From NCBI RefSeq assembly GCF_011297335.1, contig NZ_JAAOTJ010000005.1, positions 1 through 64,000 of the forward strand: 64,000 nucleotides of DNA, given 5' to 3'. This DNA is from Catellatospora methionotrophica (GTDB lineage Bacteria > Actinomycetota > Actinomycetes > Mycobacteriales > Micromonosporaceae). How positions within the stretch are numbered: the stretch's first letter is position 1; each line of letters starts with the position of its first letter. The translations under genes were made by a program, and so were the position numbers. A model generated the notes under the pieces. The model saw only the letters and a list, made by a program, of their open reading frames with translations. It ran no database searches and was not told the origin of the DNA. Shown piece after piece: positions 1 through 64,000 of this stretch.

Positions 1-40
1 CCCCGCCCTCGCCCCCGCCCGCCCCTGCCCCCACCCCTGC

Positions 41-103
41 CGCAACTCTTAAAGAGTCGCGCTCTCAGGGGGGTGCGGAGGCCGCAAGTCTTAAAGAGTT
101 GCG
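41..103. repeat. Inverted repeat, family 1 copy A
   Basis: The left arm (41-61) and right arm (83-103) are 21 nt each and near-complementary, with the same CGCAACTCTTAAAGA core as three other copies in this window. Each arm is itself almost palindromic. The right arm runs into the first codons of tilS. The inner core is not paired here, unlike in copy B. The gene to the left lies outside the window. Confidence 0.85.
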
Positions 104-1058
104 GCAGGAGGGAGGGCGGCCGGAAGTCGGCCGGGCGGGGGGCGAGTGGGGGCGGCGGTTGGTTTTGGTGGCTTGTTCGGGTGGGGTGGATTCGCTGGCG
201 CTGGCGGCGGGGGCTGCTTTCGTGGCGCGGCGGGAGGGGTGGCGGGCCGGGTTGGTGACCGTCGACCATCAGTTGCAGGAGGGGTCGGCGGGACGGGCTG
301 AGCAGGTCGCGCGGTGGGCTCGGGAGCAGGGGTTCGAGCCGGTCGAGGTCGCGACGGTCGAGGTCGGCGGGCGGGGCGGGCCGGAGGCGGCGGCGCGGGA
401 GGCGCGGTACGCGGCGCTGGCCGAAGCGGCCCGGCGGCTCGGTGCGGCGACGGTCCTGCTCGGACACACCCGCGACGATCAGGCCGAGACGGTGCTGCTG
501 GCGCTGGCACGCGGGGCCGGACCGCGCGGGCTGGCCGGGATGCCCGCGCATCGGGAACACGGCGGAGCCAGGTTCAGCAGGCCACTGCTGGACGTGCCGC
601 GTTCGGCCTGCCGGGCCGCCTGCGCGGCGCAGAACCTGGTGCCGTGGGAGGACCCGCACAACACCGATCCTTCGTACGCCCGGTCGCGGGTGCGGGCCGA
701 CGCGCTCCCCGCGCTGGTCGCCGCGCTCGGCGAGGGGGTGGTGGCCAATCTGGCCCGGTCCGCGGCCCTGCTCGGCGCGGACGCCGACCTGCTCGACGAG
801 CTGGCCGGGGATGCGCTGCGCCGCTGCCGTACGCCCGCCGGGTTGTCCGTCGCGGAGCTGGGCGGGCTGCCGACGGCGCTGCGTACCCGCGTGCTGCACG
901 CGTGGGCCGCGGAGCTGGGCGCGCCCCGCGCGGCGCTGACCCACCGCCACGTCGCGGCCCTGGACGCCCTGGTCACGACCTGGCACGGGCAGGGCCCGAC
1001 GCTGCTGCCGGGCGGGAAGGCAGTCAGCCGCCGGTCAGGTGAGCTGACCGGCGGCTGA
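99..1058 (+). CDS. tilS: tRNA(Ile)-lysidine synthase TilS
   Basis: Adds lysine to C34 of tRNA-Ile(CAU) in an ATP-dependent reaction, which lets that tRNA read AUA. The PP-loop ATPase motif SGGVDS is at residues 27-32, followed by GHTRDDQAETVLL near residue 125, both typical of the family. The C-terminal part is short, as in many actinobacterial TilS proteins. The only plausible start is TTG at 99, which lies inside the right arm of an inverted repeat. The helix that usually precedes the PP-loop strand is not recognisable, so the N-terminus may have been altered by the repeat, or the start may be non-canonical. The stop codon sits in a hairpin shared with the convergent dacB. The family assignment is firm; the start is not. 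Confidence 0.9.
   Translation: MRQEGGRPEVGRAGGEWGRRLVLVACSGGVDSLALAAGAAFVARREGWRAGLVTVDHQLQEGSAGRAEQVARWAREQGFEPVEVATVEVGGRGGPEAAAREARYAALAEAARRLGAATVLLGHTRDDQAETVLLALARGAGPRGLAGMPAHREHGGARFSRPLLDVPRSACRAACAAQNLVPWEDPHNTDPSYARSRVRADALPALVAALGEGVVANLARSAALLGADADLLDELAGDALRRCRTPAGLSVAELGGLPTALRTRVLHAWAAELGAPRAALTHRHVAALDALVTTWHGQGPTLLPGGKAVSRRSGELTGG
1025..1057. terminator. Bidirectional hairpin, tilS/dacB
   Basis: Perfect 14-bp arms (1025-1038 and 1044-1057) with a 5-nt loop, overlapping the end of tilS and 6 nt from the end of dacB. There is no T-run, as is common in GC-rich actinomycetes. Confidence 0.65.
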
Positions 1059-1063
1059 GGAGT

Positions 1064-3313
1064 TCAGCGGCAGCCGCAGACGGCGACCGCCGCCGCTATC
1101 CTGTCGAGCGCGTTCTGGGCGGTGTCCCGGTCGACCGGTACACCGTCGGCGAGCACCGCGAAGGCCAGCAGGCGCCCGTCGGCGGTCTGCACGACACCGC
1201 CGAGCGCATTGACGCCGTTGAGGGTGCCGCTCTTCGCCCGTACCACGCCGAATGCCGCCTTAGACTTGGCGAACCGCGCCTGCATCGTGCCCGACCAGCC
1301 GGCCACCGGCAGGCCGTTGAAGAAGTCGGAAAGGTGCGAGTCGGTGCCGCCTGCCGCCTTGACCAGCAGTCCGGTCAGCACCTTCGGCGAGATCTTGTTC
1401 TTGGGCGACATGCCGGAGCCGTCCAGCAGGTCGCTCTGCGTCGCGTCCAGCCCGAGTTCGGTCACCACCTGCTCCAGCGCGGCGATGGCCCCGGCGAACG
1501 AGGCGGGCTGGCCCTTGGCCAGCGCGACCTGGCGCGCCAGCGCCTCGGCCAGCGTGTTGTCGCTCTCGGTCAGCATCTGCTCGACCTGGCGCAGCAGCGG
1601 CGCCGAATGCACCACACCGAGTTCCGTACCCGGTGCCGGAGGTCCGGCCGCGGCAGCGCTGCCCTGTGGCGACGGACCCGCCGAGCCGGTGGCTGCCGCC
1701 ACGGGGGCCTTGCCCTTGGCGCTGGTGGTCTGCCCGAGCAGCTTCGCGAACGCGTCACCGGCGGCACGTTCGGGATCGCCGTACCACGTGAACGGCATCA
1801 CCTGCTGCTTGAGGTTGGACCGCGTACCGTTGATCATCAATGCGGTGATCCGGGAGACGGTGCCCTCGCTCAGGGTGTCCGACGGCCAGTCGGGCGACGT
1901 GACAGGCCCGGCGTACAGGCTCCCGTCGGTGATCACCTTGGTGATCGGGGTGCTGCCCATCGCCTTCTTGACCTGTGCCGCGAGATCGTCGAGCTGGGCC
2001 GCACCCTCGTAGAACTTCTTCGAGGTCACACCGAGGGTGGCGTCACCCGCGCCGATCAGTACCACCTCGCCCGGGTTCGGCCCGGCCACCACCCGCGTGG
2101 CGATCCGGTAGTCGGGACCCCGCGTGACGAGGACGGCCGCCGCCGTCACCAGCTTGGTGTTCGACGCCGGGGTGATCATTTCGGTGGGCGCGCGTTCGTA
2201 GAGGACCTCGCCCGTGGTGACGTCGACCACCGAGGCGCTGACGCTGCTGCCCAGCGGCGAACCGATCACCAGCGGGTCGAGGATCTTCTTCAGCTGGGCG
2301 GCGTCGGGGATCGGGGCGTCGGTCAGGGCCGCCAGCACCGGCGCGGCGGCCGGTTCGGCGGGCGGTGCCGCGCTGGGCGACTGCCAGTCGGGGGTATCCA
2401 GCAGGTTCGACATCAGGTCGGGCTTGAACACGGCGACCCCGGCGAGTCCCGCACCGAGCGCGACTACCAGCGTGAGCGCGGTGACGAGCACGCCCTTGCG
2501 GCGCTTCTTCGGCTTGCCTGCCTTAGGGGCGACGGACTCGGGCTCGGCGGGGCGGCCGTACTCACCGGGCCGGGTCGCCGGGTTCGGACCGCCCGACGGC
2601 ATCGCCGCGCCCTGCGGCCCTTGGGCGAAGCCATGACCTGCGGGACCCTGGCCGCGTGGTGCCTGCGGGGAGCCGTACTGGCCCTGCGGTGCGTGGGCCG
2701 ATCCGTAGCCGGGCTGTCCTTGGGGAACCTGGGCCGAGCCGTAGCCCGGCTGGCCCTGCGAAGCCTGGGCCGAGCCGTAACCGGGCTGTCCCTGTGGGAC
2801 CTGGGCAGCACCGTAACCCGGTGAGACCGGGCCTTGCGGGACGCGGCCTGATCCGTGACCCGGCGAGACCGGGCTTTGGGGAACCTGGGCGGAGCCGCGG
2901 CCTGGGGACACCTGGGCCTGCGGGACCTGGGCGGAGCCGCGGCCGGGTGCGGCCGGGGTGGAGCCGTAGGAATCGGGCTGGCCGGGCTGGGGCTGGCCGT
3001 GAGCGGCAGCACCCTGCGGGTTGCCGTACGCCTGTTGATTGCCGTACGGGGCGGCCTGTGGACGACTGTCGTAAGTCTGTCGATCCTGGGGAGTGCTGTG
3101 CACATCCTGTGGATAACCACCCGGTCGGGGGCTTGCGCTCTGTGGATAAGCCGGTGGATACCCGCTGCTTTGCTGGTCCGAAGCCTGTGGATAACCGCTG
3201 CGGGCCTGCCAAGCCCACTCCTGCCCGTTCCACACCCACTCGCCCGGCGGGCCGGACGGCGAACCCGCGGCATCTCCGGGTTCGGCCCCGTAGTGTGAAC
3301 CTTGCCTCCCCAA
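1064..3313 (-). CDS. dacB: D-alanyl-D-alanine carboxypeptidase / PBP4 (DacB) with repetitive N-terminal tail
   Basis: A class C low-molecular-weight penicillin-binding protein that trims or cuts peptidoglycan peptides outside the membrane. The active-site motifs are present: SNTK (SxxK) in the context TPASNTKL, SDN in TESDNTLAEAL, and KSGT in AKSGTLNG near the C-terminus. Ahead of the enzyme is a predicted cytoplasmic tail of about 265 residues, rich in Pro, Gln, Gly and Tyr, with imperfect repeats of the type PQGQPGYGSAQ. A basic stretch (KPKKRRK) and one TM helix near residues 272-292 follow. The extreme N-terminus has a WVWNGQEW motif reminiscent of DUF2510-type segments. The start is TTG at 3313, with GGAGGAGGG at 3319-3327 ahead of it. 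It is divergent from ppa and convergent with tilS. Confidence 0.9.
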   Translation of the reverse strand: MGRQGSHYGAEPGDAAGSPSGPPGEWVWNGQEWAWQARSGYPQASDQQSSGYPPAYPQSASPRPGGYPQDVHSTPQDRQTYDSRPQAAPYGNQQAYGNPQGAAAHGQPQPGQPDSYGSTPAAPGRGSAQVPQAQVSPGRGSAQVPQSPVSPGHGSGRVPQGPVSPGYGAAQVPQGQPGYGSAQASQGQPGYGSAQVPQGQPGYGSAHAPQGQYGSPQAPRGQGPAGHGFAQGPQGAAMPSGGPNPATRPGEYGRPAEPESVAPKAGKPKKRRKGVLVTALTLVVALGAGLAGVAVFKPDLMSNLLDTPDWQSPSAAPPAEPAAAPVLAALTDAPIPDAAQLKKILDPLVIGSPLGSSVSASVVDVTTGEVLYERAPTEMITPASNTKLVTAAAVLVTRGPDYRIATRVVAGPNPGEVVLIGAGDATLGVTSKKFYEGAAQLDDLAAQVKKAMGSTPITKVITDGSLYAGPVTSPDWPSDTLSEGTVSRITALMINGTRSNLKQQVMPFTWYGDPERAAGDAFAKLLGQTTSAKGKAPVAAATGSAGPSPQGSAAAAGPPAPGTELGVVHSAPLLRQVEQMLTESDNTLAEALARQVALAKGQPASFAGAIAALEQVVTELGLDATQSDLLDGSGMSPKNKISPKVLTGLLVKAAGGTDSHLSDFFNGLPVAGWSGTMQARFAKSKAAFGVVRAKSGTLNGVNALGGVVQTADGRLLAFAVLADGVPVDRDTAQNALDRIAAAVAVCGCR

Positions 3314-3357
3314 AGCGGCCCTCCTCCGATGCCCGAAACCAGCCAGGCGAGACTAGC

Positions 3358-3380
3358 TAAAATTCGCCAACGTCGGCGAA
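3358..3380 (+). promoter_or_regulatory. Putative ppa promoter with overlapping palindrome
   Basis: A TAAAAT hexamer (3358-3363) fits a -10 element. It is followed at once by the palindrome TTCGCC-n6-GGCGAA (3363-3380), which would cover the transcription start and could be an operator or a 5' hairpin. No convincing -35 is visible. This is inference from pattern only. Confidence 0.35.
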
Positions 3381-3404
3381 CTAACAGGCCAATGGGAGTG
3401 TGAA

Positions 3405-3896
3405 ATGGATTTCGACGTCACGGTTGAGATCCCTAAGGGGCAGCGCAACAAGTACGAGGTCGACCACAAGACCGGGCGGATCCGGCTGGATCGCACCCTT
3501 TTCACCTCCACCCAGTACCCCGCCGACTATGGGTTCATCGAGAACACCCTCGGCGAGGACGGCGACCCGCTCGACGCATTGGTGCTGGTCCAGGAGCCGA
3601 CGTTCCCGGGCTGTCTGATCAAGTGCCGCGCGATCGGCATGTTCCGCATGCGTGACGAGAAGGGCGGCGACGACAAGGTCCTCTGCGTGCCGGCCGACGA
3701 CCCGCGCCTGGAGCACCTGCGTGACATCCATCACGTGGCCGAGTTCGACCGCCTGGAGATTCAGCACTTCTTCGAGGTCTACAAGGACCTGGAGCCCGGC
3801 AAGAGCGTCGAGGGCGCGACCTGGGTCGGCCGCACCGAGGCCGAAGCCGAGATCGTGCGCTCCTACGCGCGTGCCAAGGAGGACGGCGGCCACTGA
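3405..3896 (+). CDS. ppa: Inorganic pyrophosphatase
   Basis: Family I soluble pyrophosphatase that hydrolyses PPi to phosphate and so pulls biosynthetic reactions forward in the cytoplasm. The 163-aa length matches bacterial family members. The signature [11 protein letters not shown] carries the metal-binding aspartates, and the ADYGF motif and the late acidic segment are also present. The ATG at 3405 follows GGGAGTG at ribosome-binding distance. The gene stands alone, divergent from dacB and convergent with eccC. A perfect 31-bp inverted repeat starts 15 nt after its stop. Confidence 0.97.
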
Positions 3897-3911
3897 GGCC
3901 GACCACACGTT

Positions 3912-3974
3912 CGCAACTCTTAAAGACTCGCGGCCTCAGGACTGTCCTGAGGCCGCGAGTCTTTAAGAGTTGCG
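3912..3974. repeat. Inverted repeat, family 1 copy B (perfect 31-bp arms)
   Basis: Arms 3912-3942 and 3944-3974 are perfectly complementary around a single central base. The outer 14 nt of each arm match the other family members; the inner part (GCCTCAGGAC) is private to this copy. It lies between convergent ppa and eccC, so it could end transcription from both sides. Confidence 0.95.
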
Positions 3975-3983
3975 GCAGGGGGC

Positions 3984-4050
3984 GGCCGGAGGCCGCCGGG
4001 CGGGGGCGGCGGGGGCCGGAGGCCGCCGGGCGGCGAGGCCTGGAGGCCGC
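3984..4050. repeat. Short tandem repeat
   Basis: The 20-nt unit GGCCGGAGGCCGCCGGGCGG occurs at 3984-4003 and 4014-4033, with a degenerate third unit after it, in the spacer between inverted-repeat copy B and the end of eccC. No function is apparent. Confidence 0.7.
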
Positions 4051-4097
4051 CGAGACCCCGCGGGTGGGCGGTCTGGCGGGTGGGCTGGTTCAGGCGG

Positions 4098-7000
4098 TTA
4101 GAAGGCGGGGAGTTCGGCGAGTTGGACCAGGCGGGAGCCGCGGCGGGTGATGAGGCGGCCACGGCCGGGGGGCATGCGGTCGTACTTCATGCGGCTGCCG
4201 AACGGTGCGGTGACGATGTTCTCGGCGGAGAGCATGAGGTACGGCGCGTTGGCGGCGGCCAGGCGTGACAGCGCCGTGTCGTAGCTGGACCGGTTGCCGC
4301 CCCAGTTGGCGCCCGCGGCCGCGATCAGGTGCAGGCCGACGTCGCGGGCCTGGAACAGGAAGTCGGCCAGCGGCTCGATCGGGTGGCTGCCGCCGGAGAC
4401 GACCACGTCGTAGTCGTCGACGATGAGGAAGAACTCGCCGCGCCCGGCCAGCCACGGCCGCAGCGGCATGTCCTGCGGGCGGGTGCCGTCGGGCGGCCGC
4501 CGCTCCTCCATCCGGACCCGGATCGCCTCGACGTAGTCGCGGATCTGGGACAGGTTGCTGATGTAGGCGAGCTGGTGTTCGGTGGTCACCGCGCCGAGCA
4601 GGCTGCGCCGCGGGTCGATGATGATCATCTTGGCCTGGTCGGGCGTGTACCGCTGGGTGATCGTCCGGGCGATCTGGCGCAGCAGCGTCGACTTGCCGCT
4701 CTCGCTCTCGCCGAACGCCGTGAGGTGCACGTCGGCGTAGAAGTCGACGGTCGCCGGGGTGAGATCGTCGGCGAGGCCGATCGGCAGCGTCCACTCGCCG
4801 CCGGTCTCCAGCGGCATCCGCTCGTACGCGTACACGCTGGGCAGCATGCGCACCCGGGGCGCGGGCATGCCGTCCCAGTGCTTGGCGATGTGCTGGATCA
4901 GTTCGTCGCGGTTGCCGACGGCGTCGACGTCGGGCCGCAGCGCGAGCGAGAACAGGCCGTCGGGGGTGAGGCCGAAGCCGGGGCGCGACGGCACCTGGGG
5001 CGCGATCTTGCGTACCCGGCAGATGGTGTCGCTCGGGTCGCCCAGCCGCAGCTCGATCTTGCTGCCGAACTGGTCCTGGATGTTGGCCCGGAAGTCGCGC
5101 CAGCGCAGCGAGGTCGCCACGACGTGCACGCCGTACGCCAGACCGCGGGTCGCGAAGTCCGTGATGACCGGGTCCAGGTCCTCGTAGCTCTCCTTCAGCG
5201 TGCTCCAGCCGTCCACGACCAGGAACACGTCGCCGTACGGGTCGTCGGTGAACCGTCCCGCCGCGCGCAGCCGCCGGTAGGCGGCCATCGACTCGATGCC
5301 CTGCTCGGCGAAGCGGGTCTCGCGCATGTTGAGCAGCTGCGCGACCTCGCTGACGGTGCGCCGGACCATCAGCGCGTCCTGGCGTCCGGCGACGCCGCCG
5401 ACGTGCGGCAGTTCGCGCAGCGCGCCGAGCGAGCCGCCACCGAAGTCCAGGCAGTAGACCTGGGCCTCCTGCGGCGTATGGGTCAGCGCCAGGCCGGTGA
5501 TCAGCGTGCGCAGCAGCGTCGACTTGCCGCTCTGGCCGCCGCCCGCGATCGCCACGTGCCCGGCCGCGCCGTCGCCCAGCCGCAGCCATTGCAGGTCGCG
5601 CAGCTGCTGGGCGGGCTTGTCGACGATGGCGACCGGCACCCGCAGCGCGCCGCGCAGATCCGGGTTGGCGACCGTCAGGCCCCGGCCCTCGACGAGGCCG
5701 AGCTGCCCGAAGGCGAGGTCGAGCGGGTCGGAGACGTCCAGCGGCGGCAGCCACACCTGGTGCGCGGGCGGGCCCTGGCCGACCATGCGCTCGATCATGA
5801 CGTCCATCAGGCTCTCGCCCGGGCGGACATCCCAGTTGACCTCGGGTTCGGCGTTCGCCGGGCGCTGCGGCACCGGCACGAAGTGGTTGCTGAAGTCGTA
5901 GACCAGGTCGCGGCCGTCGACGCGGCGCGCGGCGGTCTCCCCGGCCTTCTTGAACGAGCCGGACACGTACGCGCCCTTGAAGCGCTGCAGGGGCTCCGAG
6001 CCGAACTTCAGGTAGCCGTGGCCGGGGGCCTTGGGCAGGTCGTAGGCGTCGCCGACGCCCAGCACGGCCCGCGACTCCATCGCGGAGAAGGTGCGCAGGC
6101 CGATGCGGTACGACAGGTGGGTGTCCAGACCGCGCAGGCGGCCCTCCTCCAGGCGCTGGCTGGCCAGCAGCAGGTGGATGCCGATGGACCGGCCGACCCG
6201 GCCGATCTGGACGAAGATGTCGATGAAGTCGGGGTTGGCGGTCAGCAGCTCGGAGAACTCGTCGCAGACGATGAACAGCGAGGCCAGCGGGGCCAGCGCC
6301 GCGCCGCCCGTACGCGCCTTCTCGTAGTCCTTGAGGTTGGCGAAGTTGCCCGCGGCCCGTAGCAGCTCCTGGCGGCGCAGCACCTCACCGGTGATCGCGT
6401 CGCCCATGCGGTTGACCAGGTGGCTCTCGCCCTCCAGGTTGGTGATGACCGCGGAGGTGTGCGGCAGCCGGTCCAGCGAGGCGAACGTCGCGCCGCCCTT
6501 GAAGTCGACCAGCACGAAGTTGAGCTGCTCGGACGAGTGCGTCGCGGCCAGGCCGAGCACCAGCGTGCGCAGCAGCTCCGACTTGCCGGAGCCGGTCGCG
6601 CCGACGAGTAGGCCGTGCGGTCCCATACCGTCCTGCGCCGACTCCTTGATGTCGAGTTCGACCGGCGAGCCGTCCGGACCGACGCCGAGCGGGACCCGCA
6701 GCATGTTGCGGCTCGCGCGCGGCGACCAGCCGTACGCCACGTCGAAGCGCTCCGGGTCGGGGATGCCGAGCAGGTCGGCCAGGCCCTTCTCCGACGTCAT
6801 CGCGTTGCTGCTGGTGATGGTCGTGGCGGACAGCCGCAGCGGGGCCAGGCGGCGGGCCAGCGCCTCGGCCTCGATCACGCTGAGCCGGTCGGCGACACCC
6901 ACCTCGGCGACCGACGCCGAGGTGACGGTGTGCAGGGCCCGCTCGCGGCCGCGCACCTCCAGGGTCAGCATGCCGCGTTCCAGCAGGCGGGGCGGCGGGG

Positions 7001-8105
7001 AGTCCAGGTCGAGGATGGTCATGCCGGACAGGCCCTCGGGCAGGGCGAGCTGCCCCGACCCGGCCATGTCCGCGCCGTCGAGCACGACGACGACGTGCGG
7101 CGCGCCCTCACCGCCGCCGAAGCGCGGGCGGCCCGCGAGCACCTCGGCGAGCAGGCCCTCCATCTCCTGGGCGGAGGTGGCGAACAGCCGGGCCGGGCCG
7201 AGCGCGTCGACCTTGCTCGGGTGCTGGTGGTGCGGCAGCCACTTGGCCCAGTCCCACGCCTCGCGGCGGTAGGACGAGCCGCAGATCGCGATGATCAGGT
7301 CGTCGGGCGCGTGGAACACGGCGAGCTGCGCGAGCATCGCGCGGGCCAGGCCGTGCACGTCGCCGCCGTCGCGGTGGTCGGCGGCGGAGCCCGCCGTGGC
7401 CGTGTTGCTGCTGTACATGCCGTCGTTGCGCGGCGCGGCGGTGTCCCCGCGCAGGAACACCCGGCCGAAGCCGCGCACGGACAGCGCCACCGGCAGATCG
7501 GGGACCACGGAGTACGCGTCGAGGAAGCGCCGCAGCGCCCCCGCCGTCATCGGCTCCAGCTCCTCCAGCGGGCGCGTCTCGGGCGGCAGCAGGGGGGTGG
7601 CCAGCGACTGCGGGCCGATGCCCACGCGCACGATGCCGAAGTCGGGGTCGTGCGGGCGGCGCTCCCAGAGCCGGAAGCTGTCCACCGTGGACCACAGGCG
7701 CTGCGGGTCGGGGTGGCGGTAGTACAGGCCGGTACGCTGCTGCTGGACGGTCTGGCGGGCGCGGCGGCGCAGCCCGGCCAGGTGGCGCAGGTATTCGCGG
7801 CGGGCGGCCATCATCTCGGCCTTCTTGGGCTGACCGGCCCCGTTCATCAGGCTCGCCGCGATCATGCCGAGGCTGGAGACGCCCATCATGCCGCCGGCCA
7901 CATAGGACATCTTGTCGCCGTTGCCGCGGCCGACCATCATCGCCATGCCCAGGCCGCTGCCCAGCATCGGCAGGATCATCATGGCCTGCTGCCAGCGGCC
8001 ACCCGCGGCCTGCGGAATCTCCGGTGGAGCGTCGATGACGAGCTCTCCGGCCGGGATCTCCGGCGCGGGCCGCCGGGGCGCCCGCTTGACGATCACCGTA
8101 CCCAT
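4098..8105 (-). CDS. eccC: Type VII secretion FtsK/SpoIIIE ATPase EccC
   Basis: The motor ATPase of an ESX/type VII secretion system, membrane-anchored, which recognises and drives WXG100-type substrates. It is a single 1335-aa polypeptide, equivalent to fused EccCa and EccCb. Two hydrophobic segments lie in about residues 40-85. Three FtsK-like ATPase domains follow, with P-loops GATGSGKS (about 501), GGGQSGKS (about 853) and GESESGKS (about 1131). The ATG at 8105 (MGTVIVKR) follows GGGAGGG. The open frame continues upstream through antisense DNA of eccD and mycP, but that extension is not coding. It is divergent from eccD with a 120-nt shared promoter region. No eccB, eccE or WXG100 genes are in the window. 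Confidence 0.95.
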   Translation of the reverse strand: MGTVIVKRAPRRPAPEIPAGELVIDAPPEIPQAAGGRWQQAMMILPMLGSGLGMAMMVGRGNGDKMSYVAGGMMGVSSLGMIAASLMNGAGQPKKAEMMAARREYLRHLAGLRRRARQTVQQQRTGLYYRHPDPQRLWSTVDSFRLWERRPHDPDFGIVRVGIGPQSLATPLLPPETRPLEELEPMTAGALRRFLDAYSVVPDLPVALSVRGFGRVFLRGDTAAPRNDGMYSSNTATAGSAADHRDGGDVHGLARAMLAQLAVFHAPDDLIIAICGSSYRREAWDWAKWLPHHQHPSKVDALGPARLFATSAQEMEGLLAEVLAGRPRFGGGEGAPHVVVVLDGADMAGSGQLALPEGLSGMTILDLDSPPPRLLERGMLTLEVRGRERALHTVTSASVAEVGVADRLSVIEAEALARRLAPLRLSATTITSSNAMTSEKGLADLLGIPDPERFDVAYGWSPRASRNMLRVPLGVGPDGSPVELDIKESAQDGMGPHGLLVGATGSGKSELLRTLVLGLAATHSSEQLNFVLVDFKGGATFASLDRLPHTSAVITNLEGESHLVNRMGDAITGEVLRRQELLRAAGNFANLKDYEKARTGGAALAPLASLFIVCDEFSELLTANPDFIDIFVQIGRVGRSIGIHLLLASQRLEEGRLRGLDTHLSYRIGLRTFSAMESRAVLGVGDAYDLPKAPGHGYLKFGSEPLQRFKGAYVSGSFKKAGETAARRVDGRDLVYDFSNHFVPVPQRPANAEPEVNWDVRPGESLMDVMIERMVGQGPPAHQVWLPPLDVSDPLDLAFGQLGLVEGRGLTVANPDLRGALRVPVAIVDKPAQQLRDLQWLRLGDGAAGHVAIAGGGQSGKSTLLRTLITGLALTHTPQEAQVYCLDFGGGSLGALRELPHVGGVAGRQDALMVRRTVSEVAQLLNMRETRFAEQGIESMAAYRRLRAAGRFTDDPYGDVFLVVDGWSTLKESYEDLDPVITDFATRGLAYGVHVVATSLRWRDFRANIQDQFGSKIELRLGDPSDTICRVRKIAPQVPSRPGFGLTPDGLFSLALRPDVDAVGNRDELIQHIAKHWDGMPAPRVRMLPSVYAYERMPLETGGEWTLPIGLADDLTPATVDFYADVHLTAFGESESGKSTLLRQIARTITQRYTPDQAKMIIIDPRRSLLGAVTTEHQLAYISNLSQIRDYVEAIRVRMEERRPPDGTRPQDMPLRPWLAGRGEFFLIVDDYDVVVSGGSHPIEPLADFLFQARDVGLHLIAAAGANWGGNRSSYDTALSRLAAANAPYLMLSAENIVTAPFGSRMKYDRMPPGRGRLITRRGSRLVQLAELPAF

Positions 8106-8225
8106 TGCGACGCCCTCCCCAAGACGGTCGGCCGCCCGCCATGCTAGGCCATGCCAGGTTTCCGCGCCCGTGCGCGGGAACGGCGCGGGATGACGCACCG
8201 TGGCGCGACGTGGTAGACGTACCGG

Positions 8226-9677
8226 GTGAGCTACCCCGTCGCCACGACCGCGTCCCCCACCGGCCTTGCCCGCATCACGCTGCACACGCCGCAGCGCCGC
8301 GTCGACGTGGCGCTGCCCGAGCAGGTGACGGTGGTGGATCTGCTCCCGGATCTGCTGCGTCACGCCGGGGTCGGGCTCGCCGACGACGGCGAGCAGCACG
8401 GCGGCTGGGTGCTGCGCCGCCCCGACGGCAGCCCGCTGACCGAGACGCAGTCGCTGCAGCAGCAGTCGGTCCGCGACGGTGAGATCCTGCACCTGGTGCC
8501 CGCTCAGGAGCAGTGGCCGGAGCTGGAGTACGACGACGTCGTCGAGGCGATCGCCGAGGGCGCGCGCCGCCGCGGCACCGTGTGGACTCCGGCGGCGACC
8601 CGCATGGCCACCCTGGTCGGTGCGGGCGTGCTGCTCGTGGCGGGCGTGCTGGCCTTGGTGCACGGCGGTCCGCAGTGGACGCCGGGCGGCTACCTCGGCC
8701 TGACCGTCGCGGTGCTGCTGCTGGTCGGCGGCGTGCTGGCGTCGCGGGCGTACGGCGACGGCATCACCGGCAGCGCGCTGGCGGGCTTCGCGCTGCCGTA
8801 CGCGTTCGCGGGCGGCGCGCTGGTGCTCGGTGGGGCCGACGGCGCGGGCGTGCCGGGGCTGCCGTCCTGGCTCGGCGCGGCCCAGCTGCTCGTCGGCTGC
8901 GTGGCGGTGCTGCTGTTCGCGATGCTCGGGGCCGCGGGCGTGGGCCACGGCCTGCGCGTGTTCACCGCCGGCGGCACGGCGGGCCTGCTCGGCGCGCTGA
9001 CCGCGCTGCTGTCCGGGCTCGGTGCGGCCGGTGCGGCCGCGGTCCTGGTCAGCGCCCTGGTCTGCGGTATCGGCCTGGTGCCGGTGCTGGCCATCCGGTT
9101 CGGCAAGGTGCCGGTGCCCTCGGTGGTCCCGCCGCGCCCGGCCGACGGCGAGAACGCGTTCGCGACGGTTCCGGCGAGCCGTGGGGCGGCCACGGACCTG
9201 CCCGACCGTTCCCGCGTGTTCGCGGCCGTGGCGCGCTCGGAGGAGCTGCTCACGGGCATGCTCATCGGATACGCCGTACTGATGGCGGCGGCCGGGCTGA
9301 TCCTGGTCGTCTCGGGCGGCACGGCGGGCCGGGTGCTCGTCGCGGTGTGCGCGACGGCGCTGCTGCTGCGCTCGCGCCTGTTCGTCACGGTGCGCCAGCG
9401 GGTGCCGCTGGTCGTCGCGGGCCTGTTCGGGCACCTGCTGCTGCTGGGCGCGGCGGTGTGGCTGTCCGAGGGCAGCAGCCGCGCGTTCTTCGCGGTCGGC
9501 ACCGTGGTGCTGGCCATGGTCGTCGTGCTCGCCGGGCAGACCTGGTCCCGCAAGCCCCCCTCCCCGTACATCGGCCGCGCGGCGGACCTGTTCGACCTGC
9601 TCGTGGTCGTGTCGGTGGTGCCGGTCGCGGCCTGGGTGCTCGACGTCTACGGACTGATCCAGGGCTGGGCGGCGTAG
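8226..9677 (+). CDS. eccD: Type VII secretion membrane channel component EccD
   Basis: An integral membrane subunit of the ESX translocon. The first 95 or so residues form a ubiquitin-like (YukD-type) cytoplasmic domain. From about residue 130 there is a long series of hydrophobic helices consistent with the 11 TM segments of EccD. The 483-aa length fits the family. The start is GTG at 8226 (MSYPVATT). It is divergent from eccC and 76 nt upstream of mycP, which probably shares its transcript. In known ESX systems EccD dimers form most of the membrane vestibule around EccB and EccC. Confidence 0.93.
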   Translation: MSYPVATTASPTGLARITLHTPQRRVDVALPEQVTVVDLLPDLLRHAGVGLADDGEQHGGWVLRRPDGSPLTETQSLQQQSVRDGEILHLVPAQEQWPELEYDDVVEAIAEGARRRGTVWTPAATRMATLVGAGVLLVAGVLALVHGGPQWTPGGYLGLTVAVLLLVGGVLASRAYGDGITGSALAGFALPYAFAGGALVLGGADGAGVPGLPSWLGAAQLLVGCVAVLLFAMLGAAGVGHGLRVFTAGGTAGLLGALTALLSGLGAAGAAAVLVSALVCGIGLVPVLAIRFGKVPVPSVVPPRPADGENAFATVPASRGAATDLPDRSRVFAAVARSEELLTGMLIGYAVLMAAAGLILVVSGGTAGRVLVAVCATALLLRSRLFVTVRQRVPLVVAGLFGHLLLLGAAVWLSEGSSRAFFAVGTVVLAMVVVLAGQTWSRKPPSPYIGRAADLFDLLVVVSVVPVAAWVLDVYGLIQGWAA

Positions 9678-9753
9678 CCTCCGGCCGCTCGCGTCAGCTT
9701 GACGAGCGGCAATTCTTTCTCCCGGCGGAAAGCCGTGTGAGAATGGCGGAACT

Positions 9754-11052
9754 GTGCCCAGACTCCGGACGACCCGACTGGTCAGCGCCGTGCCGCGGAA
9801 AGATGCGACGGCGCTGCTACGTGTCGTGGGCGCACTGACCCTGGCCGCCGCCGGCAGCCTCGCCGCGACCACACCGCAGGACGTGCCCGCGCTGGACGTG
9901 GTGCAGCAGCGGGCCGCCGCCGAGCAGCGGGCGTCGCGCGGCGGAACCGCCGACGACCAGTGGCAACTGGCCACGCTGAAGGCCGACCGCGCCTGGCAGC
10001 TGGCCGACGGCGCGGGCGTCACCGTCGCCGTGGTCGACTCCGGCGTCGGCGAGCACCCCGACCTGAACGGCCAGGTGCTGAGCGGGCTCGACCTGGTGGA
10101 CAACTCCGGCAACGGCCGCGACGACCCGGTCGGCCACGGCACGACCGTCGCCGCGCTGATCGCGGGCCGGTCCGACGACGGCCGCGGGGTGGTCGGCCTC
10201 GCGCCGAAGGCGAAGATCCTGCCGGTGCGGGTGCTCGACAAGGACAACAAGTACGACGACTCACGGGTGGTCGCCGAGGGAGTCCGCTGGGCGGTCGACC
10301 ACGACGCGAAGGTGATCAACCTGTCGCTGGGCGGCGGCTCCGCCAGCGAGGCGCTGGCCGAGGCCATCGACTACGCGTTCGACAAGGACGTCGTCGTGGT
10401 GGCCTGCGTCGGCAACGTCAGCACCGGCGGCCCGACCGAGATCTGGTATCCGGCCCGCGAACCGGGCGTGCTCGCCGTCACCGCGATCGCCCCCGGCACC
10501 CAGCACCAGCTCTGGCAGGGCTCGCTGACCGGCGCGCAGGCGGTGCTGGCCGCACCCGGCACGGACCTGGTCGGCGCGCGGCCCGGCGGCTACTGGAAGG
10601 TGCAGGGCACGAGCTTCGCCGCCCCGCTGGTCTCAGCGACCGCGGCGCTGGTGCGGTCCCGCTGGCCGGACATGCCCGCCGCCGACGTGGTGCAGCGCCT
10701 GATCAAGACCGCGCAGGACCTCGGCCCGGCCGGGCGCGACGACAGTTTCGGCTACGGGCTGGTCGACCCGGTCGCCGCGCTCACCGCCGAGGTCGCCCCG
10801 GTCCGGGTGAACACGCTGGACACCGCCCCGCGGCCGGGCAAGGCGGGCTTCGGCACCGCACCGCCGCACCCGTCGGGCACACCCACACCGGCCGCGTCGC
10901 CGTCCGCCACCGCCCCTCCCGGGGCACTGCCCCGTCGCGAGCGCGGCGGGCTGAACCTGGCCCTGGTCGGGGTCGTCGCGCTGACCGGTGGAGCGGTCAC
11001 CGCGCTACGCCGCGCGGGCCTGCGTTCGAACAGGCTGCCCTACAGCCGTTGA
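9754..11052 (+). CDS. mycP: Mycosin, subtilisin-like serine protease of type VII secretion
   Basis: An S8-family protease tethered to the outer face of the membrane, needed for stability and function of ESX machines. A hydrophobic N-terminal segment (about residues 23-42) acts as signal or anchor. The catalytic residues are visible: Asp in VVDSGV (about 94), His in GHGTTVAAL (about 128) and Ser in GTSFAAPL (about 286). A Pro/Thr-rich linker is followed by a C-terminal TM helix (LALVGVVALTGGAVTAL) and a short basic tail, the usual mycosin layout. The start is GTG at 9754. The gene is convergent with marP across 65 nt. Confidence 0.94.
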   Translation: MPRLRTTRLVSAVPRKDATALLRVVGALTLAAAGSLAATTPQDVPALDVVQQRAAAEQRASRGGTADDQWQLATLKADRAWQLADGAGVTVAVVDSGVGEHPDLNGQVLSGLDLVDNSGNGRDDPVGHGTTVAALIAGRSDDGRGVVGLAPKAKILPVRVLDKDNKYDDSRVVAEGVRWAVDHDAKVINLSLGGGSASEALAEAIDYAFDKDVVVVACVGNVSTGGPTEIWYPAREPGVLAVTAIAPGTQHQLWQGSLTGAQAVLAAPGTDLVGARPGGYWKVQGTSFAAPLVSATAALVRSRWPDMPAADVVQRLIKTAQDLGPAGRDDSFGYGLVDPVAALTAEVAPVRVNTLDTAPRPGKAGFGTAPPHPSGTPTPAASPSATAPPGALPRRERGGLNLALVGVVALTGGAVTALRRAGLRSNRLPYSR

Positions 11053-11117
11053 CGCCGCCAGCGCATGGTGGCCGCCGAGGGCGCTGTGCGCTGGTCAGCG
11101 GCTCGGCTGCCGGAGGC

Positions 11118-12296
11118 TCAGGCGCACTTGCCGGTGCCGACGGCGCTGGTCCGGGTGCGGCCCATCAGGGCGACCGTGGAGGCCTCGTCGGCGGTGACGG
11201 CGTACCCGACGTTCGGGTCGTCGGCGGCCGCGGCGAAGATCACGCCGAGCACGCTGCCGTCCGAGCCGACCAGCGGGCCGCCCGAGTTTCCGCTGCGTAC
11301 CAGGCCACGGATGGTGTAGACCTCGCGGGTGACGGTGCCGTCCTCGTAGATGTCGGGGCCGGTGATGTCGCCGACGTCGCGCACCCGCGCCGACTGCGCG
11401 TTGTACGGCCCGTCCAGCGGGAAGCCCAGCACGATCGCGTCGGCCCCGGTCTTGGCGGGCGAGTTCGCGAAGCGCATCACGGGGGCGTTCAGCGACGGCA
11501 CATGGATCACGGCGAGGTCGCGCTCCGGGTCGTACACCACGACCTTGCCCGTCAGCCGGGCTCCGTTGAGCTCGATGCGGATCGTCTTCGTGCCCGCCAC
11601 CACGTGCGCGTTGGTCATCACGTGCTCGTCGGCGAAGACGAACCCGGAGCCCTCGATGCGGCGGCTGCAGCTCGGCGCGCTGCCGAGCACCTTGACCACG
11701 GACTTCTTGGCGTTCAGCACGACCTGCGACCCGGCCAGCTTCGGATCCGGCGCGGGCACCTCCTTGACCTGGGTGGGCACCAGGTCGCCGAACACCTCGG
11801 GGAAGCCGTTCGTGTCGACGGTGTCGCGCAGCGCCTCGGTCAGGGTCTTCGCCTCGCCCGGCATCACCGAGTCGATGGCCGACAGCAGGCTGCTGCTGCG
11901 CACCGCCTTGGCCAGCCACGGCTGGGAGGCGTCGCTCAGCGGCACCGCGACCAGCCAGGCCACCAGTGACACGGCGATGACCGAGACCACCGCGCCGCCC
12001 AGGTCGTCGACGGTCTGCCCGGCCCGGTTGGTGATCGCCCGCCGCAGCTTGCCGCCCCACCAGCCGGCCAGCGACTGACCGAGCACGGCCAGGCCGAACA
12101 CCGCGATGAGCGACACCACGAGTTTGACCACCGAGTCGTCGGCGAACCCGGCCAGCAGCGGCCCGAGCTGCAGGCCGATCAGGGCGCCGCCGAAGAACCC
12201 GATGAACGAGAGCATGCCCACCACGAAACCCTGCCGGTAGCCGCTCACCCCGAACAGCAGCAGCAGCAGGATCAGGACACCGTCGACGATCGACAT
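11118..12296 (-). CDS. marP: Membrane-anchored serine protease, MarP-like (CvpA + trypsin-like)
   Basis: The N-terminal third has about four TM helices of the CvpA/colicin V production type (starting SIVDGVLILLLLLFG). It is followed by an extracytoplasmic chymotrypsin-fold protease. The triad residues are His in MTNAHVVAG (about 230), Asp in RDLAVIHV (about 258) and Ser in GNSGGPLVG (about 335). The M. tuberculosis homologue (Rv3671c) protects against acid and oxidative stress, and the next genes here (NUDIX, TlpA-like, nth) follow the same order. It is the last gene of a minus-strand operon, beginning 4 nt after the NUDIX stop. The function in this organism is inferred from the family. Confidence 0.92.
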   Translation of the reverse strand: MSIVDGVLILLLLLFGVSGYRQGFVVGMLSFIGFFGGALIGLQLGPLLAGFADDSVVKLVVSLIAVFGLAVLGQSLAGWWGGKLRRAITNRAGQTVDDLGGAVVSVIAVSLVAWLVAVPLSDASQPWLAKAVRSSSLLSAIDSVMPGEAKTLTEALRDTVDTNGFPEVFGDLVPTQVKEVPAPDPKLAGSQVVLNAKKSVVKVLGSAPSCSRRIEGSGFVFADEHVMTNAHVVAGTKTIRIELNGARLTGKVVVYDPERDLAVIHVPSLNAPVMRFANSPAKTGADAIVLGFPLDGPYNAQSARVRDVGDITGPDIYEDGTVTREVYTIRGLVRSGNSGGPLVGSDGSVLGVIFAAAADDPNVGYAVTADEASTVALMGRTRTSAVGTGKCA

Positions 12297-12300
12297 CGGC

Positions 12301-12987
12301 TCAGCCTACGGAAGGGACATCGGCGGTGCCACTAAGCGTGGCGGGCGGAGTGGGCAGGGCTTCGATCCGATCGGTCGGCCAGGGCCGCGCCCAGCCGCCG
12401 AGGTCCAGCAGGGTGGACAGCACACCGGCGGTGAAGCCCCAGACGAGCATGCCGCGCGACTGGAAGGCCGGGCCGATCCACCCGCTGGAGTGGCGCACCC
12501 GCAGCCGGTGGTCCGGGTCCGCGAGCTCGGCCAGTGGCAGCCGGGCCACGTGGGCCACCTCGCGCGGGTCGTGCGCGCCGACCGGATGCGGCGTGTGCCA
12601 CCACGCCAGCACCGGCGTGACCAGGAAGTCGGTGACCGGGATCCACAGCGTGGGCAGCTGGGCGAGCACGGTGACGCTGGCCGGGTCGAGCCCGACCTCC
12701 TCGCTCGCCTCACGCAGCGCGGTCGCGGTCAGGTCGGCGTCCTCCGGCTCGACCGCGCCGCCGGGGAAGGCGGGCTGGCCCGCGTGGTTACGCATGGTCG
12801 CGGAGCGCTGCATGATCAGCACGTCGGGCCCCTGCTCGCCCTCGGCCAGCAGGATGAGCACCGCGGCCGGGCGACCGCCCTCGTCGGGCGTCGGGATGCG
12901 GGTGAAGTCGACGGCGCGCGCGGCGCGCACCCTGGTCAGCAGCGGCTCGAACCACGCCGGCGGCTGCCGGGTCACCACGTCGCTCAT
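12301..12987 (-). CDS. NUDIX hydrolase, CoA pyrophosphatase-like
   Basis: A 228-aa NUDIX protein. The box GX5EX7REUXEEXGU is intact, starting GGAVEPE near residue 74 and running to REASEEVGL. The sequence just before it (RNHAGQPAFPGG) resembles CoA/NADH pyrophosphatases of the NudL/PCD1 group, so cleavage of CoA or acyl-CoA to phosphopantetheine and ADP is the likely reaction. The ATG at 12987 overlaps the stop of the upstream TlpA-like gene (ATGA), indicating translational coupling. It corresponds in position to Rv3672c. The substrate is inferred, not shown. Confidence 0.88.
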   Translation of the reverse strand: MSDVVTRQPPAWFEPLLTRVRAARAVDFTRIPTPDEGGRPAAVLILLAEGEQGPDVLIMQRSATMRNHAGQPAFPGGAVEPEDADLTATALREASEEVGLDPASVTVLAQLPTLWIPVTDFLVTPVLAWWHTPHPVGAHDPREVAHVARLPLAELADPDHRLRVRHSSGWIGPAFQSRGMLVWGFTAGVLSTLLDLGGWARPWPTDRIEALPTPPATLSGTADVPSVG

Positions 12988-13826
12988 GCCTTCCCCCCAC
13001 CGAAGTGCTGCTGGACGAGTTCGCCGAGGGTCTGGTCGGTCAGCGCGACGTCGCGGTAGACCTTCGCGGTGCCGTCCGGGCCGACGAACAGCGTGATCGG
13101 CAGGACGTTCTCGCCCACGGCGGCCTTGAGCGCGCCGGACCGGTCGTACACGCTCGGCAGGCTGACCTTCAGCTCGTCGGCGAGCCAGGCGGCGGCGTCG
13201 CGGCTGTCCTCGGTGACCACGCCGAGCACCGGCACCCGGCCGCCGTCGGCCAAGCGCTGGAACGCGGGCAGCTCCTTGCGGCACGGCGCGCACCAGGACG
13301 CCCACAGGTTGATGACGAGCGGCCCGCGCAGGTCGGCCAGCCGCACGGGGTCGCCCCCGGCCATGCACTCCAGGGCCAGTTCCGGCAGCCGGATCGTCTT
13401 GGTCTTCGGGCCGCTGGACGCGGCGGCTCCGGACGGGGCGACGGGGGTCGCGCGCAGCGAGGGCAGACTCCCGATCGGGGTCTCCGGGCCGCCGGGAGTC
13501 GGCCCGATCGCGTCCTGCACGCCGGTCGTCGGGGTGCCCGCGGGGCGCGACGGTCCGGGGCTCGACAGCGCAGGGCTGGACGTCGGCGCGGGGGGCGACG
13601 CCGCAGGGGCCGGGGAGCCGCCGCCGGTCAGTGAGGTGCAGGCCTTGAAGGGCTGCGGCACCGGCTCGTTCGGCTCGGTCGCGCCCGGTCCGGTGCATCC
13701 GGCCAGTAGTGCCGCCAGTGCGGCGGCCATGAGCACGCGCTTTCCGGGAAAGTGCGGCCTGCGGGCAGGTGAGGTCCGTCGCGACGGGGTTCGGCGCGTT
13801 GCGCCGGGACGGCCGGGGGCGCTCAT
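12984..13826 (-). CDS. TlpA/ResA-like thioredoxin-fold lipoprotein
   Basis: A 280-aa exported thiol-disulfide oxidoreductase. The N-terminus is basic and Arg-rich, followed by a hydrophobic stretch and the lipobox LLAGC (Cys about 43). A Pro/Ser/Thr-rich linker of about 100 residues follows, then a thioredoxin fold with the active site WCAPC near residue 177 and the cis-Pro region VLPITLF. It probably reduces or isomerises disulfides outside the membrane, for example in cytochrome c maturation. The ATG at 13826 overlaps the nth stop (ATGA), and its own stop overlaps the NUDIX start. It matches the position of Rv3673c. Confidence 0.9.
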
Positions 13827-14563
13827 GCGCCGATCCCGGCGAGAGCCGCGATCTCGGCGGTGCGCGGGCCCTTGAGCAGTTTGACCGCCTCGGCGGGGTC
13901 GACCGGGCCGATGCCGTACGACGGGCACATGCTCGCCAGCGGGCAGGCCCCGCAGGCGGGTTTGCGGGCGTGGCAGACCCGGCGGCCGTGGAAGATCACC
14001 CGGTGCGACAGCATCGTCCAGTCGCGCTTCTCGACCAGCGCCCCGACCGCGTGTTCGATCTTGACCGGGTCGGTCTCGCCGGTCCAGGCCCAGCGGTTGA
14101 CCAGTCGCTGGAAGTGAGTGTCCACGGTGATGCCGGGGACCCCGAAGGCGTTGCCCAGGATCACGTTGGCGGTCTTGCGGCCGATGCCGGGCAACGTCAC
14201 CAGCTGCGCCAGCGTACGCGGCAGTTCGCCGCCGAACCGGTCGACGAGCTGCTGGCCTAGGCCCATCAGGGAGGCCGCCTTGTTCCGGAAGAAGCCGGTC
14301 GGGCGGATCATCTCCTCCAGCGCGACGCGGTCCGCCCCGGCGTAGTCGGCCGCCGTGCGGTACTTCGCGAACAGGGCCGGCGTCGTCAGGTTGACCCGCA
14401 CGTCGGTGCACTGCGCCGACAGGATGGTGGCGACCGCCAGCTCCAGCGGGTCGGTGAAGTCCAGCTCGCAGTGCGCGTCAGGATGGATGACGGCGAGCTC
14501 CCGCGCCATCCGCCTGACCCGGCGCTTGCGCGCCAGCTCGGTCTCGCCCGTCACCGTTACCAC
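13823..14563 (-). CDS. nth: Endonuclease III (DNA glycosylase/AP lyase)
   Basis: A base-excision repair enzyme that removes oxidised pyrimidines. The 246-aa sequence shows [11 protein letters not shown], the helix-hairpin-helix [14 protein letters not shown], the catalytic aspartate context VDTHFQRL, and the C-terminal 4Fe-4S motif C-x6-C-x2-C-x5-C ([17 protein letters not shown]). The chosen start is GTG at 14563. It lies 10 nt after the CapA-like gene and overlaps the TlpA-like gene, so it is embedded in a five-gene operon. It matches the position of Rv3674c. Confidence 0.96.
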
Positions 14564-14573
14564 GGCAGAGAGC

Positions 14574-15824
14574 CTACGTCGCGGGTGCGCCGATCGCCCC
14601 GTCCGCGCTCAGGACCGCGCCGGTCTTGCCGAAGTCCTCCTTCGTCATCTGGCTGATCAGCCCGAGCGCGCGTTCCTTGGTGTCCGGCTGCGGCACGCCG
14701 TGTGTCCCACTGAAGATCGTGGACTGGAACTGGCCGGAGACGAAGCTGCCATCGGGGTTCAGGGTCACCTTCAGCACCCCGCCCCAGCCCAGGCGGCCTT
14801 CGCTGCGCAGCTGGCCGCCACCGGCGAAGTTACCCAGGCTGTACGCGATGAGGCGGCCCTTGTAGAACTCCATGCCGCGCACCACGTGCGGGCCGTGCCC
14901 GATGATCAGGTCGGCCCCGGCGTCGATCACGGCGCGCGCGAAGGCGTGCGGGTTGCCCCGGTTCTCACCGAGATAGGTCTCGGTGCCCGGCCGCACGTGG
15001 CTCTTCTCGGCGCCCTCGGCGCCCATGTGCACCTGCACCACGACCAGGTCGGCCTGCTCCGCGGCCTTGGCCACGACCTTCTTGGCCGAGGTCAGGTTGA
15101 TCAGGCTGTTGTTCCCGGCGTACGACGAGAAGCCCAGCACCGCCACCTTCACGCCCTTGACCTCGACCACCGTGATCTGGTTGGTGGCCCCGGTGTGCTT
15201 GAGCCCGGCCGCGTCCAGCGCCCGCTGGGTGTTGGTGAACCCGGCCTGACCGTAGTCGCGGCTGTGGTTGTTGGCCGTGTTGAGCAGGTCGAACCCGGCG
15301 TCCACCAGGTGACCGGCATAGGACGGCGGCACCCGGAACTGGTGGCAGTTGACCGGCTCGCCAGGTTTGGGCTGCGGGCACTTGCCGGTGCCCGTCTCGT
15401 CCGTGATCGGCTGCTCCAGGTTGCCCATCACCAGATCCGCGGGCAGCAGGGGCTTGATCTTGTCGAAGTAGCCCTTACCGCCGTTCGGCGGAAGATCCTG
15501 CGGCGCGTCGCCCATGATGATGTCGCCGGTCGCGGACATACTGATGGCGTTGGCCGTCGGTGCCGCGGACGGCTCGGCGGGCGCGGTCGTCGGCGCGACG
15601 GCGGCACCCTCGGGCGCGTGCCATTGCGCCTCGACCGCGTCAGCGGGCGAGGTCAGCGCGGAGAAGCCGAGGCCGGCGACTGTGACAAGCAGCACGATCG
15701 CGCCCGCGGCGGAGACCCCCGGACGCGCGCGAAGCGATCCGAACACCCGGTCCAGGGTGGAGCGGGGCGGCGTTTGCGCGGACGTTGCGGGGGTATCGGG
15801 GCGGCTCAGGGGGTGTGTGGACAT
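14574..15824 (-). CDS. CapA family (poly-gamma-glutamate capsule-type) metallophosphatase-fold protein
   Basis: A 416-aa protein with one N-terminal TM helix (about residues 38-56) and an extracytoplasmic PGA_cap domain. The family motifs [31 protein letters not shown] and IIGHGPHV are all present, giving the metal-binding Asp, Asn and His residues of the calcineurin-like fold. CapA proteins take part in polyglutamate capsule making in Bacillus, but most actinobacterial members have no such operon and their role is unknown. None of capB, capC or capD is nearby. It is the first gene of the operon that runs to marP and is divergent from crp across 173 nt. Confidence 0.88.
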
Positions 15825-15997
15825 CGCCGGGCACTCTACCCGCCCAGTGCCATGACCGGCACCGGAGCAGGTCGCAGGATTACGGGGGTTGGCGTCCGGT
15901 TGCCACCTGCGTGCGCCTAGACTGACCTCGCGCGGCGTACGTGTAGCGACGAGTTAATCCACGGTATGCCCACGATCCGCGTCGATGGAGGTAGGCG

Positions 15998-16675
15998 ATG
16001 GACGAGGTGCTGGCTCGTAGCGGGATCTTCCAGGGTGTCGACCCGGAGGCCGCCGAGGCGCTTGCTCGTGAGATGGAAACGATCGAGATCCGCAAGGGCG
16101 AGATCGTGTTCAACGAGGGCGAGCCGGGCGACAGCCTCTATATCGTACTCTCCGGCAAGATCAAGTTGGGTCGACGCGCCGCTGACGGCCGGCAGAACCT
16201 CGTCTCCGTGATGGGGCCCTCCGACATGCTCGGCGAGCTGTCCCTGTTCGACCCCGGACCGCGCACCGCCACCGCCACCGCGGTGACCGACGTGCGCCTG
16301 GCGCGGCTGCGCAAGCAGGCCCTGCGCCCGTGGCTGAACAACCGGCCCGAGATCGCCGAGCAGTTGCTGCGCGTGCTGGCCCGCCGCCTGCGCCGCACCA
16401 ACGACGCGCTGGCCGACCTCATCTTCACCGACGTGCCCGGCCGGGTCGCCAAGAACCTGCTGCAGATGGCGGGCCGCTTCGGCACCCGCGACGGCGGCGT
16501 GCTCCGGGTGACCCACGACCTCACCCAGGAGGAGCTGGCGCAGCTCGTCGGCGCCTCCCGCGAGACGGTGAACAAGGCCCTGGCCGACTTCGCCTCGCGC
16601 GGCTGGCTGCGCCTGGACGGTAAGAGCGTCATCATCCTGGACCCGGAGCGCCTGGCCCGCCGCGCGCGCGTCTGA
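15998..16675 (+). CDS. crp: Crp/Fnr-family cAMP receptor protein
   Basis: A 225-aa transcription factor. The cyclic-nucleotide-binding domain covers about residues 1-120, with the phosphate-binding cassette [15 protein letters not shown], whose Glu, Arg and Thr are those of cAMP binders. A dimerisation helix and a winged HTH ([24 protein letters not shown] region) follow. The ATG at 15998 follows GGAGGTAGG. It corresponds to M. tuberculosis Rv3676 in position. A class III cyclase with adenylate-type residues lies 10 kb downstream and could supply its ligand. A TAGACT hexamer at 15918-15923 may be its -10 element. Confidence 0.95.
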
Positions 16676-16688
16676 CCTTCCGCACCAC

Positions 16689-16728
16689 GCGCCCACCTCC
16701 CCGCCCGCCGGCGGGAGACGGTGGGCGC
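16689..16728 (+). terminator. Hairpin after crp
   Basis: The outer stem GCGCCCACC/GGTGGGCGC (16689-16697 with 16720-16728) encloses a small inner CCCGCC/GGCGGG stem, starting 14 nt after the crp stop. Confidence 0.6.
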
Positions 16729-17122
16729 ACCCATGTCCGGCCCCGGTGCGTGACACCGCTCGGGGAACGGATCAGTCATACGTTCGGTTGGTGCCGGTGG
16801 GCCGAGCGACGGATGAGAGTCCGCGTCGTTAGGTGTTGCGACGGGCGATCCGCGGAACCTGGTGGACTGGGTTCAAATCCGGACATACCTGTACATATTG
16901 GCTGGTCAAAGTGTCGGGAACTTGTCGCCGACATGTCAGCCCCGGTGGGACTTCGTTGGTCCCACTGGTCGCGAACCTCGCACATTGAGCGCGGCTAGAC
17001 GTGTCCACAGTGACCGATCGTGCGGTGACCTTTCGCCTGTGTCTGGGCGAACTGGACACCTCTCTCGCCGCCTCGATCGGTCGGTCGGATGTCTCCGACG
17101 ATCGAAAGAGGTCCCTACCACT
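16729..17122. other. 394-nt non-coding region upstream of the chaplin gene
   Basis: No supportable gene. It includes an AT-richer patch around 16883-16900 (CATACCTGTACATATTGG) that might contain a promoter. A T-arm-like GGTTCAAATCC at 16870-16880 has no tRNA fold around it. The length suggests a complex promoter or long leader for the downstream surface-protein gene. I see no known riboswitch. Confidence 0.5.
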
Positions 17123-18256
17123 ATGAACACGTGGGTTCGACGCTCACTGAAGGCCGGCGCGCTCACTGCCGGCGCAGTCATGGCCACCGGCACCGCCGCG
17201 TACGCCGAGGCCACCGTCATCAGTGCGGGCAACACCGGGGTCGCCAACGGCACCCAGGTCTTCGCTCCGATCCAGGCTCCGATCAACCTCTGCGGCATCG
17301 CCGCGGGTGTGGGCGGCGACGCGATCGCGAGCTGCACCGGTGGCAGCGCCGCCGAGCTCGACGGTGTCTTCGACGCCCGTCTGATCAGCACCAACAACCA
17401 CGGCGTCCTGAACGGCACCCAGGTCTTCGCGCCCATCCAGGCGCCGATCAACGTGTGCGGCGTCGCCGCGGGCGTGCTGGGCAACGCCGCGGCCAAGTGC
17501 AAGGGCGGCGCGAGCGCCGACATGCACGGCGACCACCACAAGAAGAAGAAGCACCAGTGCGACAGCCACTGCGGCGGCGACTACGACCGTGAGTCGACCG
17601 AGTCCGGTGACCTGCTGGGCGGCCTGCCGCTGGTCGGCGGCCTCGGCAACGGCGGTCTCCCGCTGGTGGGCAACTTGACCAAGGGCGGCCTGCCGCTGGT
17701 CGGCAGCCTCGGCAACGGCGGCCTGCCGCTGGTGGGCAACCTCGGTGACGGCGGCCTGCCGCTGGTCGGCGGCCTGACCAAGGGCGGCCTGCCGGTCGTC
17801 GGCGGCATGCTGGGCAACCAGGGCGTGGCGCGCGGCGCCGACGCGATCGACCTCGACGCGCTGGACGCGGTCGGCACCACGGGCCGGTTCGACACCGAGA
17901 GCGACGCCGCCGAGGGCAACAACAGCACCGGTGGCAACGGCGGCGGCACCGGCACGACGTGCAACAGCGGCTGCGGCGGCAACGGTGGCGGCCACAACCA
18001 CCACCCGAAGCCCAAGCCGAAGCCGCGTCCGCAGCCGTGCCCGGACCACGGTCACGACCACGACCACCACAACCACCAGGCCAAGCACCGCCACGGTGGT
18101 GACGTGAAGATGATCAGTGCCGGTAACCACGGCATCCTGAACGGCACCCAGGTGTACGCGCCGATCCAGATCCCGATCAACGTCAGCGGCGTGGCCGTCG
18201 GCGTGCTCGGCGACGCGGCCGCCTGGAGCGTCGGCGGCGCGTCCGCCAACCAGTAG
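17123..18256 (+). CDS. Secreted protein with three chaplin domains, GGLPLVG repeats and His-rich linkers
   Basis: A 377-aa exported protein with a Sec signal peptide (about residues 1-28, ending AYAEA). Three chaplin-type domains carry the pattern SAGNxGxxNGTQVxAPIQxPIN: about residues 31-75, 85-135 and 328-377. Chaplins are amyloid-forming surfactant proteins that coat aerial hyphae and spores. Domains 1 and 2 keep the Cys pair (CG...C); domain 3 has lost both (NVSG, AWSV). Between domains 2 and 3 lie a His/Lys/Cys cluster, six 11-residue units of GGLPLVGxLxx, a Gly/Asn stretch with Cys, and a second Pro-Lys then His-Asp-rich segment that could bind metal. No LPxTG or C-terminal TM is seen. 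The ATG at 17123 has GAAAGAGG upstream. Confidence 0.88.
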   Translation: MNTWVRRSLKAGALTAGAVMATGTAAYAEATVISAGNTGVANGTQVFAPIQAPINLCGIAAGVGGDAIASCTGGSAAELDGVFDARLISTNNHGVLNGTQVFAPIQAPINVCGVAAGVLGNAAAKCKGGASADMHGDHHKKKKHQCDSHCGGDYDRESTESGDLLGGLPLVGGLGNGGLPLVGNLTKGGLPLVGSLGNGGLPLVGNLGDGGLPLVGGLTKGGLPVVGGMLGNQGVARGADAIDLDALDAVGTTGRFDTESDAAEGNNSTGGNGGGTGTTCNSGCGGNGGGHNHHPKPKPKPRPQPCPDHGHDHDHHNHQAKHRHGGDVKMISAGNHGILNGTQVYAPIQIPINVSGVAVGVLGDAAAWSVGGASANQ

Positions 18257-18420
18257 CCGTCCGGCCTGCCGGCGGGCACGGCCCACGATGACGTGAGAAG
18301 TCACCCGCGGACCGGAACCGGCGAAACACTGCACCCGCCTCACCTCGCCGGCAGGCCGGCAACCAGCGCGACTCCCTTTCGCTGACCGAAGACCCGCGCT
18401 GGCGCCAACGCACCACCACA

Positions 18421-18466
18421 GGACGTCCCCCGGACCGGACACCATCCAGTCCCCCGGGGGACGTCC
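18421..18466 (+). terminator. Rho-independent-type hairpin after the chaplin gene
   Basis: Perfect 13-bp arms GGACGTCCCCCGG (18421-18433) and CCGGGGGACGTCC (18454-18466), followed by TTCTT. It lies 165 nt beyond the stop codon. Confidence 0.65.
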
Positions 18467-18512
18467 TTCTTGCCCCCCACCCCCACCCCCGTCCGGCCTC
18501 CGCCGACCGTCA

Positions 18513-18573
18513 GCAACTCTTAAAGACTCGCGCCCTCAGGACCAGCCTGAGGGCGCGAGTCTTCAAGAGTTGC
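18513..18573. repeat. Inverted repeat, family 1 copy C
   Basis: 28-nt arms (18513-18540 and 18546-18573) with one mismatch and a 5-nt loop. The outer part is the same GCAACTCTTAAAGACTCGCG as copy B; the inner part differs (CCCTCAGG). It lies between the chaplin gene and the convergent carboxylase alpha gene. Confidence 0.93.
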
Positions 18574-18586
18574 GGCAGGGGGTGGG

Positions 18587-20608
18587 TCAGGCGGGGGTGA
18601 GGACGGCTAGGAGGGCGCCGGTGTCGACGAGTACGCCGGGGCGGACGCGGACCTCGGCGACCACGCCGTCGGCGGGGGCGTGCACCGGGTGCTCCAGTTT
18701 CATCGCCTCCAGGGTGAGCAGGAGGTCTCCAGCACCGACGCGCTGGCCGGGGGCGACCAGGACGCGGCCCACCGCGCCGGGCAGCGGGGCGGTCAGCGAG
18801 CCCTCCTCCAGCTCCTGGACGGGCTCCGGGAAGCGGGGCAGGCGGCGCAGGCTGAGCGAGCCCTCGGCGCTGTCGACGTACGCGGTCGCGCCGACCTCGT
18901 GCACGTGCAGGGCCAGGCGGATGCCCGCCACGTCGAGCACGACCTCGTCCGGGGCGGCGGTGACGACCGCGACGGGCGGGTGGTCGTCGATCTGGCCGAC
19001 CTGGCCCAGCCCCGCGAGGTCGAGTTCCTCGGGGTCGACGGCGCGGACCCACCACTGGGCCAGCGCTCCGGTGCCGTCGAGGCGGTAGCCGACCTCGACC
19101 GGGCCGGCGGGTCCGTCGTACACCACGGTCTGTGCTCCGGTGGGCACGTTGCGCCAGCCGGACGGGATGCCGCGCTGCACCGGGGCCGCGGCCCGCCGCC
19201 GGGCGGCGGCAGCCAGGGCCGCGGCCAGGCAGCTCAGCCGGACCGCCTCCACCGAGGACAGCAGCGGCGCGAACACCTCGGGCTGCCGGTCGAGCAGGCC
19301 GGTGTCGATCTGGCCGGTGAGGAACGCCGGGTGCCGCAGCACGCGGACCAGCAGGTCACGGTTGGTGACCAGGCCGTGGATGCGGGTCCGGGTCAGGGTT
19401 CCGGCGAGCATGCGCGCGGCCTCGTACCGGGTCGGTGCCCAGGCGACGAGCTTGGCCAGCAGCGAGTCGTAGTGCACCCCGACGACGGTGCCGGGCTCGA
19501 CGCCCGAGTCGACCCGGATGCCGGGCTGGAGCATGGGCCGGAACTGGGCCGAGACCTCGGGCACCTCGAACCGGTGCACCTGCCCGGTGGCGGGCAGCCA
19601 GTTGCTGGCCGGGTCCTCGGCGCACAGCCGGACCTCGATCGAGTGCCCGCGCATCGGCGGCGCGGACACGAACGGCAGCTGCCCGCCCTCGGCCAGGTAC
19701 ATCTGGAGGCGGACCAGGTCGAAGCCGGTGACGCACTCGGTGACCGGGTGCTCGACCTGCAGCCGGGTGTTCATCTCCAGGAAGAAGAACTCCCCGTCGG
19801 GGCTGAGCAGGAACTCGACCGTGCCGATGCCGACGTAGCCGACGGCCTCGGCGACCAGGACGGCGGCGGCGCACAGGTTCTCGCGCAGTTCCGGGGAGAC
19901 GGCCGGGGACGGGGCCTCCTCGATGATCTTCTGGTGGCGGCGCTGGATGGAGCACTCGCGCTCGCCCAGCGTCACGGTGTTGCCGTGCTGGTCGGCCGCG
20001 ATCTGCACCTCGATGTGGCGGGCCTGCTCGACGTAGCGCTCGCAGAAGACCGTCGAGTCGCCGAACGCGCCGAAGGCCTCGCGCCGGGCGGAGGAGACCG
20101 CCTCGCCGAGCGAGTCGGCGTCGCGCACGATGCGCATGCCCCGGCCGCCGCCGCCGATGGCGGCCTTGACCAGCACCGGGTATTCGTCCACCGCGGACGG
20201 GTCGGTCCAGCTCGGCAGTACCGGCACCTCGGCCTCGGCCAGCAGCGCCTTCGCGTCGATCTTGGAGGCCATCACCGAGATGATTTTGGCGGGCGGGCCG
20301 ACCCAGGTCAGACCGGCGTCGGTGACCATCGCGGCGAAGTCGGCGTTCTCGGCCAGGAAGCCGTAGCCGGGGTGGATCGCGTCCGCGCCGGTCTTGCGGG
20401 CCGCCGCCAGGATCAGGTCGCCGCGCAGGTACGTCGCGCTCGGCGCGGAGCCGGGCAGCTGCACGGCGTAGTCGGCCTCGGCGACGTACGGGGAGTCGGT
20501 GTCGGCGATGGAGTAGACCGCGACGGTCTCCACGCCGACCGCCCGGCAGGTCGCGAAGATGCGGCGGGCGATCTCGCCCCGGTTGGCCACCAGCAGTCTG
20601 CGGATCAT
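18587..20608 (-). CDS. Acyl-CoA carboxylase alpha subunit (biotin carboxylase + biotin carrier)
   Basis: A 673-aa protein that carboxylates its own biotin with ATP and bicarbonate for an acetyl-, propionyl- or methylcrotonyl-type CoA carboxylase. The N-terminus LLVANRGEIARRI, the ATP-grasp motif IGGGGRGMRIV, and EMNTRLQVEHPVTE mark the biotin carboxylase half. The C-terminal carrier has the biotinylated lysine in EAMKLEHPV near residue 636. It overlaps the upstream carboxyltransferase-like gene by 4 nt (ATGA), so the two are translated together. The acyl specificity cannot be read from sequence; the AccA/MccA-type domain order fits short branched acyl-CoA or general actinobacterial AccA. Confidence 0.93.
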   Translation of the reverse strand: MIRRLLVANRGEIARRIFATCRAVGVETVAVYSIADTDSPYVAEADYAVQLPGSAPSATYLRGDLILAAARKTGADAIHPGYGFLAENADFAAMVTDAGLTWVGPPAKIISVMASKIDAKALLAEAEVPVLPSWTDPSAVDEYPVLVKAAIGGGGRGMRIVRDADSLGEAVSSARREAFGAFGDSTVFCERYVEQARHIEVQIAADQHGNTVTLGERECSIQRRHQKIIEEAPSPAVSPELRENLCAAAVLVAEAVGYVGIGTVEFLLSPDGEFFFLEMNTRLQVEHPVTECVTGFDLVRLQMYLAEGGQLPFVSAPPMRGHSIEVRLCAEDPASNWLPATGQVHRFEVPEVSAQFRPMLQPGIRVDSGVEPGTVVGVHYDSLLAKLVAWAPTRYEAARMLAGTLTRTRIHGLVTNRDLLVRVLRHPAFLTGQIDTGLLDRQPEVFAPLLSSVEAVRLSCLAAALAAAARRRAAAPVQRGIPSGWRNVPTGAQTVVYDGPAGPVEVGYRLDGTGALAQWWVRAVDPEELDLAGLGQVGQIDDHPPVAVVTAAPDEVVLDVAGIRLALHVHEVGATAYVDSAEGSLSLRRLPRFPEPVQELEEGSLTAPLPGAVGRVLVAPGQRVGAGDLLLTLEAMKLEHPVHAPADGVVAEVRVRPGVLVDTGALLAVLTPA

Positions 20609-21882
20609 GACGCCACCTCACGTTCTGGCGCGCCGCCCGGTGCCCTGCGGGCGGGCGACGCGCTCACCGATAGGCAGATGCCCAGCACGGTCCGGCTGTC
20701 GCGCGGGTCGATCACACCGTCGTACGGCTCGGTGGACAGGTCGCCCACCGGCCAGCTGAACCGGAAGCCCGGCCCGGCCAGCGCCCAGGAGCCGGGCGAG
20801 CCGCCCAGCACCAGGGTGATGCGGTCGGCCTGGGCCAGTGCCCGCAGCAGCAGCGCGGAGCTGTCCGCCTGGGTGTGCCCGGCCGGGTTGGCCAGTACGA
20901 GCACGGGCACGTTCGCCTTGCCCGCCAGCCGGACCAGTTCCACGCCCTTGTCGGCGCTGTCGGGGTCGATCACCGGGCCGGTCGCGGCCAGCACCGCCAC
21001 CGGGTGGCCGTGCACCGCGCCGAACCCGGCCAGCAGCGCGGCGCCCCGCTGCGGGCGGAACTCGTCCAGGTCGGAGCCGTCGAGCACGCGGGCCAGCACC
21101 TCGCGCGGTTCGGTGACCGCGGCCGGGTTCGCGCTGGCGACGGCGAGCAGCTCCTCAGCGTCGTACCGGGGCGGCTCGACCGTGTCCGACTGCGGCCCGC
21201 GCTGGTAGGTGACCAGCCGCCGTACCGTCTGGCGCACCATGCGCAGCGCGTCGCGCTCGTCCTCGGCGACCATGTCCATGCGTCCGGCGTCGGCGCGTCC
21301 GCGCACCGTGATGGTGTGGTCGGCCAGGTCCGGCAGCGGGGCCAGCCAGGCGTCGAGCGGGCCGAAGACGGCGCAGAGCACCGGGGCGGCCATCCGCCCG
21401 AGCCGCGCGAAACACGGGTCGGGCAGGCCGTGGCGGCCCTGCTCCTCGGGCGTCGACTCCAGCAGCAGCACCAGCGGCAGCAGGTGCCGCCCGGCCAGCT
21501 CGACGGCGCGGGCGAACTTCGCCCGGCCCGCCTGGGCGGGGCCGCCGACGTACACGGTCGGGTCGTTGGCGATCAGCATGCACTCGATGCCGTCGACCAC
21601 GCCCAGCGCGGTCACCAGCCCGGCGCCGACCGGCTCGCCGGCCTCCCGGCCCGCCGTGGCGGCCAGTTCCAGCAGCGCGGTGTCGGAGTCCACGAGCAGT
21701 TCGATGCGCTCGCGGGGCAGCAGCTTGCCGCGGGCGTGGTGCCGGGTGACCTCCTTTTCGCCACCGCCGTCGCGGGCCTGCGCGTGCGCGTGGTCCAGCG
21801 CGCGCAGGCCCGCCTGTGCGGTGCTTCGGTTGTCCAGGAAGGAGGGCGCGCGGGGGTCCAGCGCGGTGTCGAGAGTCGCCAT
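20605..21882 (-). CDS. Divergent, shortened acyl-CoA carboxylase beta (carboxyltransferase) subunit
   Basis: A 425-aa protein of the carboxyltransferase family. The N-terminus is typical (TALDPRAPSF, HHARGKLLPRERIELLVD) and so is the C-terminus (GVIDPRDSRTVLGICL). The family is usually about 510-540 residues, and this protein is short in the middle. The segments that normally carry the Gly-rich GGAY loop and the GGSFGAG oxyanion-type loop are reduced (VLCAVFGPLDAWLAPL and LGGSPGSWALAGP). It may have an altered substrate or be weakly active. The ATG at 21882 has GAGGAG about 10 nt upstream; an in-frame extension to 21921 is less likely. It is coupled to the alpha subunit by a 4-nt overlap, which argues that it is functional. 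Confidence 0.82.
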   Translation of the reverse strand: MATLDTALDPRAPSFLDNRSTAQAGLRALDHAHAQARDGGGEKEVTRHHARGKLLPRERIELLVDSDTALLELAATAGREAGEPVGAGLVTALGVVDGIECMLIANDPTVYVGGPAQAGRAKFARAVELAGRHLLPLVLLLESTPEEQGRHGLPDPCFARLGRMAAPVLCAVFGPLDAWLAPLPDLADHTITVRGRADAGRMDMVAEDERDALRMVRQTVRRLVTYQRGPQSDTVEPPRYDAEELLAVASANPAAVTEPREVLARVLDGSDLDEFRPQRGAALLAGFGAVHGHPVAVLAATGPVIDPDSADKGVELVRLAGKANVPVLVLANPAGHTQADSSALLLRALAQADRITLVLGGSPGSWALAGPGFRFSWPVGDLSTEPYDGVIDPRDSRTVLGICLSVSASPARRAPGGAPEREVAS

Positions 21883-22026
21883 GGTGAACCTGCTCCTCGG
21901 TGCTCCACCGCTTGTTGACACCAGAGCAACGAGTGGTTCAAGGAGGGCGACACGCGCCCTGCGGCGCGTCGTGCCGTACCGGCGCGGGCGGGTGAAGCAA
22001 ACGCGCAGGTGCGGGCGTCTATCCGA

Positions 22027-22944
22027 TCACTGGAAGAGTTTGTCGATGAGGTTGCCGAAGAAACCCTGCCGCTGGACGGGGACGGTCGGCGGGTCCACGT
22101 TCGAGACGTCGACCGTGGACGTGTCCTCCTGCGCCGGACCGTCCAGGTCGACGGCGGCCAGCAGCTCTTCGAGGGCCCGCGCGGTGGGCCGGGCGGCCGG
22201 GTCGTTGTCCATGCCCTGGCGCAGGATCGCGCACAGCGCGAGGGGCACCTCGGGCAGGTCCGGCACCGGCAGGGCGAACATCTCGATCAGCGTGAGCAGC
22301 CCCGGCGGGTGATCGCGTTCCCAGCGCGGCGGCGCGCCGCGCAGCAGGGCGTACAGGGTGGCGCAGAGCGCGTACACGTCACCGGCGGCGGCGGGGTCGG
22401 CGCGGCGGAACGCCTCGGGCGGGGCGTACGCCGGGGTCATCACGTCGAGGGTGATGTCGGGGTCGCGTATCTCGGCGAGGATGGCCAGCCCGAAGTCGGC
22501 CAGGGCGGGCTCGCCGAAGCTGCTGATCAGGATGTTCGCCGGTTTCACGTCGCGGTGCACCACGCCGCGCTCGTGCGCGTCGGCGAGCGCGTCGGCGATC
22601 TTCACGCCGAGGTCGCGGACCTCGTGCGGGCGCAGCGGCATGCGGTCCTGGTAAGAGCCCGCGTACAGCTCCATGATCAGGTAGGGGTGGTTGTCGGCGG
22701 TCACCCCGGCGTCGAACAGGTCGGCGACGTGCGGGTGCCCGGACATCTTGCCCGCGGCCCGCGCCTCGCGCAGGAAACGCGACCGGTCCCGGTCGCTGTC
22801 GATGGTGCGGTTCTCGACCTTGACCGCGACCTCACGCCCGACCGACCCCTGCACGGCCCGGAAGATGGTCGCGTATCCGCCGACGGCGAGCAGCGACAGA
22901 TCCGAGAGACCGGGGATCTCCGGGAAGGCGGGCGTGTACTTCAC
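22027..22944 (-). CDS. Ser/Thr protein kinase, soluble Hanks-type
   Basis: A 305-aa kinase with no TM helix or sensor domain. The Gly-rich loop (AVGGYATIF), ATP lysine (AVKVE), catalytic loop HRDVKPANIL, DFG and the APPEAF segment are all present, so it should be active. The C-terminal tail (about 250-305) is rich in Thr, Asp and Val (STVDVSNVDPPTV) and could be autophosphorylated for FHA-domain partners. It starts 3 nt after the stop of the adenylate cyclase gene, so the two are surely co-transcribed. The cyclase or its AAA/TPR part is a natural candidate substrate. That link is inference. Confidence 0.92.
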   Translation of the reverse strand: MKYTPAFPEIPGLSDLSLLAVGGYATIFRAVQGSVGREVAVKVENRTIDSDRDRSRFLREARAAGKMSGHPHVADLFDAGVTADNHPYLIMELYAGSYQDRMPLRPHEVRDLGVKIADALADAHERGVVHRDVKPANILISSFGEPALADFGLAILAEIRDPDITLDVMTPAYAPPEAFRRADPAAAGDVYALCATLYALLRGAPPRWERDHPPGLLTLIEMFALPVPDLPEVPLALCAILRQGMDNDPAARPTARALEELLAAVDLDGPAQEDTSTVDVSNVDPPTVPVQRQGFFGNLIDKLFQ

Positions 22945-22947
22945 GGG

Positions 22948-25900
22948 CTAGACGGTAGCGCCTCGCCCCGATGTGATGGCACCCCATGTCGCCAATGCAA
23001 CGGCACGTTCGCTCGTCTGCTGGGTCCCGTCCGCGAGCGCCCGCGCGCGCTCGGCCGTGACCTGCGCCTGCTCATCCTGCCCGGCCGAGGCCAGGACCCG
23101 GGCGTACACCGTGGCGGAGCGCACCAGGCTGCGCACGTCGACCGCGGGCAGCGACTCGGCCAGTTCCGCGGCGGCCAGCGCCTCCTCGATCTGCCCGGCG
23201 GCGAGCAGCGCCTCGGCGTACAGCGCGACGCCCTGGCGGCGGGAGTACAGCATCGACGGCGCGTGCGGCGCGGCCGCCACCGGCGTCAGCAGCCGGATCG
23301 CCATCGCGGTGTCGCCCGCGGCCAGCCGGGCCGCGCCGAGCAGCGCCCGCGGGCCGACCCGGGCCGGGTCGAGCACGCCGTACGGCGAGACCATCGTCAG
23401 CACGGACCGGGCGTCGAGTTCGGCGGCCTCGAAGTCGCCGCGGTCCAGCGCCACGAAGCCGCGGACCGTGCCGGCCATGCCCACCAGCAGCGGATGGCCG
23501 ACCTTCGCGCCCTCCTCCAGCGCCTCGCCGAGCAGATCCTCGGCGTGCCCGTACTCGCCCAGCCCGCGCGCCACGACACCCCGCGCGACCAGTGCGAAGC
23601 CACGTCCCCAGACGTCTTTGGCGGCGGCGAAGTCGCGATAGGCCCGTCGCGCCTCCCGGTCGGCCTCCCCCAGCTCGCCCAGCTCGGCGGCGGCGAACGC
23701 GGCGACCGCGCGCAGCGTGCCGACGGCCCACGACTCGCCGACCCGCTCGCCGAACGGCAGGAACACATGGGCCAGGCGCAGGGCCTCGTTGAGCCGCCCG
23801 GACAGCAGCCGGGCGAACGCCGTCGTGCCGCGCAGCCAGGCCCGGCCCACCGGGTCCTTGGCCTCGGCGAACAGGCGCGCAGCGCGGGCCAGCGCCGCGT
23901 CGGCCCCGGCGAAGTCGCCGCGGGTGGTGGTCACCCAGGCCAGGTTCTGCAGCGACCAGGCCTGCGACTTGCGGTCGCCCGCCGTGACCGCGATCTGGTA
24001 CGCCCCGGCGAACCGGCTGGACGCGTCGCCCAGCCGCCCGCCCAGGAAGTCGGCCATGCCCAGCCGCCGCATCGCCTCGGCGCGCTCGCCGGGCAGCTCG
24101 GCGTCGGTCGCCGTGGACAGTGCCTCCGACCAGAGCCGGTACGCGTGCTGCGGGTCGCCCTGTGCCACCTGTGCCCGGCCCGCCAGCAGCAGCGCACCGG
24201 CCCGGGTGCGCGGGGAGTCGGTGGCGTCGGCGACCAGCTTCTCGGCGTCGTGCAGCGCCTCGGCGAGGCGGCCGTACTGCAGCAGTGAGCGGGCGTGCAC
24301 CAGCCGGTCGGGCAGCGGCAGCGCACCGGGGGCCAGCCGCGCGGCGCGCTCGCCGTAGCCGACGGCCTCGGCGGGTTCACCGGACTGCCCCGCCCGGCGG
24401 GCCGCCCGGCCCAGCGCGGCCACGCCCAGCGGCGCGACCTGGCGGGCGGGCACGTCGGGGCGCAGCCGTACCGCGTCGGCCAGCCGGGTGGCGCGTTCGG
24501 CGTGCTCGGCCACGAACGCGTCGCGCATCGCCTCGTCGACCCCGGTCAGGCCGGGCACGGTACGTCCCGAGGAGACCTGCACCGGCGGCTCGCCGGGCGC
24601 GGCCCAGCGGGCGAGGAAGGCGTGCCGGTCCGCGAGGTCGGCCTTGCCGACGCCGCCGTACGCTGCTTCGCGCAGCAGCGGGGTGGCGAAGGCGAAGCCG
24701 CCCCGCACCCGGCGCAGCATGCGGCGCTGCAGCAGCTCGTCGACGGCCCGGTCCAGCTCGACGGCGACCACGGCGGCGGGGCGGCCGTCCCGGCCGGAGC
24801 GGCGCTCGCGCAGCGCCTCCAGTGCGCCTGCGGGCACCGTGTCGCCGACCACGGCGGCGTCGCGCAGCACCGCGCGGGCCTCGGTGGGCAGCGCGTCGAT
24901 GCGGGCGGCGAGCACGGCGGCCAGGTCCCGCGACAGCAACTGGTTGCCCAGCGAGCCCGGCGTGAGCCGCCACTGCGCACCGGCCTTGGTCAGCGCGCCG
25001 CGCTCCATCAGCAGCGTGGTCAGTTCGGCCAGGTAGAACGGGTTGCCCTGGGCGGTGCTGAGCAGCCGGTCCTCGTCGGCCTGCGGCAGCCGGCCGCCCT
25101 TGAGGTACGCGGTGAGCAGCCGCGCCGCGTCCGCGCCGCGCAGCGCGGGCAGCGTGTTCGCCTCGGCGTCGGCGACCCGGGTCAGCTGCCCGGCCCGGCG
25201 CACCAGCTCGGGGCGGCCCAGCAGCAGCACCAGCACCGGCCCGGTCAGCTCCTCCAGCGTGAAGCCGAGCGCGTCCAGGGTCTCCGGGGTGCCGTCGTGC
25301 AGGTCGTCGACGATCACCACCAGCGGCGACTCGGTGGCCAGCGCGTCGAGCAGCCGGGCCACGGCGACCGCGAGCACGGCGGTGTCCCGGCCGGGCTGCT
25401 CGGGGTCGTCGCCGGACAGTCCGTGCCACTGCGCCAGCTCGTTCGGGTCGGCGTAGCCGAGCAGCGACAGCAGGGCGTCGACGTCCACGCTGACCGGCTT
25501 GCCGGGCTCGCTGCGCTGGGTCAGCCGGGTCGTCAGCCGGCGCAGCCGCTCCTCGGCGACCTGCCGGGTGACCGCGGTGGCGCTGTCGGCGGGCAGGCCG
25601 ATAGCCAGCCTGACCAGGTCGGACAGTGGCGCGAGGCGGCGGCGCTCGCCGTACGCGGCGCAGCGCACCGACAGCACCCGCGCCTGCGTACGCGCCGCGA
25701 AGCGGCCCGCGCTGACCTCGTACCCGTTGGCGAAGCGCTCGACCTCGGAGGCGAACCGGGTCTTGCCGATGCCCGCCTCGGCGGTGAAGACCAGCACCCG
25801 CGGTTCGTCCCGGTCGACGACCTCGGCCAGGCGTCCGGCGACCCGCCCGAGTTCGGGCTCGCGGCCCACGAACGGGCCCTCCTCGCCCAGCCCCGCCCGG

Positions 25901-26559
25901 CTGCCCCGGGCGTCGTGCAGGCCCAGCAGCTCGTACGTCTCGACGGGTTCGCGTTTGCCCTTGAGCCGCAGCGGCCGCAGGTTGCGCCAGCCCGCCACCG
26001 ACCCGGTCGCCGCGACCGTGCGCGCCCCCGCGTAGATCGCGCCGACGGCGGCCGCGTCGGCCAGCCGCGCGGCGGTGTTCACGGTGTCGCCGATGACCGT
26101 GTACTCCAGCCCCGCCTGCACGCCCGCGACCACCGGCCCGGTGTTCAGGCCCAGCCGCAGCCCGGTCGGCGCGCCGCCGCCGCGCTCGTCGTCGAGCACC
26201 CGGCGCACCGCGCGCTGCATCGACAGCGCGGCCCGCACCGCCCGCTCGGCGTCGTCCTCGTGCGCCACCGGGGCCCCGAACACGGCCATGATGCCGTCGC
26301 CGGTCAGCTTGTCCACGTGCCCACCGAACGTCTTCACCGCACCGGCCAGTGCCGACAGCACCCGGTCGGTGACCGCGCCGACCCGCTCCGGGTCCAGCTC
26401 CTCCGACCACGAGGTGAAGTCGGACAGGTCGCCGAACAGCACGGTGACGACGCGCCGCTCGGTGGCGGGCAGCGTCGCCGCCGCGGGCAGGGCCGCGCCG
26501 CAGTGGTGGCAGAAGCGGGCGGCCGGGACCGGCACGGTCCCGCAGACAGGACAGGTCAT
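22948..26559 (-). CDS. Class III adenylate cyclase fused to AAA ATPase and TPR-like repeats
   Basis: A 1203-aa multidomain regulator. A zinc ribbon (CPVC at 3-6, CHHC near 17-20) is followed by a class III cyclase domain at about 35-205. Its metal-binding aspartates are in FGDLSDF and LTGDGIMAVFG. A Lys (VDKLTGDG) and an Asp (VIGDTVNTAARL) fit ATP rather than GTP. An AAA/NACHT-like ATPase follows, with Walker A AEAGIGKTRFASE (about 256) and Walker B VVIVDDLHDG. The C-terminal half is alpha-helical and Ala/Leu-rich, as in TPR arrays. The plan resembles mycobacterial Rv0386/Rv1358-type proteins without their LuxR HTH. It starts 7 nt after the MBL-fold gene and is followed 3 nt later by the kinase. 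Confidence 0.9.
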   Translation of the reverse strand: MTCPVCGTVPVPAARFCHHCGAALPAAATLPATERRVVTVLFGDLSDFTSWSEELDPERVGAVTDRVLSALAGAVKTFGGHVDKLTGDGIMAVFGAPVAHEDDAERAVRAALSMQRAVRRVLDDERGGGAPTGLRLGLNTGPVVAGVQAGLEYTVIGDTVNTAARLADAAAVGAIYAGARTVAATGSVAGWRNLRPLRLKGKREPVETYELLGLHDARGSRAGLGEEGPFVGREPELGRVAGRLAEVVDRDEPRVLVFTAEAGIGKTRFASEVERFANGYEVSAGRFAARTQARVLSVRCAAYGERRRLAPLSDLVRLAIGLPADSATAVTRQVAEERLRRLTTRLTQRSEPGKPVSVDVDALLSLLGYADPNELAQWHGLSGDDPEQPGRDTAVLAVAVARLLDALATESPLVVIVDDLHDGTPETLDALGFTLEELTGPVLVLLLGRPELVRRAGQLTRVADAEANTLPALRGADAARLLTAYLKGGRLPQADEDRLLSTAQGNPFYLAELTTLLMERGALTKAGAQWRLTPGSLGNQLLSRDLAAVLAARIDALPTEARAVLRDAAVVGDTVPAGALEALRERRSGRDGRPAAVVAVELDRAVDELLQRRMLRRVRGGFAFATPLLREAAYGGVGKADLADRHAFLARWAAPGEPPVQVSSGRTVPGLTGVDEAMRDAFVAEHAERATRLADAVRLRPDVPARQVAPLGVAALGRAARRAGQSGEPAEAVGYGERAARLAPGALPLPDRLVHARSLLQYGRLAEALHDAEKLVADATDSPRTRAGALLLAGRAQVAQGDPQHAYRLWSEALSTATDAELPGERAEAMRRLGMADFLGGRLGDASSRFAGAYQIAVTAGDRKSQAWSLQNLAWVTTTRGDFAGADAALARAARLFAEAKDPVGRAWLRGTTAFARLLSGRLNEALRLAHVFLPFGERVGESWAVGTLRAVAAFAAAELGELGEADREARRAYRDFAAAKDVWGRGFALVARGVVARGLGEYGHAEDLLGEALEEGAKVGHPLLVGMAGTVRGFVALDRGDFEAAELDARSVLTMVSPYGVLDPARVGPRALLGAARLAAGDTAMAIRLLTPVAAAPHAPSMLYSRRQGVALYAEALLAAGQIEEALAAAELAESLPAVDVRSLVRSATVYARVLASAGQDEQAQVTAERARALADGTQQTSERAVALATWGAITSGRGATV

Positions 26560-26566
26560 GGCAGCT

Positions 26567-27268
26567 TCACAGCTCGCTCAACGTCGCCAGGTACGCCAGT
26601 TGTGCCCGCACGGTCCACTCGGCGGCGAACCGGATTCCCGGGTCGACGTCGGCGTAGACGAGGTCGACCACGTCCTCTGGCGTGCTCGCACCCTGCTTGA
26701 CCGCGTCCCGCACCTGGTCGAGCCGTTCCAGCCGGTGCGCCCGCAGCCAGGCCGCGGCCACCGCGCAGTTCGGCAGTGCCGGGCCGTGGCCGGGCAGCCC
26801 CGGCACCGGGTAGCCGGTCAGCGTGTCCAGGCTGGCCAGGTAGGCCCCGACGTCGCCGTCGGGCCAGGCGACGACGCTGCTGCCGCGGCCCAGGATGGTG
26901 TCGCCGGTGAAGACGACCTTCCTGCCGTCGCGTTCCGCGACGAAACACACCGAATCCGCGGTATGCCCTGGCGTGTCCAGTACGGTCAGCCAGTCCGGGG
27001 CCTCTCCGACGCTCGCACCGGTCATCGCGGCCAGGGTGGCGACTCCCTCGACGTGGTCGTGGTGGCCGTGGGTGACCAGGATGCGGCGCACCGGGCCGGC
27101 GGCCACGATGGCATCGAGGTGGGCGGGGTCGTCAGGGCCGGGGTCGATCACGGTGCCGTCGTCGAGCAGCCAGGTGTTCGTGCCGTCGAGGGTCATCGGG
27201 CCGGGATTGGGGGCCCGCAGCCAGGTCACCCACGCCGGGAGGAGTTCCGAGGTCAGCCGCGCCGTCAT
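26567..27268 (-). CDS. Metallo-beta-lactamase fold hydrolase
   Basis: A 233-aa MBL-fold enzyme with the metal motif THGHHDHVEG (about residue 65), a following His in DTPGHTADS and Asp in FTGDTILG, matching the glyoxalase II / LACTB2-like group. The C-terminal helical extension (about 175-233) is typical of LACTB2-type proteins. The ATG at 27268 (MTARLTSEL) is preferred; the frame can be extended to 27448, but only through a 25-bp inverted repeat. It corresponds to Rv3677c and is followed within 7 nt by the cyclase gene. The substrate is unknown. Confidence 0.88.
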   Translation of the reverse strand: MTARLTSELLPAWVTWLRAPNPGPMTLDGTNTWLLDDGTVIDPGPDDPAHLDAIVAAGPVRRILVTHGHHDHVEGVATLAAMTGASVGEAPDWLTVLDTPGHTADSVCFVAERDGRKVVFTGDTILGRGSSVVAWPDGDVGAYLASLDTLTGYPVPGLPGHGPALPNCAVAAAWLRAHRLERLDQVRDAVKQGASTPEDVVDLVYADVDPGIRFAAEWTVRAQLAYLATLSEL

Positions 27269-27366
27269 GCCGAGAACTCTACTGAGCCCCGAGCGCGTCG
27301 CCCGCCGACGAGGTGATCGGATTTCAGCACGCGGCACTCCACCGCCGGGCCACGCCCCCGCCTTAC

Positions 27367-27431
27367 ATACACGTTGGCCTATCTGGATGAAAGAAACGCG
27401 ATCGTCTTCATCCAGATAGGCCAACGTGTAT
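27367..27431. repeat. Perfect 25-bp inverted repeat
   Basis: Arms 27367-27391 and 27407-27431 are perfectly complementary with a 15-nt loop. It lies between the end of the RidA-like gene and the start of the MBL gene, both on the minus strand. The sequence is unrelated to families 1 and 2. It may end transcription of the RidA unit or be a small mobile-type palindrome. Confidence 0.93.
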
Positions 27432-27464
27432 CGAAATCGGGCGGTCACACCCGCGCGACGGGTG

Positions 27465-27926
27465 TCAGTCGCGGACCTCGGCGATCAGCTCGACCTCGAC
27501 CGGGGAGCCCAGCGGCAGCTCGCCGACGCCGACGGCGCTGCGGGCGTGCTTGCCGGCCTCGCCGAAGACCGCGCCGAACAGCTCGGACGCGCCGTTGATG
27601 ACGCCGGGCTGGCCGGTGAAGCCGGGGGCGGAGGCCACGAAGCCCACCACCTTGACGATTCGGACGACCTTGTCCAGGCCGACCAGCCACTCAAGTGCGG
27701 CCAGGCCGTTGAGAGCGCATCGGGCGGCCAGCTCTTTCGCCTGCTCGGCGCTGATCTCGGCGCCCACCTTGCCGGTGGCCAGCAGCTTGCCGTCGGCCAT
27801 GGGCAGCTGGCCGGAGACGTACACGTGGTTGCCCGAACGCAGCGCGGGCACGTACGCCGCCACCGGCGGGACGACCTCGGGCAGCTTCAGGCCCAGTTCA
27901 GCAAGCTTCTCGTACGGTTCAGACAT
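27465..27926 (-). CDS. RidA/YjgF-like protein
   Basis: A 153-aa member of the Rid superfamily, which deaminates reactive enamine/imine intermediates or has a related role. Family features seen are VSGQLPMADGKL, the ARCALNGLAAL helix and VGVGELPLGSPVEVELIAEV at the end. The conserved Arg of active RidA (normally in an R-x-A-V-G context) appears in HARSAVGVGELPLG. The ATG at 27926 has GGAGA 8 nt upstream; a second ATG 15 nt earlier overlaps that ribosome-binding site and is rejected. It is preceded by the 52-aa gene with a 37-nt gap. It corresponds in position to Rv3678c. Confidence 0.87.
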   Translation of the reverse strand: MSEPYEKLAELGLKLPEVVPPVAAYVPALRSGNHVYVSGQLPMADGKLLATGKVGAEISAEQAKELAARCALNGLAALEWLVGLDKVVRIVKVVGFVASAPGFTGQPGVINGASELFGAVFGEAGKHARSAVGVGELPLGSPVEVELIAEVRD

Positions 27927-27963
27927 CTTTGTCTCCTTCACCGCGGGATCCGCGGGGTTGTGC

Positions 27964-28122
27964 TCAGGCGGACTTGGGCCGCTTCAGGTAGGCCACCAGT
28001 TGCTCCGGGTTGGGGCCGGGCACGACCTGGACCAGCTCCCAGCCGTCGGCGCCCCAGTTGTCAAGGATCTGCTTGGTCGCGTGGACCAGCAGAGGCACGG
28101 TGACGTACTCCCACTTCGTCAT
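27964..28122 (-). CDS. Small DUF4177-like protein (52 aa)
   Basis: A short gene encoding MTKWEYVTVPLLVHATK at its start, then a WGADGWELVQVVPG segment and YLKRPKSA at its end. The W-G-x-D-G-W-E-L-V pattern is that of DUF4177-type proteins, whose function is unknown. The second of two ATGs (28122) is chosen because AGG lies 8 nt upstream; the first (28128) would leave only 2 nt. It stands immediately before the RidA-like gene, and the same pair occurs in many actinobacteria. Confidence 0.8.
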   Translation of the reverse strand: MTKWEYVTVPLLVHATKQILDNWGADGWELVQVVPGPNPEQLVAYLKRPKSA

Positions 28123-28258
28123 GGGCATAACCTAACGTGCCATCAAGATCTCGCCGGTCGATCCCTGCTGCGTGGGGGTGCGAGGTGCGGTTAAGCTGAG
28201 CCGCCGCGGGGGCAGCTGAGTGTCGCGGCCTCGAAAAGAATGACCAGGGGAGATCCGC

Positions 28259-29290
28259 ATGACCCAGCCGCACGACGAACAGCAGCCGACCACGCCGCAG
28301 CCGACGCAGCCCGCGTACCCGCCGCCGTCGGACCCGTTCGCCTCGGCGACGGTGACGCCGCCGACGACGCCGCAGCCCGCGGTGCCGCTGCCGCCCGAGG
28401 CCGAGCCGACCCCGGCCCAGCCGACCCCGGCCACGCTGCCGATCGCGGAGAACAAGCCGGCCTCGCCGGTGTCCGGCGCGCCCGCCCCGGTCTCCGGCAC
28501 CCCCGCCCCGGCCTTCCCGACGCCGCCGACCGCCGCGTACCCGACCCCGCCGCAGTCCGGCTACCCGGTCTCCGGCCAGCCCGCGTACCCGACGTCCGGC
28601 CAGCCCGCGTACCCGGCCCAGCCCGGTTACCCCACGTCGGGCCAGCCCACCTACCCGACCTCGGGGCAGCCTGCGTACCCGGCCGCGGGACAGCCCGCGT
28701 ACCCCGTTTCCGGACAGCCCGCTTACCCGACCTCGGGTCAGCCCGCGTACCCGGTCTCCGGACAGCCCGCCTACCCGACCTCGGGACAGCCCGCCTACCC
28801 CGGCATGACGTACCCGGGCGCGCCCGGTGCGCCGGCGGCGCCGCCCAAGAAGAGCAAGGCTCCGCTGATCATCGGCATCGTGCTCGGCGTGCTCCTGCTG
28901 CTGTGCGGCGGCGGCATCGGCGCGTACGTGCTGCTGACCCGTAACACCGAGGGCACCGGCGCGACGACCGCCAAGGACGCGACGCAGAGCTTCCTCACCG
29001 CGATCTACAAGAGCGGCGGCAACGCCGACGCGGCCGAGAAGCTGGTCTGCGGCGACGCCCGCGACCGCAAGGCGATCGAGGCGAAGATCGCCGAGATCAA
29101 GTCCCAGACGGCGCAGCTCAAGGGCCCCAACTTCACCTGGGAGACGCCGAAGATCTCCGGCGAGACGGCGACCCAGGCCACGGCCGACGTCACTGTGAAG
29201 CTGGTCACCAGCGACGAGAAGATGTCCGAGCAGAAGCTCACCCTGACCCTGGTCAAGCACGAGGGATGGTTCGTCTGCGAGGTCAAGTAG
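28259..29290 (+). CDS. Single-TM protein with proline-rich repeats and extracellular domain
   Basis: A 343-aa protein. The first 200 or so residues are disordered and rich in Pro, Gln, Tyr and Ser, with about nine units of the form GQPAYPxS (x = T, V or A). A KKSK basic stop and one TM helix (about 203-228, LIIGIVLGVLLLLCGGGIGAYVLL) follow. A C-terminal domain of about 110 residues outside the membrane contains two Cys (LVCGD, WFVCEVK), resembling the DUF4878/NTF2-like lipoprotein fold. The N-in topology is inferred from the basic residues. The ATG at 28259 has AGGGGAG upstream. It is divergent from the 52-aa gene and 19 nt before the first Get3-like ATPase. The function is unknown. Confidence 0.82.
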   Translation: MTQPHDEQQPTTPQPTQPAYPPPSDPFASATVTPPTTPQPAVPLPPEAEPTPAQPTPATLPIAENKPASPVSGAPAPVSGTPAPAFPTPPTAAYPTPPQSGYPVSGQPAYPTSGQPAYPAQPGYPTSGQPTYPTSGQPAYPAAGQPAYPVSGQPAYPTSGQPAYPVSGQPAYPTSGQPAYPGMTYPGAPGAPAAPPKKSKAPLIIGIVLGVLLLLCGGGIGAYVLLTRNTEGTGATTAKDATQSFLTAIYKSGGNADAAEKLVCGDARDRKAIEAKIAEIKSQTAQLKGPNFTWETPKISGETATQATADVTVKLVTSDEKMSEQKLTLTLVKHEGWFVCEVK

Positions 29291-29309
29291 CACCTGGCAC
29301 CATCGAGGG

Positions 29310-30296
29310 GTGCTGAACGACGGTAATGACGGGCCGGCCCGGCGCAGTGCACGTGACACTGCCTGGCCGGCCCGCCTGCATGTGGTGACCGGTAAGGGCG
29401 GGGTCGGCAAGACCACCGTCGCCGCCGCGCTGGCGTTCGCGCTGGCCGCGGGTGGACAGCGCACCCTGCTGGTGGAGGTCGAGGGGCGGCAGGGCCTGGC
29501 CCAGCTGTTCGAGCTGGAGCCGCTGCCGTACGCCGAGCGCCGCCTCGGCGAGGCCGGGGTGGACGTGCGGCTGCTCGCCGTCGACCCCGAGGAGGCGCTG
29601 CTGGAGTACCTGGAGATGTTCTACCGGATGGGCGCGGCCGGGCGGGCGCTGCGCAAGCTGGGCGCCATCGACTTCGCCACCACCGTCGCCCCCGGCCTGC
29701 GCGACATCCTGCTCACCGGCAAGGTGAAGGAGGCGACGACCCGCACCGACGACAGCGGCCGCCGGGTGTACGGCTCGGTGGTGCTCGACGCGCCGCCCAC
29801 CGGCCGGATCGGGCGCTTCCTCAACGTCACCGCCGAGGCCGCGAAGCTGGCCAAGATCGGCCCGATCAAGTCGCAGAGCGAGAGCGTGGCCGCGCTGCTG
29901 CGTTCGCCGATGACCTCGGTGCACCTGGTCACCCTGCTGGAGGAGATGCCGGTGCAGGAGACCGCCGACGCGCTGCACGAGCTGACCGCGCTCAACATCA
30001 GCGTCGGCAAGATCATCGTGAACTGCGCCCGCCCGCCGCTGCTCGACGACGGCCGGGTCACCCAGGCCGAGCTCAAGCGCGGGCTGACCGCGGCCGGGCT
30101 GCCCGCCGACCGGCGTACGGTGACGGCCCTGCTCGACGAGTCGCGCGACCACCAGGCGCGGCGCGCGCTGGAGGAGGAACTGCGCGGCGAACTGGACACG
30201 CTGGGCCGCCCGGTGGTCGAGCTGCCGCTGCTGCCGGACGGGGTGGACCTGGCCGGTGTCCAGCACCTTGCCGGACTGTTGCGCCCCGCCCCTTAG
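29310..30296 (+). CDS. Get3/ArsA-family ATPase 1
   Basis: A 328-aa P-loop ATPase with the deviant Walker A motif GKGGVGKTTVAAALAF and a VVLDAPPTGRIGRFL switch region, as in ArsA/Get3 proteins. It is paired with a second homologue 9 nt downstream, the arrangement seen at Rv3679-Rv3680 in M. tuberculosis. Actinobacteria lack the arsenite pump context here (no arsB or arsR), so an anion-pump role is unlikely. A client-chaperone or heterodimeric ATPase role is possible. The start is GTG at 29310, close to GAGGGG. Confidence 0.9.
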   Translation: MLNDGNDGPARRSARDTAWPARLHVVTGKGGVGKTTVAAALAFALAAGGQRTLLVEVEGRQGLAQLFELEPLPYAERRLGEAGVDVRLLAVDPEEALLEYLEMFYRMGAAGRALRKLGAIDFATTVAPGLRDILLTGKVKEATTRTDDSGRRVYGSVVLDAPPTGRIGRFLNVTAEAAKLAKIGPIKSQSESVAALLRSPMTSVHLVTLLEEMPVQETADALHELTALNISVGKIIVNCARPPLLDDGRVTQAELKRGLTAAGLPADRRTVTALLDESRDHQARRALEEELRGELDTLGRPVVELPLLPDGVDLAGVQHLAGLLRPAP

Positions 30297-30305
30297 GCTG
30301 AGCAC

Positions 30306-31421
30306 ATGCTCGACGTGGACGCCCTGCTGGCAGATCCCGGCGTACGCATCGTGGTCTGCTGCGGTTCGGGCGGGGTCGGCAAGACGACCACCGCCGCGGC
30401 CCTGGCAGTGCGAGCCGCCGAGGAGCACGGCCGTCGCACCGTCGTGCTGACCATCGACCCGGCCCGGCGGCTGGCCCAGTCGCTCGGCCTGACCGAGCTG
30501 GACAACACCCCGCGCCCGGTGGAAGGCCTGACCGGGGACGGCGACCTGCACGCGATGATGCTGGACATGAAGCGCACCTTCGACGAGGTGGTGCTCAGCC
30601 ATACCGCGCCCGAGCGGGCCAAGGAGATCTTCGCGAACCCCTTCTACCAGGCCATGAGCTCGACGTTCTCCGGAACGCAGGAGTACATGGCGATGGAGAA
30701 GCTGAGCCAGTTGCGGGCCACCGACCGGTGGGACCTGATCGTGGTGGACACCCCGCCGTCCCGCTCGGCGCTGGACTTCCTGGACGCGCCCGCGCGGCTG
30801 GGGCGCTTCCTGGACGGCCGGATGCTGCGGCTGCTGATGGTGCCCGCGCGGGCCGGTGGACGGAGCATGTTCAACCTGGTCACGGCCTCTTTCGGGGTGT
30901 TCTCGAAAGCGGTGCAGAAGATCCTCGGCGCGCAGCTGCTGACGGACCTGTCCGGTTTCGTGTCGGCGCTGGACTCGACCTTCGGCGGTTTCCGCGAGCG
31001 GGCCGACCGCACCTACCGGGTGCTGCAGGACCCGCAGACCGCGTTCCTCGTGGTGGCCGCCCCGGAGCCGGACGCCGTACGGGAGGCCGCCTACTTCGCC
31101 GAACGGCTCGGCGCGGAGCACATGCCGCTCGCCGGGCTGGTACTCAACCGGGTGCACCGGTCCGAGCTGCCGGACCTGTCGGCCGCCGACAGCGCGGAGG
31201 CGGCCGAGAAGCTGGCCGACGAGCACACGCTGACCGCACAGGCGCTGCAGGTGCATGCCCTGCTGATGCGGCAGGTGGCCCGCGAGAGCGAGGTGTCGAC
31301 CGGCTTCACCGACGAGTTCCCGCAGGTCCCGATCGCTTACGTGCCCGCGCAGCCGACCGACGTGCACGACCTGACCGGCCTGCGGGCGATCGGCGCGGCG
31401 CTGGCCGCCCGCGAGGAGTGA
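30306..31421 (+). CDS. Get3/ArsA-family ATPase 2
   Basis: A 371-aa partner of the preceding ATPase. The deviant Walker A motif is GSGGVGKTTTAAALAV; a TIDPARRLAQSLG segment and VVDTPPSRSALDFLDAP follow, all typical of Get3/ArsA. A hydrophobic central region (about 165-215) might bind clients. It starts 9 nt after the first ATPase and ends at a bidirectional hairpin, beyond which whiB is convergent. It corresponds to Rv3680, reported to influence envelope and stress phenotypes in mycobacteria; here the role is inferred. Confidence 0.9.
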   Translation: MLDVDALLADPGVRIVVCCGSGGVGKTTTAAALAVRAAEEHGRRTVVLTIDPARRLAQSLGLTELDNTPRPVEGLTGDGDLHAMMLDMKRTFDEVVLSHTAPERAKEIFANPFYQAMSSTFSGTQEYMAMEKLSQLRATDRWDLIVVDTPPSRSALDFLDAPARLGRFLDGRMLRLLMVPARAGGRSMFNLVTASFGVFSKAVQKILGAQLLTDLSGFVSALDSTFGGFRERADRTYRVLQDPQTAFLVVAAPEPDAVREAAYFAERLGAEHMPLAGLVLNRVHRSELPDLSAADSAEAAEKLADEHTLTAQALQVHALLMRQVARESEVSTGFTDEFPQVPIAYVPAQPTDVHDLTGLRAIGAALAAREE

Positions 31422-31426
31422 CCCGA

Positions 31427-31461
31427 AGGGCCGTTCCCGCCATCGCGGCGGAAACGGCCCT
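31427..31461. terminator. Bidirectional hairpin between get3-like 2 and whiB
   Basis: 15-bp arms (31427-31441 and 31447-31461) with one mismatch and a 5-nt loop, between convergent genes. Confidence 0.65.
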
Positions 31462-31485
31462 CCGATGATGAGATGGGTGGATCAG

Positions 31486-31782
31486 TCAGGCCCGGACCAG
31501 CTCCCGGCGGTCCTGTTCCTGCATGGCGACCTCGAAGGCGCGCTTCCAGCTCGCCACGTGCGGGTGGCGGCGCAGCAGTGCGCGGCGCTCCCGCTCGGTC
31601 ATGCCGCCCCAGACGCCGAACTCGATGCGGTTGTCGAGTGCGTCCGCCAGGCACTCGTACCTCACCGGACAGCCGCGACAGACTCTCTTGGCGACGTTCT
31701 GCTCCGCGCCCTGAACGAACAGCGCGTCCGGATCCCCGTTCCGGCACGCCGCGAGACTGGGCCAATCGTTGACCATGCCCAT
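31486..31782 (-). CDS. WhiB-family Fe-S regulator, WhiB4-like
   Basis: A 98-aa WhiB-like protein. The four iron-sulfur ligands are Cys13, Cys35, Cys38 and Cys44 (C-x21-C-x2-C-x5-C). The beta-turn GVWGG and a basic C-terminal helix (ERERRALLRR) follow and should contact DNA or sigma. The ATG at 31782 (MGMVNDW) follows a G-rich stretch. Its position next to the Get3-like pair and ponA matches Rv3681c (whiB4), a redox-responsive regulator. The assignment to the WhiB family is certain; the WhiB4 subtype rests on synteny. Confidence 0.92.
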   Translation of the reverse strand: MGMVNDWPSLAACRNGDPDALFVQGAEQNVAKRVCRGCPVRYECLADALDNRIEFGVWGGMTERERRALLRRHPHVASWKRAFEVAMQEQDRRELVRA

Positions 31783-32299
31783 GTGTCCACGTCCCCCCTG
31801 ACGTTCCCTCACCGCTCGCGACTTGCCCTTTTCGGCAGACCAAAGGCCCGCTGAGCAGGGCACATCCCCCCGGATGGTTCCCCCGAACCGAAGCGAACGG
31901 TGTGCGTTACTCGCTCGCCCATCATGCTCCGTAGTCAGACGATTACGCAACGTTGCCAGCCAAAATGGCGGAAAAAGGTCTTTAACTGCGCCCAGTCAGC
32001 ACCTGAGCAGCGAGTACGCGCGCCGGAGGCGACCCCCGCCCGCGGGCCAGGACGGGGGTCCGGCGGCCCGCGGCGGAGCGTCGAAATGCGAGTAACGGGG
32101 CGGCCACAAGTGCCCGGGGGGACATCTCGTGACCGAGGCGACGCAACCACACGCCAGGGGTCGTGCGTCTTGGACAACGAGCACATGCCCGAAACGGTTG
32201 CGGGCGACGGGGGCGACACTGCGGCGCACCCTGCCCATGCAGCCTGAACCGGTATGGTGCGGCACGCGACACCGAAAATCGCTCACGTAACCTGAGGCG
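31783..32299. other. 517-nt divergent intergenic region whiB / ponA
   Basis: No gene is supportable. It contains a GC-rich stem GACCCCCG/CGGGGGTC (32031-32038 with 32053-32060) and a TATGGT hexamer (32253-32258) that could be the -10 for the penicillin-binding protein gene. The length suggests regulated promoters for both flanking genes. Confidence 0.5.
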
Positions 32300-34702
32300 G
32301 TGACCCTGATGCGAAAGCGCGACCACAACATACTGGCCAACGCCGCATCTCTCCTGATTTGCGGCCTGCTTGCCGGAGTGGTGGTGGCTGCGGCCGCATT
32401 CCCCGCGGTGGCACTGTCCGGACTGGCCGCGAAGGCGGGCGGTGAAGCCTTCGGCCAGCTCCCCGACGAGCTGGTCGTCAAGCGCTCCCCCCAGATCAGC
32501 TACGTCTACGCCAACGACGGCAAGACGCTGATCGCGACGATGTACGACGAGAACCGCCGCGACCTGCCGATCGCCGATATCCCCCAGATCGTCCAGCAGG
32601 CCATCCTGGCCGCCGAGGACCAGAAGTTCTACGAGCACAACGGCGTCGACGTGGTGGGCATCGCCCGCGCGTTCGTGGCCAACAAGCAGGCCGGCGACGT
32701 GGAGCAGGGCGCCTCGACGCTGACCATGCAGTTCGTCCGGCTGTCGATCTCGTACTCGGCCGACACCGCGCAGGAGGTCGTCGACGCCACCGAGGACACC
32801 ACCAAGCGCAAGGTCCGCGAGATGCGCTACGCGATGGCCATCGAGCAGCGGATGAGCAAGGAGCAGATCCTCGAGGGCTACCTCAACACCGCATACTTCG
32901 GTAACCGGGCATACGGCATCTACGCCGCGGCGCAGGTGTACTTCGGCAAGGAGCCGAAGACGCTGACCGCCGCCGAGGCCGCGTTCCTGGCCGCGCTGGT
33001 GAAGTTCCCCGGCACGTACAGCGTCGAGACCGGCGACGGCGAGAAGACCGCCGTCGACCGCCGCAACTACGTGCTGAGCGAGATGGCCGAGACCGGCGCG
33101 CTCACCGGGCAGCAGGCCACACTGGCCAAGGCCGAGCCGCTGAAGATCGTCGGCAAGATCACCCCGAACGGCTGCGTGCAGTCCACCAAGAACGCCTGGG
33201 GCTTCTTCTGCGACTACTTCCAGCGCTGGTGGAACGACCAGGAGGTGTTCGGCTCCACCGCGTACGACCGCGAGCGCCAGCTCAAGTCCGGCGGTTTCCG
33301 CATCGTCACCACGCTGGACCCGGTGGCCCAGAACGCGGCCAACAAGAACGTGCTCAGGCAGGTGTCGGTGAACGACTCCCGGGCGCTGATGCTGGCCGCG
33401 GTCGAGCCCGGTACCGGCCGGGTGCGCGCCCTGGCCGTCAACCGCAACTTCAAGCTCGACGACAAGAACAAGCCCGCGAACAAGATCTCCACGAACCCGG
33501 AGAAGAGGAAGAAGGGCATCCGCGGTACGTACCCGAACACCACCAACCCGCTGATGACCGGCGGCGACGGGTTCACCGGCTACCAGGCCGGCTCGGCGTT
33601 CAAGATCTTCACGATCATCGCGGCGCTGGAGAAGGGCTACCCGCTGGCGACCACCATCGCCACCAAGAAGCAGTACGTGACCAAGTTCCCGATCAGCGGC
33701 CCGAACGCCAACTGCGGCGGCTTCTACTGCGCCAGCGGCGGGGGCGGCGGCGTGCACAACATGTGGACAGCCTTCGGCAGCTCGGTCAACACGTACTTCG
33801 TCCCGTTGGCGATCATGGCCGGGATCCAGAACGTGGTGAACGTGGCCAAGAAGATGGGCATCACCTTCCACGACGAGCCGAACACCAACCAGGACGACCT
33901 CGGCTACTCCAACAACGCCAGCCAGTGGGGCGCGTTCACGCTGGGTGTGTCCACCACCACACCGCTGGAACTGGCCAACGCGTACGCGACGATCGTCGCT
34001 GACGGCCTCTACTGCGAGCCCACGCCGGTGCAGTCGATCACCGACATCAAGGGCAACAACCTGTCCGTCGCCGACAAGCGCTGCAAGCAGGTCATCGCGC
34101 CGGACATCGCCCGCGCGGCAGTGGACGCCGGACGCTGCCCCGGCGGCGACGACTCCGCCTTCGGCAAGTGCGACGGTCACGCGACCAACCGGGACTCCCG
34201 CGGCATCGTCAAGAAGCCGATCACGGGTAAGTCCGGCACCACCGACGACGACAACTCGGCGACGCTGACGCTGTCCACCCGGCAGCTCACCATCTCCGGC
34301 TTCCTCACCAACCCCGACTGGGCCTTCGCCCGGGGCATGAAGCACGCGGTCATCAACCCGGCCGTGCAGCGGACCCTGGGCGACTTCATGAAGGGCAAGC
34401 CCACGCTGGCCTTCACGAAACCGAGCACGAAGATCGCGAACGGCGACCAGATCTCCATCCCCTCGGTGGAGTGCAAGACGGTCGAACAGGCCAGGTCGAT
34501 CCTCAGGGCCAAGGGCTTCGAGGTCGAGACCGCCCCGGAGCAGACCGACTCGAAGTGCGCGAAGGGGATGGCGGCGGGCACCACGCCGACCGGCCGGACC
34601 ATCCGCAAGGGCGTCGTCGTCATCGAGATCAGCAACGGCAAGGGCGCCAAGCCCTCCACAGGGCCCGGCAGCGGACCAGGCGGCCCACCACCGCGTAACT
34701 GA
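32300..34702 (+). CDS. ponA: Bifunctional penicillin-binding protein with PASTA domain, PonA2-like
   Basis: An 800-aa class A PBP that polymerises and cross-links peptidoglycan. A cytoplasmic start and TM helix (about 12-42) are followed by a GT51 transglycosylase with the catalytic Glu in AAEDQKFYEHNGVD (about 109) and the TLTMQFVR motif. The transpeptidase has SAFK (SxxK, about 433), SVN (about 495) and KSGT (about 643). One PASTA domain (about 715-775) and a Gly/Pro-rich tail end the protein. The start at GTG 32300 (MTLMRKRD) could also be ATG 32309. It corresponds to Rv3682. PASTA domains bind muropeptides or beta-lactams. Confidence 0.95.
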   Translation: MTLMRKRDHNILANAASLLICGLLAGVVVAAAAFPAVALSGLAAKAGGEAFGQLPDELVVKRSPQISYVYANDGKTLIATMYDENRRDLPIADIPQIVQQAILAAEDQKFYEHNGVDVVGIARAFVANKQAGDVEQGASTLTMQFVRLSISYSADTAQEVVDATEDTTKRKVREMRYAMAIEQRMSKEQILEGYLNTAYFGNRAYGIYAAAQVYFGKEPKTLTAAEAAFLAALVKFPGTYSVETGDGEKTAVDRRNYVLSEMAETGALTGQQATLAKAEPLKIVGKITPNGCVQSTKNAWGFFCDYFQRWWNDQEVFGSTAYDRERQLKSGGFRIVTTLDPVAQNAANKNVLRQVSVNDSRALMLAAVEPGTGRVRALAVNRNFKLDDKNKPANKISTNPEKRKKGIRGTYPNTTNPLMTGGDGFTGYQAGSAFKIFTIIAALEKGYPLATTIATKKQYVTKFPISGPNANCGGFYCASGGGGGVHNMWTAFGSSVNTYFVPLAIMAGIQNVVNVAKKMGITFHDEPNTNQDDLGYSNNASQWGAFTLGVSTTTPLELANAYATIVADGLYCEPTPVQSITDIKGNNLSVADKRCKQVIAPDIARAAVDAGRCPGGDDSAFGKCDGHATNRDSRGIVKKPITGKSGTTDDDNSATLTLSTRQLTISGFLTNPDWAFARGMKHAVINPAVQRTLGDFMKGKPTLAFTKPSTKIANGDQISIPSVECKTVEQARSILRAKGFEVETAPEQTDSKCAKGMAAGTTPTGRTIRKGVVVIEISNGKGAKPSTGPGSGPGGPPPRN

Positions 34703-34706
34703 CAGA

Positions 34707-34741
34707 CGAGGCCCCGTTCGCACCACGCGAACGGGGCCTCG
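34707..34741. terminator. Bidirectional hairpin between ponA and yqeY-like
   Basis: Perfect 14-bp arms CGAGGCCCCGTTCG / CGAACGGGGCCTCG with a 7-nt loop, between convergent genes. Confidence 0.75.
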
Positions 34742-34762
34742 CCCATTTGTCGGCTGAGACGC

Positions 34763-35218
34763 TCAGGCAGCCAGCTGGCGGCGTACCTCAGCGGAGACCT
34801 TGCCACCCTCGGCGCGACCGGCCACCGCGGCCTGCACGGCCTTCATGGCCGGGCCCATCGCGCCCATGCCGCTGAAGCCGCCCGCGGCCAGCGTCTCGGA
34901 CACCAGCCGGGCGATCTCGACATCGGTGAGCTGCTGGGGCAGGTACCGCGCCAGCACTGCCTCCTCGGCCCGCTCCTTCGCGGCCTGCTCGGCGCGGCCC
35001 GCGTCGGCGAACGCGACCTCGGCCTCGCGGCGCTTCTTCGCCTCCTTGGCGAGCACCGCGAGCACCTCCTCGTCGCTCAGCTCCCGCTTGGCCTTCCCGG
35101 CGACCTCCGCGACGCCGACAGCGGCCAGCGCCATCCGCAGCGTGCCGGTCACCATCTCGTCCCGCGCCTTCATGGCCGAGCGCATGTCCTCGGTCAGGCG
35201 CTCCTTGAGCGTGCCCAT
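34763..35218 (-). CDS. GatB/YqeY domain protein
   Basis: A 151-aa protein matching the free-standing YqeY family, related to the tRNA-binding tail of GatB. The sequence KERLTEDMRSAMKARDEMVTG, the charged middle helices and the C-terminal MGAMGPAMKAVQAAVAGRAEGG segment are all characteristic. Its precise role is unknown; a tRNA or translation link is assumed from GatB. The ATG at 35218 has GGAGAGGTGGG upstream. It is divergent from the phosphoesterase gene. Confidence 0.9.
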   Translation of the reverse strand: MGTLKERLTEDMRSAMKARDEMVTGTLRMALAAVGVAEVAGKAKRELSDEEVLAVLAKEAKKRREAEVAFADAGRAEQAAKERAEEAVLARYLPQQLTDVEIARLVSETLAAGGFSGMGAMGPAMKAVQAAVAGRAEGGKVSAEVRRQLAA

Positions 35219-35290
35219 ACCCACCTCTCCGTGCTCCGCACATCCGACGGCACTGTGGTGCCCCCGGGCGATGAAACTACTCTTAGCGTC

Positions 35291-36166
35291 ATGGGTCCGC
35301 TCGGGAAAATCGTGTTGGGCGCCGCCGTCGTCGGCGCGGGCGCGCTGGCATACGGCACGCTGATCGAACGCAACTGGTTCACGCTGCGCCGCTACGACGT
35401 GCCGCTGCTCGCCCCGGAGGCCGAGCCGCTGCGGGTGCTGCACGTGTCCGACCTGCACCTGACACCCCGGCAACTGCGCAAGCAGCGCTGGGTACGCGAG
35501 CTGGCCGGGCTCGACCCCGACCTGGTCGTGGTGACCGGTGACAACATGGCCCACCCGGACGCGGTGCCCGGCGTGCTCGCCGCGTACGAGCCGCTGCTCG
35601 AACTGCCCGGCGCGTTCGTCTTCGGCTCGAACGACTACAGCGGCCCGGTGCTGAAGAACCCCTTCGGCTACTTCCGCGACGACCGTGACTACGAGCACGG
35701 CGTCGCACTGCCCTTCGAGGACCTGCGCGCGGCCTTCCTCGAAGCCGGCTGGGTCGACCTCAACAACAGCCGCGCCACGCTGAAGGCCGGCGGCCGCGTC
35801 GTCGACCTGGCGGGCGTCGACGACCCCCACATCGACTTGGACGCCTACCCCGCCGGACCGGCCGACCCGACCGCCGCGGTGCGCATCGCCCTCAGCCACG
35901 CGCCCGAGCCCCGGATCCTCGACGCGTTCGCCGCCGACGGCTTCGACCTGCTGCTCGCCGGGCACACCCACGGCGGCCAGGTCCGCGTGCCGGGCGTCGG
36001 GGCGCTGGTCACCAACTGCGGGCTGGACCGCAAGCTGGCCCGCGGGCTGCACCGCTGGGACCGGTCCTGGCTGCACGTGTCGGCCGGGCTGGGCACACAT
36101 CCGACGGCTCCGGTGCGCTTCGCCTGCCGCCCCGAGGCGACCCTGCTCACACTCATCCCACGCTGA
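35291..36166 (+). CDS. Calcineurin-like metallophosphoesterase, YkuE-type
   Basis: A 291-aa phosphoesterase with an N-terminal hydrophobic segment (about 5-22). Metal-binding motifs are in order: VSDLHL (about 51), VTGDN, GSNDY, SHAPEP and GHTHGGQ (about 224). Members of this group act on phospholipid-type or UDP-linked substrates at the membrane; the substrate here is unknown. The ATG at 35291 is preferred because the upstream 60 nt of open frame encode no family sequence. TACTCT lies 7-12 nt before it, consistent with a leaderless mRNA. It corresponds to Rv3683, the end of the conserved block. Confidence 0.88.
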   Translation: MGPLGKIVLGAAVVGAGALAYGTLIERNWFTLRRYDVPLLAPEAEPLRVLHVSDLHLTPRQLRKQRWVRELAGLDPDLVVVTGDNMAHPDAVPGVLAAYEPLLELPGAFVFGSNDYSGPVLKNPFGYFRDDRDYEHGVALPFEDLRAAFLEAGWVDLNNSRATLKAGGRVVDLAGVDDPHIDLDAYPAGPADPTAAVRIALSHAPEPRILDAFAADGFDLLLAGHTHGGQVRVPGVGALVTNCGLDRKLARGLHRWDRSWLHVSAGLGTHPTAPVRFACRPEATLLTLIPR

Positions 36167-36224
36167 GGGGGATACCCGTTTTGGAGCCGGGGACCGGGTC
36201 AGCTAGTATTTCGGAGCACCACTT

Positions 36225-36298
<74 letters not shown>

Positions 36299-36304
36299 CC
36301 GAGA

Positions 36305-36340
36305 GAAGGCCCAGGCCAGAGAAATCTGACCTGGGCCTTC
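36305..36340 (+). terminator. Hairpin after tRNA-Pro
   Basis: 16-nt arms with one mismatch (36305-36320 and 36325-36340) around a GAAA loop, 6 nt after the tRNA. Confidence 0.75.
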
Positions 36341-36419
36341 GGTGTATTCAGGGTCGGCTCCCTGCGTCCTTCGGTCTCAGCCGATCTCCCTGGTAGAGCG
36401 CCTGCCCTAGGATCGCCTG

Positions 36420-36992
36420 ATGTTCCAGCCGACGTACCCGATCCACACCACGCGGCTCGTCCTGCGCCCGATCACGCTGGACGACCTCGACGACGTGTAC
36501 GCGTGGCAGTCCCGCCCCGACGTCGTGCGCTGGATGCTCGGCGTCGGCCCGCGCACCCGGGAGCAGTCGCTGTCGTCGGTGGCCGCGATGGCGCGTGAGG
36601 ACGCCCTGAACGCGGTGGGCGACTGCCTGACCCTGGCCGTGACGACCGACGCCGGGGTGATCGGCACCGTCGAACTGGTCTGGCGCAGCGAAACCGACCG
36701 TACGGCCGAACTCGGCTACGTCTTCCACCCCGACCACGGCGGGCGCGGGCTGGCCACGGAGGCCGCCTCGGCGCTGCTGGACTGGGGCTTCGGCGAATTC
36801 GGCCTGCACCGGGTCTATGCCCGATGCCACGGCGGCAACGAGGCGTCGGCCCGGATGATGGCCCGGCTCGGTATGCGTCGCGAGGCCCACCACGTCGAGA
36901 GTTACCTGTTCGGCGGCGAATGGGCCGACCAGCTCACCTTCGCCGTCCTGGCCCGTGAATGGCGAGCCCGCGCCACTGCCCCTGACAGCTGA
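36420..36992 (+). CDS. GNAT-family N-acetyltransferase, RimJ/RimL type
   Basis: A 190-aa acetyltransferase. It starts TTRLVLRPITLDDLDDVYAW, as RimJ/RimL-like enzymes do. The acetyl-CoA pyrophosphate loop is in HPDHGGRGLATEA, followed by the HRVYARCHGGNEASARMMARLG segment, the usual motif B region. Such enzymes acetylate protein N-termini or small amines; the substrate is not evident. It is a single gene, with tRNA-Pro upstream and a long inverted repeat downstream. Confidence 0.9.
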   Translation: MFQPTYPIHTTRLVLRPITLDDLDDVYAWQSRPDVVRWMLGVGPRTREQSLSSVAAMAREDALNAVGDCLTLAVTTDAGVIGTVELVWRSETDRTAELGYVFHPDHGGRGLATEAASALLDWGFGEFGLHRVYARCHGGNEASARMMARLGMRREAHHVESYLFGGEWADQLTFAVLAREWRARATAPDS

Positions 36993-37374
36993 TCCCACCC
37001 CCGCCAGGCCCTTTCACGCACGCCTTCCGATGAAGATCGCTGTTCGAGGTCAAAACATGCGGCGTGACCTCATGTTTTGACCTCAAACGCCGATCTCCAA
37101 CCGGCACCCACCTCCGTAGGCGCACCGCAGCAGCAGAATTCACCCGAACGGGTGACGTGTCGCTGGCCGGGACCGTTCAGTCACGCCGAGTGACGCGCCG
37201 TTGGACACCGTCATCCGTCGATGATCAGTGCTTATCGTCGCCGGTGTCCCATTCAGCGGGACGAGGAGGCGGGGATCACCTCGACCTGGACCGGTGAGCA
37301 GGGCACGGATGCCCACTCAACCGATGGTCACGCTGGGCGAACGATTTTCATAATGGCCGTTGTACCTGCCTACG
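36993..37374. other. 382-nt non-coding region
   Basis: Contains the inverted repeat at 37035-37095 and a short palindrome TCACCCG-AA-CGGGTGA (37140-37155) that could be an operator for the GAF/GGDEF gene. No gene is supportable. Confidence 0.55.
37035..37095. repeat. Long imperfect inverted repeat
   Basis: 25-nt arms (37035-37059 and 37071-37095) with about four mismatches confined to the outer part; the inner GAGGTCAAAACATG/CATGTTTTGACCTC pairs perfectly. It is AT-richer than its surroundings and starts 43 nt after the acetyltransferase stop. It is unlike the other repeat families here. Confidence 0.85.
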
Positions 37375-38886
37375 GTGAGTAAGCTTGGCCGCCGTAAGCC
37401 CCTTACCCTCGACCAAAGAGCGAAATCCTGCCCCGTGCCCCTTCCTCGCATCATTGATGATGTCTCCGCAGCACTGCGAACCTCCCGCAGCGCGGTTGAA
37501 GCCTGCAACGTCACGGTCTCCGTGCTCAGCCGGCACACCCCCGCCCTGATCGAGGCGCTGCTGCACGTGAAGGACCAGCTCCGGTGCGTCTCGGCGAGCG
37601 GCGCATGGCAGGTGTTCTCCGCCGTCCCGCTGGGGCACGGCGTGGTCGGCCGGGTGTACGCCAGCGGCAAGCCCGTCACCATCCTCGACGTCGCCAACGA
37701 CCCGGACTACATCCGGCTCGGGCCGCCGATCACCTCGGAGATCTGCGCGCCGATCATCGACCGCACCGGGCACCCGGTCGGTGTGATCAACGCCGAGTGG
37801 GCCGAGGCACAGCCGCTGGACGGGTGGGAGGAGACCCTCACCGAGGCCGGGCGGCTGCTCGGGGCACGCCTGAGTGAGCTCGGCGGGCCGCCCGCCGAGA
37901 CCCGCAGCGAGCAGCTGCTACGCCACGCGCTCGCGCTCACCAACGCCGAGACCGACGCCGAGGTGCTGCTCCGCGCCTGCCGCGCGGCACGTGAGGTGAC
38001 CGGCCTTGCCGCCGCCGTGCTGCTGCGGCCCGCCCCGGACCTGCTGCCCGAGGAGCAGGAGCTGCGGGTGGTCGTCGCGGCCAGCTCACCGGAGCCCCGC
38101 GACCGGCCACTGGTCGCCCGGCTGGGGCAGATCGAACCGGACCGGCTCGCCGCGCTGCTCGACGAGGCCTGCCGGTACGGCGCGTCGTACACCCTGGGTG
38201 ATCCGGCGGTGCTGGACGCCCGGGGCTTCGAGGCGCTGACGGCCGCCGGGGTGCGCACCATGATCGCGGTGCCGCTCGGCGCGGGCACGCCTGTGGTGTC
38301 CTCGTCGGTCGGTGCGCTGGTGGTGCTGGACGAGACCGCGATCGTGCCGGACAGCGCGCTGGTGAACCTGCTGGAGTTGCTGGCGGCGCAGGCGAGCACG
38401 TGCCTGGAGAAGCTGACCACGCTGCGCCGCCTGCACGTGCAGGCCAACTCCGATCCGCTGACCGGCCTGCGGCACGGCGGGCCGTTCGGGGACCGCCTCG
38501 CCAACGCGACGCCGGGCCGGACCGCGCTGCTCGCGATCGACATCGACGAGTTCAAGGCGGTCAACGACACGCTCGGCCATGCGGCGGGCGACCGGGTGCT
38601 GGTGCAGATGGCCGTCGCGCTGCAGCAGGCGCTGCGGCTCGGCGACGAGTTGTTCCGGGTGGGCGGCGACGAGTTCGTGGCGGTGATCGACGTGCCCAGT
38701 GCCGCGGAGGCACTGCTGGTCGCCGAGCGCCTGGTCGCGGCGGCACGGGCGACCGGGCGAACGATCAGCGTCGGCGTGGCCGTGCAGGGCGAGCTGGAGC
38801 CGCCGGAGGCCGCGATGTACCGCGCCGACCAGGCGCTGTACGCCGTGAAGCGCAACGGCCGCAACGGCGTGCGCCTCGCCCCGTAG
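37375..38886 (+). CDS. GAF-GAF-GGDEF diguanylate cyclase
   Basis: About 503 aa. A GAF-type domain covers roughly residues 45-165 and a second GAF-like domain 180-335. A GGDEF domain follows at 350-500, with the intact active-site motif RVGGDEF (about 430). An RxxD inhibitory site (RLGD) sits five residues before it, so it should make c-di-GMP and be product-inhibited. No EAL or TM segments are seen, so it is a cytoplasmic sensor. The start is uncertain: GTG at 37375 is chosen, TTG at 37360 or GTG at 37438 are possible, and none has a clear ribosome-binding site. A family 2 inverted repeat follows the stop. Confidence 0.85.
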   Translation: MSKLGRRKPLTLDQRAKSCPVPLPRIIDDVSAALRTSRSAVEACNVTVSVLSRHTPALIEALLHVKDQLRCVSASGAWQVFSAVPLGHGVVGRVYASGKPVTILDVANDPDYIRLGPPITSEICAPIIDRTGHPVGVINAEWAEAQPLDGWEETLTEAGRLLGARLSELGGPPAETRSEQLLRHALALTNAETDAEVLLRACRAAREVTGLAAAVLLRPAPDLLPEEQELRVVVAASSPEPRDRPLVARLGQIEPDRLAALLDEACRYGASYTLGDPAVLDARGFEALTAAGVRTMIAVPLGAGTPVVSSSVGALVVLDETAIVPDSALVNLLELLAAQASTCLEKLTTLRRLHVQANSDPLTGLRHGGPFGDRLANATPGRTALLAIDIDEFKAVNDTLGHAAGDRVLVQMAVALQQALRLGDELFRVGGDEFVAVIDVPSAAEALLVAERLVAAARATGRTISVGVAVQGELEPPEAAMYRADQALYAVKRNGRNGVRLAP

Positions 38887-38904
38887 CGGCGCTGCCAGGA
38901 CGTG

Positions 38905-38950
38905 AGGAAGGGCACCTTCCAACGCGGAGCGTCAAGAAGGTGCCCTTCCT
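38905..38950. repeat. Inverted repeat, family 2 copy A
   Basis: Perfect 15-bp arms AGGAAGGGCACCTTC (38905-38919) and GAAGGTGCCCTTCCT (38936-38950) with a 16-nt loop, between the convergent GGDEF gene and asd. The same arm recurs at 44370-44415. Confidence 0.9.
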
Positions 38951-38959
38951 GCGTACGGG

Positions 38960-40023
38960 TCAGTGGCGCAGCTCGGTGGCCAGTAGTTCGGCGATCTGGG
39001 CGGTGTTGAGGGCGGCGCCCTTGCGGAGGTTGTCGCCGGTCACGAAGAAGTCCAGGGCGCGGGGGTCGTCGACGGCGCGGCGGATGCGGCCGACCCAGGA
39101 CGGGTCGGTGCCGACGGCGTCGATGGGCATGGGGAACTCGCCCGCCGCGGGGTCGTCGACGACGATCACGCCGGGTGCGCCCTGCAGCACCTCGCGGGCG
39201 CCCATGGCGTCGACCTCGGAGCCGAAGACGGCGTGTACGGCGACCGAGTGGCCGGTGACCACCGGGACGCGTACGCACGTCGCGCTGACCTTCAGATCGG
39301 GCAGGCCCAGGATCTTGCGGGTCTCGTTGCGCATCTTCAGTTCCTCGCTGGACCAGCCGCCGTCCTTGAGGGAACCGGCGAACGGCACCACGTTCAGCGC
39401 GACGGGTGCGGCGAACGGGCCCAGGTCGTCGCCGACGGCGTGCCGCACGTTGCCGGGCCGCGTGCCGAGGACCCGGTCCCCGGCGATCTTCGCGATCTGG
39501 TCGTGCAGCGTGTCCACGCCGACCTGCCCGGCCCCGGAGACGGCCTGGTACGAGGCCAGCACCAGCTCCTTGAGGCCGTACGCGTTGTGCAGCGGGGCGA
39601 TCGCCACGATCATCGCCAGGGTGGTGCAGTTGGCGTTGGCGATGATGCCCTTGGGCCGGTTGCGCACCTGGGCGGGGTTGATCTCGGGGACGACCAGGGG
39701 CACGTCGGGGTCCATCCGGAACGCGCCGGAGTTGTCGACCGCGATCACGCCGCGGGCCGCCGCGATCGGCGCCCAGTAGGCGGAGACCTCGTCGGGCACG
39801 TCGAACATGGCGACGTCGACGCCGTCGAACGCGTCCTCGGTGAGCGCGACGACCTCGATCTCCTCGCCGCGTACGGGCAGGCGGCGGCCTGCCGAGCGGG
39901 CGGAGGCGATGAGCCGGATCTCGCCCCACACGTTGCGGCGGTTGCTGAGGATGTCGAGCATCACCGTGCCGACCGCGCCGGTGGCGCCCACGACGGCGAG
40001 AGTGGGCAGCTTATGGGTCATGG

Positions 40024-40027
<4 letters not shown>
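38960..40027 (-). CDS. asd: Aspartate-semialdehyde dehydrogenase
   Basis: Reduces aspartyl-4-phosphate to the semialdehyde, the second step toward lysine/DAP, threonine, methionine and isoleucine. The 355-aa sequence has the NADP-binding [11 protein letters not shown] near the N-terminus, the catalytic Cys in NANCTT (about 134), and an [13 protein letters not shown] segment with substrate-binding residues. The GTG at 40027 overlaps the lysC stop (GTGA), so the two enzymes of consecutive steps are translationally coupled. ATG at 40021 is an alternative start. Confidence 0.97.
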
Positions 40028-41289
<1,262 letters not shown>

Positions 41290-41586
41290 GGTTGCACGGC
41301 TCCTCTCCACCTCAGGGACTAAGGACGCTTCAGCTTAGCGGCGGCTCCGGCCGCCCCGGTCGGGTCGATCCCAGCTGTCGGGCAGCGCGCCCCGGGAAGT
41401 CCGAGATCCTCTTTCGTACGGCGGCTCGCACCGTGCAGTCGCCCGCCTCCTCCGCATCGCCGCCGCAGGATTTAACGGCTGTGACGCGCACCACAGACCG
41501 GGGGTTTCCTGGGCCGCGGCCGATCATGCGCGGATCGGGGCGCGTCATGGGCGGAGTTCGTGCCGCGCAGGGTAAAGAATGGGCGC
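41290..41586. other. Divergent intergenic region lysC / lipoprotein gene
   Basis: About 300 nt without a gene. A TAAAGA hexamer (41573-41578) lies just ahead of the lipoprotein GTG and would fit a leaderless transcript. Nothing else recognised. Confidence 0.4.
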
Positions 41587-42363
41587 GTGCGCCGGGCTGT
41601 CCTCTCCCTCTGTCTCATCGCCGCCTGCTGGTCGGTGTCCGCCTGTGGTGGCGACACGCCGGAGACGGCGGCGTCGTCGGCCGCCCCGCGGTCCACCGTC
41701 GCGGCCATGCCGACCGAGCCGCGGGCACAGCTCGCCGCCCGCGCGGCCGCCGCCAAGGACCTGCGGCAGGTGGCCGCGTACACCTTCAAGAGCCCGAAAC
41801 GGCCGGACCGCCGGGTGGTCGTCACCCGCGCCCAGGACGGCACCTGGCGCATCGACGTGCCCGGCGGCGCGCACAGCGGCGCGGTCGACATCGCGCTGGT
41901 CTTCGCGGGCAACGCGCTGCACCAGTGCGCGCTGGCCGCGGGCAACCACCCGTACTCGGGGTGCGTGAGGATCGCGGGGGCGCTGCCCGCCAAGGCCGAT
42001 CTGAAGATCCAGCACCTGATCACGGACTGGCAGAACATGCTCACCGACCGGCGGCTCGCGCTCGCGGTGGCCGAGGTCGCCCCGCTGCCCGGGGCCCGCG
42101 GCACGTGCTACTCGGTGGAGTCCTCGGCGGCCAGCATGACGCTGCCGCTGGACGCGGGCATCTACTGCTACGAGATCGACGGCACGCTCACCGCCGCCAA
42201 GGTCGCCTTCGGCACGCTGCTGCTGGAGGGCACGCCCGGCCTCGCCCCGCCTTCGGTGCAGCTCCCGGGGCCGGTCGTGCCCGGCAACCCGCTCCCGCTG
42301 ACCGCGCCGCCGTCCCCGAAACCGTCCCCCAGCACCTCGGCCTCCCCGTCCCCCAAGGCCTGA
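41587..42363 (+). CDS. Putative lipoprotein of unknown function
   Basis: A 258-aa secreted protein. Its signal peptide ends in the lipobox SVSAC (Cys20). The mature part has four more Cys (HQCALAAGN, SGCVRI, GTCYSVE, GIYCYEI), suggesting two disulfides, and resembles LppX/LprG-type or DUF-type folds only loosely. The C-terminus is a Pro/Ser/Thr tail. GTG at 41587 is chosen; the frame is open 27 nt further upstream. No family is recognised. It is divergent from lysC and upstream of the leuA leader. Confidence 0.75.
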   Translation: MRRAVLSLCLIAACWSVSACGGDTPETAASSAAPRSTVAAMPTEPRAQLAARAAAAKDLRQVAAYTFKSPKRPDRRVVVTRAQDGTWRIDVPGGAHSGAVDIALVFAGNALHQCALAAGNHPYSGCVRIAGALPAKADLKIQHLITDWQNMLTDRRLALAVAEVAPLPGARGTCYSVESSAASMTLPLDAGIYCYEIDGTLTAAKVAFGTLLLEGTPGLAPPSVQLPGPVVPGNPLPLTAPPSPKPSPSTSASPSPKA

Positions 42364-42421
42364 CCAGCGGGACCCGCGTCCCACTGGGCGGACTTCCGGG
42401 CACGACGGCGATCCGTGGGCG

Positions 42422-42502
42422 TAGAGTCGTCGACATCATGTGCTGCGTGAGCCTCCTGCTTCGCCGCCGCGACGAGGTCTGACCGACCGGCACCTCGTCG
42501 CG
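42422..42502 (+). promoter_or_regulatory. Candidate leucine-responsive leader (promoter, leader peptide, hairpin) for leuA
   Basis: A TAGAGT -10-like hexamer (42422-42427) is followed by a short reading frame at 42438-42482 encoding MCCVSLLLRRRDEV. Three consecutive Leu codons (CTC CTG CTT) and two Cys codons stand just ahead of an 11-bp perfect hairpin (42468-42478 with 42492-42502) whose loop holds the stop codon. This is the layout of ribosome-mediated attenuation, and LEU-type leaders upstream of leuA have been described in actinobacteria. The regulatory role is inferred. Confidence 0.65.
42438..42482 (+). CDS. Leader peptide upstream of leuA (14 aa)
   Basis: Encodes MCCVSLLLRRRDEV. It starts about 10 nt after a -10-like element, so it may be translated from a nearly leaderless message. 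The run of Leu codons makes it a sensor of charged tRNA-Leu; the Cys pair could add cysteine sensing. Confidence 0.6.
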   Translation: MCCVSLLLRRRDEV

Positions 42503-42581
42503 GAGTAGCGACGTGCGCTCGCCCGCTGGTCCCTCACGTTCCTGGTTGACCGAGAAGTTGCCGGTTCAACGAATCTGATGA

Positions 42582-44360
<1,779 letters not shown>

Positions 44361-44369
44361 TCGCAATCG

Positions 44370-44415
44370 AAGGAAGGGCACCTTCCTAACATCCGTTAGG
44401 ACGGTGCCCTTCCTT
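44370..44415. repeat. Inverted repeat, family 2 copy B
   Basis: 21-nt arms (44370-44390 and 44395-44415) with one mismatch and a 4-nt loop, sharing AGGAAGGGCACCTTCC with copy A at 38905. It lies 9 nt after leuA, between convergent leuA and the MFS gene. Confidence 0.92.
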
Positions 44416-44466
44416 CTGCTTGTGAAGTGGACCGCGGGCTGCTTGTGGAGTGGACCGCCGGCCGGA

Positions 44467-45933
44467 TCAGGGGCAGCGGCCCCGTTGGATGACCTGCGGG
44501 AGGGCGGCGGTGGGGGGTTCACGGTCCAGGCGGACCCTGCCGCACACGAACAGGGCCAGCACGGCCGCCACGACCATCGCGCCGGCGCACCACATCCCGG
44601 CGTCGTGGAACGCCACGCCCAGGGCGGCCCCGTTCTCGTACTCCTCGCCCGACAGGCCCACGACCAGCGGCAGCGCCGCCACGGCGAGCAGCGAACCGGC
44701 CCGTGCCGCCGTGTTGTTGACGCCGCTGGCCACCCCCGCGAACCGCACCTCGACGGCGGACAGCACGGACGCGGTCAGCGGTGCGACGAGCAGCGTCAGC
44801 CCGACACCGAAGATGAGCACGCCGGGCAGGATCCCGGTCCAGTAGTTCACCCCGGGCGTGATGCCACGGATCAGCATCATCCCGGCCGCGCAGCACAGCG
44901 GACCGATGGTCAGCTGCACCTTCGGGCCGAACTTCGTGGCCGCCGCGCCCGACAGCTCCGAGCCGACCAGCATGACCAGGGTCATCGGCAGGGTGGCCAG
45001 GCCCGCCTCCAGGGCGTCGTAGCCGAGCCCGGTCTGCAGGTAGATGACGAGCAGGAAGAAGAAGCCGCCGAACGCGCCGTACGCCAGCACCGTGTAGAGG
45101 TTGAGCACGGAGAACACGCGCGAGCTGAACAGCCGCAGCGGCATCATCGCGCCCATCGCGCGGGCCCGCTCGACCAGCAGGAATGCGACCGCCCCGGCCA
45201 GCCCGACCACGAACCCGCCGAGCACCGGCAGCGACACGAAGCCCCGCTCCGGCCAGGCGATCAGGGCGTACGTGACACCGCCCAGCGCGGCCGCGCCCAG
45301 CAGCGCCCCGGCGACGTCGAAGTGGTGCGCCGTCGCGGTGTTGCGGCTCTCCGGCACGTACACCTTGCACAGCCAGACGACGGCCGCCGCCAGCGGCAGG
45401 TTGATCAGGAAGATCCAGCGCCAGGACACCTGGTCTATCAGCACACCGCCGACGAACGGGCCCAGGGCCGTCGTGGTGCCCGCCAGCCCGGACCAGGCGC
45501 CGATCGCGCGGGCCCGGTCCCCTTCCCGGAACGAGGACTGCAGCAGCGCCAGCGACCCCGGTGCCAGCAGCGCCCCGCCGATGCCCTGCACCACCCGGGC
45601 GGCGATCAGCGTCTCGACGTTCGGCGCGATCCCGCACACCAGCGAGGCCAGGGTGAACCAGACGACGCCGGTGACGAATATCCGACGCCGTCCGAGGTGG
45701 TCGCCCAGCGCGCCGCCGAGCAGCACGAAAGCGGCCAGGGTCAGGGTGTATCCGTTGATCACCCACTGCAGCTGGGCCAGGCTCGCGCCCAGCTCCCGCC
45801 CGAGCGTCGGCAACGCGACGTTGACCACGGTGGAGTCGAGGAACGCCATGCCGGAGGCCAGCACCGCCGCGGCGAGCGTGCCCCGCCCGGCGGCGCTGCT
45901 CAGGCGTAGTCCTGTCGTCTCCATTCCGTCCAT
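44467..45933 (-). CDS. MFS drug exporter, DHA2/EmrB (14-TM) family
   Basis: A 488-aa permease with about 14 hydrophobic helices. The signature of the DHA2 group, LDSTVVNVALP, is in TM1, with LGGALGDHLGRRR (motif A) in loop 2-3 and ARVVQGIGGALLAPGSLALL after it. It should export a hydrophobic compound in exchange for protons. No TetR-type regulator adjoins it, so the substrate cannot be guessed. ATG 45933 is chosen; ATG 45924 is in frame and possible. It is divergent from the nuclease gene. Confidence 0.9.
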   Translation of the reverse strand: MDGMETTGLRLSSAAGRGTLAAAVLASGMAFLDSTVVNVALPTLGRELGASLAQLQWVINGYTLTLAAFVLLGGALGDHLGRRRIFVTGVVWFTLASLVCGIAPNVETLIAARVVQGIGGALLAPGSLALLQSSFREGDRARAIGAWSGLAGTTTALGPFVGGVLIDQVSWRWIFLINLPLAAAVVWLCKVYVPESRNTATAHHFDVAGALLGAAALGGVTYALIAWPERGFVSLPVLGGFVVGLAGAVAFLLVERARAMGAMMPLRLFSSRVFSVLNLYTVLAYGAFGGFFFLLVIYLQTGLGYDALEAGLATLPMTLVMLVGSELSGAAATKFGPKVQLTIGPLCCAAGMMLIRGITPGVNYWTGILPGVLIFGVGLTLLVAPLTASVLSAVEVRFAGVASGVNNTAARAGSLLAVAALPLVVGLSGEEYENGAALGVAFHDAGMWCAGAMVVAAVLALFVCGRVRLDREPPTAALPQVIQRGRCP

Positions 45934-46018
45934 TGTCGTCCCGCGGGCCGCGCCGCGCGCGGGAACGCGAAGGTGAGGGATACGTGGTGATGGTGAGGAC
46001 TGCTCGTATGGTGAGCGG

Positions 46019-46696
46019 GTGCGATCCCCCAAACCCCCCAGACGTACCAGAATTCTCCTACTCCTGGTGGCGGCCGTCGCGGCCGCCGCGACCACGGCAT
46101 GCGACCCGGTCGACAGCGGTCCCGGCAGCCCGGCGGGGCCCGGTGGCGTCAACGTCGACCCGAACGCGGGCAGCAACGCGCTCGCGTCGCTGTCCAACCT
46201 GAAGGTCGCCACCGCGCGGCCGATGACCGGCTACACGCGGGAGAAGTTCCCGCACTGGAACAAGGCCGGGTCCAACTGCGACGTGCGCGACACCGTGCTC
46301 GCCCGCGACGGCAAGAACATCAAGCTCAGCGGCTGCAACGTCACCGGCGGCGAGTGGTCCAGCGTGTACGACGGCCTCAAGACCACCGACCCGCTCAAGG
46401 TCGACATCGACCACATGGTGCCGCTGGCCAACGCGTGGCGCTCCGGCGCCGACGACTGGACCAACGAGAAGCGCTCGCAGTTCGCCAACGACCTGGAGCG
46501 GCCGCAGCTGTTCGCGGTGTCGGCGACCAGCAACCGGTCCAAGGGCGACCAGGACCCGTCGACCTGGAAACCGCCATCGAAGGACTACTGGTGCACCTAT
46601 GCGCAACAATGGATCACGGTGAAGACCTACTGGAAACTCACCGTGACCACGGCCGAGAAGGCCGCCCTGACCGACATGCTGGGGTTGTGTGCATGA
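46019..46696 (+). CDS. Secreted HNH-type nuclease lipoprotein (GmrSD C-terminal/DUF1524-like)
   Basis: A 225-aa exported protein. Basic N-terminus, hydrophobic core and a lipobox-like ATTAC (Cys28). The mature domain has the HNH-like core VDIDHMVPLANAWRSGA, then FANDLERPQLFAVSATSNRSKGDQDP and a final W-rich part with CTYAQQW, the pattern of actinobacterial secreted HNH endonucleases related to DUF1524. It would cut extracellular DNA for nutrient use or competition. The start is GTG at 46019. Two further Cys (SNCD, SGCN) may form a disulfide. No immunity gene is evident; the 81-aa product downstream is only a positional candidate. Confidence 0.85.
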   Translation: MRSPKPPRRTRILLLLVAAVAAAATTACDPVDSGPGSPAGPGGVNVDPNAGSNALASLSNLKVATARPMTGYTREKFPHWNKAGSNCDVRDTVLARDGKNIKLSGCNVTGGEWSSVYDGLKTTDPLKVDIDHMVPLANAWRSGADDWTNEKRSQFANDLERPQLFAVSATSNRSKGDQDPSTWKPPSKDYWCTYAQQWITVKTYWKLTVTTAEKAALTDMLGLCA

Positions 46697-46757
46697 GTGT
46701 GTGTGGCGAGCGAAGCACCGGCCCCCATGCTGCGGACGCGCGTAGCGGGTTCGTGGC

Positions 46758-47003
46758 ATGAGCGAGCTGATCACGAACATCGTCGCCGGGCCTGGCGGGG
46801 TCATGACCGACGAGGTGGGCGTGGTCACCGGTGAGCTGACGCTCGCCACGGAGCCGGCCGGTGACGGCACCGTCCGGCTCCGCGTGCAGTACCTGGGCGC
46901 CGAGGAGTGGTACACGGTGACCGGCGCGACCGTGCCGGTCACCGACCCCGCCCAGGCCCTGCACGCGCTGGCCGTGGGCCTGCTCAACCGGCCCGAGGGC
47001 TAG
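46758..47003 (+). CDS. Small conserved-looking protein (81 aa), function unknown
   Basis: Begins MSELITNIVAGPGGVMTDEVG and ends ALAVGLLNRPEG. Short beta strands alternate with turns (GELTLATEP, VRLRVQYLGAEEWYTVTGA), with no signal peptide or TM. Codon use matches neighbours and the length is real for the family-less small proteins of actinomycetes. Its stop codon TAG lies in the palindrome CTAG shared with the stop of the convergent surface-protein gene. It follows the nuclease gene by 61 nt. Confidence 0.7.
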   Translation: MSELITNIVAGPGGVMTDEVGVVTGELTLATEPAGDGTVRLRVQYLGAEEWYTVTGATVPVTDPAQALHALAVGLLNRPEG

Positions 47004-48082
47004 CCCCGGTCGGCGGCGCGCTTGCGCAGGGCGAGCGCGACGCTGGTGCCGAGGATGAGCACTGCCAGCAGGGAGTACACCAGGATGCCGGTGACCTCGT
47101 CGAGCAGGCTGTACGGCTCCTCGGCGGCGAGTTCCCGCTCCACCGCGACCGGCACGTGTTCGGGCTGCGTCAGCGCGACCGCCTGGTTCTCGGCGTCCGG
47201 CCCGGGGGCTGGCTCGGCTCGCGGAGCGGGTGCGGCGAACACGTCGCTGCGGGTGCCGGGCAGGTGCCGGGTGCAGCGGCCGGTGTCGTACACGCACACC
47301 GGGTAGACGGCCAGGTTGTCGGTGACGATCCGGTCGTACGCGCCCTCGACGGTCATCGCCACATGCGGTTCCGCCGGTGCCGGGCCGGTCAGGCGCATCG
47401 TGAAGCCGAGCCGCTTCGACTGCCCGGCCGGGAGCTGGAGCAGGCAGGCGTCGCCGTCGTCCTCGGGACAGTCGAGCCAGGTCATGTCGTCGAAGCCGGC
47501 AGTGACCGGGTCGGCGACCCGCAGCAGCGCGGGCACCGGGCCGGTGTTGCGGTACTCCACCCCCATCGTCGCGGTGTCCCCGGTGTGCAGGTAGACCTGC
47601 GCCTGCTCGGCGACCGCCGCCACGTCGGTGTACGGCGGCGACGCCACCGCGACGCCGAACGTGCCGTACGCCGCGGGCACGCCGACGCCACGGGCGCTGA
47701 CCGACACCGTGCCCGCCGCGCCCAGCGGGGCCTTCGCCCGCGCCCGCAGGTCCAGCCGGATCGTGAAGCCCTGGCCGGGCGTGATCCGGTCGACCTTGCA
47801 GGTGGCGGTGGTCTTCGTGTGGTCGCACCAGTCCGCTCCGGCCAGCTCGACCCGCTGGGCGAGCCCGCCGGTCAGCCGGACCTGCAGCACGACCTTGCTC
47901 AGGTCGTGGCCGGTGGTGTTGGTCAGCCCGACGACGTCGTCGGCGCTGCCGAGTGCGGTGGCCCCGGCCGCGGCCGGCAGGTCGAGCTTGAGCCCGTCCT
48001 TGGCCGGTGCGGCAGCGGCGGGCAGACCGGCGGCGAGCCCGAGGGCGGCTCCGAACGCGACGGTCATCCAGGCACGTACCAC
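47000..48082 (-). CDS. Exported surface protein with C-terminal TM anchor
   Basis: A 360-aa protein with a Sec signal peptide ending AAAAPAKDG, a long all-beta extracellular part and one C-terminal TM helix (LLDEVTGILVYSLLAVLILGTSV region) followed by a basic tail. The extracellular part has repeated Ig-like stretches (LTNTTGHDLSKVVLQVRL; VEYRNTGPVPALLRV) of the DUF11/CARDB type and Cys pairs (DWCDHTKTTATC; LDCPEDDGDAC). No sortase motif is seen. GTG 48082 has GGGGGA 4 nt upstream; ATG 48067 is an alternative. The function is unknown, probably adhesion or scaffold. Confidence 0.78.
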   Translation of the reverse strand: MVRAWMTVAFGAALGLAAGLPAAAAPAKDGLKLDLPAAAGATALGSADDVVGLTNTTGHDLSKVVLQVRLTGGLAQRVELAGADWCDHTKTTATCKVDRITPGQGFTIRLDLRARAKAPLGAAGTVSVSARGVGVPAAYGTFGVAVASPPYTDVAAVAEQAQVYLHTGDTATMGVEYRNTGPVPALLRVADPVTAGFDDMTWLDCPEDDGDACLLQLPAGQSKRLGFTMRLTGPAPAEPHVAMTVEGAYDRIVTDNLAVYPVCVYDTGRCTRHLPGTRSDVFAAPAPRAEPAPGPDAENQAVALTQPEHVPVAVERELAAEEPYSLLDEVTGILVYSLLAVLILGTSVALALRKRAADRG

Positions 48083-48249
48083 GATTCCCCCATCGAGCGC
48101 GGCACGGCGCCCGTGCGCGCAGCGCCGTCCCGCCTGACGCGGGTCGATTTGCTCTGGCAAGGTGGCAGGCTACCGCGTACAACTACAGAACCTGACATTC
48201 CGCCCGACGCGACACGCGACGTTCCCGCGCGTGGGGGTCGGCGCCGGAC

Positions 48250-49920
48250 TCAGCTGAACAGCGCCGTGGCGAAGTCCTCGTCGGTGAGCGGGCTGGGCGT
48301 GAGACCGATCAGGTTCTTGTCCAGCACCAGCGCGTCCGGCCCGTGGGCCAGCGGCACGGCGGGCAGCGACTCCAGCAGCCGCGCGTTGAGCTGCTCGTAC
48401 AGCGGGCGGCGCTGGACCGGGTCGCCGATCCCGTCGACCTGCTTGAGCTTCGCGAACAGGTCCGCGTCGGTGAACCCGAACTCGGCGGTCGGCTTGGCGA
48501 ACAGCTGGCCCATGAAGTCGTACGCCTCGCCGTAGTTGCCGGTCACGCCGTACAGGTGCAGGTCGTGGGCGGTGCCCTTGGACACCGTGTTGAGGTAGTC
48601 CGGCGTCCAGCGCTGCTCGATCCCGTCCACCTCGATCCCGGCCGCGCGCAGGTCGGCGGCCAGCAGCTCGAAGATCTTCTTCGGGTCGGGCAGGTAGGGC
48701 CGGGTCACGTTGCGGGGGTAGTGGAAGCGCAGCTTGAGCCCGCTGCCGTAACCCGCTGCGGCGAGCAGCTCCTTGGCCTTCGCCGGGTCGTACTGGTACG
48801 CCGCGACGCCCGGGTTCCAGCCGGGGAGCAGCTCGGGGTGGAAGTTCAGCGCCAGCCGCGCCCCCTCCGGGAAGGCCTCGCTGACCAGGCGCTGCCGGTC
48901 GATCGCGTACGCGATGGCCTGGCGCACCTCGGGTTTGGCCAGCGCGGGGTTGCCACGCTGGTTGATGCCCAGGTAGAGGGTGTTGAAGGCGGGCCGGGTC
49001 AGCACGTGGAAGCCCTGCTCGGCCAGCGCCTTGCGGTCCCCTGGGGCGACCAGGTCGTAGCCGTCGATCTTGCCGTCGAGCAGCGCCTGCTTGCGCAGCC
49101 CCGCCTCCACGGTCTGGAAGATCAGGTGCCGCACCTTGGCGGCCGTGCCGTGGTAGCCGTCGAACGCCTCCAGCTCCACCTTGCGGGCCGCCTTGTCCCA
49201 GGACACGAAACGGTAGGGACCGGTGCCCACGGGCTTGTTCCCGTACGCCGGATAGCGGCTGCCCTTGACCGGCTTGTCGGCTGCCTGCTCGCGCAGGGCC
49301 TTCGGGCTGGAGATGGCGAACGACGGCAGCGTGAAGGCCGCCGGGAAGCGGCTGCTGGCCCGGGTCAGCGCGATCTCCGCGGTGGCCGCGTCACGGGCCG
49401 TGCACGACTTGAACAGGCTCGCCGCCAGGCGGCTGGAGGAGTTCTTGGCGAAGCCGCCGAAGACCATCTGCCAGGCGGCGGTGATGTCACCGGCCTGCAA
49501 CGCGGCGGGCAGGCGATACCACCGGTCGAAGTTGGCGCAGACCGCGGCGGCGTCCAGGGCGGTGCCGTCGTGGAACGTCACGCCCGGCCGGAGGCGGAAC
49601 GTCCAGACGGTGCCGCTGCCGTCGACCGAGAACGTCTCGGCCAGGCCCGGAGCCGCCACCGCACCGCCCGGTTCCGCCTGGACCAGGGTCTCCAGCACCT
49701 GCCGGGTGATGCGCAGCGACTCGGCGTCGGGCGAGAGGGCCGGGTCCAGGATGCGGATCTGCCCCATGGCGAAGACCAGGGTGTCCTCGGTGCTCACGGC
49801 CGGCGGTGGGCTGGACGCGGTGACCGGCGGGCGGGCCTTGTCGCCCGTGCAGCCGGCGGCGAGCAGCAGCGCTCCCGCCGCGACCGCCGCCGACCAGATC
49901 CGCCACCGTCGTGCGCGCAT
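48250..49920 (-). CDS. Solute-binding lipoprotein, peptide/nickel ABC family 5 (orphan)
   Basis: A 556-aa SBP_bac_5 protein. The signal peptide ends in LLAAGC (Cys24). Family features are LETLVQAEPGG, the GVTFHDGTALDAAAV segment, GTGPYRFVSWDK and RQAIAYAIDRQRLV. It binds oligopeptides or similar ligands outside the membrane and hands them to an ABC permease. No permease adjoins it; the opp operon begins 2.7 kb away beyond dnaX and has its own binding protein. ATG 49920 follows AGAGG. It is divergent from dnaX across about 250 nt. Confidence 0.9.
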   Translation of the reverse strand: MRARRWRIWSAAVAAGALLLAAGCTGDKARPPVTASSPPPAVSTEDTLVFAMGQIRILDPALSPDAESLRITRQVLETLVQAEPGGAVAAPGLAETFSVDGSGTVWTFRLRPGVTFHDGTALDAAAVCANFDRWYRLPAALQAGDITAAWQMVFGGFAKNSSSRLAASLFKSCTARDAATAEIALTRASSRFPAAFTLPSFAISSPKALREQAADKPVKGSRYPAYGNKPVGTGPYRFVSWDKAARKVELEAFDGYHGTAAKVRHLIFQTVEAGLRKQALLDGKIDGYDLVAPGDRKALAEQGFHVLTRPAFNTLYLGINQRGNPALAKPEVRQAIAYAIDRQRLVSEAFPEGARLALNFHPELLPGWNPGVAAYQYDPAKAKELLAAAGYGSGLKLRFHYPRNVTRPYLPDPKKIFELLAADLRAAGIEVDGIEQRWTPDYLNTVSKGTAHDLHLYGVTGNYGEAYDFMGQLFAKPTAEFGFTDADLFAKLKQVDGIGDPVQRRPLYEQLNARLLESLPAVPLAHGPDALVLDKNLIGLTPSPLTDEDFATALFS

Positions 49921-50168
49921 CGCGGCCACCTCTGTCCTATATGCGTGATAACTCGACGACACAGGGTCACCCGAGGCCGACCCTAACGGCGGTCGATACG
50001 TCGTGGCACGGGCGGGCGGGGAGTTGATACCGAACCGTTGTTCGGAACAGGGACGGACAGCGTGCGACATATCGCCCAACGGGACCGCCGCGCGCGCCGG
50101 TCCAGCAGGCCGGTGGTCATACCTGCGCGGTACGGTAGCGGGCGACGTTCGTAGGAGGTGTACGCCCC

Positions 50169-52385
50169 GTGGCCCTGGCGCTGTACCGCAAGTACCGGCC
50201 CCGCACCTTCGCTGAGGTGATCGGTCAGGATCATGTCACCGAGCCGCTGATCCAGGCGCTCAAGAGCGGCCGGATCAACCACGCCTACCTGTTCTCCGGG
50301 CCCCGCGGCTGCGGCAAGACGACCAGCGCGCGCATCCTGGCCCGCTCGCTGAACTGCGTCCAGGGCCCGACGCCCGAGCCGTGCGGCGAGTGCGAGTCGT
50401 GCAAGGCGCTGGCCTCCGACGGCGCCGGCTCGATCGACGTGATCGAGATCGACGCGGCCAGCCATGGCGGCGTCGACGACGCCCGCGAGCTGCGTGAACG
50501 CGCGTTCTTCGCGCCCGCGATCAGCCGCTACAAGATCTACATCATCGACGAGGCGCACATGGTCTCGTCGGCGGGCTTCAACGCGCTGCTCAAGCTCGTC
50601 GAGGAGCCGCCGGACTACGTCAAGTTCATCTTCGCCACCACCGAGCCGGAGAAGGTGCTCGGCACCATCCGCTCGCGCACCCACCACTACCCGTTCCGCC
50701 TCATGCCGCCCAACGCACTCCGGCCCTACCTGGAGCACCTCTGCAGGCTCGAAGAGGTCGCGGTGGAGCCGCTGGTGCTGCCACTGGTGGTCCGGGCGGG
50801 CGGCGGTTCGGCCCGCGACAGCCTGTCCGTGCTCGACCAGCTCATCGCGGGCTCGGGCCCGGACGGCGTGACGTACGCCCGCGCGGTGTCGCTGCTCGGG
50901 GTCACCGACAACGCACTGATCGACGAGATGATCGACGCGCTGGCCGCCGGTGACGGCGCGGCCGCGTTCGGAGCCATCGACCGGGTCGCCGAGGCGGGGC
51001 ACGACTCCCGCCGATACGCCAACGACCTGCTGGAGCGGCTGCGCGACCTGATCATCCTGCGCCAGGTGCCCGACGCGGCCGAAAAGGGCCTGCTCGACGT
51101 GCCCGAGGAGCAGCTGGCCCGGATGCAGACACAGGCCGCCCAGCTCGGCCCGGCGACACTGTCCCGCTGCGCCGACATCGTGGCCAACGGCCTGGTGGAG
51201 ATGCGCGGCGCGACCTCGCCCCGGCTGCTGCTGGAGCTGATCGCCGCCCGCATGCTGCTGCCCGCCGCCGACGAGTCGGGCGGTGCCCTGCTCCAGCGGC
51301 TGGAACGGCTGGAGACCGGTTTCGTGCCCGGCGCGGCCACCCGCCCGGCCGCCGACGCCCGCGCCGAGACCAGCCACCCCCAGCGCGACCCCAGTCCTGC
51401 CCAGCGGACCGCCCAGGACGCCCCGAACGCCCACGCCGCCGCTCCTGCCACGGGCCGCGAAGCCGCACGGGCGGCGGCGGCCAGCGCAGCGGCGCACAGC
51501 CAGCCCGCCCGCGCGACCGCCCGGCCTGCCGCGCCAGAGGACTCCGGCTCGGCCCAGCATCCCGGCACCACCCCGCCGGGTGACGACTCGTCCTACGAGG
51601 TCGCCGATCCCTGGGCGGCGGCCGACCCGGCCCGTACGCCCGAACCGGTGCGGCCCGTGGAGCAGTCCCGCGCGCCCGAACCGGCCCGTGCCGCACCCGC
51701 CCGCACGCCCGAGCCCGCCGCGCCGAACGCGCCCCTGGCCGGGGCGGACGACGCGACGGCCGTCCGCCGGTCCTGGGACGAGATCGTGCGCATGGTCGGC
51801 CGCAGCAGCAAGAAGGCTGCGGCGTTCGCCCGCGAGGCAGTGGTGCGCGACATCGACGGCAACACCCTGGTGCTGCTGTTCAAGCACAAGATCCACGCGA
51901 ACGGGGTGGAGAACGACCCCACGCCGCTGATGGACGCCGTGCACCAGGTGCTCGGCGGCAAGTGGCAGCTGCGCTGCGAGGTCGGCGGGGATCCCCGCGC
52001 CGCCGCGCCGCGCGCCGGGGCCACGGCTCCGGCCTCCGCGCCGCCGCGCAGCACCGCCCCGAAGGCGGCCGCCCCCTCCCGCACCCCGGCACCCGCCGGG
52101 GACGACTGGCCCACTCCGGCCCGCGTCGGCGGGGTCGCCCCGGCAGCACCCGCACCCGCGCAGTCCACGGGACGCCGCGCACCGGTTGCCGACGACGGCC
52201 CCCCGCTGGAGGAACCGCCGTACGACCCCGAGTACGACGGCCCCCCGCCGCGCACCATCGAAGGCTTCGACCCCGGTGACGAGCCCACCGACGAGATCGT
52301 CGACGCCGCCACCGCCCGCCAGACCACCGAGCAGGCCGCCGTCGAATCCCTCCGCCGCAGCTTCAACCTCGAAAAACTCGACTAA
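50169..52385 (+). CDS. dnaX: DNA polymerase III subunit gamma/tau
   Basis: The 738-aa clamp-loader ATPase of the replicase. It starts ALYRKYRPRTFAEVIGQDHV, with Walker A GPRGCGKTTSARIL (about 45), the zinc site C-x8-C-x2-C-x2-C (CVQGPTPEPCGECESC) and IIDEAHMVS. Domain III is followed by a long Pro/Ala-rich linker and a C-terminal tau domain (RRSWDEIVRMVGRSSKKAAAF). The start is GTG at 50169 with AGGAGGTG 8 nt upstream. No A-rich frameshift signal is seen, so only tau is expected. recR and ybaB, often its neighbours, lie 7 kb downstream on the other strand. Confidence 0.97.
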   Translation: MALALYRKYRPRTFAEVIGQDHVTEPLIQALKSGRINHAYLFSGPRGCGKTTSARILARSLNCVQGPTPEPCGECESCKALASDGAGSIDVIEIDAASHGGVDDARELRERAFFAPAISRYKIYIIDEAHMVSSAGFNALLKLVEEPPDYVKFIFATTEPEKVLGTIRSRTHHYPFRLMPPNALRPYLEHLCRLEEVAVEPLVLPLVVRAGGGSARDSLSVLDQLIAGSGPDGVTYARAVSLLGVTDNALIDEMIDALAAGDGAAAFGAIDRVAEAGHDSRRYANDLLERLRDLIILRQVPDAAEKGLLDVPEEQLARMQTQAAQLGPATLSRCADIVANGLVEMRGATSPRLLLELIAARMLLPAADESGGALLQRLERLETGFVPGAATRPAADARAETSHPQRDPSPAQRTAQDAPNAHAAAPATGREAARAAAASAAAHSQPARATARPAAPEDSGSAQHPGTTPPGDDSSYEVADPWAAADPARTPEPVRPVEQSRAPEPARAAPARTPEPAAPNAPLAGADDATAVRRSWDEIVRMVGRSSKKAAAFAREAVVRDIDGNTLVLLFKHKIHANGVENDPTPLMDAVHQVLGGKWQLRCEVGGDPRAAAPRAGATAPASAPPRSTAPKAAAPSRTPAPAGDDWPTPARVGGVAPAAPAPAQSTGRRAPVADDGPPLEEPPYDPEYDGPPPRTIEGFDPGDEPTDEIVDAATARQTTEQAAVESLRRSFNLEKLD

Positions 52386-52435
52386 CCCACCCCACCCCAC
52401 CGCCGCCCTCGCGCCGCCGCGCGCCGCCCTCGTGC

Positions 52436-52498
52436 CGCAACTCTTAAAGAGTCGCGGCCACAGGACGCCTCGGAAGGCGCGACTTTTTAAGAGTTGCG
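52436..52498. repeat. Inverted repeat, family 1 copy D
   Basis: 21-nt arms (52436-52456 and 52478-52498) with one mismatch and a 21-nt unpaired core. The arms match copies A-C. It lies between convergent dnaX and oppF. Confidence 0.92.
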
Positions 52499-52632
52499 AC
52501 AGGTGGGGCGGGGCGCCCGGCGGCGGGACGGGTGGTCGGGGTGGGTGGTCAGGGTGGGTGGTCGGGGTGGGTGAAGAGATGGGGAAGGGCCCCGGGGCTG
52601 GTGTGCCTCGGGGCCCTTGTCGTCGTGGTGGG

Positions 52633-53640
52633 TCAGCGCTTTTCGCCGAGGGCCATGGGGAAGTGGCAGGCGGCCAGGTGGCCTTCGATGTCGTCGCCGT
52701 GGCGGACCAGCGGCGGCGGCGTCGTGGCGCAGACGTCCTGCGCCTTCCAGCAGCGGGTGCGGAACCGGCAACCCGACGGCGGGTTGATCGGGCTGGGCAC
52801 GTCGCCGGTGAGCAGGATCCGCTCACGCTGGCCGAGTTCGCGGCGGCGCGGGTCGGGCACCGGCACGGCCGACAGCAGCGCCGCCGTGTACGGGTGACGC
52901 GGTGCGCGGTACAGCGACTCCCGGTCGGCGATCTCCACGATCTTGCCCAGGTACATCACCGCGACCCGGTCGGAGATGTGGCGCACCACCGACAGGTCGT
53001 GCGCGATCACGACGTAGGTCAGGCCGAGCTCGGTCTGCAGGTCTTCCAGCAGGTTGACCACCTGGGCCTGGATGGACACGTCCAGCGCCGACACCGGCTC
53101 GTCCGCGATGATCATCTTCGGCTTCAGGGCCAGCGTACGGGCGATGCCGATGCGCTGGCGCTGGCCGCCGGAGAACTCGTGCGGGTAGCGGTTGTAGTGC
53201 TCCGGGTTGAGGCCGACCAGCTCCAGCAGCTTCTGCACCTCGCGCTTGACGCCGTGCTCGGTCTTCACCGACTGGATCCGGAACGGCGCGCCGACGATGG
53301 CGCCGACCGTGTGCCGGGGGTTCAGCGACGAGTACGGGTCCTGGAAGATCATCTGCAGGTCGCGCCGGAACGGCCGGAGCCGCCCCTGCGACAGGTGCGA
53401 GATGTCCCGGCCCTCGAAGGTGATGTTGCCGGCGGTCGGCTCGATGAGCCGGGTCAGCAGCCGGCCGGTCGTGGTCTTGCCACACCCGGACTCGCCGACC
53501 AGGCCGAGCGTCTCGCCCGGCCGCACGTCGAAGTCGAGGCCGTCGACGGCCTGCACCGCGCCCACCTTGCGGCGCAGCACGCCCTTGGTGATCGGGAAGT
53601 GCTTCTGCAGCCCGCGGACCGACAGCAAAGCCTCGCTCAT
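52633..53640 (-). CDS. oppF: Oligopeptide ABC transporter ATPase OppF-like
   Basis: A 335-aa nucleotide-binding subunit. Walker [15 protein letters not shown], signature [15 protein letters not shown], Walker [12 protein letters not shown], and the oligopeptide-type C-terminal extension with Cys ([16 protein letters not shown]), which in related transporters holds an iron-sulfur cluster. ATG 53640 overlaps the OppD stop (ATGA). It is the last gene of the opp operon, ending 135 nt before inverted-repeat copy D. Confidence 0.94.
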
Positions 53641-54764
53641 GCCAACTCCTCGCTTTCGTGGGAGGCGGACGGCAGCTCGGACATGCTCGCCACGCTGCGC
53701 TCGCCCTCCAGGGTCGGCTTGATCTCGTCCCGCCAGATCTGCTGACGCACCTGCGCGGGCAGGTGGCAGCGCACCCGGTGCCCGCTGCTGCCGGTGAGCT
53801 CCAGCTCCGGCACCACGGTGCTGTCCAGCCCGCCGGTCTTCTCGGCGAAGGCGCAGCGCGGGTGGAACGAGCAGCCGGACGGGACGTTGATCAGCGACGG
53901 CGGGGTGCCCTTGATGGGTAGCAGCCGCTCGGTGACCGGCTGGTCGAGCCGCGGCATCGAACCGAGCAGACCCCAGGTGTACGGGTGCTGCGGGTTCTCG
54001 AAGATCTCGGTGGCGGTGCCGTACTCGATGCACTTGCCGCCGTACATGACGAGCACGTCGTCGGCCAGTTCGGCGGTGACACCCAGGTCGTGCGTGATGA
54101 TGATCAGCGCGGAGTTGAACTCCTGCTGGAGGTCACGCATCAGGTCGAGGATCTGCGCCTGCACCGTCACGTCGAGCGCCGTGGTCGGCTCGTCGGCGAT
54201 CAGCAGCTCGGGGTCGCAGGACAGCGCCATCGCGATCATCGCGCGCTGCCGCATACCGCCGGAGAACTGGTGCGGGTAGTCGTCGACCCGCTTGTCCGGC
54301 TGCGGGATGCCGACCCTGGCCAGCAGGTCGATCGCGTGCTTGCGGGCGACCTTCTTGGACACCTTGTGGTGCACCCGGTACGCCTCGATGATCTGGTCAC
54401 CGATGGTGTAGTAGGGGTGCATCGCCGACAGCGGGTCCTGGAAGATCATCGCCATCCGCTTGCCGCGCAGCCCGCGTACGGTCTCCGGCGACGCGCTGAC
54501 CAGTTCCTGGCCGTCCAGCCAGATCTCGCCGGACACGTTCGCGTTGCGGCGGTGGTAGATGCCGAGGATGCCCAGGCTGGAGACGGACTTGCCGGAGCCG
54601 GACTCGCCCACGATGCCGAGGGTCTTGCCGCGTTCCAGCGAGAAGGACAGCCCGTCCACGGACTTGACCAGGCCGTCGTCGGTCGGGAAGTGGACCTTCA
54701 GGTCGCGCAGTTCGAGGAACGGCCCGCTGGTGGGATCCTGCCGAGGAGAGATCACAGTGTTCAT
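53637..54764 (-). CDS. oppD: Oligopeptide ABC transporter ATPase OppD-like
   Basis: A 375-aa ATPase. Walker [16 protein letters not shown]-loop [12 protein letters not shown], signature [15 protein letters not shown], Walker [13 protein letters not shown] and an H-loop ITHDLG. The C-terminal oligo_HPY extension includes [12 protein letters not shown]. It forms the heterodimeric motor with OppF and overlaps both neighbours by 4 nt. Confidence 0.94.
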
Positions 54765-55774
54765 GACAGCCTCACCCGCGGGTCGACCACCGCGTAGAGC
54801 ATATCGACGATCAGGTTGGCGACGACGACGAAGAACGCCGCGAACATCGTCACGCCCATGATCTGTGGGAAGTCCTGCTTGCCGATGGCGTCGATGGCGA
54901 AGTAGCCCAGGCCCTTGAGCCCGAAGGTGCTCTCGGTGAGGATCGCGCCGCCGAGCAGCAGGCCGACGTCGAGGCCGAAGATCGTGATGATGGGGGTCAG
55001 CGCGGCGCGCAGGCCGTGCTTGGTGACCACCACCCGTTCATGCAGGCCCTTGGCCCGCGCGGTACGGATGAAGTCCTCGCCCATCGTGTCGAGCATGCCT
55101 GCTCGGGTGAACCGCGCGTACGCGGCCGCGTTCAGCATCGCCAGCGTGATCCACGGCAGGATCAGGCTGTACGCCCACTCGCCTGGATTGTCGGTGAAGT
55201 CGACGTAGGTGCCGCCCGGCGCCGTCAGGTCGAACTGGTAGCTGAAGAAGTAGAGGAACATCAGGCCGGTGAAGTACGGCGGCAGGGAGACGCCCGCCAG
55301 CGCGCCCGTCATCGCGGCCCGGTCGAAGAAGCTGCCCTTGCGCAGCGCGCTCAGCACGCCGACCCCGACACCCGTGACCAGCCACAGGATCGACGCGCCG
55401 ACGGTCAGTGAGACGGTGACCGGCATCCGGTCGAGCAGGTCGGTCCACACCGCGTGGTTGGTGCGGAAGGAGTAGCCGAAGCAGGGGGCGGCGCAGTGTT
55501 CGATGCCGGTGCCGTAGTCGTAGTCGGTGCCGACGAAGATCGCCTTGATCCAGCGCCCGTACTGCATCCAGAGCGGGTCGTAGAAACCCAGCTTCTCGGC
55601 GAACACCTGCTGTGCATGCGCGTCGGCGGTGCGGCTGAGGTATCGCGCGGCGAAGGTCTCGGGCGTCGCACCGGCGAGGCGGGGCAGACCGAAGAAGATC
55701 AGAAACGTCGCGATGCTGACCACGAACAGCATCAGCACTGCGCCGATGGTCCGGCGGATGAAGAAAGTGACCAC
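54761..55774 (-). CDS. oppB: Oligopeptide ABC permease OppB-like
   Basis: A 337-aa membrane subunit starting VTFFIRRTIGAVLMLFVVSI, typical of OppB/DppB, with six TM helices. The EAA loop that contacts the ATPase is DFIRTARAKGL. A periplasmic loop of about 90 residues follows TM1. The start is GTG at 55774; a longer frame to 55831 encodes unrelated sequence. It follows the binding-protein gene by 113 nt and overlaps oppD by 4 nt. Confidence 0.92.
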   Translation of the reverse strand: MVTFFIRRTIGAVLMLFVVSIATFLIFFGLPRLAGATPETFAARYLSRTADAHAQQVFAEKLGFYDPLWMQYGRWIKAIFVGTDYDYGTGIEHCAAPCFGYSFRTNHAVWTDLLDRMPVTVSLTVGASILWLVTGVGVGVLSALRKGSFFDRAAMTGALAGVSLPPYFTGLMFLYFFSYQFDLTAPGGTYVDFTDNPGEWAYSLILPWITLAMLNAAAYARFTRAGMLDTMGEDFIRTARAKGLHERVVVTKHGLRAALTPIITIFGLDVGLLLGGAILTESTFGLKGLGYFAIDAIGKQDFPQIMGVTMFAAFFVVVANLIVDMLYAVVDPRVRLS

Positions 55775-55887
55775 GATTTCGGCTTGGGCAGCCGGTCCGG
55801 CCGGGCATTCGAGCCCGGCCGGACCGGCCACCCTGCGCCTTCACCTACCTTTGATGATTGCCAGGTGGGTTGGAGCAGGTGTGCTGC

Positions 55888-57645
55888 TTACTGCGCCACA
55901 CCCATGGAGAGGTAGTCGTACTGGCCGAACGCCTCGTTGACGAAGACGTTGGTCGCGCCCTTGCCGCGCAGCGTCAGAGCCTTGGCCCAGACACCCGGCA
56001 GGATGACCGCCTCTTCCATGACGCGCTTGTCGACCTGGGCCCAGAGCGCTTCGCGCTTCTTGACGTCGGTCTCGGCAACCGCCTGGTCGATCAGGGCGTC
56101 GACCTCGGGGAGCATGACGGAGAGGTTGGACGAACCGCCCGAGTCACGGATGACCCGGCTGTCCACGATCTGCGACAGGAAGCCGAAGCCGTCGTTCCAG
56201 TCCGCGCCCCAGCCGTTGGTCATCAGACCGAGGCCGGTGGACGGGCTGTTGCGGTAGGACGGCTTGCCCGCGTACAGCGAGAAGTAGTCGCCGGTCGGGA
56301 AGCCCTTCAGGGTGACCTTGATGCCCACGCGGGCCAGCGCCTGCTGGAACGCCTCGGCGGTCGCCTTCTCCTTGGGACGCTCGGCCCGGAAGCCCATCGT
56401 CACGTCGAAGCCGTCCGGCTTGCCACAGGCCTGCAGTGCGGCCTTCGCCTTGTCCAGGTCGCCCTTCTTGTCCGCACCCGCCGGGTAGATGTCCGTCGGC
56501 GCGTAGCCCGGGATCTGGGGCGGCATGATGCTCGTCGCGATCTGGCCACCGGCGAACTCGCCACCGAAAGCGGCCTGGTACGACGTGCGGTCCATCGCGT
56601 ACATGACGGCCTCGCGGCACTCCTTCTTGTCGAAGGGAGCGACCTTGGGGTTGATCGACGTGTACCACAGGCGAGCGACGGCCGGGTTGTCGGCGTACGC
56701 CTTGATGTCGTTGTTCTGCAGCACCTTCGGCAGCGCGGCCGGCTGCACGCCGGTGCCCGCGATGTCGACGTGCAGGTCACCCGAGATCAGCTGGTTGTCG
56801 ATGTCGTCGGCGTTCAGGCCGATCTTGACGTCGTACGCGTCCGGCAGCGCCTTGCGGTTCGGGTCGGTCGCCTTGTCCCAGTTCGGGTTGCGCTTGAGCG
56901 TGAAGCCCTTGCCCGCCTCGTACGTGTCGAACATGTACGGGCCGGAGGCCACGACGTGCTCCTTGTACTTCACACCGGTGTCCTTCGCGGCCGGCACCGG
57001 CACCGTGGCCGGCAGCATCGCGAAGTAGTCGAAGCCGCCGAAGGCCTGCTTCAGGTGGAAGACGATGGTCTGGTCGTCCGGGGTCTCGATCGCCTTGGTG
57101 TCGGCGGCCTTGTCCTTGAACGGGCCCTTGTAGTCGGCCTCGAGCGCCAGCGTGTCGTTGAAGTAGGTGTAGCCGTTGACCAGCACCTCCTTGTCCATCG
57201 ACCGCATGACGCCGTACTTCACGTCCTTCGACGTGATCGGCGTGCCGTCCTCGAACTTGACGCCGGCGCGCAGCTTGTACGTCCAGGTCTTGCCGCCGTC
57301 GCTGGGCACGCCCAGGCTGTCGGCGAGGTCCGGGACCAGCTCGGAGCTGCCCGACCCGGGAACCGGCTTGAACATGACCAGCGACCGGCCGTAGAGGCGG
57401 ACCAGGTTCCAGGAGAGGCCGTAGTAGGTGTCGCCGGGGTCGACAGAGTCCCAGTCCGACGAGATGGCCATCTTGAGCGTGCCACCCGGCTTGTCAGACG
57501 GGTTGAACACCGAGGTGAGCGCGGCGTTGAACTCCGGCTTCACCTCCTGGGTCTTCGGAGTGTCATCGCCGGAGCCGCAGGCTGCGGTCACCGCGAGTGC
57601 GAAGACGGCCGAGGCCGCCGCCAGCACCCTTCCCTTGTTTCTCAC
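55888..57645 (-). CDS. oppA: Oligopeptide-binding lipoprotein OppA-like
   Basis: A 585-aa SBP_bac_5 receptor. Lipobox TAAC (Cys23), then DKPGGTLKMAISSDWDSVDPG, the family motif GVKFEDGTPITSKDVKYGV, GPYMFDTYEAG and REAVMYAMDRTSY. It is the substrate receptor for the surrounding permease and ATPase genes. The start is GTG at 57645 with GGAGGAAG upstream. It lies between oppC and oppB, an unusual place; in most operons it is first. Confidence 0.93.
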   Translation of the reverse strand: MRNKGRVLAAASAVFALAVTAACGSGDDTPKTQEVKPEFNAALTSVFNPSDKPGGTLKMAISSDWDSVDPGDTYYGLSWNLVRLYGRSLVMFKPVPGSGSSELVPDLADSLGVPSDGGKTWTYKLRAGVKFEDGTPITSKDVKYGVMRSMDKEVLVNGYTYFNDTLALEADYKGPFKDKAADTKAIETPDDQTIVFHLKQAFGGFDYFAMLPATVPVPAAKDTGVKYKEHVVASGPYMFDTYEAGKGFTLKRNPNWDKATDPNRKALPDAYDVKIGLNADDIDNQLISGDLHVDIAGTGVQPAALPKVLQNNDIKAYADNPAVARLWYTSINPKVAPFDKKECREAVMYAMDRTSYQAAFGGEFAGGQIATSIMPPQIPGYAPTDIYPAGADKKGDLDKAKAALQACGKPDGFDVTMGFRAERPKEKATAEAFQQALARVGIKVTLKGFPTGDYFSLYAGKPSYRNSPSTGLGLMTNGWGADWNDGFGFLSQIVDSRVIRDSGGSSNLSVMLPEVDALIDQAVAETDVKKREALWAQVDKRVMEEAVILPGVWAKALTLRGKGATNVFVNEAFGQYDYLSMGVAQ

Positions 57646-57714
57646 TAACTTCCTCCCTGGGGGGAGCGGTCCGTGTCTCGAACCGCGCTGTGGGTGGTGT
57701 TGCGTTGGCTCGGG

Positions 57715-58725
57715 TCAGCGCTTGCTCTTGGGATCGAGCGCGTCGCGGAGTCCGTCGCCGAAGAGGTTGAAGGCCAGCACGGTGATGAAGATCGCCATGC
57801 CGGGGAAGAACATGAAGTGGACCACCGAGTTGCGCGCCGCGTCCGAGAGCAGACCGCCCCAGGTGACCCCGGGCTCGCCGACGACCTGCCGCTGCACGCC
57901 GACGCCGAGGAACGACAGCGCCGCCTCGAACAGGATGTTCGTCGGGATCAGCAGGGTGGCGTAGACCAGGATGGGCGCCACCAGGTTCGGCAGCATCTCC
58001 TTGACGATGATGTACGGCCCGCGCGCGCCCAGGCTGCGGGCGGCGTCGACGAACTCGCGCTCACGCAGCGACAGCGTCTGGCCCCGCACGATGCGCGCGA
58101 TGTACGGCCAGTTGAAGAAGCCGATGATGAAGATCAGCAGGGCGATGCGCAGGGAGTTGCCGGACAGCCCGAAGGCCTTGTCGGGCAGTACGCCGACCAG
58201 CGCGATCGCGAACAGCAGCAGGGGGAACGCCAGGAAGACGTTCATCAGGAAGCTGATGACGGTGTCCACGATGCCGCCGAAGAAGCCGGCGATGACGCCC
58301 ATGGTCGAGCCGATCAGCACCGACACCAGGGTGGCCAGGAAGGCGATCAGCAGCGAGACGCGCGCCCCGTAGACGACCTCGCTGAACAGGTCGCGGCCGT
58401 TCTGCGGCTCCAGGCCGAACAGGAAGTCGCCGCTGATGCCGCTGTTCTCGAAGAACAGGAAGTCGCCGCGGGGCAGGCCGCCCAGTTCGGCCGCGAGCAG
58501 CGCGTTGTCCTGGTGGAACTCGTTCGGGGGGTGGCCGAACCAGCCGACGATCAACGGGGCGAAGACCGCCATGAAGATCAGCAGGATCACCGTTATGCCG
58601 CCGGCCATCGCCGCCTTGTCGCGCTTGAGGCGCGTCCAGGCGATCCGGCCGAGGGAGCGCCCCTCGATCGCCTTCGCAGGCACCTTGGTCGCCTCGGGGG
58701 CCGAGGTGTCGGTTCGCGTGGCCAT
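57715..58725 (-). CDS. oppC: Oligopeptide ABC permease OppC-like
   Basis: A 336-aa permease with an N-terminal cytoplasmic stretch and six TM helices. The EAA loop is EFVDAARSLGARGPYIIVKEM; the conserved LGVGVQ segment follows (ALSFLGVGVQ). ATG 58725. It is the first gene of the operon C-A-B-D-F on the minus strand, 70 nt before oppA. The promoter must lie in the AT-richer region upstream to about 59.1 kb. Confidence 0.93.
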   Translation of the reverse strand: MATRTDTSAPEATKVPAKAIEGRSLGRIAWTRLKRDKAAMAGGITVILLIFMAVFAPLIVGWFGHPPNEFHQDNALLAAELGGLPRGDFLFFENSGISGDFLFGLEPQNGRDLFSEVVYGARVSLLIAFLATLVSVLIGSTMGVIAGFFGGIVDTVISFLMNVFLAFPLLLFAIALVGVLPDKAFGLSGNSLRIALLIFIIGFFNWPYIARIVRGQTLSLREREFVDAARSLGARGPYIIVKEMLPNLVAPILVYATLLIPTNILFEAALSFLGVGVQRQVVGEPGVTWGGLLSDAARNSVVHFMFFPGMAIFITVLAFNLFGDGLRDALDPKSKR

Positions 58726-59092
58726 ATACCGGCTGCCTCCCTGCGGAGGCGACGACGTCGCACCGTCACGCCCGGACGGGCGGGTGGCGGTGCGCCGCGC
58801 GCGACATCCGCTCGGTTGTTACCTGCGTGATTCGCGCCGCCCGACCCTCTGTCCACCGTGGGGGCGGTCGGATGACAGGGCGACAGCGGTGGAGTGTGGT
58901 GCACGCCACCGCATGATCAGAGCATTCTTCGCAAGTTCGCCCGGCGTCAAGCTCACAGGGTGCCCGTAACCAAGTTCAGGCCGGTCCGTGATGAGGGCGT
59001 TATAAAAATAGGACGCCTGGTACGAAGAAAATCGCAGGTAAAAGCCAAGAAGATATCAAGCTATGCGAATCTTTGCGGTATCGCCAGGCCGC
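58726..59092. other. 367-nt region upstream of the opp operon, with AT-rich patch
   Basis: No gene is supportable. From about 58990 to 59085 the base composition turns sharply AT-rich (GTTATAAAAATAGG, GAAGATATCAAGC), unlike the rest of the region. On the minus strand this could hold the opp promoter (for example TTGATATC and TATTTTTATAAC segments). Confidence 0.5.
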
Positions 59093-59686
59093 TCAGAGGG
59101 TCCGTCGGCCCTCAAAAGCGCGACCGAGAGTGATCTCATCGGCGTACTCGAGGTCGCCGCCGACGGGCAGGCCGCTCGCCAGCCGGGACACCGTGATGCC
59201 CATCGGCTTGACCAGCAGGGCGAGATACGTCGCGGTCGCCTCGCCCTCGGTGTTCGGGTCCGTGGCGAGGATCAGCTCGGTCACCTGTCCCGACGCGAGC
59301 CGGGCCATCAGCTCACGAATGCGCAGGTGGTCGGGCCCGATGCCCTCCAGTGGATTGATCGCCCCGCCGAGCACGTGGTAGCGGCCGCGGAACTCGTTGG
59401 TCCGCTCGATCGCTACGACGTCCTTGGGCTCCTCGACCACGCACAGCGCGTCGTCACGCCGCCGCGGATCGCGGCAGATGCGGCACTGCTCCTCCTCGGC
59501 GACGTTGAAGCAGAGCACGCAGAAGCGCACCTGCTCCTTCACCCGGGAGAGCGCGGCGGCCAGCCGCTTGATGTCGGTCGGATCGGCCGACAGCACATGG
59601 AACGCGATGCGCTGGGCGCTCTTGGGCCCCACTCCGGGAAGCCGGCCGAGCTCGTCGATGAGGTCCTGGATCGCGCCTTCGTACAC
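59093..59686 (-). CDS. recR: Recombination mediator RecR
   Basis: A 197-aa protein that acts with RecF/RecO to load RecA at gaps. The HhH region [18 protein letters not shown], the zinc finger C-x2-C-x8-C-x2-C ([16 protein letters not shown]) and the Toprim motif [12 protein letters not shown] are present. It follows ybaB by 12 nt on the same strand, the standard pair. Confidence 0.97.
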
Positions 59687-59698
59687 GGTCGGCCGGGC

Positions 59699-60028
59699 CT
59701 AGAAGGGCAGGCCCATGCCGCCGAGACCGGCGGACAGCGGACCCATCTTCTGCTCGGTGAGCTTGCGCACCTCGTCGGCGGCGTTGGTGAACGCGGCGGA
59801 CACCAGGTCCTCCAGCGTCTCCACGTCCTCGGGGTCGACCGCCTTCGGGTCGATGGAGATGCTGCGGAACTCCCCGGAACCGGTCATCTTCACGGTGACC
59901 AGGCCACCCCCGGCCGTGCCGGTGATCTCGGCGTCCGCCAGCGCCGCCTGCGCCGAGGCCAGCTGCGCCTGCATCTTCTGCGCCTGCTTCATCAGCTGCT
60001 GCATGTTCGGCTGTCCACCGGGCCGCAT
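59699..60028 (-). CDS. ybaB: YbaB/EbfC nucleoid-associated protein
   Basis: A 109-aa DNA-binding protein that forms dimers. [19 protein letters not shown] is the characteristic N-terminal helix, then [22 protein letters not shown] and a C-terminal [12 protein letters not shown] tail. It is co-transcribed with recR. SRP RNA lies just upstream on the same strand. Confidence 0.94.
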
Positions 60029-60137
60029 CGCCGCACTCCCCTACCACTCACGGATGTCGCCCTCAGCCTAGTCCCCGCCACCGTCACGAAAATCGATCAT
60101 GGAGTGCGGAGCGCCGCACGGCGGGGCGTGGGCATGA

Positions 60138-60226
60138 AAGGGCCCCCGTGCACCCGGTATTGCCTGCTTATCCTTGCTGCCTTCCGGCCCTGGGGAGGTT
60201 CACAGGGTGCCGCCGCACGGGGGCGA
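60138..60226 (-). ncRNA. ffs: Signal recognition particle RNA (4.5S type)
   Basis: On the minus strand, GCCCCCGTGC and GCACGGGGGC (60215-60224 with 60142-60151) form the terminal stem. Between them is the conserved SRP apical domain, GGGCCGGAAGGCAGCAAGG, with the asymmetric loop GGAAG and AGCA that bind Ffh. An rRNA-like small size of about 85 nt fits bacterial short-type SRP RNA. It lies between ybaB and tRNA-Ser; the ends are approximate. Confidence 0.92.
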
Positions 60227-60289
60227 TGCAAACTGTACCCGGTGGGGGTGCACGTGCCGACCCCGGCCCCGGTATGTATCCTTCTCGAC

Positions 60290-60374
60290 GGAGGATTCGC
60301 CTAGAGGCCTAGGGCGCACGCTTGGAAAGCGTGTTGGGATAAAACCCTCACGAGTTCGAATCTCGTATCCTCCG
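60290..60374 (+). tRNA. tRNA-Ser (anticodon GGA)
   Basis: An 85-nt class II tRNA. Acceptor GGAGGAT/ATCCTCC pairs perfectly with discriminator G. The anticodon arm CACGC-TTGGAAA-GCGTG gives GGA. A long variable arm is present, then GAGTTCGAATCTC as T-arm. It reads UCC and UCU. A truncated integrase is immediately downstream, so its 3' end probably served as an attachment site. Confidence 0.97.
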
Positions 60375-60390
60375 CTCTCACGAGCTGCAA

Positions 60391-60431
60391 CGACAAGAGG
60401 GCCAGCCCGAACCGGGCTGGCCCTCTTGTCG
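60391..60431. terminator. Strong hairpin after tRNA-Ser
   Basis: Perfect 19-bp arms CGACAAGAGGGCCAGCCCG / CGGGCTGGCCCTCTTGTCG with a 3-nt loop, 16 nt after the tRNA and before the convergent recombinase remnant. Confidence 0.85.
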
Positions 60432-60463
60432 TCTCTGGTCTCAGTTCTGGTCTCAGTCAGGCT

Positions 60464-61117
60464 CTAGACCAGGGCCGGGACACCACTGGCTCCGTCGTCC
60501 TTGTCGCGCTTCTTGCGCTTCTTTTCCTTCTTCGTCCGCTTCCAGATCACTCCCCCGACCTGCTTCGCCACGTCCTTCCGGATGGAGTCCGTGAGGTGCT
60601 GGTAACGGGCAGCCATGCCCGCACTCGACCAACCCATGAGCCCCATCACGGCCCGCTGCTGGACTCCCAACACCAGCAGCACAGTGGCGGCCGTGTGACG
60701 TGCGTCATGCAACCGGCCATCGCGCAGGCCTGCAGCGGCCAGCAGCCGTTTCCACTCCCGGTAGTCCGTATTCGGGCTTAGCGGCCCACCGGTCGGGCTC
60801 GCGAACACCCAGCCGCCCTCAGCCCAAAGCTGAGCGGCCGTAACTCGCTCCTTTTCCTGCTCGTCGCGGTGCGCCCCCAGTAGCTCGACCAGCTCTGCGG
60901 GCAGGCCGACACGGCGGCGGCCAGCGCGGGACTTGGTCTTGTCCGTGGCTGCGTTGGTCTGCTGCTTCTGCGGGCAGTAGCCGGGCTTACGTCCACAGGT
61001 GTCGCCGCAACCGTGGGCGTAGGTCGGCCGCAGGCGGCTGCGTCGGACTCGTAGCTCTCCCCCGCTCAGGTCGACATCGATCGCAATTGTCAGCATCGGA
61101 AGAGGCGATAGAGGCAT
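60464..61117 (-). pseudogene. 5'-truncated tyrosine recombinase (integrase)
   Basis: About 215 aa, only the catalytic C-terminal half of a phage-type integrase. It keeps the box II residues His and Arg in LHDARHTAATVLL, the H/W position as Trp in MGWSSAGMA, and the nucleophile Tyr in ARYQHL. The N-terminal arm-binding and core-binding domains and the first catalytic Arg are missing: the sequence enters the fold at AIDVDLSGGELRVRR and is replaced upstream by HAD-hydrolase DNA. A zinc-like insert (CGDTCGRKPGYC) is seen. Its position beside tRNA-Ser marks an old integration. It is unlikely to be active. Confidence 0.85.
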
Positions 61118-61434
61118 ACCTGATGAAGCGCGGCATCAGGGTCGCAGTCGGGCCGATAGTCGGCCGAGCGCGCGCTCGTCCAGATCTCATGAAACCGCAC
61201 CCATGGTCCGTGATGAGTGCCCTGGACAAGCTCGGCGAACCTGCCAGCGCTGCTGTGCTCGTGGGTGACTCACGTACCGACATGGAGGTGTCGGTCGCAA
61301 CCGGCGTCTTAGGTATCGGATTCGCCAACAAGCAGGGCAAGAGTGAAGTGCTGCGGAGCGCTGGTGCTGCGGTAATCGTCGCAGGCCCAGATGGGATGGC
61401 ACTGCTCGTCGATGCAATGGGCTTGATCCACTGA
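61087..61434 (+). pseudogene. 5'-truncated HAD-family hydrolase
   Basis: About 115 aa equal to the C-terminal half of an actinobacterial HAD phosphatase. Motif III region RPDLMKPHPW and motif IV VGDSRTDMEVS are present, followed by GIGFANKQGKSEVLRSAGA. The N-terminal nucleophile motif (DxDxT/V) and motif II are absent. It overlaps the recombinase remnant head-to-head; both lose homology within about 10-20 bp of 61080. A single deletion junction explains both truncations. Confidence 0.8.
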
Positions 61435-61735
61435 TCTTGGATCCTGGGTATGGAGATCACTACAACTTCAAAGCCACGCATCGGGGCCGCCATTGGCGGC
61501 CTCGTTGTGTTCACGGCTGCGGCGTGTGGCGTAGGCGTGCCGACTGTGGGCTCGTTCTGCTGAGGTTATTCAGCGAGGCCTGGTGTCACGCCGTAGCTGT
61601 AACCATCAAAATGCGACCTGATCAAGGTCGAGGACCGGAGCACGATCTCGTGACTTAGTTGCCGTCAGCGATCCGACAGACGAATGGCCGCCTGGTTACT
61701 TGTACTCGCCGGGCCGTGGGCCGAGGCTCCTCTAC
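61435..61735. other. 300-nt region without a gene
   Basis: Composition is lower in GC than the core genome. No supportable reading frame or repeat is seen; it should contain the promoter of the membrane-protein gene. Confidence 0.4.
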
Positions 61736-62605
61736 ATGACGACGGCCCAAAGGCTACCCGATTCGGTTTCAAATTACCATGACGAGGTCAAAGAAGCCGA
61801 GGCTAGAAACGAAGCAAACCGCCGCAGCCATGCCGCCTATGATCGCACTGATCTTATGAAAGACCCCCGATATTTGGCTGCCAAGGAAAAGGCTAGATTC
61901 GGGGTTCGCCTTGGTACTGGCATCTTGTGTCTTGCGGGAATGGCTTACTCTCTTCGGCAAACAATAGCCCTCGACGTGTCATCAACTTCTTGGATCGCTA
62001 TCTGTGTCGGAGCCGGGTTTGTCGGACTGGCTTTGGCAATGACCGCCACCTGGTCGGATGCCATGGCGCGCGTGGCGTTCTATGAGAAGATCGAGTCGGA
62101 CGCCATATCCGCCGCCGGTCAAGCTATCCGCGATGTGACAGGCGGGAGCGATACCGTCGGGTTGCTGAACGCAAATCAGCGTCAAATGGAAGCGTATGCA
62201 TCTATCGCACGCAGCCAGGCCGCCACTTCGTATCGCGCTAGCCAGGTCGCCATGGGGGCGGGCCTCGTCCTGCTGGTCATTGGTGGAGCATGTGCATACT
62301 TCATTACGGATCCTGCAGCAAAGATTGCAACAGCGACCCTCGCCGGGGTGGGCACCCTGGTCGGCGGCTACATTTCCCGAACGTATATTGCGGTGCAGTA
62401 CCGCGCAATGGAGCAAATGACTTATTACTTCCGTGAACCGCAGGTGCAGAGCTACATCCTGACAGCCGAGCGTATTGCTCACCAACTCGATGCCGAAGAG
62501 CGAAGCCAAGCCCTAGGCAGTATCATTGACGCAACCCTAAGTCGCTTGCTCGAGAATCCCGAGGAAGCCTCCGCTAGAGGCTCCGGGAAGCTGCCGACAA
62601 GTTGA
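61736..62605 (+). CDS. Four-TM protein resembling TRADD-N-associated 2TM domains
   Basis: A 289-aa protein of lower GC than its neighbours. A charged N-terminus (about 1-55) is followed by two TM helices (about 57-105), a helical linker, the segment LNANQRQMEAYASIARSQAATSYRASQ split by no gaps, then two more TM helices (about 172-222) and a C-terminal helix (YYFREPQVQSYILTAERIA). The QAxxSYRxSQxAM...GYIxxT pattern around the second TM pair resembles the TRADD-N-associated 2TM domain found in bacterial conflict systems. That match is from memory and needs a profile search. ATG 61736 has GAGG upstream; TTG 61700 is an alternative. Confidence 0.6.
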   Translation: MTTAQRLPDSVSNYHDEVKEAEARNEANRRSHAAYDRTDLMKDPRYLAAKEKARFGVRLGTGILCLAGMAYSLRQTIALDVSSTSWIAICVGAGFVGLALAMTATWSDAMARVAFYEKIESDAISAAGQAIRDVTGGSDTVGLLNANQRQMEAYASIARSQAATSYRASQVAMGAGLVLLVIGGACAYFITDPAAKIATATLAGVGTLVGGYISRTYIAVQYRAMEQMTYYFREPQVQSYILTAERIAHQLDAEERSQALGSIIDATLSRLLENPEEASARGSGKLPTS

Positions 62606-63116
62606 ACCGTCGATCCGGTCCAAGGCGATGGCAGCTCATTTTTTTAATCATCGATTCGTATCCGCTGGTCCTCGCTGTCTTAGTGCGAGAAGAATACGGT
62701 TTGCCAACGACCGTACGTCAGCACTGAGCAGACCGCTCGGCACGAGCGCGAAGAGGTTGACCGGCACCTCATGGGCACTCCGGAGAAGGCGGAGGCCCTG
62801 ATCCCGATGAAGCGCGCCGAAGAGGCGGCTCGCAACATTCCTGGCAGGTACTGGATCGCGGCTGCCAACCCTGCTGCCGCTGCGCACGCGCTTACAGGCC
62901 GTCTCGACGTGGACGTATCGCCCATCGCGGTTCTTACGGCCAGTGAGATCACCGTTTCATCGCGGTGGTGCCGTCCCGCCCGCCGCCGGCCAGGCAATGC
63001 CTTCGCGGAACCGGCTACCTGGTCAAGGTTGTTGCTCCAGTTGGGAACCATCTTGACCAGAGCCAGAACCGCGTCCACTACGCGTGGGCCGACGGCGGAC
63101 GGAATTGCAGGAGTGT
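62606..63116. other. 511-nt region with no convincing gene
   Basis: A plus-strand open frame (62771-63166, possibly open from about 62690) reads like protein for 80 residues (PMKRAEEAARNIPGRYW, LDVDVSPIAVLTASEITVSS) and then turns Arg-rich, overlapping the next gene. It may be a decayed gene. No domain is recognised. Confidence 0.4.
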
Positions 63117-63899
63117 CTACTTGTAGAGCGCGATCACGTGAACGATGGCTCCCGGTCCCACGATGAAGTGGTCATGCGTGGAGTCGTCCGCCTTCTTGCT
63201 GGCCTTGCGGCGCTGTTCGCGGTTCATGAAGCCCATGCCGGAAATGTCGACAGCCAATTCCCGCTGCCCTGCCGCCAGGAAGTCTTCGATCTGGCCGAAC
63301 AGTTGGAATGTGCCTTCTAGGTGCTCCAGGGGAACGAGGAGTCCCGTCTTGCCGAGTCTGCATAGAAACTTGTACTTGGGGTTACCTTCGGCGGCCGCCA
63401 CAACTGAATACCGGTCGCTCCCCCCGTCGGCTCCGTACTGCGACAGTCTCTGCATCTGCTGAGCCGTCTCGTCCTCGACCGAGTCCGTGAAGGCCTGCAT
63501 CAGCGTGACCAGTGGACCCAGATCCTTTGCCGCCGCAAGTGCGCGGGAGACGGTAGGAACAGTGATGTCGACCGAAAGGTTGATGAGCGAGCCCTTGTCG
63601 AGACAGGCCCAATCGTCATCGGTCAGGCCGTCGAGGTCCCAGATCTCTCGCGGATCGCTGGAGCGAAGGAGTCTGAACAGTTTTTCGACCTTGGATGCGG
63701 CGTTCTGTCGGACGTTGCTTTCGACACCCCTCGTGGTACTGCGCTCACCACCCAGCTTGGTGCCGAATACGCCACCCTCCCCGGACAGTCCACGCTGGCG
63801 CTCCTCCGTGCGCGTCTCGTCTTCCAAAATGCCGAGTTCGAGCGCCCCCAGGTAATCGTCGATGGTTGCATCGTCGCGGTACTGAAAGCGACGCAGCAT
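63117..63899 (-). CDS. Hypothetical protein resembling DUF6414
   Basis: A 260-aa soluble protein. It starts MLRRFQYRDDATIDDYLGALE, followed by a Gly/Ser-rich charged stretch and ASKVEKLFRLLRSSDP. That start and the EGGVFGTKLGGE region recall DUF6414 proteins (a Y-L-D-x4-L-x2-YLxQLEGG-type beginning), whose function is unknown. The C-terminal half is beta-rich with HDHFIVGPGAIVHVIALYK at the end. ATG 63899 has GGGGGAA upstream. It is the last gene in the window and convergent with the TM-protein gene. Family assignment is tentative. Confidence 0.6.
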   Translation of the reverse strand: MLRRFQYRDDATIDDYLGALELGILEDETRTEERQRGLSGEGGVFGTKLGGERSTTRGVESNVRQNAASKVEKLFRLLRSSDPREIWDLDGLTDDDWACLDKGSLINLSVDITVPTVSRALAAAKDLGPLVTLMQAFTDSVEDETAQQMQRLSQYGADGGSDRYSVVAAAEGNPKYKFLCRLGKTGLLVPLEHLEGTFQLFGQIEDFLAAGQRELAVDISGMGFMNREQRRKASKKADDSTHDHFIVGPGAIVHVIALYK

Positions 63900-64000
63900 A
63901 ATTCCCCCTAGTCGGTGCGGCTCCCCAGGCCTGAAACCACGCTAGCAAGGTCCAGAACTACCATCTCGAAGAGACGTTACCGTTGGGTAGCTCCGCATCG
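63900..64000. other. Upstream region of the DUF6414-like gene at window edge
   Basis: 101 nt that should include its promoter; nothing else is recognisable before the window ends. Confidence 0.3.

What the first reader, a model, noticed from the sequence alone, without database searches (positions are those of the whole stretch)
41..52498. Dispersed family of long inverted repeats with fixed arms and variable cores
Four elements (41-103, 3912-3974, 18513-18573, 52436-52498) share the outer arm CGCAACTCTTAAAGA[G/C]TCGCG, while the inner stem differs in each, and pairs fully in B and C but not in A and D. Three lie between convergent gene pairs; copy A's left neighbour is unknown. Shared arms with private cores are not expected of independently evolved terminators. 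They suggest either a mobile palindrome (REP/MITE-like) or a protein-bound bidirectional boundary element. Each arm is also a near-palindrome by itself.
Basis: seen in the sequence. Interest (0 to 1): 0.7.

Follow-up and report, generated by a model that had tools for sequence, protein, structure and literature searches.

The report
Spreading palindromes that replace gene terminators
A soil bacterium (a species of Catellatospora) carries about 200 copies of a 61-base DNA palindrome that has spread to the ends of genes, where it appears to have taken the place of the ordinary stop signals for reading genes in both directions.

Summary
The window lies in a Catellatospora (Micromonosporaceae) genome with 211 forward and 217 reverse arm matches (reversed-pattern control 1 and 3). 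Of the first 29 elements, 26 are 61 bp and 3 are 60 bp; no lone arm was found in those loci. Copy number swings between congeners and many orthologous sites are empty, so the family spreads. A second family (60 bp, other arm sequence, near-equal geometry) is abundant where the first is rare (rho -0.85 over 11 genomes).

Elements sit at gene 3' ends: of 46, 22 convergent, 18 codirectional, none divergent. Convergent gaps with an element hold another hairpin in 4 of 22, those without in 41 of 50. At orthologous sites arms diverge 7.8%, cores 23%, adjacent flanks 46%.

Best reading: REPIN-like palindromes that spread and were taken over as bidirectional terminators. They lack the GTAG/CGTC tag, and no RAYT reaches its model's cut-off in 11 genomes, so I do not file them as REPINs. 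The mobilising enzyme is unknown and termination untested. Correction: copy A lies in frame inside tilS, not between genes.

The parts
42..102 (.). Family-1 element A (arms 42-61 and 83-102), inserted in frame in tilS
   Evidence: reads ATLKESRSQGGAEAASLKELR just before the SGGVDS motif; the right arm has CTTAAAG in place of the family's CTTTAAG, which avoids an in-frame TAA
3..1058 (+). tilS reading frame (tRNA-Ile-lysidine synthetase), 5' end cut by the contig start
   Evidence: (query 99-1058) Pfam ATP_bind_3 E=5.6e-40 and TilS E=1.9e-11; open frame
3913..3973 (.). Family-1 element B, perfect palindrome (30 of 30 pairs)
   Evidence: no family-1 element at the same gap in 10 relatives, all 10 of which have another hairpin there
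3405..3896 (+). Inorganic pyrophosphatase gene, left neighbour of B
4098..8105 (-). FtsK/SpoIIIE-family ATPase gene, right neighbour of B (start uncertain; the longest ORF runs to 10367)
3974..4097 (.). G-rich wing on the right of B (27 G, 11 C in the first 40 bases); B's left 40 bases are not C-rich (14 C, 14 G)
   Evidence: general wing asymmetry
18513..18573 (.). Family-1 element C
   Evidence: hairpin kept with paired changes in G129, G087, G125, G100 and G051; family 2 at the same gap in G109, G016, G133 and G118
18420..18467 (.). Ordinary hairpin kept beside C
17180..18256 (+). Chaplin-domain gene (ChpA-C), left neighbour of C
18587..20608 (-). Biotin-carboxylase-type acyl-CoA carboxylase subunit, right neighbour of C
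52437..52497 (.). Family-1 element D (core open: 3 of 10 pairs)
   Evidence: at the same gap: family 2 in G129, no family-1 or family-2 element in G087 and G118, a family-1 copy with a different core in G071
52386..52436 (.). C-rich left wing of D
52585..52618 (.). Ordinary hairpin kept beside D
50169..52385 (+). dnaX gene, left neighbour of D
52633..53640 (-). ABC-transporter ATPase gene (oligopeptide type), right neighbour of D

Best explanation
The elements are one family of short, non-autonomous, REPIN-like repeats: two near-palindromic 20-bp arms in inverted orientation, 41-42 bp apart, around a 20-21-bp core, usually set between a C-rich wing and a G-rich wing. Shown: they are dispersed (~200 copies), were gained at different sites in different species, lie at gene 3' ends, keep their arms while flanks change, and stand where relatives have an ordinary hairpin. 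Inferred: an unknown enzyme acting in trans on the palindromic arms spread them; landing downstream of stop codons was tolerated or favoured; the long hairpin, readable from either strand, then ended transcription (or fixed mRNA 3' ends) for both neighbours, so the resident terminator hairpin was lost. The C-rich, G-poor sequence leading into the hairpin from both sides resembles a Rho-loading site, so bidirectional Rho-dependent release at a hairpin is the mechanism I think most likely; that last step is the least certain.
For: Copy number and control: 211/217 arm matches against 1/3. Spread: of 20 traced G000 sites (of 38 eligible), family 1 is present in G129 at 7, G087 at 2, G071 at 1, G118 at 0; near-clean empty sites, e.g. 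a gap of 102 bp here against 1, 1 and 7 bp in G129, G087 and G071. Position: 46 elements = 22 convergent, 18 codirectional, 0 divergent, 4 at locus edges, 2 inside called genes, against 45/190/92 gaps of 70 bp or more (Fisher p 1.3e-11 for convergent, 7.8e-6 for absence from divergent); 17 of 18 codirectional copies lie within 66 bp of the upstream gene's end. Replacement: another hairpin in 4 of 22 convergent gaps with an element against 41 of 50 without, p=4e-7, shuffled 0 and 0; in C. vulcania/coxensis/paridis loci 3 of 24 against 7 of 13, p=0.017; codirectional gaps 1 of 16 against 64 of 217, p=0.047. Paired: in 10 convergent comparisons (7 sites) where G129 or G087 has neither family 1 nor 2, the relative has a hairpin in 9 and G000 in 2. 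Constraint: 35 orthologous pairs differ 7.8% in arms, 23.3% in cores, 46% in adjacent flanks. Site C over 6 species: 93.7% of cells paired, 7 pairs changed on both sides, 0 of 500 shuffles as high. Wings: C about 0.5-0.64 and G about 0.16-0.26 toward the element over 60 bp on both sides, in 44 and 31 elements; convergent gaps without family 1 have C 0.40, G 0.32 just after the stop.
Against: No U-tract follows the stem, and the consensus scan over 3800-19000 flagged neither B nor C. No transcript data. The mobilising enzyme is not identified; no clear target-site duplication seen by eye at 6 sites. Wings are C-rich on both sides even when only one gene reads toward the element, so they may belong to the inserted unit and not be a selected Rho site. 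C and D keep ordinary hairpins. At site 1 the relatives' gaps (1-7 bp) hold no hairpin to replace; those rows were left out of the paired count. Arms of unlinked copies (9.9% apart) are nearly as alike as orthologous arms (7.8%), so ongoing homogenisation could mimic constraint. Paired changes can also arise by template switching in palindromes without selection, and one covariation measure at site C is at chance (further pair types, 219 of 500 shuffles). Family 2 shows the position bias and the hairpin deficit more weakly. Loci were fetched because they hold elements, and gene calls come from my own simple caller.
Confidence: 0.6

Rival explanations
1. Purely selfish REPIN-like elements. They land anywhere; insertions that break genes or promoters are lost, so survivors pile up downstream of genes, with no function there.
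For: Rapid copy-number change and empty sites; one copy tolerated in frame inside tilS in five species; architecture as in REPINs, conserved ends and variable spacer.
Against: Does not predict the loss of ordinary hairpins at occupied gaps, nor preference for convergent over codirectional gaps, nor arms kept while adjacent flanks turn over.
Confidence: 0.2
2. Binding sites of a sequence-specific protein (nucleoid, insulation or termination factor). Each arm is a palindromic operator, two operators about four helical turns apart; lineages with family 2 have a factor of other specificity.
For: Arm positions 2-5, 8, 11, 14 and 18 invariant on both sides in 41 copies, though the copies were found by arm likeness; arms stay even when the core no longer pairs; two families of different sequence share arm spacing 41-42 bp; a 19-bp arm palindrome is shared with another genus in a different context.
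Against: Families rare or absent in close relatives with similar genomes, so not a core chromosome function; no candidate protein; spacing may simply reflect one ancestral design or one mobilising enzyme.
Confidence: 0.13
3. MITE of a classical DDE-type insertion sequence with terminal inverted repeats like the arms.
For: Terminal inverted repeats, small size, many copies, gain at empty sites.
Against: Centre not conserved between copies; no lone arms in the window and 20 loci; no consistent target-site duplication seen. No genome-wide search for a parent IS was made.
Confidence: 0.05
4. Ordinary terminators that converged or diverged independently, with arm likeness by chance or shared composition.
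For: Gene-end position and hairpin form.
Against: Same arm at ~200 loci with 1-3 control matches, fixed length, rare or absent in close relatives.
Confidence: 0.02

Closest known systems
REPINs (REP doublets forming hairpins) with RAYT transposases, Pseudomonas and other bacteria (PMC3116915; start of abstract and 12 passages seen)
   Same: Inverted pair of palindromic units, conserved ends, less conserved spacer of set length able to pair, compensatory changes, hundreds of extragenic copies, several families per genome.
   Different: No GTAG/CGTC tag; no RAYT over the model's cut-off in 11 genomes; actinomycete host; C-rich/G-rich wings; replacement of resident terminator hairpins.
GTAG- and CGTC-tagged REPs (PMC3733652; start of abstract and 4 passages seen)
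   Same: Palindromes mainly between convergent or unidirectional genes, downstream of coding regions.
   Different: Tags absent here. The terms actino, Streptomyces, Frankia, Saccharo and Mycobacterium have 0 hits in its main text.
Intrinsic and Rho-dependent terminators (recalled)
   Same: GC-rich hairpin at gene ends; C-rich, G-poor approach as in Rho sites.
   Different: Near-identical arms at ~200 loci; no U-tract; spread as a repeat family.
Rickettsia palindromic elements, which insert in frame in genes (recalled; none of the 8 papers listed is about them)
   Same: Copy A is an in-frame palindromic insert in a housekeeping gene.
   Different: Most scored copies are intergenic; sequence likeness not tested.
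MITEs and Correia-type elements (recalled)
   Same: Short, inverted ends, many copies, no genes.
   Different: Variable centre, no parent IS found, no clear target-site duplication.

Membership tests
REPIN / REP with RAYT | Palindromic units in inverted pairs able to form a hairpin, >100 copies, mostly outside genes | tested here: met
REPIN / REP with RAYT | Ends conserved, spacer less conserved but of set length | tested here: met
REPIN / REP with RAYT | GTAG/GTGG or CGTC tag at the foot of the palindrome | tested here: not met
   Flank consensus is TGCC before GCAAC and GGCA after GTTGC, i.e. self-complementary
REPIN / REP with RAYT | RAYT gene in the genome | tested here: not met
   NF047646 (REP_Tyr_transpos): 0 of 11 genus genomes over the cut-off of 80 bits; 3 weak matches of 21.7-28.1 bits; the control search is over the cut-off in 1 of 14 genomes. 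The wider Y1 model PF01797 is over its cut-off in 6 of 11: 5 of the 6 family-1-rich genomes (G000 three copies, G125, G129 and G109 each with a stop inside, G087 partial) but not G100, and 1 of the 5 poor ones (p=0.08); none in G016, G118, G133, the richest in family 2. The two Y1 proteins named, one of G000 and one of G125, are IS200/IS605 transposases over cut-off (110 and 111.6 against 55 bits), each beside a tnpB gene
REPIN / REP with RAYT | The transposase gene is flanked by its own REPs | tested here: not met
   No family-1 or family-2 arm (3 or fewer mismatches) in the ~3.1-3.4-kb loci of 8 of the 9 Y1 hits; the ninth was not fetched
MITE | Terminal inverted repeats matching a parent IS | tested here: inconclusive
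   Inverted ends present; no lone arm in the window and 20 loci; genome-wide IS search not done
MITE | Target-site duplication | tested here: inconclusive
   Sites 1, 7, 8, 12, 13, 15 read by eye; no constant duplication
MITE | Internal sequence conserved between copies | tested here: not met
   Central ~11 nt close to random in 41 copies
Intrinsic terminator | Stable GC-rich hairpin at gene 3' end | tested here: met
Intrinsic terminator | U-tract after the stem | tested here: not met
   Stem usually followed by GGCAGG-type sequence; B and C not flagged
Rho-dependent terminator | C-rich, G-poor RNA before the release point | tested here: met
   (average over elements; B's left side is an exception)
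Rho-dependent terminator | Read-through rises when Rho is inhibited | not testable with these tools
   needs RNA data
Known RNA family | Match in Rfam at gathering score | tested here: not met
   Only a tRNA and the small SRP RNA in the window

The most novel reading that the evidence does not exclude
A RAYT-independent kind of REPIN-like element whose families act as interchangeable, bidirectional terminator cassettes (C-rich wing, sequence-recognised palindromic arms, hairpin, G-rich wing). They spread through a genome, displace the native terminators, and are themselves replaced by a family of other sequence but near-equal geometry in sister lineages, as if one trans-acting recognition factor changed its specificity.
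Probability: 0.25. Interest if true: 0.77.

Novelty: new variant of a known kind. Interest (0 to 1): 0.57.

Why it matters
If right, the transcription-termination sites of a genome can be rewritten within a genus by a spreading repeat, with the old terminators lost where the repeat lands. That makes an open question testable: do REP-like palindromes persist because they are selfish or because hosts come to depend on them? It would also mean that high-copy REPIN-like elements exist in actinomycetes without a recognisable RAYT, so another mobilising enzyme remains to be found.

Tried and rejected
RAYT as mobiliser: not supported. The wider Y1 model is loosely associated with family 1 (5 of 6 rich against 1 of 5 poor genomes, p=0.08), but the two proteins named are IS200/IS605 type, G100 (second-richest) has none and no arm lies near 8 of 9 hits; a role of an IS200 enzyme is thus unlikely, not excluded. 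Plasmid or phage origin: no match to B in 'plasmids' or 'phages'. Known RNA family: none. Wings as an extension of the palindrome: rejected; left and right wings of one element are no more complementary than those of different elements (local score 13.0 against 12.7 in G000, 12.1 against 11.9 in the second set). Wings as a one-sided selected Rho site: not supported alone, since the far side is C-rich too at codirectional sites. Core pairing as a universal constraint: rejected; inner five pairs exceed chance in G000 (2.67 against 1.89) but not in the C. vulcania/coxensis/paridis loci (1.83 against 1.75). A link between G at arm position 15 and an open core is visible (GG: 18 open, 2 paired; CC: 5 open, 8 paired), but self-palindromy against core pairing is only a trend (p 0.07). 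Hairpin replacement for family 2 is weaker (4 of 8 convergent gaps with family 2 against 13 of 17 without, G016), and family 2 also lies in divergent gaps (2 of 18 gaps with family 2 in G016). In some searches the loop limit was 12, which missed the hairpin beside C; one search repeats the gap test with limits 20 and 30. Paper searches (listings only) showed no title or abstract start on this family; that covers only the open-licence library and those terms.
Full report
OBSERVATION. The own genome (G000, 8.39 Mb, 56 contigs; window = contig 45, bases 1-64000) holds 211 forward and 217 reverse matches to GCAACTCTTAAAGA at up to 2 mismatches; the reversed pattern gives 1 and 3. In the window plus 20 loci of 20 kb, 29 two-armed elements were found, 26 of 61 bp and 3 of 60 bp, and no lone arm at up to 4 mismatches. 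Nine more loci and a looser threshold raised the set to 46, of which 41 are 61 bp. In these 41, found by arm likeness, arm positions 2-5, 8, 11, 14 and 18 never vary on either side, position 15 is G or C (once A), 17 is C or T, and the central ~11 bases are close to random. The core GCCTCAGGACAGTCCTGAGGC, which makes the whole element a palindrome, recurs at unlinked loci and in C. vulcania and G071, so I take it as the ancestral form (inference).

ORGANISM AND DISTRIBUTION. Of 250 family genomes scanned with the 20-base arm (own genome included), 33 have any match, but high counts occur only in Catellatospora (forward + reverse: G000 407, G100 316, G129 265, G109 191, G125 132, G087 92, G071 17, G051 13, G133 1, G016 0, G118 0) and in one genome of another genus, G009 (596). 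The 12 loci fetched from G009 show 14 sites with a palindrome of about 39 bp, CA[A/T]GATCGSCGCAACTCTTSAAGAGTTGCGSCGATC[A/T]TG with variants, or a doubled form; 8 lie between convergent genes, 4 codirectional, 2 not determined from the genes shown. Its centre is the 19-base palindrome of the family-1 arm. That 19-mer at up to 1 mismatch is absent from the other 157 genomes of a class-wide sample.

A SECOND FAMILY. Arms GCAGTTTCGGGGAAA[C/G]TGC, 60 bp, arm spacing 41 bp (family 1: 41-42), appear at the same gaps in other species. Counts run opposite to family 1: G016 613, G133 430, G118 418, G051 206, G071 182, G100 153, G125 145, G129 96, G087 74, G109 68, G000 46 (rho -0.85, p=0.001, species not corrected for relatedness). 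It also occurs at low count (at most 14) in many genomes of genus g4. At site C (18513), family 1 is in G129, G087, G125, G100 and G051, a decayed copy is in G071, and family 2 is in G109, G016, G133 and G118. In G016, gaps with family 2 are 8 convergent, 8 codirectional and 2 divergent, so its 3'-end bias is weaker. Further palindrome families were seen and not counted (see noticed items).

GAIN AND LOSS. Twenty of 38 eligible G000 sites were traced into four relatives. All 20 were located in G129 and in G087, 18 in G071 and 19 in G118; synteny across the gap was confirmed in 16, 15, 16 and 13. Family 1 is present at 7, 2, 1 and 0 of 20. Near-clean empty sites include gaps of 102 bp against 1, 1 and 7 bp, and 289 against 182 bp; the insert includes C-rich sequence left and, in most, G-rich sequence right of the 61 bp. 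Traced the other way, 15 of 21 C. vulcania sites (exact arms, nearest to a gene) carry family 1 at 12 of 15 in G129 and 10 of 13 scorable in G000; the far side of the gap was not checked there.

POSITION. Of 46 elements: 22 convergent, 18 codirectional, 0 divergent, 4 at locus edges, 2 inside called genes; gaps of 70 bp or more in the same loci are 45, 190 and 92 (tests). At codirectional sites 17 of 18 lie within 66 bp of the upstream gene's 3' end. The loci were fetched around known elements and genes were called by my own simple caller, so these are not unbiased genome fractions. (A counts here as a locus edge.)

REPLACEMENT OF TERMINATOR HAIRPINS. With the element masked, convergent gaps of 30 bp or more carrying family 1 hold another strong hairpin in 4 of 22, gaps without either family in 41 of 50 (loop up to 20; shuffled 0 and 0; p=4e-7). 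In C. vulcania/coxensis/paridis loci it is 3 of 24 against 7 of 13 (p=0.017) (the stricter loop limit agrees). Paired at orthologous convergent gaps, G129 or G087 without family 1 or 2 has a hairpin in 9 of 10 comparisons over 7 sites (one of these is a family-3 palindrome), G000 in 2 of 10; two more comparisons at site 1 were dropped because the relatives' gaps are under 25 bp and can hold no hairpin. At site B all 10 relatives have a hairpin and G000 has none besides the element. In the window, C and D still keep an ordinary hairpin. I read this as functional replacement; an alternative is that elements insert preferentially at hairpins and destroy them.

CONSTRAINT AND CHANGE. Over 35 orthologous pairs of 61-bp elements (several sites give more than one pair; pairs with a 60-bp member and one repeated pair were left out) divergence is 4.2% in outer arms, 12.2% in inner arms, 23.3% in cores (better of two orientations) and 46% in the 20 bp on each side, compared without gaps; unlinked copies differ 9.9% in arms, 41.6% in cores and 50.7% in flanks. 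Core orientation: 15 pairs forward, 6 inverted (5 sites), 14 undecided, so the core seems to flip in place now and then. Site C over 6 species keeps 93.7% of cells paired, with 7 of 29 pairs changed on both sides and none of 500 shuffles as high; the number of further pair types is at chance (219 of 500). Template switching within a palindrome could produce such changes without selection.

WINGS. Toward the element, both sides average 50-64% C and 16-26% G for 60 bp, in 44 G000 elements and 31 elements from other species' loci; convergent gaps without family 1 have 40% C and 32% G just after the stop. Family 2 (11 elements) is G-rich next to the element and shows only a weaker C excess further out. 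The asymmetry is on both sides at codirectional sites too (18 and 5 elements) and is compositional, not complementary. It resembles a Rho-loading region, but may be part of the spreading unit.

COPY A. In the window the tilS frame is open from base 3 to 1058, and A encodes ATLKESRSQGGAEAASLKELR ahead of the SGGVDS motif. G129, G087, G125 and G100 have the insert in frame; G109, G071 and G118 lack it. The consensus element has an in-frame TAA in the right arm; all five copies read through at that place. This offers a reason why A pairs poorly.

MOBILISER AND MEMBERSHIP. The RAYT model NF047646 is over its cut-off in 0 of 11 genus genomes, with three weak matches of 21.7-28.1 bits against 80. 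The wider Y1 model PF01797 is found in 6 of 11: in 5 of the 6 family-1-rich genomes, the richest (G000, three copies) included, but not in G100, and in 1 of the 5 poor ones (p=0.08); it is absent from the three genomes richest in family 2. Two of the Y1 proteins were named and are IS200/IS605 transposases beside tnpB, and no arm of either family lies in 8 of 9 hit loci. One paper reports that Actinobacteridae carry only Y1 subclass 1.1 (PMC6006769, passages). The architecture matches REPINs closely (PMC3116915, passages), but the tag and the RAYT are not met, so I call it REPIN-like and do not file it as a REPIN. Loss of the enzyme after amplification, or an IS200 enzyme acting in trans, remains possible.

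VERDICT. A real, spreading, lineage-specific palindrome family that most likely serves, once resident, as a bidirectional terminator. The spread and the replacement are shown by comparison; termination, Rho and the enzyme are inferred or unknown.

Noticed in passing
G000 contigs C3, C7, C9, C12, C13, C17, C18, C26, C33, C45 (starts); C3, C8, C9, C11 (ends): Family-1 arms lie within about 180 bp of these contig ends, the window's own start included (from the first 100 of 428 places listed): assembly breaks at these long palindromes.
   Followed up: partly
sites 5, 7, 9, 10, 11, 12, 16 in one or more of G087, G071, G118, G129 (outputs): A third palindrome family of about 75-85 bp, arms like CAAGATCGNCCGACTTGCCNGGCA around a core with GGGCGTATCTTG; its outer part resembles the outer part of the G009 element.
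   Followed up: partly
L274 and L280 (G000), L206 (G118): A possible fourth family with arms CATAGACGCTGGCCTAT ... ATAGGCCAGCGTCTATG.
   Followed up: no
L276 (G000), L281 (G129): A further hairpin with GATCACCGTTTCGTGTC-type arms at one orthologous gap in both genomes.
   Followed up: no
orthologous pairs: Cores appear inverted in place in 6 of 35 orthologous pairs, at 5 sites (V8, V12, V13, S5, S9).
   Followed up: yes
L122:15682, L124:10708, L250, L256: An arm appears to supply the stop codon (TAA, or TGA in L124) of the neighbouring gene.
   Followed up: no
window 60136-60227 (-): Bacterial small SRP RNA (RF00169); tRNA-Pro at 36225 and tRNA-Ser at 60290.
   Followed up: no
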